From Bartonella sp. DGB1 (GTDB lineage: Bacteria > Pseudomonadota > Alphaproteobacteria > Rhizobiales > Rhizobiaceae), in contig NZ_CP166769.1 in assembly GCF_041345015.1 (NCBI RefSeq), positions 1,240,001 through 1,304,000 of the forward strand: a DNA stretch of 64,000 bases. The letters are read 5' to 3'. The notes beneath the pieces are model-generated. The model saw only the letters and a list, made by a program, of their open reading frames with translations. It searched no databases and was not told the origin of the DNA. The position numbers were made by a program, and so were the translations under genes. Each line of letters starts with the position of its first letter. Within the stretch, counting starts at the first letter, position 1. Shown here piece after piece: positions 1 to 64,000 of the stretch.

Positions 1-1
1 A

Positions 2-2500
2 ACTGTGGGTAGCACTATTTACGCATTTAATAATTCTGATAGCGTGATTATTGGTAGTCGAACTACTACTAACGGCTACAGTCATGCTCCTACTTCTCGT
101 CAAACAATCATCGGTTATAAGAATGATCACAAATATGGTAAAGCTTCACGCACTATTTCTCCAGCATCTTTCACTACATTAGGTGCCAATATTGTTTTTG
201 ATATTAGAAGCACGGAGAACAGTGTTGTCCTTGGAGCAGGTTCAACTATAGAGACTGGTCAATCTGACGTTGTGTCTTTTGGTAAAAAAGGATCAGAACG
301 AATATTAACTAATATCGCTGCGGGAGCACATGATAATGATGTTGTTACTTATGGTCAATTAAAAAATGACAATAATATATTTGATGGAATGCGTTTAAAT
401 TACACCGGTAATTTTAGTGCCTTAGGTAAAAAAATCCTCAACGTTGCTGATGGCAAACAGAATACAGATGCTATAAATGTAAAGCAAATGAAAGATTTTT
501 TCTCTAACGAGATTGTAACATCTTATCATGGGCCTGAACAAGACGGATGGTCGCATCGAAACGTCTTTATAAACTCTTCACACAAAAATAGAAATTCCTT
601 TTTCGGGGATAATGTTAATATAGGTTATAATATTATAGCTAAAAATTCTGCTAAAGATGTGAATCTTGGTACTAAGATACATTACGGAGACAAATTAAGT
701 CAGAACGTTAATATCGGTTTTAGCATTGCACCTAGAAATACCTCTAGTGATAAAGTGGACTCAACTAAACTAAGCAACATTAATTTGGGTGCTAATACTA
801 ACTCTAGTGCTGACTCTACAAAGAATAGTGTTGTGATTGGTCAGGGTTCCACTATAGATACTGATCAATCTGGCGTTGTGTCTTTTGGTAAAAAAGGATC
901 AGAACGAAGATTAACTAATATCGCTGCGGGAGCAGATGATAATGATGTTGTTAATATTTCACAACTAAAAAAATATACTTTTTATTATAATGGTAAAAAC
1001 TATAATGCTGAAAGCAAAAAAATCTCTAATGTTCTTGCAGGTACAGCGTCTAGTGATGCCATAAATTTTAAGCAAGTGAAACAATTTGTTAACTATGGTC
1101 AATTTAGTAGTAATGATGCGTCACCTAATAACAATATATTTGCTATTGGTAGTAAAAATAGTCATGAAGACAATAATCAAAATACTACGATAATAGGTAC
1201 TAATCAGAGTGCAGAGCAAGGGTATTTGTCTGGTAATCATGTTTCTATAGGTAGTAATATAACGGCGCGATATGTTTCTCTAGGAGCATTTATTGGCTCC
1301 AATAACACATTCTTTTACGATGAAGCTAATCTAGGTGTAAAAGGTGCCGCCACCTCTTACCAAGTGGTCATCGGTTCTTTCAATGATCCTACATACACAT
1401 ACACCGGAAAAGATATAGTACACAAACAAAATTCTGTTATATTAGGTAATAATATTTCTTTTGCGGCTAAAGCTGACTCTACAAAGAATAATGTTATCAT
1501 TGGTCATTATTCCACTATAGATACTGATCAATCTGGCGTTGTGTCTTTTGGTAAAAAAGGATCAGAACGAAGATTAACTAATATCGCTGCGGGAGCAGAT
1601 GATAATGATGTTGTTAATATTTCACAACTAAAAAAATATACTTTTTATTATAATGGTAAAAACTATAATGCTGAAAGCAAAAAAATCTCTAATGTTCTTG
1701 CAGGTACAGCGTCTAGTGATGCCATAAATTTTAAGCAAGTGAAACAATTTGTTAACTATGGTCAATTTAGTAGTAATGATGCGTCACCTAATAACAATAT
1801 ATTTGCTATTGGTAGTAAAAATAGTCATGAAGACAATAATCAAAATACTACGATAATAGGTACTAATCAGAGTGCAGAGCAAGGGTATTTGTCTGGTAAT
1901 CATGTTTCTATAGGTAGTAATATAACGGCGCGATATGTTTCTCTAGGAGCATTTATTGGCTCCAATAACACATTCTTTTACGATGAAGCTAATCTAGGTG
2001 TAGAAGGTGCCGCCACCTCTTACCAAGTGGTCATCGGTTCTTTCAATGATCCTACATACACATACACCGGAAAAGATATAGTACACAAACAAAATTCTGT
2101 TATATTAGGTAATAATATTTCTTTTGCGGCTAAAGCTGACTCTACAAAGAATAATGTTATCATTGGTCATTATTCCACTATAGATACTGATCAATCTGGC
2201 GTTGTGTCTTTTGGTAAAAAAGGATCAGAACGAAGATTAACTAATATCGCTGCGGGAGCAGATGATAATGATGTTGTTATTTATAAACAGTTAATAGATA
2301 GATTTACTGCTGTTAAGCCAATGGTATTAAATGCAAAAGGTTGCTTTGATGCAAATAGTAAAGCAATCTATAATCTAGGTGATGCTAAGGCTGATAATGA
2401 TGCTATCAATGTAAAACAACTAAAAAGTACCGTAACCCAGATGGCGAGAAAAAAAAACTCCACACAGATAAAGATGCAAAATATCAGGCTAATATCTTAA
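2..2500 (+). CDS. Trimeric autotransporter adhesin 1, fragment A (5' end outside window)
   Basis: This is a surface adhesin of the BadA/YadA type, open at the left edge, so the signal peptide is not visible. The protein is a chain of YadA-head-like repeats (VVIG, SIGSNI and similar short hydrophobic strands) followed by necks such as VSFGKKGSERRLTNIAAG and a DAINxKQ segment. Codons 289-730 are two nearly identical 221-residue units. The ORF ends soon after an A9 run at 2449-2457. Adding one A there joins it to the next ORF in frame (after RKKK: LHTDKDAKYQANILIG), so this is one gene broken by a single-base indel. Family assignment is firm; the ligand is unknown. Confidence 0.85.
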   Translation, partial: TVGSTIYAFNNSDSVIIGSRTTTNGYSHAPTSRQTIIGYKNDHKYGKASRTISPASFTTLGANIVFDIRSTENSVVLGAGSTIETGQSDVVSFGKKGSERILTNIAAGAHDNDVVTYGQLKNDNNIFDGMRLNYTGNFSALGKKILNVADGKQNTDAINVKQMKDFFSNEIVTSYHGPEQDGWSHRNVFINSSHKNRNSFFGDNVNIGYNIIAKNSAKDVNLGTKIHYGDKLSQNVNIGFSIAPRNTSSDKVDSTKLSNINLGANTNSSADSTKNSVVIGQGSTIDTDQSGVVSFGKKGSERRLTNIAAGADDNDVVNISQLKKYTFYYNGKNYNAESKKISNVLAGTASSDAINFKQVKQFVNYGQFSSNDASPNNNIFAIGSKNSHEDNNQNTTIIGTNQSAEQGYLSGNHVSIGSNITARYVSLGAFIGSNNTFFYDEANLGVKGAATSYQVVIGSFNDPTYTYTGKDIVHKQNSVILGNNISFAAKADSTKNNVIIGHYSTIDTDQSGVVSFGKKGSERRLTNIAAGADDNDVVNISQLKKYTFYYNGKNYNAESKKISNVLAGTASSDAINFKQVKQFVNYGQFSSNDASPNNNIFAIGSKNSHEDNNQNTTIIGTNQSAEQGYLSGNHVSIGSNITARYVSLGAFIGSNNTFFYDEANLGVEGAATSYQVVIGSFNDPTYTYTGKDIVHKQNSVILGNNISFAAKADSTKNNVIIGHYSTIDTDQSGVVSFGKKGSERRLTNIAAGADDNDVVIYKQLIDRFTAVKPMVLNAKGCFDANSKAIYNLGDAKADNDAINVKQLKSTVTQMARKKNSTQIKMQNIRLIS
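868..2193 (+). repeat. 663-bp tandem duplication inside adhesin 1
   Basis: Two adjacent 663-bp units, 868-1530 and 1531-2193, are almost identical over their whole length, with partial third-copy sequence after 2193. I noticed one coding difference: GVKGAA in the first copy and GVEGAA in the second. The length is a multiple of three, so the reading frame is kept and the adhesin gains 221 residues per copy. The near identity indicates recent duplication or gene conversion. Confidence 0.9.
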
Positions 2501-2589
2501 TAGGGGTTACAAAAAAAGAATTTACTGGTTCTGGTGGATATAATGTTAATATCGGTAACTATATTGACGATTTTAATGGTAAGAAAAGT

Positions 2590-4374
2590 GTGAATATTGG
2601 TGCTCAAATACAGGATGATAGCAAAAGTATTCAGAATGTTAATATCGGTTATTATATTGTAAATGGACTAAAAGCAACTCCTGATAATCCAGAGACTGCA
2701 AAATCTTCTGTTGCTTTAGGTGCTAACATTTATGCCCAACATCCAGGCACAGAAATGATTGTTGTCATTGGTGAATCGTCAACGGTAGCCAAGAATCAAT
2801 CCAAGGTTGTTTCTTTTGGTGGAAAAGGCTCAGAGCGTAGATTAACTAATATCGCTGCAGGAATAAACGATTCTGATCTGATTACTTATAGACAGTTATT
2901 AGATAGACTAGACGCTACTAAGCCAATAGTATTAAATAAAAAAGGTTACTTTGATGCAAATGGTCAAGCAATCTCTAATCTAGCTGATGCTAAAACTGAC
3001 ACAGATGCTATCAATGTAAAACAGCTAAAAAATACTATAAACTCGATGTCACGTGAGGACAGACGTCACGTATCAATAGGTTCAAAGGCTAGTTCTTTCC
3101 GTAAAGATAATGTTTATTTAGGTAGAGATATCACAAATGATTATGGAGCTGTAAGCACTATTATTGGCAATAAAATTATTAACGATGATTTTCGTATTGG
3201 TAATACTAGTATAGGTCATAACATTATAAGTGGCATAAAAGAGCATAAGAAAACAGAAGTTTACCGCAAAGATGGTGTTTATTTAGGAGCTAATATTAAC
3301 GCTGGCGCTGAAGATACAAGACGTAGTATTGTCATTGGTAGCAATTCAATACTGGAAAAAAATCAATCTAATGTTGCATCTTTTGGTAAAAAACAATCAG
3401 AACGTAAATTAACGAATGCTGCCCCTGGAACAGCTAATGATAATGCTGCTATTATATCACAAATAAAAGAATATGCCCTTTATCATAATGGTAAAAATTA
3501 TGATGCTAAAGGAAAAAAAATCTCAAATGCACCTGCAGATTCAGCGATTAATAGTGCTGTTAACATGAAACAATTAAATGAATTTGCTATCTATTTTGAT
3601 GAATCTAGCTATAGAGCTTTAAATAAATCTATTGCTAAAGTAAAAGATGGCTCATCTGAAAATCATGCTATCAATGTTGGTCAAATAAATAAAAAAGAAG
3701 AAAAGTTTATTTCTTCAATTAAAACAGATATCAAAGATAATATTGAACATGATAAAATAAGAGATACCGCTCTCAAAATTATGAATGAGACAACTAATCC
3801 TATAGCAAATAAGATTATCACTAACACAATTGAAGAAGCTCTACCGGGTCTATTAGCCAAGGTAATTGATGAAAAAACAGCGGCTGGAACCCCGCATGAT
3901 ATAAATAAAACTTTGTTATCAGTAAAAGTTTATGATGCTAAAAACACAAAAATCTCTAATTTAGCTGATGCGAACATCAATTCTGATGCAGATGCAGTAA
4001 ATGTAAGAACCGCTAAATTATTAATTAACACAAATGTTAAATCTCGTTTAGGTACAATCGGTGCTCATCACGATAAATCCATAACCATTGGTGATAATGC
4101 TAGCACAAGTGGTGCTGATTCTATCGCTATAGGTAGCATCGCTAAAACCAAAAAGGAGAATTCCCTATCATTTGGTAATAATGCTAGCGCTGCAAATGGT
4201 GGTATAGCTATTGGTAACAATTCTTCAGCTGATAGTAATGAGGTTAGCTTTGGTAATAGCAATCTACAACGCAAATTAGTTAACATTGCTAACGCTAAAT
4301 CTGATACCGATGTAATTAATGTTGGGCAATTAAAGGATAATATTATTTACTCTGATGGTGTGAAAAAAATATAG
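2590..4374 (+). CDS. Trimeric autotransporter adhesin 1, fragment B
   Basis: Continuation of the same adhesin in another frame. The GTG at 2590 is only the first start codon after the frame change; coding continues upstream in this frame to the A9 run at 2449. It carries head repeats, necks (ERRLTNIAAG, ERKLTNAAPG, QRKLVNIANA) and a stalk-like helical stretch around residues 350-430. It ends at a TAG just after an A7 run at 4363-4369. Dropping one A joins it to the next ORF through YSTASKKKIAYVIPGTEATD, which matches the family pattern. There is no ribosome-binding site at 2590, so independent translation is unlikely. Confidence 0.82.
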   Translation: MNIGAQIQDDSKSIQNVNIGYYIVNGLKATPDNPETAKSSVALGANIYAQHPGTEMIVVIGESSTVAKNQSKVVSFGGKGSERRLTNIAAGINDSDLITYRQLLDRLDATKPIVLNKKGYFDANGQAISNLADAKTDTDAINVKQLKNTINSMSREDRRHVSIGSKASSFRKDNVYLGRDITNDYGAVSTIIGNKIINDDFRIGNTSIGHNIISGIKEHKKTEVYRKDGVYLGANINAGAEDTRRSIVIGSNSILEKNQSNVASFGKKQSERKLTNAAPGTANDNAAIISQIKEYALYHNGKNYDAKGKKISNAPADSAINSAVNMKQLNEFAIYFDESSYRALNKSIAKVKDGSSENHAINVGQINKKEEKFISSIKTDIKDNIEHDKIRDTALKIMNETTNPIANKIITNTIEEALPGLLAKVIDEKTAAGTPHDINKTLLSVKVYDAKNTKISNLADANINSDADAVNVRTAKLLINTNVKSRLGTIGAHHDKSITIGDNASTSGADSIAIGSIAKTKKENSLSFGNNASAANGGIAIGNNSSADSNEVSFGNSNLQRKLVNIANAKSDTDVINVGQLKDNIIYSDGVKKI

Positions 4375-4468
4375 TACTGCTAGTAAGAAGAAGATAGCTT
4401 ATGTTATCCCAGGTACAGAAGCTACGGATGCCGCTACAATAACTAATTTAAATGAAGCTATAAAAGAA

Positions 4469-6505
4469 TTGAATACAACTATAGATAACAAGTTTAGTAA
4501 TTCTATGATTTTAAATGGAGAAGGTTTTAATGCGCGTAGTAAAAATATCGTTAAAGTCACCAAAGGTACAGAAGCTACGGATGCCGCTACAATAACTAAT
4601 TTAAATGAAGCTATAAAAGAATTGAATACAACTATAGATAACAAGTTTAGTAATTCTATGATTTTAAATGGAGAAGGTTTTAATGCTCAAAGTAAAAAAA
4701 TCTCCAATGTAAGTGATGCTACTTTTGAAACAGATATAGTGAATGTACGAACAGCTAAATCATTAATTAGCACACGTGTTGAAACTCGTTTGAGTAAAGT
4801 TAATGAAAAATCTCATAAAAAAGCTTTAGTAATTGGTAGTAATGCTTTAGTAAATCATGCTACTGGTATAGCAATAGGTGCCAGTGCTAAAGCAAGAGGT
4901 AATAATGCCGTAGCAGTTGGCAATAATGCTAGTGCTACAAATGGTGGTATAGCTATTGGTAACAATTCTTCAGCTGATGATAGTAATGAGGTTAGCTTTG
5001 GTAAAAGCAATCTACAACGCAAATTAGTTAACATTGCTAAAGGTATGAATAATACTGATGTAATTAATATTGAACAACTAAATAACTCTGCCATTTATCT
5101 TAATAATGATGCTTATTCTGCTATAGATCAAATAATTTCTAATGTTGCACCAGCTAAAAATAGAGATGATGTTATCAATGTAAAACAATTAAATGAGTTT
5201 GCTCCTTATTATAATGATAAAGCCTATAATGCTATTAATAAGAATATTACTAATGTAAAAGATGGTTTGTCTAAAGATGATGCTATCAATGTTGGTCAAG
5301 TAAATAGTAAAGAAAGAGAGCTTTTTTATTCAATTAAAAAAGATGTTAAAGATGAGATTGGAAATGATCGAGTAGAAGAACTCACTAAAAAACTGTTCAC
5401 AGATAATCTCATACATCCTCTGGCAGATCAATTGATCACTGAGATTCTTAACAAAAAAGCCTCTTATATTTTAAACAGCATAATTGATGAAGAAACATCT
5501 AACTATAAAGAATACTCGGTAAATAAGACATTATTATTAGTAAATAAATCTGGTAAATCAGGTGAATCACTTAAATTTTATGATGCTAAAAATTCCATAA
5601 TCTCCAACCTAGAAGATGCTAAAACTGACACAGATGCAGTAAATGTAAAAACAGCTAAATCATTAATTAACAAAAACGTTGAAACTCGTTTAGGTAAAAT
5701 CAATGAAAAATCTATTGAAGGAGCTTTAGTCATTGGTAATAATGCTTTGGCAGATCATATTAATGCTATAGCAATAGGTAATGCCGCCTCGGCTAAAGAT
5801 GAAAATTCATTAGCATTTGGTAATGATGCTAATGCTCAAGCGGGGGGTATAGCTATAGGTAATAACTCTTTCGCTAATGGTAATGTAGTTAGCTTTGGTC
5901 AGAAAGGGCTAGAACGTCGATTAACTAATGTTGATAAAGGTATAAATGATACTGATGTAATTAATATTGAACAACTAAATAACTATGCTCTTTATCATGA
6001 TGGTAAAAATTATGATGGTAAAAATAAAAAAATCTCTAATGTCGCTAAAGGTGAAAAAGATAATGACGCAGCTACATTAGCTAATCTTAATCATGATAAA
6101 GAAAAACTTGAGCAAGATATAGCGGTGATATCGAGTGATTTCCTAGTCTTAACAGATAATGCTTTTAGTTCTGAATATAAACGCATTTCCAACCTAGCTG
6201 ATGCTAAACATGAAACAGATGCAGTAAATCTAAAAACAGCTGAATCATTAATTAATGAAAATCTTAAATCTCGTTTAGGTGAAGTTAATGAGCATCCAGT
6301 CGCCATAGCAATTGGTAATAACACTAATACAAATCATTCTACTTCTATCGCCATAGGTAATGCCGCCTCGGCTAAAGATGAAAATTCATTAGCATTTGGT
6401 AATGATGCTAATGCTCAAGCGGGGGGTATAGCTATAGGTAATAACTCTTTCGCTAATGGTAATGTAGTTAGAGCTTTGGTAAGAAAGGGCTGGAACGTCG
6501 ATTAA
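4469..6505 (+). CDS. Trimeric autotransporter adhesin 1, fragment C
   Basis: Third segment of the adhesin. Coding in this frame begins at the A7 run near 4370; the listed ATG is internal. It opens with a duplicated EAIKELNTTIDNKF stalk segment and then enters cassettes with IAIGNN head strands and an LERRLTNVDKGINDTD neck. It ends because of an extra AG at 6470-6473: gttagagctttgg here, gttagctttgg in every sister cassette. Removing the two bases restores the standard VVSFGKKGLERRLTN and joins fragment D. The direct comparison with identical neighbouring copies makes the indel certain at sequence level. Confidence 0.83.
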   Translation: MNTTIDNKFSNSMILNGEGFNARSKNIVKVTKGTEATDAATITNLNEAIKELNTTIDNKFSNSMILNGEGFNAQSKKISNVSDATFETDIVNVRTAKSLISTRVETRLSKVNEKSHKKALVIGSNALVNHATGIAIGASAKARGNNAVAVGNNASATNGGIAIGNNSSADDSNEVSFGKSNLQRKLVNIAKGMNNTDVINIEQLNNSAIYLNNDAYSAIDQIISNVAPAKNRDDVINVKQLNEFAPYYNDKAYNAINKNITNVKDGLSKDDAINVGQVNSKERELFYSIKKDVKDEIGNDRVEELTKKLFTDNLIHPLADQLITEILNKKASYILNSIIDEETSNYKEYSVNKTLLLVNKSGKSGESLKFYDAKNSIISNLEDAKTDTDAVNVKTAKSLINKNVETRLGKINEKSIEGALVIGNNALADHINAIAIGNAASAKDENSLAFGNDANAQAGGIAIGNNSFANGNVVSFGQKGLERRLTNVDKGINDTDVINIEQLNNYALYHDGKNYDGKNKKISNVAKGEKDNDAATLANLNHDKEKLEQDIAVISSDFLVLTDNAFSSEYKRISNLADAKHETDAVNLKTAESLINENLKSRLGEVNEHPVAIAIGNNTNTNHSTSIAIGNAASAKDENSLAFGNDANAQAGGIAIGNNSFANGNVVRALVRKGWNVD

Positions 6506-9500
6506 CTAATGTTGATAAAGGTATAAATGATACTGATGTAATTAATATTGAACAACTAAATAACTATGCTCTTTATCATGATGGTAAAAATTATGATGGT
6601 AAAAATAAAAAAATCTCTAATGTCGCTAAAGGTGAAAAAGATAATGACGCAGCTACATTAGCTAATCTTAATTATTATAAAGGAGAACTTGAGCGACGTA
6701 TAGCTAATGTTATGCATGGAGCTCTAGTCTTAACAGATGATGCTTTTAGTTCTGAATATAAACGCATTTCCAACCTAGAAGATGCTAAACATGAAACAGA
6801 TGCAGTAAATGTAAAAACAGCTGAATCATTAATTAATGAAAATCTTAAATCTCGTTTAGGTGAAGTTAATGAGCATCCAGTCGCCATAGCAATTGGTAAT
6901 AACACTAATACAAATCATTCTACTTCTATCGCCATAGGTAATGCCGCCTCGGCTAAAGATGAAAATTCATTAGCATTTGGTAATGATGCTAATGCTCAAG
7001 CGGGGGGTATAGCTATAGGTAATAACTCTTTCGCTAATGGTAATGTAGTTAGCTTTGGTAAGAAAGGGCTGGAACGTCGATTAACTAATGTTGATAAAGG
7101 TATAAATGATACTGATGTAATTAATATTGAACAACTAAATAACTATGCTCTTTATTATGATGGTAAAAATTATGATGGTAAAAATAAAAAAATCTCTAAT
7201 GTCGCTAAAGGTGAAAAAGATAATGACGCAGCTACATTAGCTAATCTTAATCATGATAAAGAAAAACTTGAGCAAGATATAGCTGATGTTATGCATGGAG
7301 CTCTAGCCTTAACAGATGATGCTTTTAGTTCTGAATATAAACGCATTTCCAACCTAGCTGATGCTAAACATGAAACAGATGCAGTAAATCTAAAAACAGC
7401 TGAATCATTAATTAATGAAAATCTTAAATCTCGTTTAGGTGAAGTTAATGAGCATCCAGTCGCCATAGCAATTGGTAATAACACTAATACAAATCATTCT
7501 ACTTCTATCGCCATAGGTAATGCCGCCTCGGCTAAAGATGAAAATTCATTAGCATTTGGTAATGATGCTAATGCTCAAGCGGGGGGTATAGCTATAGGTA
7601 ATAACTCTTTCGCTAATGGTAATGTAGTTAGCTTTGGTAAGAAAGGGCTGGAACGTCGATTAACTAATGTTGATAAAGGTATAAATGATACTGATGTAAT
7701 TAATATTGAACAACTAAATAACTATGCTCTTTATCATGATGGTAAAAATTATGATGGTAAAAATAAAAAAATCTCTAATGTCGCTAAAGGTGAAAAAGAT
7801 AATGACGCAGCTACATTAGCTAATCTTAATTATTATAAAGGAGAACTTGAGCGACGTATAGCTAATGTTATGCATGGAGCTCTAGTCTTAACAGATGATG
7901 CTTTTAGTTCTGAATATAAACGCATTTCCAACCTAGAAGATGCTAAACATGAAACAGATGCAGTAAATGTAAAAACAGCTAAATCATTAATTAACAAAAA
8001 CGTTGAAACTCGTTTAGGTAAAATCAATGAAAAATCTATTGAAGGAGCTTTAGTCATTGGTAATAATGCTTTGGCAGATCATATTAATGCTATAGCAATA
8101 GGTAATGCCGCCTCGGCTAAAGATGAAAATTCATTAGCATTTGGTGATGATGCTAATGCTCAAGCGGGGGGTATAGCTATAGGTAATAACTCTTTCGCTA
8201 ATGGTAATGTAGTTAGCTTTGGTAAGAAAGGGCTGGAACGTCGATTAACTAATGTTGATAAAGGTATAAATGATACTGATGTAATTAATATTGAACAACT
8301 AAATAACTATGCTCTTTATTATGATGGTAAAAATTATGATGGTAAAAATAAAAAAATCTCTAATGTCGCTAAAGGTGAAAAAGATAATGACGCAGCTACA
8401 TTAGCTAATCTTAATCATGATAAAGAAAAACTTGAGCAAGATATAGCTGATGTTATGCATGGAGCTCTAGCCTTAACAGATGATGCTTTTAGTTCTGAAT
8501 ATAAACGCATTTCCAACCTAGCTGATGCTGAACATGAAACAGATGCAGTAAATGTAAAAACAGCTAAATCATTAATTAACAAAAACGTTGAAACTCGTTT
8601 AGGTAAAATCAATGAAAAATCTATTAAAGGAGCTTTAGTCATTGGTAATAATGCTTTGGCAGATCATATTAATGCTATAGCAATAGGTAATGCCGCCTCG
8701 GCTAAAGATGAAAATTCATTAGCATTTGGTAATGATGCTAATGCTCAAGCGGGGGGTATAGCTATAGGTAATAACTCTTTCGCTAATGGTAATGTAGTTA
8801 GCTTTGGTAAGAAAGGGCTGGAACGTCGATTAACTAATGTTGATAAAGGTATAAATGATACTGATGTAATTAATATTGAACAACTAAATAACTATGCTCT
8901 TTATTATGATGGTAAAAATTATGATGGTAAAAATAAAAAAATCTCTAATGTCGCTAAAGGTGAAAAAGATAATGACGCAGCTACATTAGCTAATCTTAAT
9001 CATGATAAAGAAAAACTTGAGCAAGATATAGCTGATGTTATGCATGGAGCTCTAGCCTTAACAGATGATGCTTTTAGTTCTGAATATAAACGCATTTCCA
9101 ACCTAGAAGATGCTGAACATGAAACAGATGCAGTAAATCTAAAAACAGCTGAATCATTAATTAATGAAAATCTTAAATCTCGTTTAGGTGAAGTTAATGA
9201 GCATCCAGTCGCCATAGCAATTGGTAATAACACTAATACAAATCATTCTACTTCTATCGCCATAGGTAATGCCGCCTCGGCTAAAGATGAAAATTCATTA
9301 GCATTTGGTAATGATGCTAATGCTCAAGCGGGGGGTATAGCTATAGGTAATAACTCTTTCGCTAATGGTAATGTAGTTAGCTTTGGTAAGAAAGGGCTGG
9401 AACGTCGATTAACTAATGTTGATAAAGGTATAAATGATACTGATGTAATTAATATTGAACAACTAAATAACTATGCTCTTTATTATGATGGTAAAAATTA

Positions 9501-9540
9501 TGATGGTAAAAATAAAAAAATCTCTAATGTCGCTAAAGGT
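5600..9540 (+). repeat. ~580-bp head/neck cassette array in adhesin 1
   Basis: The motif aatgtagttag recurs at about 5881, 6461, 7041, 7621, 8207, 8791 and 9370, giving a period of about 580-586 bp. Cassettes alternate irregularly between two head variants and are otherwise nearly identical at DNA level. Each contains a G6 run. Parts of the same cassette also occur in adhesin 2. Confidence 0.9.
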
Positions 9541-9990
9541 GAAAAAGATAATGACGTAATTAATATGAAGCAATTAAATGAATTTGCTATCTATTTAAAC
9601 GGTAAAAACTATAATGCTAATAATAAAACTATTAATAATGTAAAGGATGGGTCATCTGAACATCATGCTATTAACGTTGGTCAGATAAATAGAAAAAAAG
9701 ACGATCTCCTTCAGAAAATATCAACGCTAAAACCAGATGGCTTTGATACCTCAATAAAAATCACTGTAAAAGATAGTACAATAATAGAGACTATAAAGAA
9801 AGAAATAGCGAGCTTGTCTTCTATAAAAAATATAGATATTGAAAACGAATCAGCTCAGTATGTAAGTCAAACTTTATTATTAGGTGAACGGGGTGTTTTT
9901 TATAATGCTAACAGCAACCAAATCTCTAATCTAGGCGATGCTGATGAAAATGAAACAGATGCAGTAAAAATGTTAGAAAAACTAAATTAA
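6712..9990 (+). CDS. Trimeric autotransporter adhesin 1, fragment D (cassette array)
   Basis: This is the most repetitive part of adhesin 1, with five or more cassettes of about 580 bp. Each has the order DDAFSSEYKRISNL, DAVNxKTA, head strands, AGGIAIGNNSFANGNVVSFG, neck, and LYYDGKNYDGKNKKISNVAKG. Two head variants are mixed: ENLKSRLGEVNEHPVAIAIG and KNVETRLGKINEKSIEGALVIG. The frame continues upstream of 6712 to the AG duplication at 6470. It ends with a TAA at 9988-9990 that overlaps the next ATG. One extra A in the A5 run at 9977-9981 would read through into fragment E. Confidence 0.83.
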   Translation: MHGALVLTDDAFSSEYKRISNLEDAKHETDAVNVKTAESLINENLKSRLGEVNEHPVAIAIGNNTNTNHSTSIAIGNAASAKDENSLAFGNDANAQAGGIAIGNNSFANGNVVSFGKKGLERRLTNVDKGINDTDVINIEQLNNYALYYDGKNYDGKNKKISNVAKGEKDNDAATLANLNHDKEKLEQDIADVMHGALALTDDAFSSEYKRISNLADAKHETDAVNLKTAESLINENLKSRLGEVNEHPVAIAIGNNTNTNHSTSIAIGNAASAKDENSLAFGNDANAQAGGIAIGNNSFANGNVVSFGKKGLERRLTNVDKGINDTDVINIEQLNNYALYHDGKNYDGKNKKISNVAKGEKDNDAATLANLNYYKGELERRIANVMHGALVLTDDAFSSEYKRISNLEDAKHETDAVNVKTAKSLINKNVETRLGKINEKSIEGALVIGNNALADHINAIAIGNAASAKDENSLAFGDDANAQAGGIAIGNNSFANGNVVSFGKKGLERRLTNVDKGINDTDVINIEQLNNYALYYDGKNYDGKNKKISNVAKGEKDNDAATLANLNHDKEKLEQDIADVMHGALALTDDAFSSEYKRISNLADAEHETDAVNVKTAKSLINKNVETRLGKINEKSIKGALVIGNNALADHINAIAIGNAASAKDENSLAFGNDANAQAGGIAIGNNSFANGNVVSFGKKGLERRLTNVDKGINDTDVINIEQLNNYALYYDGKNYDGKNKKISNVAKGEKDNDAATLANLNHDKEKLEQDIADVMHGALALTDDAFSSEYKRISNLEDAEHETDAVNLKTAESLINENLKSRLGEVNEHPVAIAIGNNTNTNHSTSIAIGNAASAKDENSLAFGNDANAQAGGIAIGNNSFANGNVVSFGKKGLERRLTNVDKGINDTDVINIEQLNNYALYYDGKNYDGKNKKISNVAKGEKDNDVINMKQLNEFAIYLNGKNYNANNKTINNVKDGSSEHHAINVGQINRKKDDLLQKISTLKPDGFDTSIKITVKDSTIIETIKKEIASLSSIKNIDIENESAQYVSQTLLLGERGVFYNANSNQISNLGDADENETDAVKMLEKLN

Positions 9991-10745
9991 TGGTTAACAA
10001 GACCCTAGATAATCTACTCAAACAAAAAGATAACGATAATATTGCCTTTATTGATAATCTTTTATCCCTACCAAAAGTTCATATAGTTGATGATGAAATA
10101 TTTTTTGGTCAACAAAGTCTTGCACGTCGATTAACTAATGTCGCTGAAGGTGAATCTGATACTGATGTAATGAATGTTGGTCAGCTAAATAAAAAAGTAA
10201 AAAAGATATATAACGACAATGATATTGATATTTCTAAAAAACTCATTGACGAACTTAAATCATTAAAACAACAAATTGTAGATTTAAAAAATAAAACACC
10301 AAAATTAGACGATCAAGGAAACCTCAATTGGGGAAGCGATAATAACAGCAGCGACGAGAATATAATAACTAACGTCTATGACCCTAAACATGAAACAGAT
10401 CTGATGAATAAAGGAACCTTAGATCGTGAATTAGATACAATAGAAAAAAATTTAAAAGATCTGGAGCATGGAATAAATAATACTAAGGAAGAGGTTAAAG
10501 GGACTTCTGAACTAGCTCATAGAGCTGCTGCCATGCAATTAGCTTCTAATGCTTTACCAAATGAATTTGCCGCAGGTGGTATAAGCTTTGCTATTGCTGC
10601 AGGTTACTGGGAAAAAGAAATGGCTTTAGCAGCAGGCGTTAGCTACAGAACCACTTCAGGCAAAACTAGTATGAAGGCTAGTTTAAGTAGTGCAATTAAA
10701 AATATGTCGTTTGGTATAAATTTTGGTATAAATTACCATTTTTAA
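9990..10745 (+). CDS. Trimeric autotransporter adhesin 1, fragment E with YadA membrane anchor
   Basis: C-terminal end of adhesin 1. It holds a last neck (LARRLTNVAEGESDTDVMN), a helical stalk with coiled-coil character (residues about 60-170), and a C-terminal beta-barrel anchor of YadA type: AGGISFAIAAGYWEKEMALAAG followed by alternating strands and a terminal phenylalanine. In this family three such anchors form a 12-strand outer-membrane barrel that exports the passenger. The TAATG junction with fragment D could permit coupled translation, but a single-base indel at 9977-9981 explains it better. No clear terminator follows. Confidence 0.88.
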   Translation: MVNKTLDNLLKQKDNDNIAFIDNLLSLPKVHIVDDEIFFGQQSLARRLTNVAEGESDTDVMNVGQLNKKVKKIYNDNDIDISKKLIDELKSLKQQIVDLKNKTPKLDDQGNLNWGSDNNSSDENIITNVYDPKHETDLMNKGTLDRELDTIEKNLKDLEHGINNTKEEVKGTSELAHRAAAMQLASNALPNEFAAGGISFAIAAGYWEKEMALAAGVSYRTTSGKTSMKASLSSAIKNMSFGINFGINYHF

Positions 10746-10799
10746 ATGATATTGGAAGTTTTATGGTATAAATATGTTTTATATTACTTAAGTAATGTA

Positions 10800-10827
10800 T
10801 TTACTTTATTTCTAAATATGCTAATAT
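10800..10827 (+). promoter_or_regulatory. Candidate promoter for adhesin 2
   Basis: A -35-like TTTACT (10800-10805) and a -10-like TAATAT (10822-10827) are separated by 16 bp. A perfect 14-bp palindrome, attacttaagtaat (10783-10796), lies just upstream and could be an operator. A Shine-Dalgarno-like aggaaag precedes the ATG at 10918. AT-rich background makes chance matches common. Confidence 0.4.
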
Positions 10828-10917
10828 AATAAATAGTTATTAGTATATATAAGTATAGTACCAGTATATCATGTACCTTCGAATACGAGAATAGATGACT
10901 AAACTAGGAAAGTTAAG

Positions 10918-13900
10918 ATGAAAAAAGATTCAATATCTGTAAAGATTTCTAAGAAATTACAAAAAATTTTATTAGGCAGTACGGTTTTAACAACTTCGAT
11001 TTTTATTAATCCTTTACAAGTTGTTAGTGCGCCCTTAAATACTGAGACTAATAAGTTAGATGTTAAAAATAATCATGATATCAAGACTTATCGTATTTTG
11101 TCTAATCTTCTATTAACCGGCATCTCAGCAAAAACTCACGCGTCATCTTCGTTCCCATTAAATCCATTAAGTGCGAGTTCTGCGGTTTTTGTCAATAAGC
11201 GAAATTCCGATGTTGCTAGTCCTAGAACCGCTTTTAACTCAGTTGACAAAAAACAACTAGCAATAAAGCTTAGTAATTTATTAGCAAATAAAGAGATAAT
11301 CATTGATACCCGCGTTAGTACTAATAGTTATCTGGATATTAATACAAATATGATAAATATTGCTAAAAGTACTACAGCTACTAGTGATGAATTAGCCGAT
11401 GTACAATTAAATTCTGCACCTGCAAGTATTAGTGAAGAAACCCTGATCTCTGATGAGTGTTTTGAGAATGTAAAAAATTCTCAAATTCAGCCTAATAACC
11501 AAAACGCTGTTTATAATAAAGATCTAATTACTTATAATCACCTAATGAGGGGTAACGCTATTAAGGACAGTTCCTTAGCTTATGGTTTTCAATCTACGGC
11601 CAGTGGAACTAGTTCTATAGTAGTGGGTGCGTATGCAACCTCTGGAAACACCAATAATGCCGTCGCTATTGGTTATTATTCTTCTGTAACCGCCGATCAA
11701 TCTATAGCGGTTGGCACAGAATCTTCTTCTTCAAAAAAAGATTCTGTGGCTATTGGTTATAATGCACAAACAACTGCTCCATCGGCTGTATCTTTGGGGG
11801 CACATGCAAGAGCTGCTTATGAAAATTCTGTAGCTATTGGAACAAGGTCTATTACTAGCGATAAAGATGAAGTTAGCTTTGGTAATTCAACTGTTAAACG
11901 CAGACTAACTAATGTCGCTGGCGGTATAAAGGATAGTGATGCTGCTACTTATGGTCAGCTAAGAGAGACTGTTCAAAATATTCTGATGTGGGATAATATA
12001 ACTAGAAGCTATAATGCTAAAAACAAAAGAATTACTAATCTCGCTAATGGTGTAATGGAAAATGATGCCGCTACTTATAGTCAGTTAGTTGCTTTAACTT
12101 ATAGTGGTTCTTCTAAAAAGGAGGGAACGCTGGCTTTTGGTCGTTCAGCTATTGCCGAAGGAGCCAGAACTACAGTGATAGGTGTAGAAGCAGAAGCTAA
12201 AAGTGCTAATAATGCTGTGGCTGTTGGTTTTAAGGCTTATGCGATAGCTGACGGATCTGTAGCGATTGGTGCGCGTTCTGGAGCCTCAAAAAACAATTCT
12301 ATAGCTATAGGTTATAACTCTATTGCTAATGCTGATGATTCTATAGCTTTAGGTGCACAAGCAAAGGCGCTTAGAAACAATTCTATAGCTATAGGTTATA
12401 ACTCTGTTGCTAGCGCTGATAATGTAGTTAGCTTTGGTAGCTTGGATATCAAACGTAAGTTAGTTAATGTGTCTGCAGGTACAAATGATACTGATGCCGC
12501 CACTTATGGTCAGTTGAAAAACGCAGTTAGTGATATTCTAACAGCAGCTGGCAGCCCTGGCTTTAACGCAAGAAATAAAAATATCTCTAACATTGCTGCA
12601 GGTAAACAAGGTAGTGATGCTGCTACTTATGGTCAGTTGATGTACGGTAACGCTACTGGTCAAGATTCCTTAGCTTATGGTGATAAATCTATTGCTGCCG
12701 GAAAACGCTCAACAGTAGTAGGTGTAGAAGCAACCTCTGGAAACACCGATGATGCTGTAGCTATTGGCTATAAGGCTAATGCAGGCTACGGAGCTGTAGC
12801 GGTTGGTTCCGAATCTCAATCCACGGGTAGAAATTCTATTGCTTTAGGTTATAAATCAAAATCTTCGATGGACGACGCTATAAGTTTAGGTGCATATGCA
12901 CATGCTAAACATAAAGATTCTGTAGCTATTGGATCCCATTCTACTACTGGAGCTAATAATGTAGTTAGCTTTGGTTCCCAAAATATTAAACGTAAGTTAG
13001 TTAATGTAGCTGCAGGTACAAATGATACTGATGCTGCTACAATCGCTAATTTAAATGAGAAATTTGCTAATACTATAAAATTAGAGAATAATTACTTTAA
13101 TGCTAAAGATAACAAAATCTCTAATCTTGCTGCAGGTACAAATGACACTGATGCTGTTACTTATGGTCAATTGATGTACGGTAACGCTACTGGTCAAGAT
13201 TCCTTAGCTTATGGTGATAAATCTATTGCTGCCGGAAAACGCTCAACAGTAGTAGGTGTAGAAGCAACCTCTGGAAACACCGATGATGCTGTAGCTATTG
13301 GCTATAAGGCTAATGCAGGCTACGGAGCTGTAGCGGTTGGTTCCGAATCTCAATCCACGGGTAGAAATTCTATTGCTTTAGGTTATAAATCAAAATCTTC
13401 GATGGACGACGCTATAAGTTTAGGTGCATATGCACATGCTAAACATAAAGATTCTGTAGCTATTGGATCCCATTCTACTACTGGAGCTAATAATGTAGTT
13501 AGCTTTGGTTCCCAAAATATTAAACGTAAGTTAGTTAATGTAGCTGCAGGTACAAATGATACTGATGCTGCTACAATCGCTAATTTAAATGAGAAATTTG
13601 CTAATACTATAAAATTAGAGAATAATTACTTTAATGCTAAAGATAACAAAATCTCTAATCTTGCTGCAGGTACAAATGACACTGATGCTGTTACTTATGG
13701 TCAATTGATGTACGGTAACGCTACTGGTCAAGATTCCTTAGCTTATGGTGATAAATCTATTGCTGCCGGAAAACGCTCAACAGTAGTAGGTGTAGAAGCA
13801 ACCTCTGGAAACACCGATGATGCTGTAGCTATTGGCTATAAGGCTAATGCAACTACCGGAGCTGTAGCGGTTGGTTCCGAATCTCAATCCACGGGTAGAA

Positions 13901-14490
13901 ATTCTATTGCTTTAGGTTATAAATCAAAATCTTCGATGGACGACGCTATAAGTTTAGGTGCATTTGCAACAGCTACACATAAAAATTCTATAGCTATTGG
14001 ATCCCTTTCCACTACTCAAGCTGAGAATGAAGTTAGCTTTGGTTCCCAAAATATTAAACGTAAGTTAGTTAATGTAGCTGCAGGTACAAATGATACTGAT
14101 GCCCTTACTTATGGTCAGTTTAAGGAACAAATTGGTAAAGTTCTAACATTAAATGATAAATCATTTTTTAATGCTAAAGATAACAAAATCTCTAATCTTG
14201 CTGCAGGTACAAATGATACTGATGCTGTTACTTATGGTCAATTGATGTACGGTAACGCTACTGGTCAAGATTCCTTAGCTTATGGTGATAAATCTATTGC
14301 TACCGGAAAACGCTCAACAGTCGTGGGTGTGGAGGCAACCTCTGGAAACACCGATGATGCTGTAGCTATTGGCTATAAGGCTAATGCAACTACCGGAGCT
14401 GTAGCGGTTGGTTCCGAATCTCAATCCACGGGTAGAAATTCTATTGCTTTAGGTTATAAATCAAACTTCGATCGATGGACGACGCTATAA
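10918..14490 (+). CDS. Trimeric autotransporter adhesin 2, N-terminal fragment
   Basis: Start of the second giant adhesin. Residues 1 to about 38 form a long signal peptide: basic KKDSISVKISKKLQK, a hydrophobic core, then a probable cut near VVSA. An aggaaag Shine-Dalgarno supports this ATG. From residue about 205 the protein is YadA-head repeats (SIAVG, AVAIGY, AISLGA) with necks KRRLTNVAGG and KRKLVNVAAG. Four cassettes of 534-537 bp follow from 12640. The ORF ends after a small rearrangement near 14465-14475, where tcaaacttcgatcgatgg replaces the tcaaaatcttcgatgg of the sister units (net +2). Removing the net change joins it to the next ORF. Confidence 0.88.
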   Translation: MKKDSISVKISKKLQKILLGSTVLTTSIFINPLQVVSAPLNTETNKLDVKNNHDIKTYRILSNLLLTGISAKTHASSSFPLNPLSASSAVFVNKRNSDVASPRTAFNSVDKKQLAIKLSNLLANKEIIIDTRVSTNSYLDINTNMINIAKSTTATSDELADVQLNSAPASISEETLISDECFENVKNSQIQPNNQNAVYNKDLITYNHLMRGNAIKDSSLAYGFQSTASGTSSIVVGAYATSGNTNNAVAIGYYSSVTADQSIAVGTESSSSKKDSVAIGYNAQTTAPSAVSLGAHARAAYENSVAIGTRSITSDKDEVSFGNSTVKRRLTNVAGGIKDSDAATYGQLRETVQNILMWDNITRSYNAKNKRITNLANGVMENDAATYSQLVALTYSGSSKKEGTLAFGRSAIAEGARTTVIGVEAEAKSANNAVAVGFKAYAIADGSVAIGARSGASKNNSIAIGYNSIANADDSIALGAQAKALRNNSIAIGYNSVASADNVVSFGSLDIKRKLVNVSAGTNDTDAATYGQLKNAVSDILTAAGSPGFNARNKNISNIAAGKQGSDAATYGQLMYGNATGQDSLAYGDKSIAAGKRSTVVGVEATSGNTDDAVAIGYKANAGYGAVAVGSESQSTGRNSIALGYKSKSSMDDAISLGAYAHAKHKDSVAIGSHSTTGANNVVSFGSQNIKRKLVNVAAGTNDTDAATIANLNEKFANTIKLENNYFNAKDNKISNLAAGTNDTDAVTYGQLMYGNATGQDSLAYGDKSIAAGKRSTVVGVEATSGNTDDAVAIGYKANAGYGAVAVGSESQSTGRNSIALGYKSKSSMDDAISLGAYAHAKHKDSVAIGSHSTTGANNVVSFGSQNIKRKLVNVAAGTNDTDAATIANLNEKFANTIKLENNYFNAKDNKISNLAAGTNDTDAVTYGQLMYGNATGQDSLAYGDKSIAAGKRSTVVGVEATSGNTDDAVAIGYKANATTGAVAVGSESQSTGRNSIALGYKSKSSMDDAISLGAFATATHKNSIAIGSLSTTQAENEVSFGSQNIKRKLVNVAAGTNDTDALTYGQFKEQIGKVLTLNDKSFFNAKDNKISNLAAGTNDTDAVTYGQLMYGNATGQDSLAYGDKSIATGKRSTVVGVEATSGNTDDAVAIGYKANATTGAVAVGSESQSTGRNSIALGYKSNFDRWTTL

Positions 14491-14780
14491 GTTTAGGTGC
14501 ATTTGCAACAGCTACACATAAAAATTCTATAGCTATTGGATCCTTTTCTACTACTGAAGCTGAGAATGAAGTTAGCTTTGGTAACAAAAATTTAAAACGT
14601 AAGTTAGTTAATGTAGCTAAAGGTACAGATGATACTGATGCTGTAACATTAGCTAATTTAAATGAGAAATTTGCTAATACTATAAAATTAGAGAATAATT
14701 ACTTTAATGCTAAAGATAACAAAATCTCTAATCTTGCTGCAGGTACAAATGACACTGATGCTGTTACTTATAGTCAATTG
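12640..14780 (+). repeat. 534-bp cassette array in adhesin 2
   Basis: The start of the unit (atgtacggtaacgctactgg) recurs at 12640, 13174, 13708 and 14245, with a diverged copy at about 14781. Spacings are 534, 534, 537 and 536 bp. The first two full units are almost identical; the later ones exchange the HAKHKDSVAIGS segment for ATATHKNSIAIGS. The 536-bp spacing marks the frameshifted unit. Confidence 0.88.
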
Positions 14781-16481
14781 ATACGCGGTAACGCTACTGG
14801 TCAAGATTCCTTAGCTTATGGTGATAAATCTATTGCTGCCGGAAAACGCTCAACAGTAGTAGGTGTAGAAGCAACCTCTGGAAACACCGATGATGCTGTA
14901 GCTATTGGCTATAAGGCTAATGCAGGCTACGGAGCTGTAGCGGTTGGTTCAGGTGCTAAGGCCGGTTGGAGAAATTCTATAGCTATAGGTTATGACGCAG
15001 CCACTGCTGCTGAAGAATCTATAGCTATAGGTGTATCTGCACATGCTAAACATAAAGCTTCTGTAGCTATTGGATCCCATTCTACTACTGAAGCTGAAAA
15101 TGAAGTTAGCTTTGGTAACAAAAATTTAAAACGTAAGTTAGTTAATGTGGCTAAGGGTATAGGTGATACTGATGTAGCTACAATCGCTAATTTAAATGAG
15201 AAATTCGCTAATGCTCTAAAATTAAATAACAATGTCTTTGATGCTAATTATAAAAAAATCTCTAATGTGGCTAAAGGTGAAGAATATAATGATGTTGCTA
15301 CAATGGCTAATTTAACTGAGAGCCTTAGTAAAGCGCTAACTCATGATGGAGAAGTTTTTGATGCTAAAGGTAAAGTCATCAAAAATGTTGCTAAAGGTAC
15401 ACAGAATGATCACGTTGCTACAATCGCTAATTTAACTGATTCAGAAAAGAAAATTAACGAAAAAATAGATAAATCAAACAAGGAAATTAACCAGACTCTA
15501 AATCAGACAGTTGATACAGCTTTAGATGATGAAAGAGAAAAAATCAAAAAACAAACTACTGAACTCGTAACTAATTTAGCTAAGAAAGAATATACTGCTA
15601 ATAATCTGTCTAAGACATTTTCTCCAACGATTCATAAAGCGGTAGAGGACAAATTTAATAAATCTTTAACTTTAAATGATCAGGGTGTGTTTATTGCTCA
15701 AAATAAAAAGATCTCTAATTTAGCTGACGCAGATATCAATGCTAACGCAGATGCAATAAATGTAAGAACAGCTAAATCCTTGATTATACAAGAAATAAAT
15801 AAACGTTTGGGTGCGATTAATGAACAATCCGCTAATGGATCTTTAGTAATTGGTAGTGATATTCATACAGATCATACTACTAACATAGCGATTGGTAATA
15901 AATCTATCGCAAGAGGTAAAAATTCATTAGCATTTGGTAATGATGCTAATGCTCAAGCGGGGGGTATAGCTATAGGTAATAACTCTTTCGCTAATGGTAA
16001 TGTAGTTAGCTTTGGTAAGAAAGGGCTGGAACGTCGATTAACTAATGTTGATAAAGGTATAAATGATACTGATGCTGCAACATTAGCTAATTTAAATGAA
16101 AAATTTAAAGACACTCTATTTGTAGATGGCACAGGTAATTTTGATGCGAGACGTAAGAAAATATCTAATATAAAAGAAGGCACAGAGGATGGCGATGTTG
16201 CGACAATAGCTAACATAAATAAAGCTAAAGAAGGTCTTGAGCATATAATAAATAATAAATTAAACAATGAAACTATAATCTTAAATGGAAAAGATTTCGA
16301 TGCTAAAAATAAGAAAATATATAATGTAAAAGAAGGCACAGAGGATGGCGATGTTGCGACAATAGCTAACATAAATAAAGCTAAAGAAGGTCTTGAGCAT
16401 ATAATAAATAATAAATTAAACAATGAAACTATAATCTTAAATGGAAAAGATTTCGATGCTAAAAATAAAAAAAATATATAA
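14475..16481 (+). CDS. Trimeric autotransporter adhesin 2, fragment B
   Basis: Continues adhesin 2 after the net +2 change near 14470. The first residues (MDDAISLGAFATATHKNS) match the interior of the 534-bp unit, so the listed ATG is not a real start. It carries head repeats, then a long helical region (residues about 300-400: EKKINEKIDKSNKEINQTLNQTV and on) that looks like coiled-coil stalk, then a cassette shared with adhesin 1. It ends at an A8 run, 16467-16474. The parallel segment upstream reads aataagaaaatatat, so one A is extra and removing it joins the next ORF. Confidence 0.83.
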   Translation: MDDAISLGAFATATHKNSIAIGSFSTTEAENEVSFGNKNLKRKLVNVAKGTDDTDAVTLANLNEKFANTIKLENNYFNAKDNKISNLAAGTNDTDAVTYSQLIRGNATGQDSLAYGDKSIAAGKRSTVVGVEATSGNTDDAVAIGYKANAGYGAVAVGSGAKAGWRNSIAIGYDAATAAEESIAIGVSAHAKHKASVAIGSHSTTEAENEVSFGNKNLKRKLVNVAKGIGDTDVATIANLNEKFANALKLNNNVFDANYKKISNVAKGEEYNDVATMANLTESLSKALTHDGEVFDAKGKVIKNVAKGTQNDHVATIANLTDSEKKINEKIDKSNKEINQTLNQTVDTALDDEREKIKKQTTELVTNLAKKEYTANNLSKTFSPTIHKAVEDKFNKSLTLNDQGVFIAQNKKISNLADADINANADAINVRTAKSLIIQEINKRLGAINEQSANGSLVIGSDIHTDHTTNIAIGNKSIARGKNSLAFGNDANAQAGGIAIGNNSFANGNVVSFGKKGLERRLTNVDKGINDTDAATLANLNEKFKDTLFVDGTGNFDARRKKISNIKEGTEDGDVATIANINKAKEGLEHIINNKLNNETIILNGKDFDAKNKKIYNVKEGTEDGDVATIANINKAKEGLEHIINNKLNNETIILNGKDFDAKNKKNI

Positions 16482-19167
16482 CTTAGGCGATGCAGATCTA
16501 AACGAAGGTTTCACTGATGCAGTAAATATGAGGACTGCTAAATTATTAGTTGAACAAAACCTTGAAAACCGCTTAGGTCGGATATCTTCAAACTCTAATA
16601 AGAAAGCATTATTATTTGGTGATAATACCTGGGCAGATCATGATACTAGTATAACAATAGGTACTAACGCAGCAACTAAAGGTGAAAATTCCTTAGCATT
16701 GGGTCATGCATCTCGTGCTAGCCATGGTGGTATAGCAATAGGTGCTGAATCTATAGCTGATAGTAATGGAGTAGTTAGCTTTGGTCAGAAAGGGCTGGAA
16801 CGTCGATTAACTAATGTTGATAAAGGTATAAATGATACTGATGCTGCAACATTAGCTAATCTAAATGAGAAATTTGCTAATACTATAAAATTAGATGGAA
16901 ATGGCTTTGATGCTGGAGGTCAGAAAATCTCTAATGTACTTGCTGGTGAAGCTGATACTGATGTTGCTACAATAGCAGATGTAAATAGACATACAAAAGA
17001 GTTGGAGAAGAAGATACCTAAGTCCTTATTGACTGATGTTCTAAACCTAGACGAAAAAACAAATACCTATAATGCTAATGGTAACAAAATTTCTAATCTA
17101 GCTGATGCTGAACATGAAACAGATGCAGTAAATGTAAAAACAGCTAAATCATTAATTAACAAAAACGTTGAAACTCGTTTAGGTAAAATCAATGAAAAAT
17201 CTATTGAAGGAGCTTTAGTCATTGGTAATAATGCTTTGGCAGATCATATTAATGCTATAGCAATAGGTACTAACGCAGAAACTAAAGGTAAAAATTCATT
17301 AGCATTTGGTAATGATGCTAATGCTCAAGCGGGGGGTATAGCTATAGGTAATAACTCTTTCGCTAATGGTAATGTAGTTAGCTTTGGTAAGAAAGGGCTG
17401 GAACGTCGATTAACTAATGTTGATAAAGGTATAAATGATACTGATGCTGCAACATTAGCTAATCTAAATGAGAAATTTGCTAATACTATAAAATTAGATG
17501 GAAATGGCTTTGATGCTGGAGAGAAGCAAATTTCTAATGTCCTTGCTGGTGAAATTGATACTGATGTTGCTACAGTGTCTAATTTAAAACAACAAAGAAA
17601 ATCATTAGAACAAACCATAGAAAATGCGTTATCAAATAATATTTTACAGTTAGACAAAGAAACAAACTCCTATTATAATGCTAAAGGTAATAGAATCTCT
17701 AATCTAGCTGATGCTAAAACTGACACAGATGCAGTAAATGTAAAAACAGCTAAATCATTAATTAACAAAAACGTTGAAACTCGTTTAGGTAAAATCAATG
17801 AAAAATCTATTGAAGGAGCTTTAGTCATTGGTAATAATGCTTTGGCAGATCATATTAATGCTATAGCAATAGGTACTAACGCAGAAACTAAAGGTAAAAA
17901 TTCATTAGCATTTGGTAATGATGCTAATGCTCAAGCGGGGGGTATAGCTATAGGTAATAACTCTTTCGCTAATGGTAATGTAGTTAGCTTTGGTAATAAA
18001 GGGCTGGAACGTCGATTAACTAATGTTGATAAAGGTATAAATGATACTGATGCTGCAACATTAGCTAATCTAAATGAGAAATTTGCTAATACTATAAAAT
18101 TAGATGGAAATGGCTTTGATGCTGGAGGTCAGAAAATCTCTAATGTACTTGCTGGTAAAATTGATACTGATGTTGCTACAATAGCAGATGTAAATAGACA
18201 TACAAAAGAGTGGGAGAAGAAGATACCTAAGTCCTTATTGACTGATACTCTAAACCTAGACAAAGAAACAAACTCCTATTATAATGCTAAAGGTAATAGA
18301 ATCTCTAATCTAGCTGATGCTAAAACTGACACAGATGCAGTAAATGTAAAAACAGCTAAATCATTAATTAACAAAAACGTTGAAACTCGTTTAGGTAAAA
18401 TCAATGAAAAATCTATTGAAGGAGCTTTAGTCATTGGTAATAATGCTTTGGCAGATCATATTAATGCTATAGCAATAGGTACTAACGCAGAAACTAAAGG
18501 TAAAAATTCATTAGCATTTGGTAATGATGCTAATGCTCAAGCGGGGGGTATAGCTATAGGTAATAACTCTTTCGCTAATGGTAATGTAGTTAGCTTTGGT
18601 AAGAAAGGGCTGGAACGTCGATTAACTAATGTTGATAAAGGTATAAATGATACTGATGCTGCAACATTAGCTAATCTAAATGAGAAATTTGCTAATACTA
18701 TAAAATTAGATGGAAATGGCTTTGATGCTGGAGAGAAGCAAATTTCTAATGTCCTTGCTGGTGAAATTGATACTGATGTTGCTACAGTGTCTAATTTAAA
18801 ACAACAAAGAAAATCATTAGAACAAACCATAGAAAATGCGTTATCAAATAATATTTTACAGTTAGACAAAGAAACAAACTCCTATTATAATGCTAAAGGT
18901 AATAGAATCTCTAATCTAGCTGATGCTAAAACTGACACAGATGCAGTAAATGTAAAAACAGCTAAATCATTAATTAACAAAAACGTTGAAACTCGTTTAG
19001 GTAAAATCAATGAAAAATCTATTGAAGGAGCTTTAGTCATTGGTAATAATGCTTTGGCAGATCATATTAATGCTATAGCAATAGGTACTAACGCAGAAAC
19101 TAAAGGTAAAAATTCATTAGCATTTGGTAATGATGCTAATGCAAGCGGGGGGTATAGCTATAGGTAA
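16441..19167 (+). CDS. Trimeric autotransporter adhesin 2, fragment C (606-bp cassette array)
   Basis: Third segment of adhesin 2; real coding in this frame starts at the A8 run near 16470, so the first residues listed from 16441 are out of register. It has head/neck cassettes with DAVNVKTAKSLINKNVETRLG, ALVIGNNALADHINAIAIG, a shared AGGIAIGNNSFANGNVVSFG block and alternating stalk linkers (NLKQQRKSLEQTIENAL or DVNRHTKELEKKIPKSLL). It stops because TC is missing at 19142/19143: aatgcaagcgg here, aatgctcaagcgg in the other copies. Restoring TC joins the last ORF. Confidence 0.83.
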   Translation: MEKISMLKIKKIYNLGDADLNEGFTDAVNMRTAKLLVEQNLENRLGRISSNSNKKALLFGDNTWADHDTSITIGTNAATKGENSLALGHASRASHGGIAIGAESIADSNGVVSFGQKGLERRLTNVDKGINDTDAATLANLNEKFANTIKLDGNGFDAGGQKISNVLAGEADTDVATIADVNRHTKELEKKIPKSLLTDVLNLDEKTNTYNANGNKISNLADAEHETDAVNVKTAKSLINKNVETRLGKINEKSIEGALVIGNNALADHINAIAIGTNAETKGKNSLAFGNDANAQAGGIAIGNNSFANGNVVSFGKKGLERRLTNVDKGINDTDAATLANLNEKFANTIKLDGNGFDAGEKQISNVLAGEIDTDVATVSNLKQQRKSLEQTIENALSNNILQLDKETNSYYNAKGNRISNLADAKTDTDAVNVKTAKSLINKNVETRLGKINEKSIEGALVIGNNALADHINAIAIGTNAETKGKNSLAFGNDANAQAGGIAIGNNSFANGNVVSFGNKGLERRLTNVDKGINDTDAATLANLNEKFANTIKLDGNGFDAGGQKISNVLAGKIDTDVATIADVNRHTKEWEKKIPKSLLTDTLNLDKETNSYYNAKGNRISNLADAKTDTDAVNVKTAKSLINKNVETRLGKINEKSIEGALVIGNNALADHINAIAIGTNAETKGKNSLAFGNDANAQAGGIAIGNNSFANGNVVSFGKKGLERRLTNVDKGINDTDAATLANLNEKFANTIKLDGNGFDAGEKQISNVLAGEIDTDVATVSNLKQQRKSLEQTIENALSNNILQLDKETNSYYNAKGNRISNLADAKTDTDAVNVKTAKSLINKNVETRLGKINEKSIEGALVIGNNALADHINAIAIGTNAETKGKNSLAFGNDANASGGYSYR

Positions 19168-20000
19168 TAACTCTTTCGCTAATGGTAATGTAGTTAGCTT
19201 TGGTAATAAAGGGCTGGAACGTCGATTAACTAATGTTGATAAAGGTATAAATGATACTGATGCTGCAACATTAGCCAATTTAAATGAGAAATTTGCTGAT
19301 ACTATAAAATTTAAAAATGATCACTTTAATGCTAGAGGTCAGAAAATCTCTAATGTACTTGCTGGTGAAGCTGATACTGATGTTGCTACAATAGCAGATG
19401 TAAAGAGACATACAAAAGAGTTAAAAAATATAATGCCTAAATCCTTATTAGATAATAGTATGCAGTTAGACAAAGAAACAAACTCCTATTATAATGCTAA
19501 AGGTAATAGAATCTCTAATCTAGCTGATGCTAAAACTGACACAGATGCAGTAAATGTAAAAACAGCTAAATCATTAATTAACAAAAACGTTGAAACTCGT
19601 TTAGGTAAAATCAATGAAAAATCTATTGAAGGAGCTTTAGTCATTGGTAATAATGCTTTGGCAGATCATATTAATGCTATAGCAATAGGTACTAACGCAG
19701 AAACTAAAGGTAAAAATTCATTAGCATTTGGTAATGATGCTAATGCTCAAGCGGGGGGTATAGCTATAGGTAATAACTCTTTCGCTAATGGTAATGTAGT
19801 TAGCTTTGGTAATAAAGGGCTGGAACGTCGATTAACTAATGTTGATAAAGGTATAAATGATACTGATGCTGCAACATTAGCTAATCTAAATGAGAAATTT
19901 GCTAATACTATAAAATTAGATGGAAATGGCTTTGATGCTGGAGGTCAGAAAATCTCTAATGTACTTGCTGGTAAAATTGATACTGATGTTGCTACAATAG
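17100..20000 (+). repeat. 606-bp cassettes arranged as 1212-bp higher-order repeats
   Basis: The G6 marker of the cassette lies at 17331, 17937, 18543, 19147 and 19753: exactly 606 bp apart once the 2-base deletion near 19142 is allowed for. Linkers alternate: QQRKSLEQTIENAL, then RHTKEWEKKIPKSLL, then QQRKSLEQTIENAL again, then an RHTKEL version. The array therefore grew partly by copying a two-cassette (1212-bp) block. Confidence 0.88.
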
Positions 20001-21484
20001 CTAATCTAAATGAGAAATTTGCTAATACTATAAAATTAGATGGAAATAGCTTTGATGCTGGAGGCAAGCAAATTTCTAATGTCCTTGCTGGTGAAACTGA
20101 AACTGATGTTGCTACAATAGCTAATTTAAATAAAGCAGCTACGAATATCGAAGCTAAAATAGAGAATCAATATAACAGGGTAACTAAAAAACTAGAAGAC
20201 ATAATTACAAATAAATATGAAAAAGAGATTAAAATATCCTTAGATGAAACGATAAAAAAGAATGTAACTGATGATAAAATAACAAAAGCACTTAACGAAG
20301 TATTAACACCAAAAATAGCTGAGGCATTTGCTAATTCCTTAGCCTTAGACAAAGAAACAAACTCCTATTATAATGCTAAAGGTAATAGAATCTCTAATCT
20401 AGCTGATGCTGAACATGAAACAGATGCAGTAAATGTAAAAACCGCTAAATCATTAATTAACAAAAACGTTGTTGAAACTCGTTTAGGTAAGATCAATGAA
20501 GAATCTATTAAAGGAGCTTTAGTCATTGGTAATAATGCTTTGGCAGATCATATTAATGCTATAGCCATAGGTAATGCCGCCTCGGCTAAAGATGAAAATT
20601 CATTAGCATTTGGTAATAATGCTAATGCTCAAGCGGGGGGTATAGCTATAGGTAATAACTCTTTCGCTAATGGTAATGTAGTTAGCTTTGGCCAGAAAGG
20701 GCTGGAACGTCGATTAACTAACGTTGCTAAAGGTGAAGCTGATACTGATGCTGCTACAATCGCTAATTTTAGAGCAACAGGTCTGATTAATAAAGATGAT
20801 ATTACTCAATTAAAAAAAGAATTAGAAAACCTTAAGAAACATATACCTACACTTACAAAAGATGAAGACAATAAAGGTGTTTGGAATGCAGGAGAAACTA
20901 TTAAAGAAAAAGAAGATAGAGAAAATAAAGATAATAATAATCCAAGCCCAGGAACAGATACAGAATCTGATGGTTCGAATATATCTAAAAAGAAGATCAT
21001 ATCTGAAACAACAGGCAGTAGAGCTACCAATACCGACGCTCCGTCAGCAAGTGATAATAATGAAAAAAATAAAACTCCAGGTACACCAAGACGTATTACG
21101 AATATAGATGATGCTAAAGCTAGTAAAGACGGTGTTAATTTGCGTACATTTAAAAAAGAGCTGAAAAAGAGACAATTTGATAATAATATTGAAAGACTCA
21201 AAAGTGGTGTTGATGAACTAAAAACCGAAGTTGCTCAAATACGTGTTGAGGCAAGTCAAGCGGGTGCATTAGGTCTTGCGGTAGCTGGTTTAATCCATAG
21301 CACTGATCCTGGTTCTTTAAGTTTCTCTATTGGTACTGGTTATTGGCAGGCTGAAGGTGCTTTAGCCGCTGGTGTTAATTATACAACACCAAATGGTAGA
21401 ATAATATTTAAAGCGAGCGTAGCTTCTCCAGTCAAAAACTTCTCCCTAGGCGCTTCAGCTGGTATTGCTTTTAAAGTCTGGTAA
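19124..21484 (+). CDS. Trimeric autotransporter adhesin 2, C-terminal fragment with YadA anchor
   Basis: End of adhesin 2. The frame starts at the TC deletion near 19142; the ATG at 19124 is out of register with the gene. It continues 606-bp cassettes, has a stalk helix (residues about 345-420), a hydrophilic segment with PSPGTDTESDG (residues about 600-680), and a C-terminal YadA anchor: ASQAGALGLAVAGLIH, GSLSFSIGTGYWQAEGALAAG and beta strands ending in W. A strong terminator follows at 21509. Read together with the three upstream fragments it would give one adhesin of roughly 3500 residues. Confidence 0.88.
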   Translation: MVMMLMQAGGIAIGNNSFANGNVVSFGNKGLERRLTNVDKGINDTDAATLANLNEKFADTIKFKNDHFNARGQKISNVLAGEADTDVATIADVKRHTKELKNIMPKSLLDNSMQLDKETNSYYNAKGNRISNLADAKTDTDAVNVKTAKSLINKNVETRLGKINEKSIEGALVIGNNALADHINAIAIGTNAETKGKNSLAFGNDANAQAGGIAIGNNSFANGNVVSFGNKGLERRLTNVDKGINDTDAATLANLNEKFANTIKLDGNGFDAGGQKISNVLAGKIDTDVATIANLNEKFANTIKLDGNSFDAGGKQISNVLAGETETDVATIANLNKAATNIEAKIENQYNRVTKKLEDIITNKYEKEIKISLDETIKKNVTDDKITKALNEVLTPKIAEAFANSLALDKETNSYYNAKGNRISNLADAEHETDAVNVKTAKSLINKNVVETRLGKINEESIKGALVIGNNALADHINAIAIGNAASAKDENSLAFGNNANAQAGGIAIGNNSFANGNVVSFGQKGLERRLTNVAKGEADTDAATIANFRATGLINKDDITQLKKELENLKKHIPTLTKDEDNKGVWNAGETIKEKEDRENKDNNNPSPGTDTESDGSNISKKKIISETTGSRATNTDAPSASDNNEKNKTPGTPRRITNIDDAKASKDGVNLRTFKKELKKRQFDNNIERLKSGVDELKTEVAQIRVEASQAGALGLAVAGLIHSTDPGSLSFSIGTGYWQAEGALAAGVNYTTPNGRIIFKASVASPVKNFSLGASAGIAFKVW

Positions 21485-21508
21485 TAGTTATAATATAAAC
21501 ATCTATAA

Positions 21509-21540
21509 AAATAAGAGGTCATATGACCTCTTATTTTTTT
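21509..21540 (+). terminator. Rho-independent terminator after adhesin 2
   Basis: A perfect inverted repeat, aataagaggtcat / atgacctcttatt, is followed by a run of T. It lies 25 bases after the adhesin stop. The A-rich left flank means it may also stop transcription coming from the other side. Confidence 0.85.
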
Positions 21541-21645
21541 GTGATGAATGTATATTTTATAAAATATACTAATTATAAATTTTACTCGTATTCAGTTTAA
21601 TTACTATATAACTTAGAATAGCGATAATATTATAAGAAATAACAA

Positions 21646-23199
21646 TTATTTTCCGTTGCTGTAAGTTAAACTACAATCAAAATCAGGGAATATTATCTTT
21701 ACGCTACCAGAAAAATCTTTCCGAAGCACCAATAAATCTTGTTTTTCAAACCAATCTATTAATCGTTTCACTCTTGAAATAGAATAAGTGCCATATATTT
21801 TAGCTAAACTATCCATTGAGGGACAATCTTCCTTTAGCAAAGCAGCCCTTACTAAAGTTAAAAATACTGCTTGAGTATCTTCAGGCATCTTTTCTGCTTG
21901 TTCTATTGCTAAATTCCATTTTTGTTGCTTACCATCCTCTAAAATTTTAGGATAGATATTTTCAGCCTGCGCAATAGATAAATTATGACGGAAAATATTT
22001 ATATCTGGTAAATTTTTACTCCATTTATTAATCCTACAATGCACTAAAAAATCTTGATATAAAACTGCTACTTGTCGATAAGATATCTGCTTATCATTAA
22101 CCATATCTTTGCAAATTTTTTTAAGTAAATATTGTTCTTTTTCTTGTCGTTCATAATCATCAATTAAATTCATTTGAGCATTATTAAGATTAATATTCTC
22201 AATTAATTGATCTTGTTGTTGCATCTCAGCTATTTTTTTATCAATATCGGTAAAAATATTTTTATTATCTTCAACTAACTTTTCCTGAGAAGATTTATTA
22301 CTTATATCAATGAAATTCTCAAATAACATCTCTTGTTGTTGATTTTGGTCTATAATTGGTAATGGCAATAATTTAGGGCTAGCGGATTTTGACTGAGTAT
22401 CCACCTCACCTATTTTAATTATTAATGGTTTTCTAGATAAAGCAGGTCCAAGAGCAACAAAATATCCTCTTCTAAGTTCTCTAAATAACTCAGCTTGTTT
22501 TCTTTCCATTCCTAATAAATCAGCTGCCCTTAACATATCTATATCTAAGAAGGTTCGCCCCATAAGAAAATTTGATGCTTCCGCGGCTACATTTTTAGCT
22601 AATTTTGCAAGTCTCTGAGTAGCTATTATACCTGCTAAACCTCTTTTTCGACCTCTACACATAAGATTTGTCATAGATGATAAGGAATTTTTTCTAATAT
22701 CTTCAGGTATTTCTCCACCCACTGCAGGAGCAAATAATTGTGCTTCATCCACTACAATTAACATAGGATACCAATAATCACGCTCTACTTCAAATAAGTT
22801 ATTTAAAAATATAGCACTCGCTTGCATTTGTTTAACTATTTCTAGCTCTTCTAAATTAAGCACGACAGAGATTCTATTTTGCCTTACTCTTTGAGCAATT
22901 TGAGCTAATTCATTAGCATTATATTGTGCAGCCTCTATTACTAAATGTCCGAATTTTTCTGATAAAGTTACAAAATCACCTTCTGGGTCAATAATACATT
23001 GTTGCACCCACTCCGCACTTTTTTCTAATAACCGCCGCAATAAATGAGATTTACCAGAACCTGAATTACCCTGTACTAAAAGCCTTGTTGCTAATAATTC
23101 TTCCAGATCCATAAAAGCATCTGGTAAATTATCAGAAACAATATTATTTAAATCAAACCTGCTAGGCAGTTGCTTACCAAGATTTATATCTATTTTCAT
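21646..23199 (-). CDS. HerA-like / DUF87 ATP-binding protein
   Basis: Predicted P-loop ATPase of the HerA/FtsK-like class. It has Walker A GNSGSGKSH (about residues 44-52), Walker B MLIVVDEAQLF, and an arginine-rich segment MCRGRKRGLAGIIATQR typical of HerA-type motors. The C-terminal half is charged and probably helical, ending in a small winged-helix-like region (SMDSLAKIYGTYSISRVKRLIDWF). The ATG at 23199 (MKIDINLGK) is preferred over the upstream start at 23250 because the extra 17 residues are unlike the family. It is divergent from rplY. The cellular role is unknown; a DNA-translocating or packaging role is a family-level inference. Confidence 0.72.
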   Translation of the reverse strand: MKIDINLGKQLPSRFDLNNIVSDNLPDAFMDLEELLATRLLVQGNSGSGKSHLLRRLLEKSAEWVQQCIIDPEGDFVTLSEKFGHLVIEAAQYNANELAQIAQRVRQNRISVVLNLEELEIVKQMQASAIFLNNLFEVERDYWYPMLIVVDEAQLFAPAVGGEIPEDIRKNSLSSMTNLMCRGRKRGLAGIIATQRLAKLAKNVAAEASNFLMGRTFLDIDMLRAADLLGMERKQAELFRELRRGYFVALGPALSRKPLIIKIGEVDTQSKSASPKLLPLPIIDQNQQQEMLFENFIDISNKSSQEKLVEDNKNIFTDIDKKIAEMQQQDQLIENINLNNAQMNLIDDYERQEKEQYLLKKICKDMVNDKQISYRQVAVLYQDFLVHCRINKWSKNLPDINIFRHNLSIAQAENIYPKILEDGKQQKWNLAIEQAEKMPEDTQAVFLTLVRAALLKEDCPSMDSLAKIYGTYSISRVKRLIDWFEKQDLLVLRKDFSGSVKIIFPDFDCSLTYSNGK

Positions 23200-23327
23200 C
23201 AGGATTCCATTATTTTTTTTTACATTATCAAATTTTAAAAAAAAGCACACGCTTTTTTAATATAATTCACATAGAGCTCGTAAATAAAAGATAACTATTG
23301 AGAAAAATAATAAATTATAGTATAAAA

Positions 23328-23368
23328 CACCTACTATGTAGACACCCTTGGAGGCAACATAGTAGGTG
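23328..23368 (+). promoter_or_regulatory. 12-bp perfect inverted repeat in the rplY leader
   Basis: cacctactatgt (23328-23339) and acatagtaggtg (23357-23368) form a perfect 12-bp stem around a 17-nt loop containing cccttggagg. It lies about 55 bases before the rplY ATG, in the divergent gap with the HerA-like gene. No T run follows, so it is not a standard terminator. It may be an mRNA control element or an operator. Confidence 0.6.
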
Positions 23369-23422
23369 CAAAATTAACAAATAATTTTACCTTTAATCTC
23401 TCCATATTGAAAGGATACGGAA

Positions 23423-24022
23423 ATGAGCCAAATGAATACGCTCAAAGCCGAATTAAGGACACGAGCTGGTAAGGGGTCCTCTCGACAATTACGCAAACAG
23501 GGTTTAATTCCTGCGGTAATTTACGGGGATAAAAAAGCTCCTATCGCAATAGCTGTAGCTTATAAGGATATTTATTATAAAATATATGGCGGTGGTTTTA
23601 AAACAACCGTATTTAATATTGAATTAGATAAGAAAAAAATAGCTGTTTTACCTAAAGATTACCAATTAGATCCAGTTAAAGATCAGCCTCTACATGTAGA
23701 TTTCTTACGTATAACATCTGCATCAGTAGTAGAAGTAGAAGTACCAATAAATTATTTAAATAGTGATTCTGTCGCTGGGGTAAAATTAGGTGGTCATCTA
23801 AATATTATCTCTCATACTATAACATGTAGCGTAAATGCTAATGCTATACCAGAGTCAATAAAAGTAGATGTGGCTAATATGAATATCGGTGATACTCTCC
23901 ATGTTTCAGATATTCAATTACCTGAAGGTGTAACAATTTCTGAACATGCTACCGATCAAACGTTAGTAATGTTACAGGAAATACAACTGAAACTACTACA
24001 GAAGACACAACAGAATAGATAA
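23423..24022 (+). CDS. rplY: 50S ribosomal protein L25/Ctc
   Basis: Long (Ctc/TL5) form of ribosomal protein L25, which binds 5S rRNA. The N-terminal L25 domain (ELRTRAGKGSSRQLRKQGLIPAVIYG) is followed by the beta-rich C-terminal TL5 domain with VDFLRI and HVSDIQLPEGV. The length of 199 residues is normal for the alphaproteobacterial form. A gaaagga Shine-Dalgarno lies before the ATG, and a clear terminator follows. In many Rhizobiales rplY is directly followed by pth and ychF; here those two lie 3-4 kb away on the other strand. Confidence 0.95.
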   Translation: MSQMNTLKAELRTRAGKGSSRQLRKQGLIPAVIYGDKKAPIAIAVAYKDIYYKIYGGGFKTTVFNIELDKKKIAVLPKDYQLDPVKDQPLHVDFLRITSASVVEVEVPINYLNSDSVAGVKLGGHLNIISHTITCSVNANAIPESIKVDVANMNIGDTLHVSDIQLPEGVTISEHATDQTLVMLQEIQLKLLQKTQQNR

Positions 24023-24030
24023 TTAATAAA

Positions 24031-24057
24031 AACAACCCTTTAAGGGTTGTTTTTTTT
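24031..24057 (+). terminator. Rho-independent terminator after rplY
   Basis: aacaaccctt / aagggttgtt stem directly followed by T7, nine bases after the rplY stop codon. Confidence 0.9.
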
Positions 24058-24092
24058 AGTAATAAATATCATATCACTAACAAAATAGATAT

Positions 24093-25349
24093 GTGAATGA
24101 TATGTTAAAAAATCCTAATTTTTCTTGGTTAAAAAATCCTGAATTACAGCAAATATTAGCTTTTTTATCGCCTAATAATAAAAAAGCTATGGTTGTAGGT
24201 GGTGCCGTTCGTAACGCTTACCTTAATAAAGATATTTATGATATTGATATAGCTACCTCATGTTATCCAGAAGAAGTAATAACATTAGCTCAACAAAATA
24301 ATTTTAGAGTTATAAATACTGGTATAAAATATGGTACCGTTACTATAATAGGTAAAAACCAATCATATGAAGTAACTACATTAAGAAAAGATATTAAAAC
24401 TGATGGACGCCATGCAAAAGTAGTTTTTACTGATAGTTGGGCTGAAGATGCAAAACGTAGAGATTTTACTATAAACGCTCTTTATCTAACAGCTGATGGA
24501 GAAATATTCGATTATGTAGATGGTTTACAAGATTTACATAATAACTATATCAGATTTATTGGTGATCCCTATGAAAGAATTAACGAAGATTATTTACGAA
24601 TTTTAAGATTTTTTCGCTTCTATACTTATTATGGCAAAGGTCGTCCTGATAAATTAGCAATATTAGCCTGCACAGCTTTAAAAAATAAAATTAAATTTTT
24701 AGCTAAAGAACGTATCTGGGATGAATTTCGCAAGATCTTAATGGCACCACAAATAACGAAAACTATGTTATGGCTTAGACAAACAGCTATATTAACTATC
24801 TTAGTACCTGAAAGTGATAAATGGGGTCTAGAACATTTTCATTCGTTAATAAAATATGAAACAGCAAGCAAAGAAAAAATAAATTTTCTATTAAGATTAG
24901 CAAGTATAATACCGCCAAATATAGAAAAAGTTAATAATATAAATATTCGCTTAAACTTATCCAATCAACAAAAAAAAGAATATTTAACATTATGGCAAAT
25001 ATACACACAAACTACGCTTACACAAATTGAAGTGCAAAAGAATGAATTATTATATAATAAAGTTTCTCCTGCCTTAATTGATAGTTTAAAATTACGCAAA
25101 GCTATAGCAATAGATAAAAAAGTGGTAGATGCTAATTATGTTAAACAAATTGATCAGCTAATAGATTATTTTACCAATAACATTGCTCCTATTTTTCCTA
25201 TTAATAGTCAAGATATTTTTAACGCTGGTATAAAAGAGGGAAAAAATTTCGGCATAATCTTCAATAAATTAAAGAACATTTGGATCAAAGATAATTTTAA
25301 TATATCAAGAGAAGAATTAATCAAAATATTAAATAGTTTGTCTAACTAA
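24093..25349 (+). CDS. cca: CCA tRNA nucleotidyltransferase / poly(A) polymerase family
   Basis: Class II nucleotidyltransferase that adds or repairs the tRNA 3' CCA. It shows the family signature VVGGAVRNAYL, the catalytic pair DIYDIDIAT, KYGTVTI, EVTTLRKDIKTDGRHA, RRDFTINALY and the head-neck motif RINEDYLRILRFFRFYTYYG. Its 418 residues match the alphaproteobacterial form. The start is either GTG 24093 or ATG 24102; neither has a strong Shine-Dalgarno. Some alphaproteobacteria annotate this family as pcnB, but the C-terminal arginine-rich tail of PcnB is absent, favouring CCA addition. Confidence 0.9.
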   Translation: MNDMLKNPNFSWLKNPELQQILAFLSPNNKKAMVVGGAVRNAYLNKDIYDIDIATSCYPEEVITLAQQNNFRVINTGIKYGTVTIIGKNQSYEVTTLRKDIKTDGRHAKVVFTDSWAEDAKRRDFTINALYLTADGEIFDYVDGLQDLHNNYIRFIGDPYERINEDYLRILRFFRFYTYYGKGRPDKLAILACTALKNKIKFLAKERIWDEFRKILMAPQITKTMLWLRQTAILTILVPESDKWGLEHFHSLIKYETASKEKINFLLRLASIIPPNIEKVNNINIRLNLSNQQKKEYLTLWQIYTQTTLTQIEVQKNELLYNKVSPALIDSLKLRKAIAIDKKVVDANYVKQIDQLIDYFTNNIAPIFPINSQDIFNAGIKEGKNFGIIFNKLKNIWIKDNFNISREELIKILNSLSN

Positions 25350-25967
25350 TAAAGGTGGCATTTTTTCTAATAAGGCTGCTTTACATGTTCCTAAAATCAT
25401 ATTTTCAACAATATTTCTATCCGTAAAAAGATAATATTCAGCGCAAATAGATCTAAAAAATAATTGTTCTTTCTTATCTTGCAAAGTCCAATCAACCCCT
25501 ATATTTTTAACTATTATATGATGATAAAATAATAATATCGTCTTATGAAGATCTTTAATAAAATTAAATATATAATAACTAATTTGCGGATCATTCTCTC
25601 TAATTAAAATCTCATAAAATAAGCCTATACTACCACGTGTTATCTGCCTAGTGGGTAAATAAAAACGGTGCTTGGCTGCAGATAATAATTTCTCATATCT
25701 AATAAAATGGCTATATTTTTCACATAAACAGGTGAAAGCCTTTTGAAATGCTACATTAACATAATCATGTTGATCACGCTTATAATGTAACATAGGAATC
25801 AATTCTAAAGCAAAACCAAAGTTTAAGGGCCGCTCATTTAACATATAATAATTAAAATTTAGCGCGGGAATAAAAGGATTTACTGGATATATGTTATAAT
25901 CAAATAATATTGTAGCATAGCTATCATTAGCGTGTGTTTCAATTTTTTTCTCTTGAGCAAATTGCAT
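25329..25967 (-). CDS. Unknown protein, C-terminal part (possibly one gene with the next ORF)
   Basis: I do not recognise this 212-residue protein. It is rich in aromatic residues (FDYNIYPVNPFIPALNFNYYML; LLFYHHIIVKNIG), has no obvious signal peptide, and its 3' end overlaps the end of the convergent cca gene by 21 bases. Its ATG lies in a TAATG overlap with the upstream ORF and has no Shine-Dalgarno. Just upstream is an A6 run; one extra A would fuse both ORFs into a single protein of about 299 residues reading EGKIFEKNIMQFAQEKK. Given the frameshifts in neighbouring genes, the single-gene reading is the more likely one. Confidence 0.55.
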   Translation of the reverse strand: MQFAQEKKIETHANDSYATILFDYNIYPVNPFIPALNFNYYMLNERPLNFGFALELIPMLHYKRDQHDYVNVAFQKAFTCLCEKYSHFIRYEKLLSAAKHRFYLPTRQITRGSIGLFYEILIRENDPQISYYIFNFIKDLHKTILLFYHHIIVKNIGVDWTLQDKKEQLFFRSICAEYYLFTDRNIVENMILGTCKAALLEKMPPLLVRQTI

Positions 25968-26227
25968 TATATTTTTTCAAAAATTTTACCCTCAGAAAAA
26001 GAAATATTATTTAAATAATAATCATTTTCACTTATATGTTCCCAATTTTTGATATTGAAAATATTGTTTGCAGGCTGATTAGTTGATTTATTTATTAATT
26101 TTTCTATTGCCTCTAACATATTATATAATTGTTGCCGAAACTGATCACCCCATATAAAAAAAGGATTATGACAAAATTTAAAATTAGAATCTAACATATC
26201 ATTTCTCAGCTTTTTATAGATAATCAC
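25967..26227 (-). CDS. Unknown protein, N-terminal part
   Basis: Short ORF of 86 residues with no family I recognise. It contains FKFCHNPFFIWGDQFRQQLYNMLEAIEKL, a probable amphipathic helix. The GTG at 26227 or the ATG at 26197 (MLDSNFKF) could be the start. Its TAA overlaps the ATG of the following ORF by one base and sits next to an A6 run, so it may be the 5' part of a frameshifted gene. It is read in the same direction as ychF and follows it. Confidence 0.5.
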   Translation of the reverse strand: MIIYKKLRNDMLDSNFKFCHNPFFIWGDQFRQQLYNMLEAIEKLINKSTNQPANNIFNIKNWEHISENDYYLNNISFSEGKIFEKI

Positions 26228-26282
26228 TGATAAAATAATGCATCAAATCTAAAAAACAATAAAACCGTAAGAATTGCTACTT

Positions 26283-27386
26283 TTAAACATTATGTTTAAA
26301 TAAAATAATATCTCCATCCTGTACAATATATTCTTTACCTTCGTCCCTAGCTTTACCAGCTTCTTTAGCAGCTTGTTCACCATTATATTTAATATAATCT
26401 TCATAAGAAATTGTTTGCGCTCTTATAAAACCACGCTCAAAATCACTATGTATTACTCCTGCTGCTTGCGGCGCTTTAGTTCCTTTGGTAATAGTCCATG
26501 CTCTTGTTTCTTTTGGACCCGCAGTAAAATAAGTTATTAACTCTAATAATTGATAAGCGGCTCTTATTAGTCGATCTAAACCAGCTTCTTTTAATCCTAA
26601 TTCTTGTAAATATTCTGAAGCTTCTTCACTGTCTAATTGTGCTAATTCTGCTTCTATTGCAGCTGAGATAATAACTATTTGTGCAGATTGTTGTTCAGCC
26701 ATTCTTCGAACATTATCAACATAAATATTCCCTTTGATAATATCTGATTCCGCCACATTACAAATATATAATACCTTTTTAGAAGTTAATAAATTCAAGC
26801 TATTCAATAATTTTACTTCATCTGGTGTTAATTCTGAGAATAAATTTCTCGCTGGCTGTCCTTGCTCTAATAAGGCTAACGCCTTTTCCATAATAGGTAC
26901 TAATAATTGAGCTTCTTTATCTTTACTAGTTGCTCTTTTTTTCATTGCAGGTAAACGACGTTCCAAACTCTCAAAATCAGCTAGCATTAATTCAGTTTCT
27001 ACCGTTGCTGCATCAGACACAGGGTCTATTTTGCCTTCTACGTGAGTGATATCATCATCCTCGAAACATCTTAATACATGAATAATAGCATCTACTTCAC
27101 GAATATTAGCTAAAAATTGATTTCCTAGACCCTCGCCTTTAGAGGCTCCTCTTACCAAGCCAGCTATATCAACAAAACTCATTCTTGCTGGTATAATTTC
27201 TTTAGAACCCATTATTTTAGCAATTTCATTTTGTCTAGAATCAAGAACAGCCACCTCCCCTGTATTGGGCTCAATAGTACAAAAAGGATAATTTGCAGCT
27301 TGTGCTACTGCGGTTTTGGTGAGAGCATTAAATAAAGTAGATTTACCTACATTAGGTAAACCAACAATGCCACATTTTAATCCCAT
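26283..27386 (-). CDS. ychF: Obg-like GTPase/ATPase YchF
   Basis: Conserved ribosome-associated P-loop NTPase of the YchF/OLA1 subgroup, which prefers ATP. It shows the G1 loop GLPNVGKST (residues 8-16), a switch region NYPFCTIEPN, G3 DIAGLVRGASKGEGLGNQFL, and a C-terminal TGS domain with LITYFTAGPKETRAWTI and HSDFERGFIRA. Its 367 residues are full length and intact. It lies downstream of pth on the same strand, the usual pth-ychF pairing in this group. A small convergent gap separates it from the unknown gene at 26227. Confidence 0.96.
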   Translation of the reverse strand: MGLKCGIVGLPNVGKSTLFNALTKTAVAQAANYPFCTIEPNTGEVAVLDSRQNEIAKIMGSKEIIPARMSFVDIAGLVRGASKGEGLGNQFLANIREVDAIIHVLRCFEDDDITHVEGKIDPVSDAATVETELMLADFESLERRLPAMKKRATSKDKEAQLLVPIMEKALALLEQGQPARNLFSELTPDEVKLLNSLNLLTSKKVLYICNVAESDIIKGNIYVDNVRRMAEQQSAQIVIISAAIEAELAQLDSEEASEYLQELGLKEAGLDRLIRAAYQLLELITYFTAGPKETRAWTITKGTKAPQAAGVIHSDFERGFIRAQTISYEDYIKYNGEQAAKEAGKARDEGKEYIVQDGDIILFKHNV

Positions 27387-27408
27387 GATATTCTTCCTAT
27401 TCTATAAT

Positions 27409-27984
27409 TTATAAAATAATCTTATTCATAAATTGACTTGATTGGTTAGTTAACAATAAATAAATGAAGTTTGCGTAATTTTTGCTAATATTAGCTCAAC
27501 TTCTTCTCTTTCGTCTTTATTAAAATCACTCAAAACATAATTTTGCACAGACTCTTTATGCTTAGGACGATCAATACCTATTTTCACTTTATTATAATTG
27601 TTACCACAATATTGATTAACAGACTTAACGCCATTATGTCCTCCAGCACCGCCAGCTGTTTTTACTCTTACTTTAGCAAGCGGTAAATCCAAATCATCGT
27701 AAACAACAAATAAATTTTCTAAAGGCAATTTATAATAACTTAAAATTTCTCTTATAGCTTGACCGGAATTATTCATATAAGTTTGTGGTTTAACTAACAA
27801 AATTTTACTATCAGAACATTCTGGAATAAAAATATAAGTTATTAAAGAGTTAAACTTATTTTGCCACGCAACCGCATTATATTGATCAGCGACTTCATCA
27901 AGCAACATAAATCCAACGTTATGACGATTTCTATTATATTGTTTTCCAGGATTTCCTAAACCTGCTAATAATTGTTTGCGACAT
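27409..27984 (-). pseudogene. pth: Peptidyl-tRNA hydrolase, two frameshifts as sequenced
   Basis: Pth releases peptides from prematurely dropped peptidyl-tRNA and is normally essential. The central frame (27450-27908) has QTYMNNSGQAI, YDDLDLP, GGAGGHNGVKS and NKVKIGIDRP. The N-terminal hallmark LLAGLGNPGKQYNRNRHNVGF lies upstream in the same frame, but the ATG at 27984 (MSQ) is one frame off; one extra base near 27970 explains this. At the 3' end an A5 run (27479-27483) should be A6: restored, it reads NYANFIYLLLTNQSSQFMNKIIL, the family C-terminus, stopping at 27409. The restored protein of about 191 residues is exactly family length. Sequence error or slippage is likelier than true loss. 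Confidence 0.85.
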
Positions 27985-28065
27985 TGTTTTTTTCTTTATA
28001 AAGATTAATCTATCATTTATAAATAGTTTTATAACTATAGGTAAACCAAAATAACGGAATATTTT

Positions 28066-28979
28066 ATGATACGATTTGCTCATATTTCTGACTTACATTT
28101 ATCCCCTATTCCAAAACCTACTATAATGGAATTATTATCTAAAAGATTAACCGGCTATATTAATTGGAAAAGAAATAGAGAAAATAACTATTGTAATAAT
28201 ATAGCTAATGCGGCGATACTACATCTAAAACAGCATAATTGTCAACATCTAATAATCTCCGGCGATATCGTTAATATTGCTACCAATGCTGAATTTTTAC
28301 AAGCTAAACAATGGCTAGAAAAAGTTGATAAAACAGAAAATATATCAATAGTTCCCGGTAATCATGATGCCTATATCAGAGGATCACTAACAAAATTTTC
28401 CTCAATCTTCTCTCCTTGGTTAAAATCAGATAGTGATATCACCCAAAATACTATATATCCTTATATCATAAAAGAGGTAATCTAGCTATAATAGGCTTAT
28501 CATCTGCAATTGCTCAACCTCCTTTTATAGCCGCAGGATATATAAACCAAAAACAGCTAAAGAAATTAACAGAAATGTTGATAGTAGCTAAAAGAGAAAA
28601 TTTATTTCGAGTAGTTGTTTTACATCATCCACCTATCTTAACTAATTCCAAATGGCATAATTCTTTATGGAATTATAAACAATTTCAAAAAATAATATAT
28701 AATTATGGCGCAGAACTAATCTTACATGGCCATACACATTTACCTACTCAACATATCTTAAATAAAACAGCAAATGGATTCACTCCAGTAATTGGTGTAA
28801 GCTCCTTAGTACAAAAAAATGGTCATAGAAAACCTTCTAGTTCTTACAATCTATTTGAAGTAACCACTTATAAAAATAAAGCTTGTTGCAGCTTCCAACG
28901 CTATCAATTAAATAATGATAATGAGTTTAAAATAAGCTATACAAAAATATTTAAATGGAATAATTTTAAATATTCTTAG
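28066..28979 (+). pseudogene. Metallophosphoesterase, one frameshift as sequenced
   Basis: Calcineurin-like phosphoesterase with the metal-binding blocks in order: FAHISDLHL, IISGDIVN, VPGNHD, and after the break VVLHHPP and LHGHTHLPTQH. The two ORFs, 28066-28485 and 28575-28979, join if the A4 run at 28470-28473 has one more A; the bridge then reads IIKRGNLAIIGLSSAIAQPPF. All catalytic blocks are present in the joined protein of about 304 residues. The substrate is unknown; the family acts on nucleotides, cyclic nucleotides or UDP-sugars. It is divergent from pth, with an 81-base gap. Confidence 0.85.
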
Positions 28980-28980
28980 C

Positions 28981-29872
28981 TTAATATTTGTTATGCGCAT
29001 GAGTATCCGGTTCTATATGTATAGTAACTTGATAACCTTCTTTTGTAAGTGCATCTTCAATTCTATCACATATTTCATGAGCCTCACCTACCTGCATATA
29101 TCTTGATACCACTAAATGAAATTCTATAAAAGTTACTCTTCCTGCTACGCGAGTTTTTAAATCATGATACTCAATAGCACCTGAGTAATTTTCTTCTATT
29201 ATCTCTTTTATATTAGCAGATTCTTCACTTGAAACAGCATAATCCATTAAGCCATTAACCGAATTCCAAATTACATAAATACCTTGAATTGAGATAAATA
29301 TAGCAATTAATAACGAAATAATGGAGTCTAAAAGTATCCAACCAGTCCACCACGTGAAAATTATTCCTATAATAATACCACATGATAACATTATATCACT
29401 TAATAAATGGTGTCCTTCTGCTGCTAAAACAGGAGATTTATATTTACGAGAATAAGCAAATAAACATTTATTTAGTTAAAATTAGATTTACTACTAAAGC
29501 GATAAAATTAAATATTAGACCCCAACTAATATTATGCAGTATTAATTTTTTACCATTGGCATAGCTAATAATATTATTGTAAGAATGATAAAAAATTAAA
29601 ATAGCAATACCTAAAATTAATATACCCTCAACTATTGCAAATAAATACTCTACTTTATAATGTCCATAAATATGATTACTATCAGCAGGTTTAAAACTGA
29701 TATATATGGCGTATAAACTCATAATAGAAGTAAAGATATTAACTAAAGATTCTATTGCATCAGCATACAATGCCGTAGAGTTAGTTAAATAATAAGCTGT
29801 ATATTTTAACGAAAAAACTAAAAAGCTTACAACTATAGCTAACCATAAAATTAATATTAATTTTTTTTGCAC
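28981..29872 (-). pseudogene. Cation diffusion facilitator (FieF/CzcD family), one frameshift as sequenced
   Basis: Inner-membrane divalent metal/proton antiporter. The N-terminal ORF (29468-29872) holds TM helices 1-4 with the metal-site helix ALYADAIESL. The C-terminal ORF (28981-29391) holds TM5-6 and the cytoplasmic domain ending HIEPDTHAHNKY. Between them one frame reads LFAYSRKYKSPVLAAEGHHLLSD, which carries the second conserved HxxxD metal site, so a single-base indel near 29460 splits one gene. The start is GTG 29872, two bases after the glutaminase stop; an A8 run follows the start. The joined product of about 297 residues is normal for the family. Confidence 0.83.
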
Positions 29873-29873
29873 A

Positions 29874-30478
29874 TTAACCTCTATTAAGATACTTCAATAT
29901 GTTATCTAACATTTTTAATCCCAAATTATTATCCGCTGTCAATATAGATTCTGGATGAAATTGCACAGCTGATATATTTTTTTCTTTATGTTCAATAGAC
30001 ATTATCACTTGATCATCAGTAACAGCCGTCACATTAAAACAATTTGGCACAAAGTCCCGCACCACACAAAGAGAATGATACCTACCAACTTTAATTTTAT
30101 CTGGTAATTTATCAAATATAATTGAAGGACGCAAAACATCTATAATAGAAATTTTACCATGTTTAGGTGGTATAAGTTTAGTTAATTTCCCCCCATAGAA
30201 CTCTACTAAAGCTTGTAAACCCAAACATATACCAAAAATCGGTAAATTATTCTCTATTGCTATTTTAATTGTATTATTACAATTAAAATCAGCTGGAGTT
30301 CCTGGACCTGGAGAGAGCACCATTAAGTGAAATTTTTGTTTATTAAATATCTCTTGGGTAACAGGTGGACGTACAACAATTACTTCTTGACCTAATATGC
30401 TAAAATAATTAGCCAAGGTGTATACGAATGAATCTTGATGATCAATTAAAATAATAGATTTGCACTGTTTTTTTGCAT
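29874..30478 (-). pseudogene. Glutamine amidotransferase of the TrpE(G) type (TrpG/PabA), one frameshift as sequenced
   Basis: Class I glutaminase domain giving ammonia to an anthranilate or aminodeoxychorismate synthase. It has the nucleophile loop GICLGLQALVEFYGG with Cys, and the His/Glu pair in VQFHPES. LIDHQDSFVYTLANYF and SPGPGTPADF are the forms found in the C-terminal half of fused Rhizobiales TrpE(G), not in ordinary TrpG. No TrpE synthase domain lies upstream, so this looks like a freed glutaminase half. The ATG at 30478 is followed by an A7 run (30468-30474); A8 would put it in frame (MQKKQCKSIILIDHQ). Confidence 0.82.
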
Positions 30479-30533
30479 AATATTCACTAGAAAATCACTT
30501 AACTTATAATTATTACCTTATTATAATGATTAT

Positions 30534-30568
30534 AAAAAAGAAAGTCCAAGCAAATTACTTGGACTTTC
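30534..30568 (-). terminator. Terminator between unidentified RNA and glutaminase gene
   Basis: A perfect 11-bp stem, gaaagtccaag (30540-30550) with cttggactttc (30558-30568), has a 7-nt loop and a T6 tail on the minus strand only. That polarity shows it acts on minus-strand transcripts. Confidence 0.85.
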
Positions 30569-30655
30569 TCTCGATTGAAGTTGCCTTCAACCATCAAGAC
30601 TGAGCATAGCGGGGGAACCCAGCCCTGAATTTACACTTATCGTCTCCTTAACAAA
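30534..30655 (-). ncRNA. Unidentified structured RNA or leader ending in a terminator
   Basis: On the minus strand a GC-richer stretch (30570-30650) in an AT-rich gap contains an 8-bp hairpin with a GCAA (GNRA) tetraloop at 30573-30592, a G/C-rich part (ggg...ccc) at 30608-30625, and then a perfect terminator. A TTGACA -35-like box lies at 30676-30681, a plausible distance upstream. It matches no riboswitch, 4.5S or 6S RNA that I can recall. It could be a free small RNA or an attenuator for the glutaminase gene whose ATG is 56 bases beyond the terminator. Confidence 0.5.
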
Positions 30656-30778
30656 AATGTAACATAACTTTTATATGTCAATAGAGCTTAATACTTTTAA
30701 CAACCTTTTAAAATACTTGTAAAAAAAAAAAATATATAATTTAGTATGTAATATAATCAGAAAGAATATAGGAAAATT

Positions 30779-31745
30779 ATGAAAAAATATTTTTTTACTT
30801 TTTTATTATATATAGTATGCTAACCTTAAATGTCACAGCCAGTGTTCCACAAGAATCACGAAAATGTGCTATAATAAGATTTGCCAATCCTGGTTGGAGT
30901 GATGTAACTGTTACCACAGCAGCTGCAGCTTATGTTTTACAAACCCTTGGTTATAAAACCAAAGAAGTTTTTATCTCCGTACCTATTACCTATCTTTCAC
31001 TCGCTGCTGGTGATGTAGATGTGTTTTTGGGATATTGGGATCCCAGTATGAATCAGATCTACAAACCATATGCTGAAAATAAGACCGTAGAAATATTACA
31101 TACAAATTTAACTGGTGCAAATTATGGTTTAGCAGTCCCTAAATATCTTTATGACGCAGGTTTAACTGATATAAAAGATCTTGCTAAATTCTCACATCTG
31201 TTAAACAATAAAATTTATGGTATCGAACCAGGAAATGATGGCAACCAAATAATATTATCAATAATAAATGATAAGAAATTTAATATAAATAATTTCCAGT
31301 TAATAGAATCTTCTGAACAAGCTATGTTATCTCAAGCTGATTTATTAATCTCTCAGAAACAACCTATCGTTTTTTTAGCATGGGAACCGCATCCGATGAA
31401 TATACGTTATGATATTAAATATTTAACTGGTGCTGAAAATTACTTTGGTTTCAATAAGGGACAGCTAACGTACACACAAATGCAAGAAAAAATTTCGCAA
31501 CAGAATGTCCTAATGTAGCTAAATTTCTTGGCCAATTAACCTTTACCACAGAGATGGAAAATGAGTGGCTAGATGAAGTAATTAACAATAAAAACACGCC
31601 TCTCAAAACTATAAAAAACTATCTACAGAAAAATCAACAGTTGCTTGATAAATGGCTAAAAAATGTATACTCCACTAAAGGAGAAAACGCCAAAGATATA
31701 ATAAAAAATAATTTAAATTTAGATAATGGCAAAAAGTTTAAATAA
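30779..31745 (+). pseudogene. choX: Choline ABC transporter substrate-binding protein, two frameshifts as sequenced
   Basis: Periplasmic choline-binding protein of the ChoX/ProX family. The aromatic ligand-box segments FANPGWSDV, GYWDPSM, LTGANYGLAVP and FLAWEPHPMN are all present. The ATG at 30779 begins a signal peptide that is out of frame with the body; one more T in the T run near 30790-30796 joins them (ending ...LTLNVTASVPQES). The 3' break lies at an A6 run, 31487-31492; with A7 it reads EKNFATECPNVAKFLGQLTF and continues to 31745. The restored length of about 322 residues is normal. It is the first gene of a choXWV operon. Confidence 0.85.
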
Positions 31746-31774
31746 AAAACATTTACCTAAATGGAGTAAATAGT

Positions 31775-32611
31775 AATGAATAAACTACCGGTAGGCGATA
31801 CGATAGCTATATTTGTGGAATGGCTACGTACATATTTTAGTGGTATATTTAATTTTATAAGAGTAATTTTAGATAATTTATTACAAACCACACTAGATTT
31901 TTTGCTAGCGCCTTCCCCTTATATATTATATTAATTACTGTAGTCATTGCATTGCTTGATATTATATTGCATAGGCGCGGGATGTTAGTAATTTTCGTCA
32001 CATTAGGTATGTTATTCATTATTAATCAAGGTTACTGGCTAGAAACCATGCAAACCATTTCTCTAATTCTATGGTCTTGTATATTCTGTATGACTATTGG
32101 AGTCCCTATCGGGGTATTCAGTGCTCATCATCCAAAGTTTTATTTATGGTTAAAGCCAGTCCTTAATCTGATGCAAACACTACCAACGTTTGTATATTTA
32201 ATACCAGCTATTATATTTTTTAGAATTGGCATGGTACCTGGGCTAATTGCTACAATCTTTTTTGTACTACCTACCTCTATAAGACTGACGCAAATTGGTA
32301 TTGCTACTACTCCTTCTCATCTTATTGAAGCTGGTAAATCATTTGGAACTAGCTCACGTCAATTGTTATGGAAAATTGAATTACCACACGCTATCCCACA
32401 ATTGCGGGAAGCATTAACTCAAACTATCATGCTTTCATTGTCAATGGTAGTTATAGCTGCTACTGTTGGTGGCAACGGTCTCGGAGTGCCCGTCTATCGT
32501 GCTTTACAACAATATAATGCATCCTTAGGATTTGAAGCTGGCTTAATAATAGTAGTAGTAGCTCTTATTTTAGATTATCTATTTCGTTTTCAAAAACCAC
32601 CAAAGAAATAA
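31775..32611 (+). pseudogene. choW: Choline ABC transporter permease, one frameshift as sequenced
   Basis: Inner-membrane permease of the ProW/ChoW type. A ggagtaaa Shine-Dalgarno precedes the ATG at 31775 (MNKLPVGDTIAIFVEWLRTY), the usual permease N-terminus. The frame is lost at a C4 run, 31915-31918; with C5 it reads APSPLYIILITVVIALLDII and joins the long ORF. The EAA loop is EAGKSFGTSSRQLLWKIELPHAIPQ. About 278 residues are restored, matching the family. Only one base separates its stop from choV, so the two are translationally close. Confidence 0.85.
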
Positions 32612-32612
32612 T

Positions 32613-33650
32613 ATGATTACATTAACAACAAAAAATTTATCTGTAGTTTTAGGCGATAAACAACAAACAAAAAAAGCCTTGCGAATGGCTGACAAAGGTT
32701 TTGCTAGGCAAGAAATAAAACAAAAAACCGGCGCGGTAATCGGCGTATATAATTGCAATCTAGAAGTACAAGAAGGAGAAACCCTAGTAATAATGGGGCT
32801 ATCAGGCTCAGGTAAATCAACTTTTTTACGCGCTATCACCCGCTTAATACCTGCTTCTAGAGGAAATATATTATTAAAGACCAAAAATAAATCATATAAC
32901 CTTACCACCATATCTGATAGTAAATTACAATATGTGAGAACCCATCTCATTTCTATGGTATTTCAGCAATTTTCTTTATTGCCATGGAGAAATGTTGCTG
33001 GAAACATAAGCTTAGGTCTAGAAATTGCAGGTATTAAAAAAGCTGATCGAATTAAGATAATAAATGAACATCTAGAATTAGTAGGATTAAACGATTATAA
33101 AGACAGGCATGTATCAGAACTATCTGGTGGTATGCAACAAAGAGTTGGTTTAGCCAGAGCGTTAGCCACAAAAGCACCTATATTACTTATGGATGAGCCA
33201 TTTTCAGCTCTAGATCCACTAATAAGAACGCATTTACAAGACGAACTAAAATTGTTACAACAAAAATTATCTAAAACAATAATTTTTGTCTCACACGATC
33301 TTGAAGAAGCAGTAAAATTAGGTACTAAGATTGCTATAATGAAAGATGGTAATTTAATCCAATGTGATACACCTGCAAATATCGTATTTAATCCTATCAA
33401 TCAATATGTTAAAAATTTCTCTACCAACCTAAATCCCTTAAGTATATTATCTGCAAAAGATGTAATGACACCAATTCAAATAACAAATAACAAATATACT
33501 ACTAGAGTGCATGCTGATACGCCTATCAAAGATCTTTTATCTTACTTTAACGATAAAAATGATCTTATTGCGGTAACGCAAAATGATAACTTAATTGGAG
33601 AAATATCACCATTAGATATATTAAATTGTCTCAAAAAAACCACTAACTAA
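32613..33650 (+). CDS. choV: Choline ABC transporter ATP-binding protein
   Basis: Cytoplasmic ATPase that powers the ChoXWV importer. It shows Walker A GLSGSGKST, Q-loop VFQQFSLLPWRN, signature LSGGMQQRVGLARAL, Walker B ILLMDEPFSALDP and the switch FVSHDLEEA. The C-terminal 70 residues (DVMTPIQITNNKYTTRVHADTPIKDLL) resemble the CBS-type tail of ProV/ChoV. Its 345 residues are intact, in contrast to choX and choW just upstream. No terminator is obvious after it. Confidence 0.92.
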   Translation: MITLTTKNLSVVLGDKQQTKKALRMADKGFARQEIKQKTGAVIGVYNCNLEVQEGETLVIMGLSGSGKSTFLRAITRLIPASRGNILLKTKNKSYNLTTISDSKLQYVRTHLISMVFQQFSLLPWRNVAGNISLGLEIAGIKKADRIKIINEHLELVGLNDYKDRHVSELSGGMQQRVGLARALATKAPILLMDEPFSALDPLIRTHLQDELKLLQQKLSKTIIFVSHDLEEAVKLGTKIAIMKDGNLIQCDTPANIVFNPINQYVKNFSTNLNPLSILSAKDVMTPIQITNNKYTTRVHADTPIKDLLSYFNDKNDLIAVTQNDNLIGEISPLDILNCLKKTTN

Positions 33651-33892
33651 TAAAATTTACTCCTCAATCCACATTTATAAATTTTTCATTAAAAAAACAT
33701 AATTTTTTAGTTCGGCTTCTTTAATTTTAATTAAAGTAGAATATATATGTATATAGAACCTATAAAATAGTTTTAAAATAATAACGGAAATTATTTTATA
33801 CGTTAATTTTAATATTATAATAAATATTTGCGTAGCGTATCTATACCACCTTTATTAAGTAATAATTATTTACTACAACCGGAGCCTAAATT

Positions 33893-34195
33893 ATGGAAAC
33901 TGAGAAAATTTTATGTCACAATAATGATTATATGGTACCTGCAAGCCAACTATTAACAGCTATGGCTAATGAAAAACGCTTACAAATTCTATATGTTTTA
34001 TCACAAGAAGAAATGTCAGTGGGGGCCTTAGCGCAAAAAGTTAAACTTAGTCAATCTGCTTTATCACAACATTTAGCAAAACTACGTGCACTAAGACTTG
34101 TGTCTACACGTAAAGATGCACAAACTATTTATTATTCTGTAACATCACCTTTTATTAAACCTATTTTAAATACTTTAGATAGTATTTATAGTTAA
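33893..34195 (+). CDS. ArsR/SmtB-family transcriptional regulator
   Basis: Small DNA-binding repressor of 100 residues. The winged helix-turn-helix is clear: LLTAMANEKRLQILYVLSQEEMSVGALAQKVKLSQSALSQHLAKLRALRLVSTRKDAQTIYYSV. There is only one Cys (residue 8) and no CVC metal box, so it is probably not a classical metal sensor; NolR/BigR-like redox or growth-phase regulators are the nearest type. The ATG has a ggagcc Shine-Dalgarno. It stands alone, convergent with mnmA, and its target cannot be told from position. Confidence 0.85.
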   Translation: METEKILCHNNDYMVPASQLLTAMANEKRLQILYVLSQEEMSVGALAQKVKLSQSALSQHLAKLRALRLVSTRKDAQTIYYSVTSPFIKPILNTLDSIYS

Positions 34196-34220
34196 TAATA
34201 TGCGCTCACGGGGGAGCGTC

Positions 34221-35405
34221 TTATCTATTATATAACTCAGCTAAAGCTGCTTCAAATTTAGGGTGTAAATTAGTATGTGAGATAAATCCACCACCATATA
34301 CTCTAGCGTTATTAGTATCGTCAGAGTAAAACACACAAGCTTGTCCTGGTGCTATGCCTTTTTCTTCTTCGATAAATTCCACCCAAATTTTACCGTCACT
34401 ATCACAATGTAAATTAGCTTTTTTAGGTTTATGTGTAGATCTAACTTTAGCATAGACAGAAATAATTTTATCTTTTAATTCATCTAAAGGTTCATCCCCT
34501 AACCAATTTATATCTCGCAAAAAGATTTTATAAATTTTCAAGGCTTCAGATGGTCCTACTATCACACGATTATTCTTATGATCTAGATGTACTACATATA
34601 AAGCATCTCCTGTAGATATTCCTAATCCTCTACGCTGCCCAATTGTATAATGAATAATACCATTATGTTTTCCTAAAATTCTTCCATCAATATGTCGGAT
34701 ATCTCCTGATACAATAGCATTAGGTTTCATGTTAGCAATTATATCAGTATATTTACCTTGTGGTACAAAACATATATCTTGGCTATCCTGTTTTTTTGCT
34801 ACCTCAAGCCCCATTTGTTGAGCTATCTCTCGAACTTTACTTTTTGGAATATATCCTAACGGAAAGCGCAAAAAATTCAATTGTTCTTGAGTGGTTGCAA
34901 ATAAAAAATAACTTTGATCTTTATCAATATCTAACGGACGAAATAACGATCTATTATTACCATTAATTTTAGTTTTTACATAATGTCCTGTTGCTAAGAC
35001 ATCTGCTCCTAATTCTTTAGCCGTATTTAATAAATCAGAAAATTTTACCGTTTGATTACAGGCAATACAAGGTACTGGAGTCTGTCCATCTATATAACTT
35101 TGCGCGAAAGGGTTAATAACAGATTCTTGAAATTTCTTTTCATAATTTAATACATAATGAGGTATGTCTAATTTTTCACATACCTTTTTAGCATCTTCAA
35201 TGTCTTGTCCGGCACAACATGAGCCTATTCGATGAGTAGCAGTCCCATGATCATATAATTGTAATGTTATACCAATTACATTATATCCTTCATGTTTCAA
35301 GATACCTGCCACAACAGAAGAATCCACCCCTCCAGACATAGCTACTACTACGCGTGTGTTGTGCGGCTCTAAAGCTAAATCCAAACTATTTAATTTTAAT
35401 TCCAT
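34221..35405 (-). CDS. mnmA: tRNA-specific 2-thiouridylase
   Basis: Makes 2-thiouridine at the wobble base of tRNA-Lys, -Glu and -Gln, using sulfur from a persulfide relay. It has the PP-loop [11 protein letters not shown], the first catalytic Cys in [23 protein letters not shown], the second Cys in [12 protein letters not shown], and GQRRGLGI. The C-terminal beta domain ends VYGGGFISH. The ATG at 35405 ([10 protein letters not shown]) has a ggag Shine-Dalgarno 7 bases upstream and is preferred over the TTG at 35420. About 394 residues, intact. Confidence 0.95.
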
Positions 35406-35596
35406 AATCTCGCTCCACAAAATGCGTCAAAGGCAAATGCGGTTGATTTTAATAATGCAACATCTTATGGTTCTACAGCTATTTTTTTATTATTTCAACA
35501 CATATTTTAAAAATTTATTGACTTTATATCTGTACCATTTAAATTTTTCACTATATACTAATAATAGGTTAACGATAAATGTGAAAAGGATTAAAC

Positions 35597-36322
35597 ATGC
35601 GTATATTATTAATAGAAGATGATCGGTCAATTGCACAGAGTATCACTCTTATGTTAAAAAACGCTAACTTTAACATCTATGTTACCAATATGGGAGAAGA
35701 AGGAATAGATTTAGGTAAATTATACGACTATGACCTCATCTTATTAGATTTAACCCTACCAGATATATCAGGATTTGAAGTATTAAAAAATTTACGTGCT
35801 GCTAAGATAGAAACACCTATTTTAATTTTATCCGGGGAAGACCACATCAATAGCAAAATTCGCGGCTTTGGATCTGGAGCAGATGATTATCTTACTAAAC
35901 CTTTTGATAAAGATGAGCTTATCGCACGTATTCACGCTATAATTAGAAGAACTAGAGGACATTCGCACTCTTTGATTAAAACTGGTGATCTTACTTTAAA
36001 CTTAGACACTAAAACAGCGGATATTTCTGGTATTACTGTACCTCTCACTAGTAAAGAATATCAAATTCTAGAATTATTGTCATTAAGAAAGGGCACCACC
36101 CTAACCAAAGAAATGTTTCTTAATCACTTATATGGTGGTATGGATGAACCAGAATTAAAAATTATAGATGTATTCATCTGTAAATTAAGAAAAAAATTAG
36201 AAGAACTTTCAAATGGAACCTCATATATAGAAACCGTTTGGGGTAGAGGATATATCTTAAAAGATCCACAAAAACAAAATACCCTTGTTGAAACTAGCCA
36301 ACAAGATGCACAAGTCACTTAA
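35597..36322 (+). CDS. ctrA: Cell-cycle response regulator CtrA
   Basis: Master cell-cycle regulator of alphaproteobacteria, an OmpR/PhoB-type activator. The receiver domain has the acidic pair EDD (residues 7-9), phosphoacceptor Asp51 in [12 protein letters not shown], and Lys in [15 protein letters not shown]. The winged helix carries [19 protein letters not shown] and [12 protein letters not shown]...[12 protein letters not shown]. At 241 residues it has a slightly longer tail than usual. It converges with chpT, leaving a 7-base gap. CtrA is phosphorylated through ChpT, so the neighbours act in one phosphorelay. Confidence 0.96.
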
Positions 36323-36329
36323 TAAACAT

Positions 36330-36956
36330 CTATTTATAACTAACTAAAATTGTCTGATTGTTAATCTCATTAGCGTTTAATATCATATTTTGCTGATTAA
36401 GCAGTAGCAACAAATGATAATAATTTATAGACCAAGGATTTAATGGGTAAAGTGTATCTTTCTCAATAAAGATCTGTTTAAAAGCATCCGGTATCACTAT
36501 TTTATCTGATTTTAGCTGTAACTCTAACTCACCTTTAAAACCATATATAATTTTAATAATTCCACCTTTTGGCATAAAATTAGCTGCGACTAATAACAAA
36601 TTATATAAAATTTTACCAACTACCAATAATAATGTTGAGGGCATTTTTTCATCCCATATTAACTTAACATTTTCCTTACAAAAATATTCTTCTGCATGTT
36701 TTTTTAACATTGCTAGAGCTATCTCAGCTCCATAAGACTGTGCCGCTCCATAAGCCAATCTAAAAAATTGTAATTTCTTTTGTGCAATTTTAGCAGATTC
36801 TGTAATAAGGTCTTTTACCTCTATATCATTAGGCATGTCTTCTAATAACTCTATTCCATTATTAGTAGCACTTATAGGAGAAATAAGATCATGACAGATT
36901 TTACCTGCTAATAAAGAAGAAAATTCCATCCAATTTATATTTTTATCCATCCGCAT
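36330..36956 (-). CDS. chpT: Histidine phosphotransferase ChpT
   Basis: Dimeric phosphotransferase passing phosphate from CckA to CtrA and CpdR. The helical hairpin carries LLAGKICHDLISPISATNNGIELLED with the phospho-His in CHDLISP. The degenerate ATPase-like domain follows (LLVVGKILYNLLLVAANFMPKGG). About 208 residues, typical. The start could be ATG 36956 or the internal Met at residue 3. It is convergent with ctrA, and the two 3' ends are nearly touching. Confidence 0.9.
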   Translation of the reverse strand: MRMDKNINWMEFSSLLAGKICHDLISPISATNNGIELLEDMPNDIEVKDLITESAKIAQKKLQFFRLAYGAAQSYGAEIALAMLKKHAEEYFCKENVKLIWDEKMPSTLLLVVGKILYNLLLVAANFMPKGGIIKIIYGFKGELELQLKSDKIVIPDAFKQIFIEKDTLYPLNPWSINYYHLLLLLNQQNMILNANEINNQTILVSYK

Positions 36957-37047
36957 TATTCCTTCTAAATTTTACTATAATAGTTAATTAATTCCTACAG
37001 ACAATTTTTTTATATACCCTATATACTAGAAATTATACGGAGTTATT

Positions 37048-37788
37048 ATGATTCAAGCAATAATTTTTATTATATTAGGAGCTAGCTTTGCATTATTGAT
37101 AGTTTTTTTGCTTGCCCCGATTTTTTGGAATCGCGCAATTTATCTAGCCAAGCAACAACTGGAAAATTATCACCCATTTTCATTAGCAGAAGTTCAAGCA
37201 GAATATGATGCTTTGCGCGCAAAACATGCAGTAGAATTATATAAAATTAATAAAAGATATAAAAATCTTAATAAAAAAACCATGTTGCAACAGATATCAT
37301 TAAATCATAACCAAGAACAATTACATCAATTTAATAATCTAAAAACACAATATGCTTTATTAGAAAAAGATTACCATAAAATAAAATCATATCTAATAAA
37401 TGATGAAAATTATATAGCAGATCTTATCAAAGGAACTGTAGCAGATGAAGCAATTATAAATAAGGCTTTAACAGAAATAATACAGCAAAAACGCGAAATA
37501 TTGTCATTAAAAGAACAAAATATATTCTTTAAAATAAAGAATATTTCACAAATGAAAGCTAAAGCGCAAAAAAATGCACCGAATTCTTATATATTAACAT
37601 CATGTCTTACCGATGTAACGTCTGTAAAAAATGAAATAAGTGATTATGCAGCCGAAATAATAGCCGAATATCTTACTAATGACTTACAAAACAAAAAAAT
37701 TATAGAAACATTTGTGGATAATTATTCTCAAACTAAAACTGAAACCCCTTCCTTAGCTGATAAAATAAGTAGGCGGCTAATAAAATAA
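37048..37788 (+). CDS. Membrane-anchored coiled-coil protein, conserved in Rhizobiales
   Basis: Residues 1-25 form one transmembrane segment (AIIFIILGASFALLIVFLLAPIFW), followed by a long charged helical part (residues about 45-180) with coiled-coil character. The segment PIFWNRAIYLAKQQLENYHPFSLAEVQAEYDALRAKHAVE matches a conserved Rhizobiales hypothetical family that I know only by its pattern. The function is unknown; one membrane anchor plus a cytoplasmic coiled coil suggests a scaffold. A gga Shine-Dalgarno lies before the ATG. Confidence 0.7.
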   Translation: MIQAIIFIILGASFALLIVFLLAPIFWNRAIYLAKQQLENYHPFSLAEVQAEYDALRAKHAVELYKINKRYKNLNKKTMLQQISLNHNQEQLHQFNNLKTQYALLEKDYHKIKSYLINDENYIADLIKGTVADEAIINKALTEIIQQKREILSLKEQNIFFKIKNISQMKAKAQKNAPNSYILTSCLTDVTSVKNEISDYAAEIIAEYLTNDLQNKKIIETFVDNYSQTKTETPSLADKISRRLIK

Positions 37789-37861
37789 GCATAATTTTAG
37801 TAGTTTATATAAATTTATCATGATAAATTAAAATTTATAATATCAACAACATAGATTTACC

Positions 37862-39151
37862 ATGTTAGAAAAAATTTTTAAACTAAAAGCCAACAACACA
37901 AATATTAAGACAGAAATTGTAGCAGGTCTAACTACTTTTTTGACTATGTCTTATATTATCTTTGTCAATCCAAATTTATTACATAACGCTACTGGTATGG
38001 ATCAAGGGGCTGTATTTGTTGCTACTTGTTTAGCTGCAGCAGTAGGAACAGCATTAATGGCTTTAGTTGCCAATTGGCCTATTGGTTTAGCCCCCGGCAT
38101 GGGGCTAAATAGTTTTTTCGCTTTTACGGTGGTTAAAACTATGGGCTACACATGGGAACAAGCACTAGCTGCTGTTTTTGTTTCAGGAATAGTATTTTTA
38201 CTATTAACCATTCTTGGTTTGCGTAAATGGCTAATCAAAGGTATTCCTATATCATTACGTCAAGGTATCACAGCCGGTATAGGTTTATTTTTAGCGATAA
38301 CTGCATTCAAAACTACCGGAATAGTTACTGCTAACCCTAACATAATAATGAGTGCAGGCAACTTATTAAGCACCGAAATATTATTAGTAGCATTAGGCTT
38401 AATGTTAATTGTTATATTAGAAAATTTTAAAATTAAGGGCGCAATTTTATTTAGTATACTTACAATTACTTTATTATCAATATTGTTAGGATATTCTCAT
38501 CTAGATGGTATTATCAATTATCCACCTAGTTTGGCACCAACTTTTTTTAAGTTAGATTTAAAATCTATATTGGAACTAGGATTATTACAAATTATCTTAG
38601 TATTTACGATCGTTGAAATGTTTGATGCAACTGGTACGTTAATAGGTGTAAGCCAAAAAGCTGGTTTACTAGCAAAAGGTAAGGCTGATAATTTAAATAA
38701 AGCACTTTTTGCTGATAGTACAGCTATTTTATCAGGATCTATTTTAGGAACAAGCTCCACAACGGCTTATATTGAAAGCGCTGCGGGTGTACAAGCTGGA
38801 GGGCGTACTGGTCTAACAGCATTAACTATAGCAATATGTTTTTTAATATGCTTATGGTTTTCACCATTAGCCGCTGCGGTACCTACTTTTGCGACTGCTC
38901 CAGCATTAATCTACGTAGCTATTTTAATGGTAAGAGAAATTACGTCAATAAATTGGGAAGATTTAACAGAAATAATGCCAACAATTTTAACTGCTATATG
39001 TATGCCATTTATGTATTCTATTGCAGATGGGTTAGCAATAGGCTTCATTAGTTATACTAGTTTAAAATTAACCACTGGTAAATATAAAGAAATTCATATA
39101 GCTACCTGGATAATAACATTATTATTTATTTTACACTATATATATCTATAA
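37862..39151 (+). CDS. NCS2/AzgA-type purine permease
   Basis: Inner-membrane purine transporter (guanine/hypoxanthine/adenine) of the AzgA-PbuG branch. Signatures: ETVAGLTTFLTMSYI-like start (here EIVAGLTTFLTMSYII), WPIGLAPGMGLNSFFAF, the substrate-site helix GITAGIGLFLA, VEMFDATGTLIGV and SGSILGTSSTTAYIESAAGVQAGGRTG. It has about 12-14 membrane helices in 429 residues and looks complete. The exact base specificity cannot be read from sequence. An adenine phosphoribosyltransferase elsewhere in the window would suit purine salvage. Confidence 0.9.
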   Translation: MLEKIFKLKANNTNIKTEIVAGLTTFLTMSYIIFVNPNLLHNATGMDQGAVFVATCLAAAVGTALMALVANWPIGLAPGMGLNSFFAFTVVKTMGYTWEQALAAVFVSGIVFLLLTILGLRKWLIKGIPISLRQGITAGIGLFLAITAFKTTGIVTANPNIIMSAGNLLSTEILLVALGLMLIVILENFKIKGAILFSILTITLLSILLGYSHLDGIINYPPSLAPTFFKLDLKSILELGLLQIILVFTIVEMFDATGTLIGVSQKAGLLAKGKADNLNKALFADSTAILSGSILGTSSTTAYIESAAGVQAGGRTGLTALTIAICFLICLWFSPLAAAVPTFATAPALIYVAILMVREITSINWEDLTEIMPTILTAICMPFMYSIADGLAIGFISYTSLKLTTGKYKEIHIATWIITLLFILHYIYL

Positions 39152-39178
39152 AAATAATTTAATAATTAATAAGAATAC

Positions 39179-39207
39179 TTGACATAATATGTCAGCAGTT
39201 TTATAGA
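39179..39207 (+). promoter_or_regulatory. Sigma-70-type promoter of tRNA-Met
   Basis: TTGACA (39179-39184), a 17-bp spacer and TATAGA (39202-39207) lie 26 bases before the tRNA-Met gene. This is the best housekeeping promoter match seen in the window. Confidence 0.75.
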
Positions 39208-39233
39208 AGATAATGAATTATTTAATTCTAAAC

Positions 39234-39310
39234 GGCGGAGTAGCTCAGTTGGTTAGAGCGGTGGAATCATAATCCATGTGTCGGGGGTTCAAGTCCCTCC
39301 TCCGCTACCA
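39234..39310 (+). tRNA. tRNA-Met (anticodon CAT)
   Basis: A 77-nt cloverleaf with encoded CCA. The acceptor stem GGCGGAG pairs with CTCCGCT (one G-U), D-arm GCTC/GAGC, anticodon stem GTGGA/TCCAT-type with loop ATCATAA, and T-arm GGGGG TTCAAGT CCCTC. The overall sequence matches the elongator Met form of alphaproteobacteria rather than the CAT tRNA-Ile, although the latter is not fully excluded. Confidence 0.95.
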
Positions 39311-39938
39311 TAATTTTCATAAAAAGCTAAGAATATCAACGATTTATAGCAGATTTAAAATTATAATATTAGCTTTTTACACACCCTTTTAAGCTTAATG
39401 CACTTGAAATCATACAAAAGAATCTGAAAAACTTATCCCCCTGCTAAATAATTTTTTTACCTATTCAAAAATATATCTATAGCTGTTAAGAATCTTTGAC
39501 CCTCTATAACCATAGCAAATATTGTGATAATACCATCTATTACTTAACATAGCTTTGACAATAAACTATTTACCCCAGAATAACAAAATCTTAAAAATAG
39601 CTAAGGTATTTTTTCTCTCTGCTATTCTATAATCTTATCGCCAAGTTCACTTAAAAGAACTATAAAAATTCCTTTACTAAATCAGTATCCTTAGCTAATT
39701 TCATAAACTCCCCCACAGCACTGTAACAACTATACATAATTATCACTGAAACTAATATAGCTTTTGATTACATTTGTTTTATTAAAAGTTTTTAAACATT
39801 ATATATTAATATGGATTTTATTCTATATGCATATTATTATAATATATAATTATTTTATATAGAAAATCATCTCGTTGTTTATATACTTAAGATTTTATAT
39901 TGGTATAACTTAAAACTAGCAGAAATTACCAAAGAAAG
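39311..39938. other. Gene-free stretch with possible decayed ORF remnants
   Basis: No intact gene. On the minus strand short protein-like runs in different frames, such as MKLAKDTDLVK followed in another frame by GIFIVLLSELGDKIIE (about 39650-39710), and GIITIFAMVIEGQRFLTAIDIFLNR (about 39475-39550), are separated by stops. They may be the remains of a gene eroded beyond recognition. Chance ORF fragments in AT-rich DNA are the alternative. Confidence 0.3.
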
Positions 39939-39947
39939 GTGAAAATA

Positions 39948-41183
39948 ATGAATTTATCATATTCTGCTAGAGATATTTTAAAAAAATCTGTGCCTATGTT
40001 AAATAGTCGCCTATCTTTTTCTTTATTAGCTTTGTTTATTTCAGCCTTCGTCTATAAAACTGATATAATAAGTGCTGGATATTTACTGGTAGCCGGGCAA
40101 TTAGTGCAAGTTTTTGTTGTAGCATCTAGTCGTTTTTTTGTGGGTATTAATATTAAATCAAATCCTAATGATATTAAAATAATGCTGAAAAATTATTTAA
40201 ATATTTTGGCTTTTGCAATAATTTGGGGAATAATTCTTACAATATTGTTATATATTGTTAGTCCTTTTTATACACAGGATTTAATTACCTTAAAAACTAT
40301 AAATTTTTTAGCTTTTGGAATTATACCGCTTTCTATTTACGGTTGTAACTGTACTGTTTTAGAAACCATACAAAAAGCTCGCTATGTTTTTATTATTAAT
40401 ATAATAACAAGCGCTATAAATGTTGCTTTAATTTTTATTTTTTATACAATGGTTAATGATGCGTTATTATCCATAGTATGGTCATTAACAATTTCTAGAA
40501 TTATTGCTGCATTTTTATCAATACTACCGTTAATTAAATATATCGAATATCTCAAATTAAACTTTTCTTATTTTAAAGGTTTTATTTCTATTGGAATAAA
40601 TGAATCTTTTAACTCTATTATATCAGTTGGGTTAATGACTATTTTGATCTGGCTTCTTTCTGGAACAATGATTGAATCTGAAATTGCAAAACTTTATTTA
40701 TATTTTAATATTTTGAATTTCATACAAGTTACTGCTATGGCAATAGTCACCTCTATTACTGTAAACTACATAAACAATGAAAAAAAATTTTTAGCTATTT
40801 CTACTATATCTATTTTTATATATATATGTTTTTATATTAGTTTTTCTCCATTAATTAGCTGGATAATATTTAGTGACATTACATATTTTTGGAATGTAAT
40901 TATATGTGTTCTTACTGTTCTATTATATTTGCTAGCTAAAAATATATCTAATCGTATTAGATATATTAAAAATAACTCTAAAATAGCATATATTTCAAAT
41001 ATAAGTGTAGGAATAGTATTATTGTTTGTTATGTTATTTAATATACATACAGCAGCTAATATTCTTATGCTTTTTTTGAGTGGAGAAGCTGTATCATTTT
41101 TAATATGTCTTTTCTTTTATCAAAGATACCTTAAAAAATATAATAGAAAATCATCTTTTAATTTAAACTGTAGTGCTTCTTAA
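39948..41183 (+). CDS. MATE-like / polysaccharide-flippase-type membrane transporter
   Basis: Polytopic membrane protein of about 411 residues with roughly 12 hydrophobic helices. Organisation and spacing resemble MATE or MOP-superfamily exporters, with a polar SRFFVGINI after helix 2 and GCNCTVLETIQKARYVFIINIITSAINVALIF mid-protein. No residue motif settles whether it exports drugs or flips lipid-linked sugars. The ATG at 39948 has a gaaagg Shine-Dalgarno at good spacing and is better than the GTG at 39939. It sits alone between gene-free flanks and two tRNAs, is even more AT-rich than its neighbours, and may have been acquired. Confidence 0.6.
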   Translation: MNLSYSARDILKKSVPMLNSRLSFSLLALFISAFVYKTDIISAGYLLVAGQLVQVFVVASSRFFVGINIKSNPNDIKIMLKNYLNILAFAIIWGIILTILLYIVSPFYTQDLITLKTINFLAFGIIPLSIYGCNCTVLETIQKARYVFIINIITSAINVALIFIFYTMVNDALLSIVWSLTISRIIAAFLSILPLIKYIEYLKLNFSYFKGFISIGINESFNSIISVGLMTILIWLLSGTMIESEIAKLYLYFNILNFIQVTAMAIVTSITVNYINNEKKFLAISTISIFIYICFYISFSPLISWIIFSDITYFWNVIICVLTVLLYLLAKNISNRIRYIKNNSKIAYISNISVGIVLLFVMLFNIHTAANILMLFLSGEAVSFLICLFFYQRYLKKYNRKSSFNLNCSAS

Positions 41184-41571
41184 TTAAAGGCTATATTAAA
41201 GGCTATCCTCTTATTATATTCTCCAAAGTAAAATATAATAAGAACTTTCTAAAATGATTTTACAACTATTAGATCGTAAAATTAAAAAATACTGATTCTA
41301 TGTTTAAAATTTTTTCATATTCTTTAAACCTCAATTACGCTAGTTAAACAAGTCTGTAATATCAATATTTGTTATTTATCTTATAGAGGTCAAAAATTCT
41401 TAACAACTATAGATAATAACTTGGAATGAATAAAAAATTATTTAATAGGAGATAACTCTTTTAACTTCTTACAGATTCTTTTAATACATTGAATGTAAAA
41501 GGTCGTGTAAAAAGCAGTATAATAAGCTTAAATATTCTGTAAATCGTTTGTTTTACTATGTTTTTAAAATA
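41184..41571. other. Gene-free stretch after the MATE-like gene
   Basis: No convincing ORF. It contains an 11-bp inverted repeat, cttattatatt (41210-41220) with aatataataag (41232-41242), 26 bases after the MATE-like stop. This could serve as an AT-rich terminator, but it lacks a clean T run. Nothing else recognisable. Confidence 0.4.
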
Positions 41572-41662
41572 TGGCGGAGGGGATGGGATTCGAACCCATG
41601 AGACCCTTTTGGAGCCTACTCCCTTAGCAGGGGAGCGCCTTCGACCACTCGGCCACCTCTCC
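41572..41662 (-). tRNA. tRNA-Ser (anticodon GCT)
   Basis: A 91-nt class II tRNA with a long variable arm and encoded CCA. The minus strand reads GGAGAGGTGGCCGAGTGG..., anticodon stem/loop CTCCC CTGCTAA GGGAG with anticodon GCT, and T-arm ATGGG TTCGAAT CCCAT. The acceptor stem has one A-C mismatch at position 5-68, where Rhizobiales relatives usually have A-T. Confidence 0.95.
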
Positions 41663-41826
41663 GCATTAAGACACAACTTATTACATCATCTATAAATACA
41701 AGTTTTTTATTTTTATTTCAACCAAAATAACAAATATTTTTAAATAACTTTCTATTTTTTATTCATCCCCTACATTTTATCCTATGGTCCTACCTTTTAT
41801 ATTTCTCTAAACAGGAGTTTTGATTT

Positions 41827-43092
41827 ATGGGTAATAATAATTTTTTAACTAAATCAATTTTTTATATTTCAGCATTGTCCTGTATATTAACTTCTACAGC
41901 CTTTGCCGCACAAGAAAAAAAACGCAACGATCCTCGTCCACCGGCCTGTACACCAGGTGTAAGATCCTCATATATTTTTGCTAATAATAATAACTGTTTA
42001 GAAATATCTGGATCTATATTTGGTATGGGGAATTATGGATACCCTCTAACCGGGCCTCTTGCTAGAACTTATTTATTCTTACCAGATCCTGACTTTTACG
42101 CGAGCGGAAGAGTCGATCTACAGATACAGTCTCATTCCAAAACTGACTCTGGTATCTTCACTAGTGATGTATTATTTAGAAGTGACTGGGCAAATAACTT
42201 AATGTTTGCTCCAGTTAGATTACGTTATGCTTCGATCTCTTATCTACCTAATGACCAAGATAAAATAACGTTAGGTTATATTGATTCTTTATTTTATTCT
42301 TGGATTTCTTACGGAGGTACTTTTAACAATGATGTAACATTTGCCTTAGCAGGTACAACACCTGCAATTCGTTATACTACTAATTATACTAATGATCTAT
42401 CGTTGGCCATTTCAGTTGAACTTCCTAATAATACTGCTATCTCTCCATTAACCTCCCCTTATTATGCTATCAATGCTTTTGATTATAATAATTTAGCTAT
42501 CAGCGATATAGATTGGTCTAATAAAAATAAATTACCCTCGGTCGTAATTGCTGCTAAAGCTAACTATGAACCGTTTAGTTTTAGTAATGTAACAGCCTTT
42601 ACCCCCCAATCATTTGACTTTGCTACTCGCATAAGAGCTGACTGGCAAGCAACTCCACTAATAGGATTTTGGGTGCAAGGTGGCTTTAAAAGCCGTAAAG
42701 ATTCTTATATTTTCGTAAATGAAAATGGAGAAGCTTTTAATCCTAGTGATAAAAAAGATATTCCAGAAGGCTCTTTATATTTAAAAAGGCTAAAATATGA
42801 TGCTTATGGCGCCTGGGGTGGTCATTTTTATGGTTATTTAGGGATGTCTTACCAAGCTACTCCTAAATTAGTACTATATGCTCAGGTTGGGGCAGATAGC
42901 ATTAATACAATAATAGCTGGTGTCAATGCTACCTATAAATTATCTAATAATGTAATTCTATTATCAGAATTAAATTATATCTCTTGGGGAGATGAAACCA
43001 CGGTTAATAAAGAAAAATATGGAATAATCGAAGTATATGGCAAAGACACCCATTCTTTAGGGGTTTTAGCGCAAATTAAATATTTATTTTAA
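41827..43092 (+). CDS. Alphaproteobacterial outer-membrane porin (Omp2b-like), copy 1
   Basis: Trimeric general porin of the Rhizobiales type (porin_2 family). A signal peptide with a cut near TAFA-A (residues about 28-29) is followed by the family's N-terminal block with two Cys (ACTPGVR...NNCLEISGSIFG) and amphipathic strands such as DFYASGRVDLQIQ. The last strand ends in KYLF, the usual terminal Phe. 421 residues. An aggag Shine-Dalgarno precedes the ATG. It is paired with a second, quite different porin 121 bases downstream, which suggests specialised pores. Confidence 0.85.
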   Translation: MGNNNFLTKSIFYISALSCILTSTAFAAQEKKRNDPRPPACTPGVRSSYIFANNNNCLEISGSIFGMGNYGYPLTGPLARTYLFLPDPDFYASGRVDLQIQSHSKTDSGIFTSDVLFRSDWANNLMFAPVRLRYASISYLPNDQDKITLGYIDSLFYSWISYGGTFNNDVTFALAGTTPAIRYTTNYTNDLSLAISVELPNNTAISPLTSPYYAINAFDYNNLAISDIDWSNKNKLPSVVIAAKANYEPFSFSNVTAFTPQSFDFATRIRADWQATPLIGFWVQGGFKSRKDSYIFVNENGEAFNPSDKKDIPEGSLYLKRLKYDAYGAWGGHFYGYLGMSYQATPKLVLYAQVGADSINTIIAGVNATYKLSNNVILLSELNYISWGDETTVNKEKYGIIEVYGKDTHSLGVLAQIKYLF

Positions 43093-43172
43093 ACCAATAT
43101 ATAATGATTATCCACAATTTTATTACCTAAAAAGATAATTAAACCTTTCATTAGCACCAACTACTGTAGTAA

Positions 43173-43208
43173 CCTCTTATGCATAGATAATGCATGAACT
43201 GTAAGAGG
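43173..43208 (+). promoter_or_regulatory. Hairpin covering the Shine-Dalgarno of porin 2
   Basis: cctctta (43173-43179) pairs perfectly with taagagg (43202-43208). The second arm contains the Shine-Dalgarno aagagg, 5 bases before the ATG at 43214. An inner stem tgcat/atgca (43180-43184 with 43190-43194) extends it, leaving a 7-nt bulge. Such a structure could hide the ribosome site until melted or bound. Confidence 0.55.
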
Positions 43209-43213
43209 CTATT

Positions 43214-44500
43214 ATGTTAAAAAAAGTTCTAACTTTATCCGTGGCTACTATATGTTTGATGTCTAATCCGGCACTAGCAGCAGCTGAGGATAATAAAAAT
43301 ACACAAAATCCATGGGCAATAAAAACTGCTACTGCACTAGATGCAAAAAAATGTACAGAAAAATCTTTGTCTGTATATAATGCAGATAGTAAAACATGCT
43401 TAAAGTTATCAGGTAACGCTAAAATCAATCACAAATTTAGTGGTGACCTAGGCAAGCTAAACGAAGCTGATTTTAAGCCTGAATTACCTGGCGATGCTAA
43501 TATTAAGCTTGAAAGTTCTTCTGCTCTAGCTTGGGGTACTGTTACAGGAACATTAGCTCTTGGTAGCTCTTGGGATAATATGAAAGCTAAAGAAATAGCT
43601 CTGAAAGAAGGAAAAGTATCTTTTGATACCAATGTAGGTAAATTCTCCTTTGGCTATTTTGGCTCTGCTTACTCAAGCTTAATTCCTTATGCTACAACAG
43701 CTCACTCCCCTAACTATGATTATGGTATTAAAACTAGCCATTTAGAATATATGGTTACTTTAAATAATGGATTTAAAGCGGTTGTTTCTTTAGAAAGACA
43801 AACCAAACCAGTAATTGATTTAGATTCAAAAGATAATAAAGATAAATATAAAATCGCTAAAAACACCCATACTGTTAAAGGCTTCACAGGGAAAGATACA
43901 TTAGATCCTTTTATAGGGAAATTACCTATATTGGTAGTAGGCGCAGAAATGCCGTTTGAACTTTCTAAGTCTTCTGCTCTTTCTAAAGTAACTGTAGCTG
44001 CTGTAACTTCCTTTAACCCAAATATGTACCGTGCAACTTTAAGAGCAAAAGTAGCGACTGAATTTAGCAATGGTTTAACGACTTGGGTACAAGGTGGCTA
44101 TAAAAATGGTGGCGAAGTTTACCATCATGTAGATAAAAAAGGGAAAGCTATAAATGTTGATTTCGAAAATGGATTTATAGCTCGTACAAGCGTTGAACCT
44201 TATGGCGACTGGAATGGTGCTATATATGGTGCTGTAGGTGCCAGTTATAAATTCTCTGAGAAATTCTCCGCTGATTTATTTGCTGGTATGGACGCAGGGA
44301 AAGATATGTTAGTAGCTGTAAGTGCTGAATATAAATTCCACAAAGGCTTTAGCTTAAGTGGTGGTGTTGCATATTTACGCAATGGCGATAGTACAATTGC
44401 AGCATATGAAGACGGAAAAAAACAAAATCATAATCTTAAAGTTTATAACGTTGGTCAGAATAATCTAAAATATTCTGTTTCCTTTGGCTATAAATTTTAA
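43214..44500 (+). CDS. Alphaproteobacterial outer-membrane porin (Omp2b-like), copy 2
   Basis: Second porin of the same family. The signal peptide MLKKVLTLSVATICLMSNPALA is cut near ALA-A. Mature features include the disulfide-type pair KKCTEKS...KTCLKLSGNAKI, the constriction-zone region FGYFGSAYSSLIPYATTAHSPNYDYGI, and a last strand ending FGYKF. 428 residues. It is less AT-rich and uses a narrower codon set than its neighbours, consistent with high expression. A strong terminator follows. The leader hairpin over its ribosome site suggests translational control. Confidence 0.87.
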   Translation: MLKKVLTLSVATICLMSNPALAAAEDNKNTQNPWAIKTATALDAKKCTEKSLSVYNADSKTCLKLSGNAKINHKFSGDLGKLNEADFKPELPGDANIKLESSSALAWGTVTGTLALGSSWDNMKAKEIALKEGKVSFDTNVGKFSFGYFGSAYSSLIPYATTAHSPNYDYGIKTSHLEYMVTLNNGFKAVVSLERQTKPVIDLDSKDNKDKYKIAKNTHTVKGFTGKDTLDPFIGKLPILVVGAEMPFELSKSSALSKVTVAAVTSFNPNMYRATLRAKVATEFSNGLTTWVQGGYKNGGEVYHHVDKKGKAINVDFENGFIARTSVEPYGDWNGAIYGAVGASYKFSEKFSADLFAGMDAGKDMLVAVSAEYKFHKGFSLSGGVAYLRNGDSTIAAYEDGKKQNHNLKVYNVGQNNLKYSVSFGYKF

Positions 44501-44522
44501 TAGTTAATAAAATATATTTTAA

Positions 44523-44550
44523 AATAGGCACTATGTGCCTATTTTTTTTA
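44523..44550 (+). terminator. Rho-independent terminator after porin 2
   Basis: aataggcac / gtgcctatt stem with a short loop followed by T8, about 25 bases after the porin stop. Confidence 0.88.
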
Positions 44551-44584
44551 TTCATTTTCTTATACAAAGTCATTCGTCTACCCC

Positions 44585-45016
44585 TCAATTGACATCAACT
44601 AACTTTTCATAAGCTTTTAAACTTTGTAAACATATACTGCGATATCCCCTTACTCCATTATGCATATTCCATTTTATTTGACCTAAATTATTCTGTTTTA
44701 AATTTTGTTGATAAAATTTACTGCAGGTTTTTGTTCTAGCAATAGATTTAGGAAGATGACTAAATTCTGGAGAAATAGCTTTAGGCAATATTATATTATC
44801 AGGTAAATCATCTATTTTTATACCATCATGCCTTAATTTACAAATTGATTTAGCAAAATCTAACCAACCTAGGGTTGTATTATTTTTAATATTTTTTCTG
44901 TTTTTTTGATAATCCAGTAAGCAATCTATTAAAATTTTATCGTTATTAAAATTATTAGCTGTAGCTTTAATTGGTATTAGCCCTGTTAACAGCAATAAAA
45001 TAATTTTAATATACAT
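44585..45016 (-). CDS. Small secreted protein of unknown function
   Basis: I do not recognise the family. The ATG at 45016 (MYIKIILLLLTGLIPIKATANN) gives a clear signal peptide; the longer start at 45052 would put a charged, Cys-containing stretch in front of it and overlap etfQO. The mature part of about 125 residues has four Cys (DCLLDY, SICKLRH, TKTCSKF, RSICLQS), which suggests disulfides in the periplasm. It begins one base after the etfQO stop, so it is probably cotranscribed. Confidence 0.6.
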   Translation of the reverse strand: MYIKIILLLLTGLIPIKATANNFNNDKILIDCLLDYQKNRKNIKNNTTLGWLDFAKSICKLRHDGIKIDDLPDNIILPKAISPEFSHLPKSIARTKTCSKFYQQNLKQNNLGQIKWNMHNGVRGYRSICLQSLKAYEKLVDVN

Positions 45017-45017
45017 T

Positions 45018-46682
45018 TTACATCTGTTTATACAAAGGTCCATCACCACCATATGGAACTTGCCAATCTATATTATTAGTTGGATCTTTTATATCACATG
45101 TCTTACATTGTATACAATTATCACTATTAATAATATAGCTAATTTCATCATCTTGTTTAACCCAGTCATATACCGCAGCAGGACAATATCTTGTGGAAGG
45201 TCCAGCAAATTCACCATATTCAATAGATTTTTGTATTTGATAATTTTTTACTTTAAGATGATTTGGTTGCGGAGAATAATTTACATTAGTTAAAGCAATT
45301 GAAGATAATCTATCAAAAGTAATTTTACCATCTGCTTTAGTATAATTAATAATCTCTGCCTGATTAGCTTTTACTAATGACTTAGCATCACTATTATTAT
45401 GTTTTAAAGTTCCAAAAAATGAAAATTTTAAATATTTTTGCGTAAAAATATCTAAGGTTGTTAGCATTAGCGCTGTTTTTATTCCTAATTTTTCTAACAA
45501 TGGTTTAAAATTACGAACTAGATAAAGTTCTTTACCAATAGCTGATAATTTCCAACCCTCATTATATTTAACTAGATCATCATTTTCTCTATTTTCCTTA
45601 AAAGCTTCTATTATAGTTTCAGCTACTAATTTACCTGATCTAATAGCATTATGAGAGCCCTTTAAGCGCAAATTATTCATAAAACCTGCACTGCAACCTA
45701 AAATAGCTCCACCAGCAAAAGTTACTTTAGGTACCGACTGCCAACCACCTTCATTAACTACACGAGCTCCATAAGCAACCCTACTAGCATTTTGTAAGAT
45801 ATTAACTATTTTAGGGTGTGTTTTAAACTTTTGAAACTCATTAAAAGGAGATAAATATGGATTCTTATAATCCAAATGTACTACATAACCCACATACAAT
45901 AAATTATCTTTAGCATGATAAATAAATCCGCCTCCAGCTTTATCATTCAAAGGCCAACCTAGATAATGATTAACCTCACCTTTATTATGAAATTTTTGAT
46001 CTATTTTCCAAATTTCTTTAAAAGCTAACGCATATTTAGCTACTTGTGCATTTTTATCTAAATCAAATTTTTTTATCACTTGTTTAGTTAAAGAACCTTT
46101 AGCACCCTCAGCTAATAAAGTATATTTTGCTAATAATGCCATGCCGCGGATAGAATTAGAGTTAAATCGCCCTTCTTTATCTAGCCCCATATCACCTGTA
46201 GCCACACCTATTACTTTATCATTTTCATAAAGCAATTCAGCGCCTGCAAAACCAGGATAAATCTCCACCCCTAAATTTTCTGCTATTTTTGCTAACCATT
46301 GGCAGCAATGCCCTAATGAAATAATATAACCATTTTTATTTTTAAATATTTTAGGATAAAGCCATTTAGGAATTTTTACAGCTCTATTAGCAGTTAAAAA
46401 TATATGATTATCATCCGTAACTACCGTATGAAAGGGACTTTCTGGATCACTTTTCCAATTATCAATTAATTCTGATATCGCTGATACATCCATAATAGCA
46501 CCAGAAATAATATGACTAGATACTTCTGCTCCTTTTTCAATCACAACCACTGATACATTAGAATCTAATTGCTTCAATCTTATAGCTGCACTTAAACCAG
46601 CTGGCCCAGCACCCACTATCACTACATCAAAACTCATAGTTTCACGATCAGGTAATTTAGTAATCTCATTGTTATCAATCAT
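45018..46682 (-). CDS. etfD: Electron transfer flavoprotein-ubiquinone oxidoreductase
   Basis: Membrane-bound flavoenzyme passing electrons from ETF to ubiquinone. The N-terminal FAD-binding motif is VVIVGAGPAGLSAAIRLKQ. Mid-protein GWPLNDKAGGGFIYH and GCSAGFMNNLRLKGSHNAIRSG are typical. The C-terminal 4Fe-4S site has the four Cys in YCPAAVYDW and NCIQCKTCDIKDP, followed by the hallmark NIDWQVPYGGDGPLYKQM. 554 residues, complete. The electron-donating ETF genes are not in the window. Confidence 0.95.
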   Translation of the reverse strand: MIDNNEITKLPDRETMSFDVVIVGAGPAGLSAAIRLKQLDSNVSVVVIEKGAEVSSHIISGAIMDVSAISELIDNWKSDPESPFHTVVTDDNHIFLTANRAVKIPKWLYPKIFKNKNGYIISLGHCCQWLAKIAENLGVEIYPGFAGAELLYENDKVIGVATGDMGLDKEGRFNSNSIRGMALLAKYTLLAEGAKGSLTKQVIKKFDLDKNAQVAKYALAFKEIWKIDQKFHNKGEVNHYLGWPLNDKAGGGFIYHAKDNLLYVGYVVHLDYKNPYLSPFNEFQKFKTHPKIVNILQNASRVAYGARVVNEGGWQSVPKVTFAGGAILGCSAGFMNNLRLKGSHNAIRSGKLVAETIIEAFKENRENDDLVKYNEGWKLSAIGKELYLVRNFKPLLEKLGIKTALMLTTLDIFTQKYLKFSFFGTLKHNNSDAKSLVKANQAEIINYTKADGKITFDRLSSIALTNVNYSPQPNHLKVKNYQIQKSIEYGEFAGPSTRYCPAAVYDWVKQDDEISYIINSDNCIQCKTCDIKDPTNNIDWQVPYGGDGPLYKQM

Positions 46683-46772
46683 TTTATATTATCCTAGCAT
46701 TGATAAAATTAAACAAAAATTATAAAATTATGTTATAAAGGAACAGCTATAATATAATTAGAAAATACTTTC

Positions 46773-47471
46773 ATGTCATCTTTTCTTATTAAAGACATTT
46801 TAACCTTTTATCAAGACGCAGGTCTTGACTATTCTATTTTAGAAACTCCTGCTATTTTAACACAACCCATTCTAAAAAAAGAAGTTAAACCTGTTTGCGC
46901 TACTGATAATATTAATAATTTAGCTGACCTTAATAAATTTATGGCTAATCTTACTAATTTTTCTTTAAAAAGAACAGCGCAAAATGACTGTTTTGGTACA
47001 GGTATAATAAATGCTAAATTAATGGTAATTGGCCCACCACCAGATAGAGAAGAAGATAAAAACGGTACAATATTTGCAGGAATAGCCGGACAATTGCTAG
47101 ATAAAATGTTATTATCTATTAATGAAACCAGAGAAACTATTTATCTGACCCATATTATTCCTTGGCGTCCACCAGGTAATAGAGCCCCTACCACAATAGA
47201 AATTGAAAAATGTCGCCCGTGGATAGAAAAACAGATAGAATTAGTAGCTCCAAAAGTTATTTTAGCAATGGGAGGATTAGCAACGCAAATATTATTAAAA
47301 AATAATGTATTTTTAACTATAAGAGGAAAATGGCAAGAATATCAAACTACAAACGGACAAACATGCTTACTTATGCCTAGCTTTAGCCCTTCAGACCTAT
47401 TAAAAATGCCCAGTCAAAAAAAATACGCATGGCATGATTTATTAGAAGTCAAACAAAAAATAAAATTTTAA
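46773..47471 (+). CDS. Family-4-like uracil-DNA glycosylase homologue with altered motifs
   Basis: The fold and order match family 4 uracil-DNA glycosylase: ALK-type start (here SLKRTAQND), LMVIG, FAGIAGQLLDKML, YLTHIIPWRPPGNRAPTTIEIEKCRPWI and APKVILAMGG. The two key motifs are changed. The usual GEAPG is GPPPD, and the usual HPAYLL is SPSDLL, losing the His. The Cys normally preceding ALKRTA is Ser/Phe here, so the Fe-S ligands look incomplete. It is divergent from etfQO, as in related genomes. It may be inactive on uracil or act differently. Confidence 0.75.
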   Translation: MSSFLIKDILTFYQDAGLDYSILETPAILTQPILKKEVKPVCATDNINNLADLNKFMANLTNFSLKRTAQNDCFGTGIINAKLMVIGPPPDREEDKNGTIFAGIAGQLLDKMLLSINETRETIYLTHIIPWRPPGNRAPTTIEIEKCRPWIEKQIELVAPKVILAMGGLATQILLKNNVFLTIRGKWQEYQTTNGQTCLLMPSFSPSDLLKMPSQKKYAWHDLLEVKQKIKF

Positions 47472-47579
47472 TTTTGTGTGCTATATAAAAAAACACTAGA
47501 CATAAGTGTCAACTTTTGATTCATTATTAATAATGAAAAAATTTCATAGAAATCAATCACTAATGAAAGTAATCTCTTA

Positions 47580-49862
47580 ATGACAGGGTGGCAAAAAAAG
47601 GATAATGAAATAAAGGAAACAACAACTCAAGTTGTTGAACAAAAAATTTCATCATCAAAATCATCTAATTTGTCATTTTTAAGCATATTCAATAAATTTT
47701 TCAGTATTCTAATAACTAGCGCTATAATAATATTTATAACTTATATAGCAAGTGCAGACTTATATCAGCTAAAACAACAGCAAAATAAAGACAATCTAAA
47801 TTATCAATTACTATTAAATACCAATGAATTAAAAGAGTTGGTTAGCAAAAAAGGAATTAATTTAGTAGCAACAATAACAAATTTTGCTAAAAATAAAGCT
47901 CTAACAGATGATATTTTCATCGCAATTCTTAGCAAAGACTATCAATCTGCAAAAGTTAGCTATCATTTCAATGAATTAGATCAAGCTATTTTACCACAGT
48001 TTTTTGCACAAAAACAACAGTCACTCACAACTATCGGATCAACTAAATTAATATCCTATCAAGGTTCATTAGCTGCAAAAGCAGTTATATCTCCATTGAA
48101 TGATCAACAAATAATATTATTAGGCTCTTTTGATGAGAAAAGAGCTAATTTATATGATAAGCAATTTAAAACTATTATTATCAAATATGGCTCTATCTTT
48201 TTAATAATTTCCACTTTATTAATAATCTGTTATCGACAAACTAAAAAAGCTAAAAAAGCAAAAAAAAATAATCTTAATATGCAATCTAGAATAGATTTAG
48301 CTTTAGTTTGTGGACGTTGTGGTCTATGGGATTGGGATTTATCACGAGGGCTTATATATTGGTCTCCTTCTATGTATGAGATGCTAGGATATAAACCATA
48401 TGATACATTGCTATCTTTAAGAGATATATCTAACATTATAAATAATAAAGAGATAGATCTTTATAAGATCGCTGAAGAAGCACTCAGTAAACAAATACAA
48501 CAAATAGATGTTATATTGCCTATGCGACATGCCAAAGGTACAAATGTTTGGTTAAGATTTCGCGCAGAAATTTCACAGACTAATAATGTACATTTAGTAG
48601 GAATAGCTTTCGATGTTAGTGAACAGCATCGCTTTGTACAAAAAACAACACAAGCAGATTTACGTATCAAAGAAGCAATAGAAACTATCTCAGAATCTTT
48701 CGTATTGTGGGACAATAATGATAACCTAATTATGTCTAACAGCAAATTTAATGAATATGCTAATTTACCTAGACATAAGTTATTAGGTAAAATAAAACGT
48801 CAAGACGTTAAGTTATTTTCTAATTCATCAATCAATGAAAAATCTTATCCTAATATTATCTCTAACGATGAAAATAATTTTGAAAAACGTTTACCTGATG
48901 GACGTTGGTTACAAATAAATGAAAAAAGAACCCAAGATGGCGGTTTAGTTAGTATTGGTACAGACATTACTTTACTAAAACAACATCAACAACAGATGAA
49001 AGAAAAAGAAAAACGCTTGTTATCTACTATTCAAGAACTAAGTCTTTCTAGAAAAGCAGAAAAGGCAAGAGTGAAAGAAGTAACAGAGTTAGCACAAAAA
49101 TATGCAATAGAAAAACAAAAAGCTGAAGAAGCCAATAAAGCAAAATCAGAATTTTTAGCTAATATTTCGCATGAATTAAGAACACCCTTAAATGCGATAA
49201 TTGGTTTTTCAGAAATTATGAACACTGGAACATTTGGCCCTTTAGGGTCAGAAAGATATAAAGAATATATCAATGATATATATACTTCCGGTACTTATTT
49301 ATTAAATGTTATTAATGATGTATTAGATATGTCAAAAATAGAGGCTGGTAGATTTAATATAGAACAAGAATTTGTTGACCTGTCTCCTATCATCAATGAA
49401 ACAGTTAAAATAGTTTCACTTCCAGCAGAAGAAAAACAAATTAACCTTATTAATAAAATCGCACAAAATTTAACTATTTTTGCTGATAAACGTGCTATCA
49501 AACAAATTTTTATTAATCTTCTTTCTAATGCAGTTAAATTCACTAATAACGGTGGAAAAATAATTGTAAGAAGCCGTAAAACTGCAACAGCTATAACTAT
49601 ATCAATCTTTGATAATGGTGTAGGGATTCCAAAAAGTTCACTAAAAAAATTAGGGCAACCTTTTGAGCAAGTAGAAAATCAATTTACCAAAAGTCACACA
49701 GGTTCAGGATTAGGATTAGCAATATCTAAATCACTAGTAGAATTGCACGGCGGCAAACTAAAAATTTCTTCAAAAGAAGGAACTGGAACAATTATCTCCA
49801 TAACTATACCGAACCAAAAGAATGAAAATTTAACAAATAATGTAAAACTTTTATGTGCTTAA
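47580..49862 (+). CDS. PleC/DivJ-like PAS sensor histidine kinase
   Basis: Membrane sensor kinase of 760 residues. TM1 lies about residues 36-60, a periplasmic part to about 200, and TM2 about 203-220. Two PAS domains follow (about 235-350 with WDWDLSRGLIYWSPSMYEMLGY; about 365-475), then a coiled coil. The dimerisation domain has FLANISHELRTPLNAIIGFSEIM with phospho-His531 and the GPLG insert typical of the PleC/DivJ group. The ATPase domain has NLLSNAVKF, DNGVGI and GSGLGLAI. No receiver domain. Its usual partner DivK is not in the window; with ctrA and chpT nearby, a cell-cycle role is likely. Confidence 0.85.
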   Translation: MTGWQKKDNEIKETTTQVVEQKISSSKSSNLSFLSIFNKFFSILITSAIIIFITYIASADLYQLKQQQNKDNLNYQLLLNTNELKELVSKKGINLVATITNFAKNKALTDDIFIAILSKDYQSAKVSYHFNELDQAILPQFFAQKQQSLTTIGSTKLISYQGSLAAKAVISPLNDQQIILLGSFDEKRANLYDKQFKTIIIKYGSIFLIISTLLIICYRQTKKAKKAKKNNLNMQSRIDLALVCGRCGLWDWDLSRGLIYWSPSMYEMLGYKPYDTLLSLRDISNIINNKEIDLYKIAEEALSKQIQQIDVILPMRHAKGTNVWLRFRAEISQTNNVHLVGIAFDVSEQHRFVQKTTQADLRIKEAIETISESFVLWDNNDNLIMSNSKFNEYANLPRHKLLGKIKRQDVKLFSNSSINEKSYPNIISNDENNFEKRLPDGRWLQINEKRTQDGGLVSIGTDITLLKQHQQQMKEKEKRLLSTIQELSLSRKAEKARVKEVTELAQKYAIEKQKAEEANKAKSEFLANISHELRTPLNAIIGFSEIMNTGTFGPLGSERYKEYINDIYTSGTYLLNVINDVLDMSKIEAGRFNIEQEFVDLSPIINETVKIVSLPAEEKQINLINKIAQNLTIFADKRAIKQIFINLLSNAVKFTNNGGKIIVRSRKTATAITISIFDNGVGIPKSSLKKLGQPFEQVENQFTKSHTGSGLGLAISKSLVELHGGKLKISSKEGTGTIISITIPNQKNENLTNNVKLLCA

Positions 49863-49880
49863 CAATTAATTATTATCTAA

Positions 49881-50252
49881 TTATTTTTTAATATATTTAT
49901 ATTTATAATATAAAATTAAGGTAATGAATATCAGCACAAAGCTAGAAAATAAAACTATCCATAAGAATATCATGTAACTATTCATCGGAGTCTGGATTAA
50001 AATATTCTCTCCATAGATTTCTACTAGATAATCAATTATCTGTTGCTGATTTTCTCCTGCTGCTAATTTTTCATAGACTATATTTTTAATATCTAAAGCA
50101 AATAGAGAATTAGAATCTACAACAGATTGACCATCACAAACTAGACAACGTAATTGTGATAATATTTCATTAGCTATGTTATAATCTATCTGAGCAACAG
50201 CTGGAGTTATTATTAATAAAAATATCAGATAATTATATTTTATCTTGCTCAA
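49881..50252 (-). CDS. ccmH: Cytochrome c maturation protein CcmH (CycL)
   Basis: Membrane-bound thiol protein that keeps apocytochrome c cysteines reduced for heme attachment. The redox motif is LRCLVCDGQSV, after a signal peptide ending in AQ. A C-terminal membrane helix (MIFLWIVLFSSFVLIFITLILYY) follows. 123 residues is shorter than the ~150 usual in Rhizobiales, with the loss at the tail. It overlaps the end of ccmF by 20 bases and is the last gene of a four-gene minus-strand ccm cluster. Confidence 0.93.
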   Translation of the reverse strand: MSKIKYNYLIFLLIITPAVAQIDYNIANEILSQLRCLVCDGQSVVDSNSLFALDIKNIVYEKLAAGENQQQIIDYLVEIYGENILIQTPMNSYMIFLWIVLFSSFVLIFITLILYYKYKYIKK

Positions 50253-52182
50253 CTTTAATTCTCCATCTTTTATCGATTAAAACTAAAAATCCTCCTAAAA
50301 TCATAAATATAGCTCCTAGCCATATAGCTAACACCAACGGTTTATAATATAATGTTATTCTTAATTTATCTTTATCTCTACCTTCTAATACTAAATAAAA
50401 ATGTGTTAAACCATCTCTATATTGCGCTGTCTTAACTAAATACATTTGCTTTAAGCGGAAATATCTTCTTTCTATGTTTAGACTTTCAGTATTATTATCT
50501 TTTTTCAACGAAAAAGTTGCTAACTCTGCACTATAATTAGAAAGATTTTTTATCTCAATATTTTTTAATAATAAGATTCGCCCCATAAAAGTAATTTCTT
50601 GTCCTATTTTTATTTCATAACTAGCAATATTTCCGAAATTAGTTGAAACAATAATACCTAACAAAGTTACTCCTAGCCCCATGTGCACCATAGTAAAACC
50701 ATAAATTGATAATGGTATTTTTGTTACTTTCCTGAATATAGATCTATGCTTATCCTTTAAAATTGCTGATCTACTAATAAAGTAAGATAAACTACCAGCT
50801 ATAATCCAAATAGCTAAACCAATAAAAAAAGCCACAGATATTAATTTTAATTGATATTTATATAATATCCAAACAATGATAATTATTGTCAAAATACCTA
50901 TAAAGGTTAACGCTTTAATCACTTTTAATATTTTACCTTTCTTCCATGACAAATATAAAGAAAAAGGTAATAGTAAAAATAACGGAAAAGCAAATATACT
51001 TAAAATCATATTAAAAAATGGAGGGCCTACAAATATCTGCTCCCCTGTTAAAGCTTCTATTATTAACGGATAAAATGTCCCTATAAAGATAGACAATACT
51101 ATAAATAATAATAAAAAATTATTTAAAACTATCGTTGTTTCTTTTGATATAGGTGCAAATAAACCGCCTTTCTTTAATCCATTAGCTCTAAGAGCAAATA
51201 ATATAAAAGCTCCACCAACGAAAACCGAAAAGATCAATAAAATAAATAAACCTCGCACAGGATCTACAGTAAAGTTATGAACAGAGATTAACACCCCCGA
51301 ACGAACTAAGAAAGCTCCTAACAAAGCAAATGAAAAACTAACTATAGCTAAAAATATAGTCCATATTTTTAAAATGCCTCTTTGTACCATAACTAAAATA
51401 GAGTGAATTAAAGCTGTAGCAGTTAACCAAGGCATGATTGATGCATTTTCTACCGGATCCCAATACCAAAATCCACCCCAGCCTAATTCATAATAAGCCC
51501 AATAACTACCTAAACCAATACCAGAAGTTAAAAAGATCCACGATAATATAATCCACGGTCGTAATTGCACTGCCCAATTTTTATCTATTTCTTGACGCAA
51601 TAATGCAATAATAGCAAAAGAAAAACAGACAGATAATCCTACATAGCCCAAATATAATAAAGGAGGATGTAACAATAAGCCTATATCTTGCAATAATGGA
51701 TTGAGTCCCATTCCTTCTAATGGTAACTCTTCTAAACGAATGAAAGGATTAGAGGTAAAAATTAAAAAAGCTAAAAATGCTACTAATAACCAGCCCTGGA
51801 AGGCCAAAAATAAAGCCTTAAACTTTCTATCCATAGACTTTGTAAATATTGATGTAGCAAGACTATATAAGGCTAGCAACACCACCCATAAAAACATCGA
51901 GCCTTCATGATTGCTCCAAACCCCGATAACCTTAAATAATAAAGGTTGAGTTACGCTAGAATTTTCAAAAATATTTTTTACAGAAAAATCTGAAACTAGA
52001 TAACTATAATGTAACGTTAATAAAGAAAAAAATAAAGCAACAGAAATTAAACCAATTAAAGGAAAAGCTAACTTAATAAACTCTTCTTTTTGCCAATAAA
52101 CTCCAATAATAGGAAAAATAGCCAAAATTATACTTAAAGAAAACGATAAAATTAATAAAAAATGTCCTAATTCAATGATCAT
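50233..52182 (-). CDS. ccmF: Heme lyase CcmF (CycK)
   Basis: Integral membrane heme lyase subunit that moves heme from CcmE to apocytochrome c. The tryptophan-rich domain WGGFWYWDPVENASIMPWL is intact, as are the heme-ligating His regions (GVWSNHEGSMFLWV and LLLHPPLLYLGY). About 14 membrane helices in 649 residues. It overlaps ccmE by 11 bases and ccmH by 20, indicating one transcript. All four Rhizobiales cycHJKL genes are present and ordered. Confidence 0.96.
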   Translation of the reverse strand: MIIELGHFLLILSFSLSIILAIFPIIGVYWQKEEFIKLAFPLIGLISVALFFSLLTLHYSYLVSDFSVKNIFENSSVTQPLLFKVIGVWSNHEGSMFLWVVLLALYSLATSIFTKSMDRKFKALFLAFQGWLLVAFLAFLIFTSNPFIRLEELPLEGMGLNPLLQDIGLLLHPPLLYLGYVGLSVCFSFAIIALLRQEIDKNWAVQLRPWIILSWIFLTSGIGLGSYWAYYELGWGGFWYWDPVENASIMPWLTATALIHSILVMVQRGILKIWTIFLAIVSFSFALLGAFLVRSGVLISVHNFTVDPVRGLFILLIFSVFVGGAFILFALRANGLKKGGLFAPISKETTIVLNNFLLLFIVLSIFIGTFYPLIIEALTGEQIFVGPPFFNMILSIFAFPLFLLLPFSLYLSWKKGKILKVIKALTFIGILTIIIIVWILYKYQLKLISVAFFIGLAIWIIAGSLSYFISRSAILKDKHRSIFRKVTKIPLSIYGFTMVHMGLGVTLLGIIVSTNFGNIASYEIKIGQEITFMGRILLLKNIEIKNLSNYSAELATFSLKKDNNTESLNIERRYFRLKQMYLVKTAQYRDGLTHFYLVLEGRDKDKLRITLYYKPLVLAIWLGAIFMILGGFLVLIDKRWRIKVEQDKI

Positions 52183-52648
52183 CTTTTTTTACCTTATCAG
52201 GAGTTAATTTAGGTGGAATAATAGAAGATTTATATTTTTCATCATGTTTAGCTAAGATACGATCAGCTATAAATAAATCTATAGCTACTAATCTACCTTC
52301 AGCAAGAATTTCTTCCCCCTCTGCAAATAAATTTGGTATAACGCCAGCATAACTAACTCTAATCTCTGCGGTACCATCCGTAACAGTAAAAAAAATATTT
52401 TGTGTATTTTTAACAATACTACCTTTTACAACATAGCCTCCTAACCTTAAATAATGTTGATTAACTAAATCATTATCCGTGATTTGAGAAGGAGTTCTAA
52501 AAAAATTAATAGTAGAACGTAAACCGTAAACTATAGAACCAACAAAAATAGCAACAAGAATTGTGAATAATAAAATTAATATAATTCTAATTTTTCGTCT
52601 TTGTTTTAATTTAGCTTTAATATTTTTTGCTATATTTTCATTATTCAT
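52172..52648 (-). CDS. ccmE: Heme chaperone CcmE (CycJ)
   Basis: Periplasmic, membrane-anchored heme chaperone. The N-terminal anchor is IRIILILLFTILVAIFVGSIVYGL, then the OB-fold with RLGGYVVKGSI and VSYAGVIPNLFAEGEEILAEGRL. The heme-binding His is in LAKHDEKYKS. 158 residues, normal. It overlaps ccmI by 8 bases upstream and ccmF by 11 downstream. Confidence 0.95.
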   Translation of the reverse strand: MNNENIAKNIKAKLKQRRKIRIILILLFTILVAIFVGSIVYGLRSTINFFRTPSQITDNDLVNQHYLRLGGYVVKGSIVKNTQNIFFTVTDGTAEIRVSYAGVIPNLFAEGEEILAEGRLVAIDLFIADRILAKHDEKYKSSIIPPKLTPDKVKKDDH

Positions 52649-53294
52649 TATTTTTCTCTAATCCATTTAAAGGATTTTGCTTAAGCAAATTATATAACTT
52701 AGTAAAATTTTTATATTCTATAGTGTTATTATCTATTTTAGTTAATAATTCTTCTAAAGTTTTTATAGCCTCAGGTATATTATTTTTTGATAATAAAAAT
52801 TGTAATATATGTGAATATGAAATAATATCTTTATCATTATAGCTGAGCGCCTCTAAAGAAATTTTATATATCTCTTCATTTACTTGATAATCATTAGCAA
52901 TTAATAAAGATTCCGCTAAACCGACTAACCTTTTATTATTAGCACCATTCAAAAATATAGAAGTTCTAAAGTTTTCTGCCGCATTTAAAGGTTGTTCTAA
53001 TTCTAAATATAAAGCTGCTAAAATATCATATATCTTAGTTTCTTCAGGTTTTTTTATAGCTATAACCTCTAAAAAATTCACTATCTCTTGTAAATTTTTG
53101 CCTTGAATATCTATTAACTCAACCTTTGCTTGCCAAGGCTTATCTGGCTGTTGCGGACTACCTAAAAGATAATAAAGCCACCAGGAAATTAATGGTATAG
53201 GTAATAACCATAATATATTAGATAATTTTTTATTTAAATTTACTAAAAAAAATATAATCACAATAGGTATGACAATAATAACGCCAAAAAACAT
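52641..53294 (-). CDS. ccmI: Shortened cytochrome c maturation protein CcmI (CycH)
   Basis: Apocytochrome c chaperone. Two membrane helices (MFFGVIIVIPIVIIFFLVNL and ILWLLPIPLISWWLYYLLG) are followed by the family motif GSPQQPDKPWQAKV and a TPR-like helical domain. The cytoplasmic loop between the helices, normally about 70 residues with a YRDQL-type segment, is only about six residues here, and the whole protein is about 217 residues against roughly 370-400 usual. The ATG at 53294 has aagga at good spacing; the upstream Met at 53312 is possible. It closely follows apt. Confidence 0.85.
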   Translation of the reverse strand: MFFGVIIVIPIVIIFFLVNLNKKLSNILWLLPIPLISWWLYYLLGSPQQPDKPWQAKVELIDIQGKNLQEIVNFLEVIAIKKPEETKIYDILAALYLELEQPLNAAENFRTSIFLNGANNKRLVGLAESLLIANDYQVNEEIYKISLEALSYNDKDIISYSHILQFLLSKNNIPEAIKTLEELLTKIDNNTIEYKNFTKLYNLLKQNPLNGLEKNNE

Positions 53295-53321
53295 AACCAT
53301 CCTTGTGACCATAAATATTGA

Positions 53322-53870
53322 TTAATTAAATTCTAAAACAGATTTTACATCAATGCCAATTTGTTGCAATCTTTTTTTACCACCTAAATATTTTAAATCA
53401 ATTAAAAAACAACTAGAGATAATTTTAACTTGTAGCTGTTGCAATAAATTAATTGCTGCCAGAGCTGAACCTCCCGTTGCTAAAACATCATCTATCAATA
53501 ATATTCTTGCATTATTGGGTAAATCATCTTTATGTATCTCTAGAATATTTTCACCATATTCTAAACCATAATTAATTGATAAAACCTCTCGAGGTAACTT
53601 ATTTCTTTTACGTAACGGTATAAATCCAGTATTTAACTTATAGGCTAAAGCCCCTCCTAAAATAAATCCTCTTGCTTCTATAGCTACTATATAATCAATA
53701 TCAATATTTTTATATGTTTTAGCGATTTTTTCTATTATCAAATTATAAGCTTGAGCATTAGCTAATAAAGGAGTTATATCTCTAAAAACAACGCCTTTTA
53801 TAGGATAATCATAAATATTTACTATTTTATTTGTCAAAATATTTTTTTCTTCTGAGGTGATATTGATCAT
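53322..53870 (-). CDS. apt: Adenine phosphoribosyltransferase
   Basis: Makes AMP from adenine and PRPP in purine salvage. It has VFRDITPLLAN, the EARGFILGGALAYKL block, RKRNKLPREV, the PRPP-binding motif ILLIDDVLATGGSALAA and the end FLIDLKYLGGKKRL. 182 residues, complete. It is followed closely (9-27 bases) by ccmI on the same strand, so the two may share a transcript. It lies downstream of petABC, separated by 240 bases. Confidence 0.96.
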   Translation of the reverse strand: MINITSEEKNILTNKIVNIYDYPIKGVVFRDITPLLANAQAYNLIIEKIAKTYKNIDIDYIVAIEARGFILGGALAYKLNTGFIPLRKRNKLPREVLSINYGLEYGENILEIHKDDLPNNARILLIDDVLATGGSALAAINLLQQLQVKIISSCFLIDLKYLGGKKRLQQIGIDVKSVLEFN

Positions 53871-54080
53871 TTTCTTTTATCCAATTTGACTATATCTCAG
53901 TCATAATTTTATTATATATTATAACTAGAATAACTAAAAACTATAACTGCAAACCAAACTTATCTTTTCGTCACCTATGGTTAATGGTAAACATAAAAAA
54001 TCGCAATCTATAAAATATTATAGTTTTATTTACTTATATTACCTACATTAATAGCAATATCAACGCTATTAGTGCCTAAA

Positions 54081-54115
54081 GTAAAATTAATAAATATAAT
54101 ATTTATTAATTTTAC
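54081..54115 (-). terminator. 35-nt near-perfect palindrome at the petC 3' end (probable terminator)
   Basis: gtaaaattaataaatat (54081-54097) and atatttattaattttac (54099-54115) are perfect 17-bp complements with a single central base. The palindrome overlaps the petC stop codon at 54112-54114. The all-AT stem lacks a strong T tail beyond TTT, but position and symmetry suggest transcript end formation for petABC. Confidence 0.5.
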
Positions 54116-54864
54116 TTATCTGATTTAGTTACATTTTTCCAAATAATAATTTTTCTAATATATAATATTATAGACAGGATAACTAAAAAAACTATCACCC
54201 AAAAACCTAGAATTTTTCTTTTTTCCATATGTGGATCTGATGCCCAAACTAAAAAAGCCGCGATATCTTTAGCATATTGCTCTTTTGTTTGTGCAACATT
54301 ATCTTCATAATTAACAAGATCATCTACTAAAATATCAGGCATAGCAGTAAAATTAGACCCACTGAATGCTATATTATAATAACCAAATTTATTATTTTTT
54401 ATATCCTTAGGTGGATCTCTATATCCTAATAAAAAATCTACAATATAATCTGCACTATTTTGATTATTAGATATTAATGACTTTTTTTTAATATTTTCTC
54501 TAGCTTTAGCTATCAAAGATAAGTCAACTATTTCTCCTGGATAATTAGATAAAAAATAGGGAAAATTGTCTAAATTCATATTGATAGGGTAATATGTATT
54601 TTTTTCATCTATAACTCTAGTTTCTTCTGCCCAATTTAAAATTGTTTTTTTATCATAACCTAACGCGGCTAAATCACTGGTAGACACATAACGTAAGGAA
54701 TGACAAGAAGCACAAACTTCTCTATATATTTTAAAACCTCTCTGCAGTTGTTTTATATCATACACTCCCCAAGGTTTAGCAAAAGACCAATCATAACCAT
54801 ATCCATTGATTGGTAAAATTAATAGAGAAGCTATAAAAATAATTTTAAGATTTTTTATAAGCAT
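54112..54864 (-). CDS. petC: Cytochrome c1, bc1 complex
   Basis: Heme c subunit of ubiquinol-cytochrome c reductase. It has a signal peptide (residues 1 to about 22), the heme motif CASCH, the axial Met in FSGSNFTAMPDILVDDLV, YRDPP, and a C-terminal anchor helix (ILGFWVIVFLVILSIILYI). 250 residues. It overlaps the end of petB by 20 bases. Unlike many Rhizobiales, which fuse or combine these as fbcH, cytochrome c1 is separate from b. Confidence 0.95.
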   Translation of the reverse strand: MLIKNLKIIFIASLLILPINGYGYDWSFAKPWGVYDIKQLQRGFKIYREVCASCHSLRYVSTSDLAALGYDKKTILNWAEETRVIDEKNTYYPINMNLDNFPYFLSNYPGEIVDLSLIAKARENIKKKSLISNNQNSADYIVDFLLGYRDPPKDIKNNKFGYYNIAFSGSNFTAMPDILVDDLVNYEDNVAQTKEQYAKDIAAFLVWASDPHMEKRKILGFWVIVFLVILSIILYIRKIIIWKNVTKSDK

Positions 54865-56068
54865 TTTTTAAATTTCTTTTACGAAGATAAGAAAATAAAG
54901 GTAATATTATTAAAAAATAACTAAAGTAATATATTGTCATTAATTTTAATATTAACTCTCCTTCAAAAGCTAATTTTTGCGTTCCTAAATACCCCATACT
55001 AATAAAATTAATGATAAATAACCAAAAAAATATTTTTTGAGATAATAAAATATTTCTAGTAGCACCTCCCTGTTGTTTATCTAACACAGGAACAAAAAAT
55101 AAAATAACTAATGCCGCCACCAATATATATACGCCCAATTTATTCGCAGCAATAGAACCTATATTAAATGGAACTGCTTTTAACATAGCATAGAAAGGCA
55201 AAATATGCCATTCTACTATTATATCTTTAGGAGGTATCAGAGGATTAACTGGCATAAAATTAGATCCACCCCCCATATAATCTGGTATATAAAATAAAAA
55301 CCAACAAAAAAACAACAGAAATATACATATAGCAAATAAATCTTTTATCCAATAATAAGGATAAAAATTTACCAATTCTACCGGTGGAGCTTTATGAAAT
55401 GATAAATTATCTTTAGATCCAGTTTGTCCAGTAGTATGTACCGCAATAATATGTAATAAAATTATCAATATAAGAACGAATGTTAAAAAATAATGAAAGG
55501 TATAAAAACGATTTAAGCTATATTGACTTATTTCGTAACCACCCAAAAACCATACTTTAAGATTTTCGCCGATGATAGGTACAGCCGTAAAAAAATTGCT
55601 CACCACAGTAACAGCCATCCAAGACATTTGCCCCCATGACAATGTATATCCTAAAAATGCTATTATAAGCATTAATAAATAGCAAAATACCCCCAAGCCC
55701 CAATTTAATCCTTTACCACCTTGGTAGCTTTTATAATATAAGCTACGAGCTATGTGAATATAAACAGCGATAAAGAAAAAACTAGAACCAATAGTATGCC
55801 AAGGATGAAATAACCAGCCTAAAGATCCTGATCTAGAAAATATTTCTATAGAAGCAAAAGCTTCATTTACATATGCTATATAATGAATAGCCATTACCAG
55901 ACCGGTTAACAACTGCGAGAGCAACATAATTATTAAAATACCGCCGAAGCTATAAAAATAATTTAAATCTTTTGGTACTTTAAAAGAAAATAAATGCTTA
56001 TGAAAAAATCTTATTATTGGTAATCTATTATCCAACCAGATAGTAAATTTTCTTTTTGGCTTATACAT
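54845..56068 (-). CDS. petB: Cytochrome b, bc1 complex
   Basis: Quinol-oxidising membrane subunit binding two b hemes. The heme ligands lie in WLFHPWHTIGSSFFFIAVYIHIAR and RFYTFHYFLTFVLILIILLHIIAVH. The Qo-site motif PEWH is PPKDIIVEWHILPFYAMLKAVP here. About 8-9 helices in 407 residues. It lies 6 bases after petA and overlaps petC, giving the standard petABC operon on the minus strand. Confidence 0.96.
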   Translation of the reverse strand: MYKPKRKFTIWLDNRLPIIRFFHKHLFSFKVPKDLNYFYSFGGILIIMLLSQLLTGLVMAIHYIAYVNEAFASIEIFSRSGSLGWLFHPWHTIGSSFFFIAVYIHIARSLYYKSYQGGKGLNWGLGVFCYLLMLIIAFLGYTLSWGQMSWMAVTVVSNFFTAVPIIGENLKVWFLGGYEISQYSLNRFYTFHYFLTFVLILIILLHIIAVHTTGQTGSKDNLSFHKAPPVELVNFYPYYWIKDLFAICIFLLFFCWFLFYIPDYMGGGSNFMPVNPLIPPKDIIVEWHILPFYAMLKAVPFNIGSIAANKLGVYILVAALVILFFVPVLDKQQGGATRNILLSQKIFFWLFIINFISMGYLGTQKLAFEGELILKLMTIYYFSYFLIILPLFSYLRKRNLKNAYKKS

Positions 56069-56074
56069 AAAATT

Positions 56075-56623
56075 TTATCCAATTCTAATAATATCATCAC
56101 CAATAAATTTATAAGGCGGAATATGTAAATTTTCTGACGCTGGACCTGCTCGCACTCTTCCTACACTATCAAATTGAGAATTATGACAAGGACATAACCA
56201 GCCGCCATATTCTCCTGTTTCACCTATTGGTAAACAGCCTAAATGAGTACAGATAGCAATTAATACCAGCCAATTTTCTTTACCCTCTCCTGCACTCCTA
56301 TTAATATCTATTGCCAAACTAGTTACTGGTAAATTTGCATTTCGAGCAAATTTATCCTTTAATATTGAAATATCCACCTTTTTAGCTTCAATTACTTCTT
56401 CAGGTAATCTATTTCTAATAAAAATAGGCTTACCCGCCCATCTAGTTGTTAACGACATGCCCGGGTGAATTTCTGAAACATTTATATCTATAGTTTTATT
56501 ATTTTCTAAAAGACTATTTGGTTGAAATTGTTTAGTAAAAGCTATTGCGATAGCTGTAACACCAACTGCGCCAGCAACCCCTGTCGCCAACTGTAAAAAG
56601 TCACGTTTTTTTTTATCAACCAT
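56075..56623 (-). CDS. petA: Rieske iron-sulfur subunit of the bc1 complex
   Basis: 2Fe-2S subunit of the bc1 complex. The N-terminus has a Tat-like KKKRDFLQLATGVAGAVGVTAIAIAF that stays as the membrane anchor. The cluster ligands are in CTHLGCLP and CPCHNSQFD (Asn where most have Gly). It ends in LHIPPYKFIGDDIIRIG. The ATG at 56623 (MVDKKKRD) is preferred; the TTG at 56632 adds three residues. An A9 run occurs inside the start region. First gene of petABC. Confidence 0.95.
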   Translation of the reverse strand: MVDKKKRDFLQLATGVAGAVGVTAIAIAFTKQFQPNSLLENNKTIDINVSEIHPGMSLTTRWAGKPIFIRNRLPEEVIEAKKVDISILKDKFARNANLPVTSLAIDINRSAGEGKENWLVLIAICTHLGCLPIGETGEYGGWLCPCHNSQFDSVGRVRAGPASENLHIPPYKFIGDDIIRIG

Positions 56624-56698
56624 ATTTACCAAATTATGTTAAAATATTAATATAATTATTATTACAAAAATAAATTTTATTTTCAAGGACACTTTATT

Positions 56699-57163
56699 AT
56701 GTCATTACATATTGTTCTCTTTCAACCAGACATCCCTGGAAACAGTGGTACAATTCTACGTATGGTATCATGTTTAGATTTACAGTTACATATTATTGAA
56801 CCTGCCGGTTTTGATATTTCAGATAAATCTTTTAAAAGAGCGGGGATGGATTATATTGCTAATGCTCATTTAGTTAAACATAAAAGTTGGCAACATTTTT
56901 TACACTGGAAAGAAGAAACTAATAAAAGATTAATTTTACTAACTACCAAATCAGAAACACCCTATAGTGACTTTAATTTTAATGAAGAAGATTTAATTTT
57001 ATTTGGACGAGAATCAGCTGGTGTACCAGAATATGTACATAATAATACTTATGCTAGTTTAACGATTCCTATGAAAAAAGATGCTAGATCCCTAAATTTA
57101 GCTATGGCCGTAGCGATGGTAACAGGTGAAGCTATTAGACAAATAAACTTAATTAAAAACTAA
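56699..57163 (+). CDS. trmL: tRNA (cytidine(34)-2'-O)-methyltransferase
   Basis: SPOUT-class methyltransferase that modifies the wobble ribose in tRNA-Leu. It has VLFQPDIPGNSGTILRM, the knot region LILFGRESAGVPEYVH and SLTIPMKKDARSLNLAMAVAMVTGEAIRQ. 154 residues, the usual size. It is divergent from petA, an arrangement common in Rhizobiales. It converges on rpmA across a shared terminator. Confidence 0.93.
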   Translation: MSLHIVLFQPDIPGNSGTILRMVSCLDLQLHIIEPAGFDISDKSFKRAGMDYIANAHLVKHKSWQHFLHWKEETNKRLILLTTKSETPYSDFNFNEEDLILFGRESAGVPEYVHNNTYASLTIPMKKDARSLNLAMAVAMVTGEAIRQINLIKN

Positions 57164-57227
57164 TTCTTACTTAGTATAAAATATATTACATAAAACAAAT
57201 TATTATTTACTAAAATCCAAAATAATA

Positions 57228-57254
57228 AAAAAGAGGGCATCGCCCTCTTTAAAA
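57228..57254. terminator. Bidirectional terminator between trmL and rpmA
   Basis: agagggc / gccctct stem flanked by A runs on the left and TTTAAAA on the right. It is strongest for the minus strand (rpmA), where a T6 tail follows. Confidence 0.85.
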
Positions 57255-57271
57255 TCATAATATATTATAAT

Positions 57272-57523
57272 TTATGCCTCTATTGAGATAAAACTACGAC
57301 CGTTAGCTTTAACAGAAAAAGCTACCTTACCTTCAACTAAAGCAAATAAAGTATGATCTTTGCCCATACCTACGTTAGTGCCTGGGTGCCATTTAGTACC
57401 ACGTTGACGAACAATAATATTACCTGCCCGCACCATTTCTCCACCAAACTTCTTAACCCCAAGACGTTTAGACTCTGAATCACGACCGTTACGAGACGAA
57501 CCACCAGCTTTTTTATGTGCCAT
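57272..57523 (-). CDS. rpmA: 50S ribosomal protein L27
   Basis: Large-subunit protein whose N-terminal tail reaches the peptidyl-transferase centre. The start [28 protein letters not shown] is the family signature, followed by [26 protein letters not shown]. 83 residues, complete. It lies 87 bases after rplU on the same strand, as in nearly all bacteria. Confidence 0.97.
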
Positions 57524-57610
57524 TTTTTAAATCCTTCAATTATAGCAAATCAGATATTAACCTAATATATTAGAATCCTAATAATAAGATATCTATTTAT
57601 GCTCTATATA

Positions 57611-57925
57611 TTAACCTACAACTAACTCACGGATACGTACAACAGTAAGATGCTGACGATGCCCACGGGTACGTTTAGAATTTTGACGGCGACGCTTTTT
57701 GAAAGCAATAACTTTTTTAGCCCGTGTTTGCTCTACTAATTCAGCAATAACTTTTGCTCCACTAACAAAAGGAGCTCCTATATTAATATTTTCTCCAGAA
57801 CCTATAGCAAGGACCTCAGAAAATGTAACCTCATTACCTGATTCTACATGTAATTTTTCAACACGTAACACATCATTTACAGCAACTTTATATTGCTTAC
57901 CACCAGTTTTGATGACTGCGAACAT
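57611..57925 (-). CDS. rplU: 50S ribosomal protein L21
   Basis: Large-subunit protein binding 23S r[28 protein letters not shown] and [28 protein letters not shown] are diagnostic. The ATG at 57925 has an ideal ggag Shine-Dalgarno; the in-frame start at 57967 would add 14 unconserved residues and is rejected. 104 residues. It forms the rplU-rpmA operon ending at the terminator at 57228. Confidence 0.97.
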
Positions 57926-58065
57926 TTTTTTCTCCGTTCTAACACTGTCTTTCACTAATGAAGACATCTTTTTTTCAGTCGATTAACATATATAATTTAT
58001 ATTTATCCGCAATTTCTACGAAATTTTAATTATTTTGTCAATAGATTTAATTATTAAAGCTAAAT

Positions 58066-58734
58066 TTAACATTCAGATTGCAATAATTTGATTGTTCTAT
58101 ATTTACCACTTTCACCTGGGAACTCTTTTAATATTGAATTTATTAAACATTTATAAACCTCACCCAGATTATTACTCTTATCTACATTTACAGCTACACC
58201 ACGATAAATTTCTTGCTTATTACCATTAGCTTTCAAAATAGATAAAACTAAACTACGTTCGTATAACATATAATAATGAGTTTCATAACCTACAAATATT
58301 TGCTTATTAAGCTCATTATGTGTGTCCTTACGCACTTTTAACTCATTCTTACCAAGATATTGTTCATTCTCTTTAGTAGATCCAGAAAGGCTTACTCTTT
58401 CATTGACATATAAAGGCTTTTTATAACTATATTTGGTACCAGCATCTATGTGATACTTAAACTTTACTATATAATCAGCATTTTTTGCATTATTTACCAC
58501 TATATAACCTGCATCATAAAAGGCCTGCTTAATGATATTATCTTGGTGTTGCAATACAATATCATTTGCTACGCCCAGTACTGAACTAACCGGCATAATA
58601 TAAAATTTATCGCTAGCTTTAAATTCAGCAACGCTAGAATAACTGGATATTTTCGCATTGAATACTGGCGCACAAGACACTAACAATAATGTAGAAAATA
58701 ATATAAAACAATATTTAACAAACCGAATCTTCAT
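58066..58734 (-). CDS. Putative lipoprotein of unknown function
   Basis: The signal peptide ends in the lipobox LLLVSC (Cys about residue 21), so the protein is likely anchored to a membrane. The mature part resembles DUF4136-like lipoproteins in plan: FYIMPVSSVLG, DIVLQHQDNIIKQAFYDAGY and DADYIVKF-like (here NADYIVKF). The match is by pattern only. The ATG at 58734 overlaps the end of the nfeD-like gene by about 20 bases, which suggests coupling. 222 residues. Confidence 0.65.
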   Translation of the reverse strand: MKIRFVKYCFILFSTLLLVSCAPVFNAKISSYSSVAEFKASDKFYIMPVSSVLGVANDIVLQHQDNIIKQAFYDAGYIVVNNAKNADYIVKFKYHIDAGTKYSYKKPLYVNERVSLSGSTKENEQYLGKNELKVRKDTHNELNKQIFVGYETHYYMLYERSLVLSILKANGNKQEIYRGVAVNVDKSNNLGEVYKCLINSILKEFPGESGKYRTIKLLQSEC

Positions 58735-59170
58735 TGTCATTCTTCACTATTAAAGTTGCTCCATCTATAGCGATAACAATTACCTTATCACCTTTTTGAA
58801 GACAGTTTTTACTATATATACGCCAACTTGTATCAGCTAGCTGCATACGACTATAACCTGATTGACTATCAGCAGAAACTATTCCTCTAACTCCAATAAG
58901 CTCTTTATCTTTTTGATTAAATAATTTTATTCTTCTAGCAGCTCTATTATTTGACCAAATATAGAAAATTATTACAAAGGAAATTACCAATATCAAAAAT
59001 ATAAAGAAAATTGTTGTAGCTGTTAAATTAGGGAATAAAGATATTATACCAGCCATAACGAAAGCACTAACAGCCACCACTGTCGCATAACCAGCTGCTC
59101 CTAGCAATTCTAAAGCCCCAAAGATAAGACCTAATAAAATCCAAAAGTAAATCCCTGTAAAACCTATCAT
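58715..59170 (-). CDS. NfeD-family membrane protein
   Basis: Short NfeD protein, 151 residues, with two or three membrane helices (IYFWILLGLIFGALELLG; ATVVAVSAFVMAGIISLF; FFIFLILVISFVIIFYIW) and a C-terminal OB-fold (LIGVRGIVSADSQSGYSRMQLADTSWRIY). NfeD proteins pair with stomatin/prohibitin-like proteins. Here the stomatin gene starts 25 bases upstream on the same strand, the standard pairing. Confidence 0.9.
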   Translation of the reverse strand: MIGFTGIYFWILLGLIFGALELLGAAGYATVVAVSAFVMAGIISLFPNLTATTIFFIFLILVISFVIIFYIWSNNRAARRIKLFNQKDKELIGVRGIVSADSQSGYSRMQLADTSWRIYSKNCLQKGDKVIVIAIDGATLIVKNDNEDSVC

Positions 59171-59194
59171 TTTTTGACCTTAGAATAATTGTTA

Positions 59195-60163
59195 TTATCT
59201 ATTAGACCTACTATTAGGTACAGCTAATCCTGATTTACTAGCATTATCAGAATCATTTCCAGTAAAAGGAGAAGTATTTTTATTTAATAATTCGGTTATT
59301 CCACCTATAGAGCCAATTAAAGAACTAGCTTCCAATGGCATCATAATAATTTTACTATTTTTCGCTGCACCTATATTCATCAGCGCCTCGGTATATTTTT
59401 GCGCGATAAAATAATTAATTGCTTGAGTATCACCAGCACTTATGGAGGAAGAAACCATATCTACAGCCTTAGCTTCTGCTGCGGCTTCTCTTTCTCTTGC
59501 TTCAGCTTGTAAGAAAGCAGACTCTCTTTCACCTTCAGCTTTTAATATTTGCGACTGTTTTTCACCTTCAGCACGTAATATTGCAGCTTGCCTTACTCCT
59601 TCAGCTTCTAAGATATCAGCGCGTTTAGTACGTTCAGCTTTCATTTGTGCATTCATAGCATTTATTAGCTCTTCTGGAGGTCGTACATCTTTAATTTCTA
59701 TACGTGTAATTTTAACCCCCCAAGGGCTAGTAGCAGCATCTACTACGTGTAATAATCTATTATTAATAGAATCACGTTGTGATAACATTTCATCTAATTC
59801 CATTGAGCCTAACACAGTACGAATATTAGTCATAGTAAGATTAATCACTGATAACTCTAAGTTACTTACTTCATAAGCTGCTCTTACTGGATCTATAATT
59901 TGAATAAAACAAACGCCATCAATAGTCACATTAGCATTATCTTTTGAGATAACCTCTTGAGAAGGTATATCTAAGACTCTTTCCATGACATTTAACTTAC
60001 GACCAATGATATCAATGAATGGCACTAAAATATGCAACCCTGGATGTAAAGTACGAGTATATTTACCAAAACGCTCCACGGTATATTGATACCCTTGCGG
60101 GACTGTTTTAATTGACAATACTGCTAAAACAAAAATCACACCTAATAAAATATAAATAATCAT
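59195..60163 (-). CDS. Stomatin/prohibitin-family (SPFH) protein, QmcA-like
   Basis: Membrane microdomain protein that oligomerises at the inner membrane. N-terminal anchor [21 protein letters not shown]/Band-7 domain ([31 protein letters not shown]), then the Ala/Glu-rich coiled coil with repeats of EGExxxxILKAEGE, and a C-terminal [18 protein letters not shown] segment. 322 residues, complete. It is first in an SPFH-nfeD-lipoprotein unit. Its partner is probably the NfeD protein downstream. Confidence 0.92.
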
Positions 60164-60418
60164 CTGTATCTCCTTACATCACAAATATGATGCAATATAC
60201 ATAACTAAAAGTCAATAGTTTAAAGGAAAGCTTATTATAATAATCATCTTATAACACAAGGCTCCTATGATAATTATGAAATATCTAAAAAACAAATATA
60301 ACTATTAGCTAAGGTAATGATATAATATCGTATATTACGCGAACAATGTTAAATAAAATAACAAATAAATATTAAGAGTAGCTGCAGCTACATTAAGTAT
60401 AGATGAAATACACTAAAA

Positions 60419-60494
<76 letters not shown>

Positions 60495-60569
60495 TATAGT
60501 TAACGTTTAAAACAACTTAATATTTTTTTCAACTATCAAACTGATAATATAATAAATATAAACAATTTA

Positions 60570-60956
60570 TTATAAATCTTCATCCAAACTGTCAGTTATT
60601 ACTAGATCTGACATATCATCATCTTCATCTTCTACTGTTAAAAATGCATGATCCGCAGTATCAGCATCATGTAGTGTAGCCTCATCTAAGTCTGACATAT
60701 CATCTAATTCTTTATCAACTATTTCCGTATCTTCTAAGGAGATAAAATCTGTTTTTTCCAAGACTGTATCAAGTTCTTCACCTATATCATCTTCCTCAGC
60801 TAATACTTCTGGCATCACTTCAAAATAAGACAAAGGATAAGAAATACCTGTGTATGGAGACACAACCGGATCTCTATTTAAATCATAAAATTTTTTACCT
60901 GTTTCTGGATCAATTCTTTTAGTACCTAAATCTGATCGTGACACGATATACCTCAT
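60570..60956 (-). CDS. FYDLN acid protein (TIGR02300 family)
   Basis: Small acidic protein of unknown role, conserved in alphaproteobacteria. The N-terminal signature is LGTKRIDPETGKKFYDLNRDPVVSPYTGISYPLSYFE, and the remainder is a low-complexity Asp/Glu tail. The first residues (MRYIVSRSDLG) differ from the usual short MAKxELG start. 128 residues. It is divergent from aroA, which matches the Rhizobiales order FYDLN - aroA - cmk - rpsA. Confidence 0.9.
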   Translation of the reverse strand: MRYIVSRSDLGTKRIDPETGKKFYDLNRDPVVSPYTGISYPLSYFEVMPEVLAEEDDIGEELDTVLEKTDFISLEDTEIVDKELDDMSDLDEATLHDADTADHAFLTVEDEDDDMSDLVITDSLDEDL

Positions 60957-61076
60957 TTAACTTCAAAAAATACAGTGTTATTAAGGATAACCATTGTATC
61001 TGTCAAGTAAAATTATATTTTAAAATAAATTGTTTTTGCATTATCCCCTAATTAGCATTATAAAAGCTATAAATAT

Positions 61077-62429
61077 ATGGAAAATGCTATGCCTGCTTTA
61101 ATTTCTAAATTTACCCCGACAATAAATGGCTCTTTACATTTATTAGGAGACAAATCACTATCTCATCGCGCTATAATTTTATCCTCTTTAGCTACCGGCG
61201 AAAGTATCATTGAAAATCTATTAGAATCTGATGATATTTTAAACACTATTAAAGCATTAAAAAATCTTGGAGCTATTATATATAAAGAGAACTTTAAGTG
61301 GCATGTAAAAGGCACGGGAAACGGTTGTTTACTAGAAAGCACCAAATCTCTAGACTGTGGTAATAGTGGTACATCTTTACGCTTACTAATGGGTTTAGTT
61401 AGCTCATATGATATAACAACAAGTTTTTATGGTGATATTTCATTATCAAGACGCCCTTTAAAACAAACATTAATTCCTCTAAAAGAAATGGGAGCACAAA
61501 TTTACCCAATTGAACAAACTCATTTACCTATAACTATTAAAGGATCTTTTACTAATGCACCTATATGCTATAAATTACCAACTGCATCAGCACAAATAAA
61601 ATCAGCAATATTATTAGCCGCCCTCAACGTAGCTGGAATAACCACAGTTATCGAACCTATTAAAACTCGAGATCACACCGAAATAATGCTAAAAGAATTT
61701 GGCGCTAATATTGAAATTAAGCTTAATGAAAATAATGAACGAGAAATAAAAATACAAGGACAAACCAAATTAACCCCACAAAATATAACTATTGCGGGTG
61801 ATATTTCTTCTGCTGCCTTTTTAATTGTTGCTGCAATAATTGTGCCTAAAGCTAAATTATTATTAAAAAATATTTTAATTAATGAAACAAGAATCGGATT
61901 TATTAAAATTTTACAAGAAATGGGCGCAAAAATAACTTTACAAAATATAGCTATAAAACATGGAGAAAAAATCGGCGACATCTATGTGGAAAATTCTGAG
62001 TTAACCGGTATAACAGTCGACAGTAGCTGGTTACCCTATACAATTGATGAATATCCTATTTTAGCTATAGCAGCATCTATGGCTAAAGGTAACAGTCAAT
62101 TTCTAGGCATTCAAAGGCTACAATATAAAGAATCTAATAGAATAAAATCATTAGAACAAGGTTTGAATATTTGCAATATAAAGTGTGAAGCAACTGAAGA
62201 TTCGCTTAAAATTTATGGTATAGATACTAAAGTTAATAACAAAACTCCAAATTTTTATGAGATAGATAGTAATAATGATCACCGTATAGCTATGAGTTTT
62301 TTAATTTTAGGTCTTGCCATGAATACACCGATAAAAGTAACTAATACTGGAATAATAAAAACCAGTTTCCCTGATTTTTTAACTCTTATGCAAAAAATAG
62401 GAGCCAATATATATGAAGCTCAAACATAA
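61077..62429 (+). CDS. aroA: 3-phosphoshikimate 1-carboxyvinyltransferase (EPSP synthase)
   Basis: Sixth step of the shikimate pathway: adds enolpyruvyl from PEP to shikimate-3-phosphate. It shows GDKSLSHRAIILSSLATGES, the PEP-loop LDCGNSGTSLRLL, SRRPLKQTLIPL, the class II motifs LPTASAQIKSAILLAAL and RDHTE, and NDHRIAMSF. 450 residues, complete. The ATG at 61077 is used; the Met at 61089 (MPAL) is possible. It overlaps cmk by 17 bases, so the two are translationally coupled. Confidence 0.95.
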   Translation: MENAMPALISKFTPTINGSLHLLGDKSLSHRAIILSSLATGESIIENLLESDDILNTIKALKNLGAIIYKENFKWHVKGTGNGCLLESTKSLDCGNSGTSLRLLMGLVSSYDITTSFYGDISLSRRPLKQTLIPLKEMGAQIYPIEQTHLPITIKGSFTNAPICYKLPTASAQIKSAILLAALNVAGITTVIEPIKTRDHTEIMLKEFGANIEIKLNENNEREIKIQGQTKLTPQNITIAGDISSAAFLIVAAIIVPKAKLLLKNILINETRIGFIKILQEMGAKITLQNIAIKHGEKIGDIYVENSELTGITVDSSWLPYTIDEYPILAIAASMAKGNSQFLGIQRLQYKESNRIKSLEQGLNICNIKCEATEDSLKIYGIDTKVNNKTPNFYEIDSNNDHRIAMSFLILGLAMNTPIKVTNTGIIKTSFPDFLTLMQKIGANIYEAQT

Positions 62430-63069
62430 AAACTTAATTATTACTATAGATGGCCCGGCCGCGTCTGGTAAAGGGACTTTAGCACGAAATATTGCTTGTC
62501 ACTATGAATTAACTCACTTAGATACTGGATTAATTTACCGTCAGCTCGCATATCAGATGATAATTAATAACTGTAACTTTAATGATGAAGATGAAGCCGC
62601 AAAGCAAGCTATCTATGTAGATTTTAACGACTTTGATAAAGACAAACTAAAAGCTTATGAAATTAGCAAAATATCTTCTATTGTAGCCGCCTTTCCTAAA
62701 GTCAGAGCAATTTTACTAAAAAAACAACAAGACTTTATTAAACTGCATCAAGAAAACGGAATAATCTTAGACGGCAGAGATACCGGCACCATAATATGCC
62801 CTACAGCCCCGTTAAAATTTTTTATAACCGCAGACATTAATGAAAGAGCCAAACGCCGATTTAACGAATTAAAACCAGGCAATAATAAAATAACATTCGC
62901 TGAGATATTAAAATCATTGCAAGAAAGAGATGAACGTGATAAAAACCGTAAATATGCCCCGTTAAAAAAAGCTGACGATGCTATGTTGCTTGATACAACG
63001 GAAGCAGATATTAATACACTCTTTACAGAAGTGAAAAAAATCATTGACCTTTACTTAAGTCAAGGTTAA
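62413..63069 (+). CDS. cmk: Cytidylate kinase
   Basis: Phosphorylates CMP and dCMP. P-loop IDGPAASGKGTLARNIA (residues about 11-27), LDTGLIYRQLAY, LDGRDTGTIICPTAPLKFFITA and the lid ERDERDKNRKYAPLKKADDAMLLDTT. 218 residues. It lies between aroA and rpsA as expected, starting within the aroA end. Confidence 0.96.
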   Translation: MKLKHKNLIITIDGPAASGKGTLARNIACHYELTHLDTGLIYRQLAYQMIINNCNFNDEDEAAKQAIYVDFNDFDKDKLKAYEISKISSIVAAFPKVRAILLKKQQDFIKLHQENGIILDGRDTGTIICPTAPLKFFITADINERAKRRFNELKPGNNKITFAEILKSLQERDERDKNRKYAPLKKADDAMLLDTTEADINTLFTEVKKIIDLYLSQG

Positions 63070-63166
63070 ATATAAACTGCAGATAGGTCATGCGTCTTTA
63101 CGCCTATTTGTGCCGATTAATCAACAAGACGTAAGCTATTATAATTAATAGCTTTTAGGAGTATAT

Positions 63167-64000
63167 ATGTCCAGCTATAATCCAACCAATGAAGACTTTG
63201 CTGCTCTTCTTGAAGAATCATTCAAAAAACAAGACCTAAATGAAGGCTCTATCGTAAAAGGTCGTGTTGTCGCTATAGAAAAAGATTTTGTTATCATTGA
63301 TGCCGGTCTAAAAGTAGAGGGTCGTGTTCCTCTTAAAGAATTTAGTGAAGCACCTATTTCCGTAGGCGATGAAGTAGATGTATACGTCGAACGCATAGAA
63401 AATGCCGTCGGAGAAGCCGTATTATCACGTGAAAAAGCACGCCGTGAAGAGAGCTGGTTTAGACTTGAAGAGAAATTTAAAAAACATGAAAGAGTTGAAG
63501 GTACCATATTTAACCAAGTTAAAGGTGGCTTTACAGTTGACCTTGATGGTGCTATCGCTTTCCTTCCTCGTAGTCAAGTAGATATTCGTCCGATCCGTGA
63601 TACATCTGTACTTTTAAATGTATTACAACCTTTTGAAATTTTAAAAATGGATCGCCGTAGAGGTAATATAGTTGTTTCTAGACGCTCCGTCTTAGAAGAG
63701 AGTCGCGCTGAACAAAGATATGAAATTGTACAAAATTTAGAAGAAAACCAAATTGTTACAGGTGTGGTTAAAAATATCACAGATTACGGTGCATTCATTG
63801 ATTTAGGGGGCATTGATGGTCTATTACATGTTACCGACATTGCTTGGCGTCGTGTGAACCATCCTTCTGAAGTTTTAACTATAGGTCAATCTGTACAAGT
63901 TCAAATAGTTCGTATCAATCAAGAAACTCACCGTATCTCATTAGGTATGAAGCAACTTGAACAAGATCCATGGCAAGGTATTGAAGAAAGATATCCTATA
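63167..64000 (+). CDS. rpsA: 30S ribosomal protein S1 (3' end outside window)
   Basis: mRNA-binding S1 protein, 278 codons visible and open at the right edge. N-terminal MSSYNPTNEDFAALLEESF, then S1 domains: GSIVKGRVVAIEKDFVIIDAGLKVEGRVPLKEF (domain 1), KVEGTIFNQVKGGFTVDLDGAIAFLPRSQVD-like (domain 2), and the highly conserved VTGVVKNITDYGAFIDLGGIDGLLHVTDIAW (domain 3). A taggag Shine-Dalgarno precedes the ATG. The leader (63080-63105) has a small hairpin around gcgtctttacgc. Confidence 0.97.
   Translation, partial: MSSYNPTNEDFAALLEESFKKQDLNEGSIVKGRVVAIEKDFVIIDAGLKVEGRVPLKEFSEAPISVGDEVDVYVERIENAVGEAVLSREKARREESWFRLEEKFKKHERVEGTIFNQVKGGFTVDLDGAIAFLPRSQVDIRPIRDTSVLLNVLQPFEILKMDRRRGNIVVSRRSVLEESRAEQRYEIVQNLEENQIVTGVVKNITDYGAFIDLGGIDGLLHVTDIAWRRVNHPSEVLTIGQSVQVQIVRINQETHRISLGMKQLEQDPWQGIEERYPI

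Follow-up and report, generated by a model that had tools for sequence, protein, structure and literature searches.

The chromosome of Bartonella sp. DGB1 carries an island of two paralogous giant trimeric autotransporter adhesin (TAA) genes resembling badA and vomp, in which cassettes have recombined and both genes are now broken, either decaying or in an OFF state; we put the probability of this reading at about 0.68. The window, by which we mean the whole stretch of 64,000 nucleotides that was analysed, covers positions 1,240,001–1,304,000 of a single contig (1,398,791 bp), and the genome is 99.5% complete by marker genes. Its nearest named relatives belong to the Bartonella/Brucella group. 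The host of the source bacterium ('Bartonella A/B. kongi') is the poultry red mite (PMC11550332), and no paper was found in a literature search for adhesins in Bartonella of Dermanyssus gallinae.

Two adjacent TAA loci were identified on the same strand. Locus 1 spans −1348..10745 (~12.1 kb), with its ATG at −1348, i.e., 1.35 kb upstream of the window, and locus 2 spans 10918..21484. The initial annotation had described loci of more than 10.7 kb and about 10.6 kb, each with a YadA-type anchor, and a signal peptide on the second. The anchors were recovered at both locus ends (Pfam YadA_anchor PF03895; 33.7 and 36.1 bits, cut-off 22.7), but locus 1 proved longer than described, and it also has a signal-peptide-like N-terminus, upstream of the window. 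The N-termini of the two loci are related and have KKL..LLGSTVLTT in common. The bodies consist of YadA heads, necks, and coiled stalks, with most fragments exceeding the cut-offs of PF05658 and PF05662 and with PDB matches to YadA-, BpaC-, UspA1-, EibD-, and SadA-type fibres, in agreement with the earlier description of loci built almost wholly from repeated head/neck/linker cassettes. Matches to Phage_T7_tail and other weak Pfam matches on the coiled-coil parts were judged spurious. By anchor and head/neck/stalk content, both loci are of the TAA type, working members of which would form a surface trimer that binds host matrix. The open reading frames (ORFs) are as follows:

−1348..2500, + strand, locus 1 ORF 1, signal-peptide-like N-terminus and neck/stalk repeats (1282 aa in all)
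2404..4374, + strand, locus 1 ORF 2, YadA stalk repeats
4367..6505, + strand, locus 1 ORF 3, heads and stalk
6475..9990, + strand, locus 1 ORF 4, heads and stalk
9957..10745, + strand, locus 1 ORF 5, YadA_anchor
10918..14490, + strand, locus 2 ORF 1, signal-peptide-like N-terminus, 12 YadA_head stretches, and 534-bp cassette array
14463..16481, + strand, locus 2 ORF 2
16441..19167, + strand, locus 2 ORF 3
19124..21484, + strand, locus 2 ORF 4, YadA_anchor

Within each gene, the cassette arrays have been duplicated and overwritten, and cassettes have also passed between the two genes; the signal-peptide and anchor ends, by contrast, have diverged. Exact direct repeats of 812, 681, 539, and 493 bp were found within a locus; the longest is represented by the locus 2 cassette copies at 17119 and 18331, which are identical over 812 bp. 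The locus 2 arrays have two periods, 534 and 606 bp. DNA-level identity between the two loci, claimed in the initial annotation, was confirmed: exact repeats reach 166 bp, and modules of ~360 bp share 94–95% DNA identity, compared with 54% for the anchors. The principal repeats and the inter-locus mosaic are listed below:

809–1616 vs 1472–2279, + strand, direct repeat of locus 1, 663 bp, 99.1% identical
5600..9556, + strand, locus 1 tandem array of ~580-bp head/neck/linker cassettes of two sub-types, 88–100% identical
16513..20018, + strand, locus 2 tandem array of 606-bp cassettes, 79–100% identical
20390..20750, + strand, locus 2 module with a right-hand block of locus 1 type (inter-locus mosaic)

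Variable sites are distributed in blocks. The central block is common to one locus 1 sub-type and all locus 2 copies, and the right-hand block is common to all locus 1 copies and the last locus 2 copy (20390). Runs of shared sites exceeded every permutation within each of the three arrays (300 shuffles each) and between the loci (1000 shuffles). The plain reading of these mosaics, which they support, is recombination within and between both genes after their divergence. The genome has intact recA and mutS. A G6 run, which is a long G-tract for a genome of 31% GC, recurs in 14 cassette copies (window positions 5842, 6421, 7002 ... 20635) and is a possible slippage site.

A change in cassette number was seen directly in two sister species of another Rhizobiaceae genus, in which an 825-bp cassette is present four and five times, respectively, in an orthologous tandem TAA:

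G026:C1:596001-628000 and G149:C1:2684001-2716000 (L136-L139), tandem giant TAAs with open frames

As in the island, each of these genomes has two adjacent same-strand TAAs (4708 and 1995 aa in G026; 4489 and at least 2130 aa in G149) with exact repeats (692 and 611 bp). Unlike the island, their frames are open, the neighbours share only ~69% DNA identity, and the site is different (~80 kb from herA in G026). Because the mosaics exceed all permutations, recA is intact, and cassette number has changed in these relatives, cassette recombination is supported as the mechanism, as judged for this species from one sequence; to this extent, the recombination reservoir proposed earlier is upheld. Unequal crossover and gene conversion, both RecA-dependent, would have operated at a time when the two genes still had open frames and specified long fibres on the surface of the mite symbiont.

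Neither gene is open from end to end: the reading frame shifts at seven breaks, leaving five ORFs in locus 1 and four in locus 2. Both genes are broken in the sequenced isolate, and the loci were classed as broken TAA genes and not as working adhesins; each would occupy a single frame only if the breaks were errors. The initial annotation had inferred adhesins of variable length and surface, which does not hold for the genes as assembled because in both loci the signal peptide and anchor lie on separate frames among several ORFs. The breaks are located as follows:

2449..2457, + strand, break 1, A9 tract in island-unique sequence
4363..4369, + strand, break 2, A7 tract with no near-identical copy in the island
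6470..6473, + strand, break 3, AGAG site in a repeated cassette, in one copy only
9966..9970, + strand, break 4, A5 tract in island-unique sequence
14467..14478, + strand, break 5, complex indel (doubled CGAT) in a repeated cassette
16467..16474, + strand, break 6, A8 tract with no near-identical copy in the island
19140..19152, + strand, break 7, beside a G6 run in a repeated cassette

Four of the seven breaks thus fall at A-tracts in non-repeated sequence and three inside repeats whose best copies are 97–99% identical. By analogy with the frameshifted badA of B. henselae, the four A-tract breaks are most likely real, which would mean that the genes are decaying or OFF. For the three breaks inside repeats, both a real origin and leftover assembly error are possible.

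The alternative that survives best, although we consider it unlikely, is that the two loci encode complete giant adhesins that are expressed, with every one of the seven breaks being an assembly error. The source genome was assembled from PacBio and PE150 Illumina reads with Canu, with polishing not described, and such assemblies tend to collapse or expand, or to retain indels, at exact tandem copies of 600–800 bp; short reads would have been unplaceable at the three breaks in repeats. The four breaks in sequence lacking near-identical copies and the 99.5% completeness of the genome argue against this explanation. As an error control, ~299 kb of this genome was compared with the ORFs of a Bartonella-group genome and named Bartonella loci. 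The aligned conserved coding sequence, 51.4 kb in all, showed no frameshift, the detection of simulated single-base insertions being 71%, and 15 A8–A9 tracts were intact in the control genes. Seven breaks in the 22.5-kb island against none in the 51.4-kb control would arise with a chance of ~0.001 at equal rates (our calculation), with the reservation that conserved genes are a biased error control, as dispensable genes break more easily. Uniform sequencing error behind all the breaks was not supported by this control and is unlikely, whereas errors confined to the repeats are possible. Given this bias, the difference between island and control speaks against uniform error but is no evidence for a special mechanism.

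The 7,493 codons of the loci contain no in-frame stop, whereas the 176–400 substitutions among cassettes predict ~5–15 nonsense changes in the absence of constraint. This lack of stops counts in favour of the all-error explanation. It also indicates that the frames were kept open during cassette divergence and that the breaks are young and later than that divergence, because no in-frame stop accumulated while the cassettes diverged. The pN/pS ratio among cassettes was 0.7–1.4 (counts small and non-independent); amino-acid change appears to have been loosely constrained or favoured, and purifying selection on residues looks weak.

A cluster of seemingly frame-broken ordinary genes was observed elsewhere in the window (27453–32608), comprising a calcineurin-like phosphoesterase (28066–28979), a cation-efflux protein (28981–29893), a glycine-betaine binding protein (30772–31742) and its permease (~31780–32608), and the sole copy of the peptidyl-tRNA hydrolase gene (pth), which has no standard in-frame start. 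These genes fit symbiont gene decay, while the sole pth may hint at a few indel errors in unique sequence, a point in favour of the all-error explanation.

A further alternative takes the A-tracts as contingency switches or polymerase-slippage sites that yield a full-length adhesin in a fraction of cells or transcripts. Every break in unique sequence is at an A-tract (A9, A7, A5, and A8), and phase variation of BadA, both single-base and by recombination, has been reported (PMC10936683). However, locus 1 would need three A-tracts to be correct simultaneously, errors would have to account for the three breaks in repeats as well, A5 and A7 offer little length for slippage, and A8–A9 tracts are common in this AT-rich genome, so that we regard such switching as improbable. 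We attach similarly little credence to a version in which the mite's nutritional symbiont keeps the island as a recombining cassette store, with rare full-length fibres produced via slippage at several A-tracts despite the broken appearance of the sequence. Tandem copies identical over 812 bp are a challenge for assembly, but an assembly artefact of one locus behind the tandem pair or its cassette number is highly improbable, as the N-termini differ, the anchors share 54% DNA identity, the cassette periods differ (580 vs 534/606 bp), and the pair has a single prs on one side and a single herA on the other, leaving only the within-array copy number in doubt.

The island is bounded upstream by prs, ending at −1869, and downstream by a gene for a herA-like ATPase; the two are convergent and occur once each. 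The downstream features are as follows:

21507..21541, + strand, strong hairpin followed by a U run, likely an intrinsic terminator after locus 2 (not flagged by the consensus scan)
21646..23250, − strand, herA-like ATPase, downstream bound of the island

In 18 Bartonella loci, prs and herA are convergent and adjacent, ~15 bp apart, with no TAA between them, and in Brucella-group loci their order is kept with 0.1–1.6 kb between. Since the Bartonella junction has no TAA, the island lies at a position left vacant in Bartonella, and orthology by position with a Bartonella TAA island was rejected. A search with herA gave no relative above ~57% identity. The 172 bp separating the two loci yielded no terminator, so the loci may be co-transcribed. 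Scans for sigma-70 promoters upstream of both loci performed no better than shuffles.

A search of the genome for further copies, as proposed in the initial annotation, revealed a third, intact TAA (contig 970.8 kb; 1309 aa; L006:5816-9742), but it has no DNA similarity to the island. It is adjoined by a type I restriction-modification cluster (L006:552-4714; contig 965.5–969.7 kb) with one specificity subunit and two tandem HsdM-like methylases (505 and 507 aa; ~68% DNA identity over 550 bp). Among 395 family genomes, nothing close to the N-terminal head of the island was found elsewhere, the best outside match being 41% over 92 residues. Tandem TAA pairs or triples are present in several other family genomes; in one Bartonella-group genome (G384), three TAAs lie in tandem, and neighbours match at 91% identity over a stretch of 1 kb. 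Two adjacent giant copies, regarded as unusual in the initial annotation, are not very unusual given these genomes, badA, and vomp.

The island is predicted to be non-functional as assembled. Adhesin islands of this kind are known; this one, with its unusual chromosomal site and both copies broken, is probably in decay or switched off. With it, the range of badA/vomp-like tandem adhesin islands comes to include a reduced, mite-dwelling relative of Bartonella, at a site that is empty in Bartonella, and the island may show loss in progress during a shift to obligate symbiosis. For giant repeat genes in long-read assemblies, the frame should be checked before adhesins are predicted.

The vomp locus of Bartonella quintana likewise consists of tandem conserved TAA genes, and their loss or variation alters the surface (PMC10936683). 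It has four genes compared with two in the island, and its variation has been seen in isolates, while that of the island is deduced from one sequence (PMC10936683). At the badA locus of B. henselae, highly repetitive TAA genes lie in tandem, and pseudogenes, frameshifts, and reshuffled domains have been described there (PMC8859334). Tandem giant TAA copies with reshuffled domains were also found here, as mosaics and exact repeats, and the island would work like a badA-type island, although its position does not match that of the Bartonella islands. Both islands have TAA genes of ~9–21 kb with repetitive neck/stalk arrays, and in both, frameshifts occur (in some isolates for badA) and reshuffling is deduced from repeats (PMC8859334). 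Also in common are pseudogene copies, which in the badA island lie beside the main gene (PMC8859334). However, badA is free of frameshifts in six of eight isolates (PMC8859334), whereas both copies are broken here. The surroundings also differ, with an ialB homologue downstream and ptsP ~10 kb upstream of badA (PMC8859334) in place of prs and herA. Finally, B. henselae infects cats and people, whereas the source bacterium of the island is a reduced mite symbiont.
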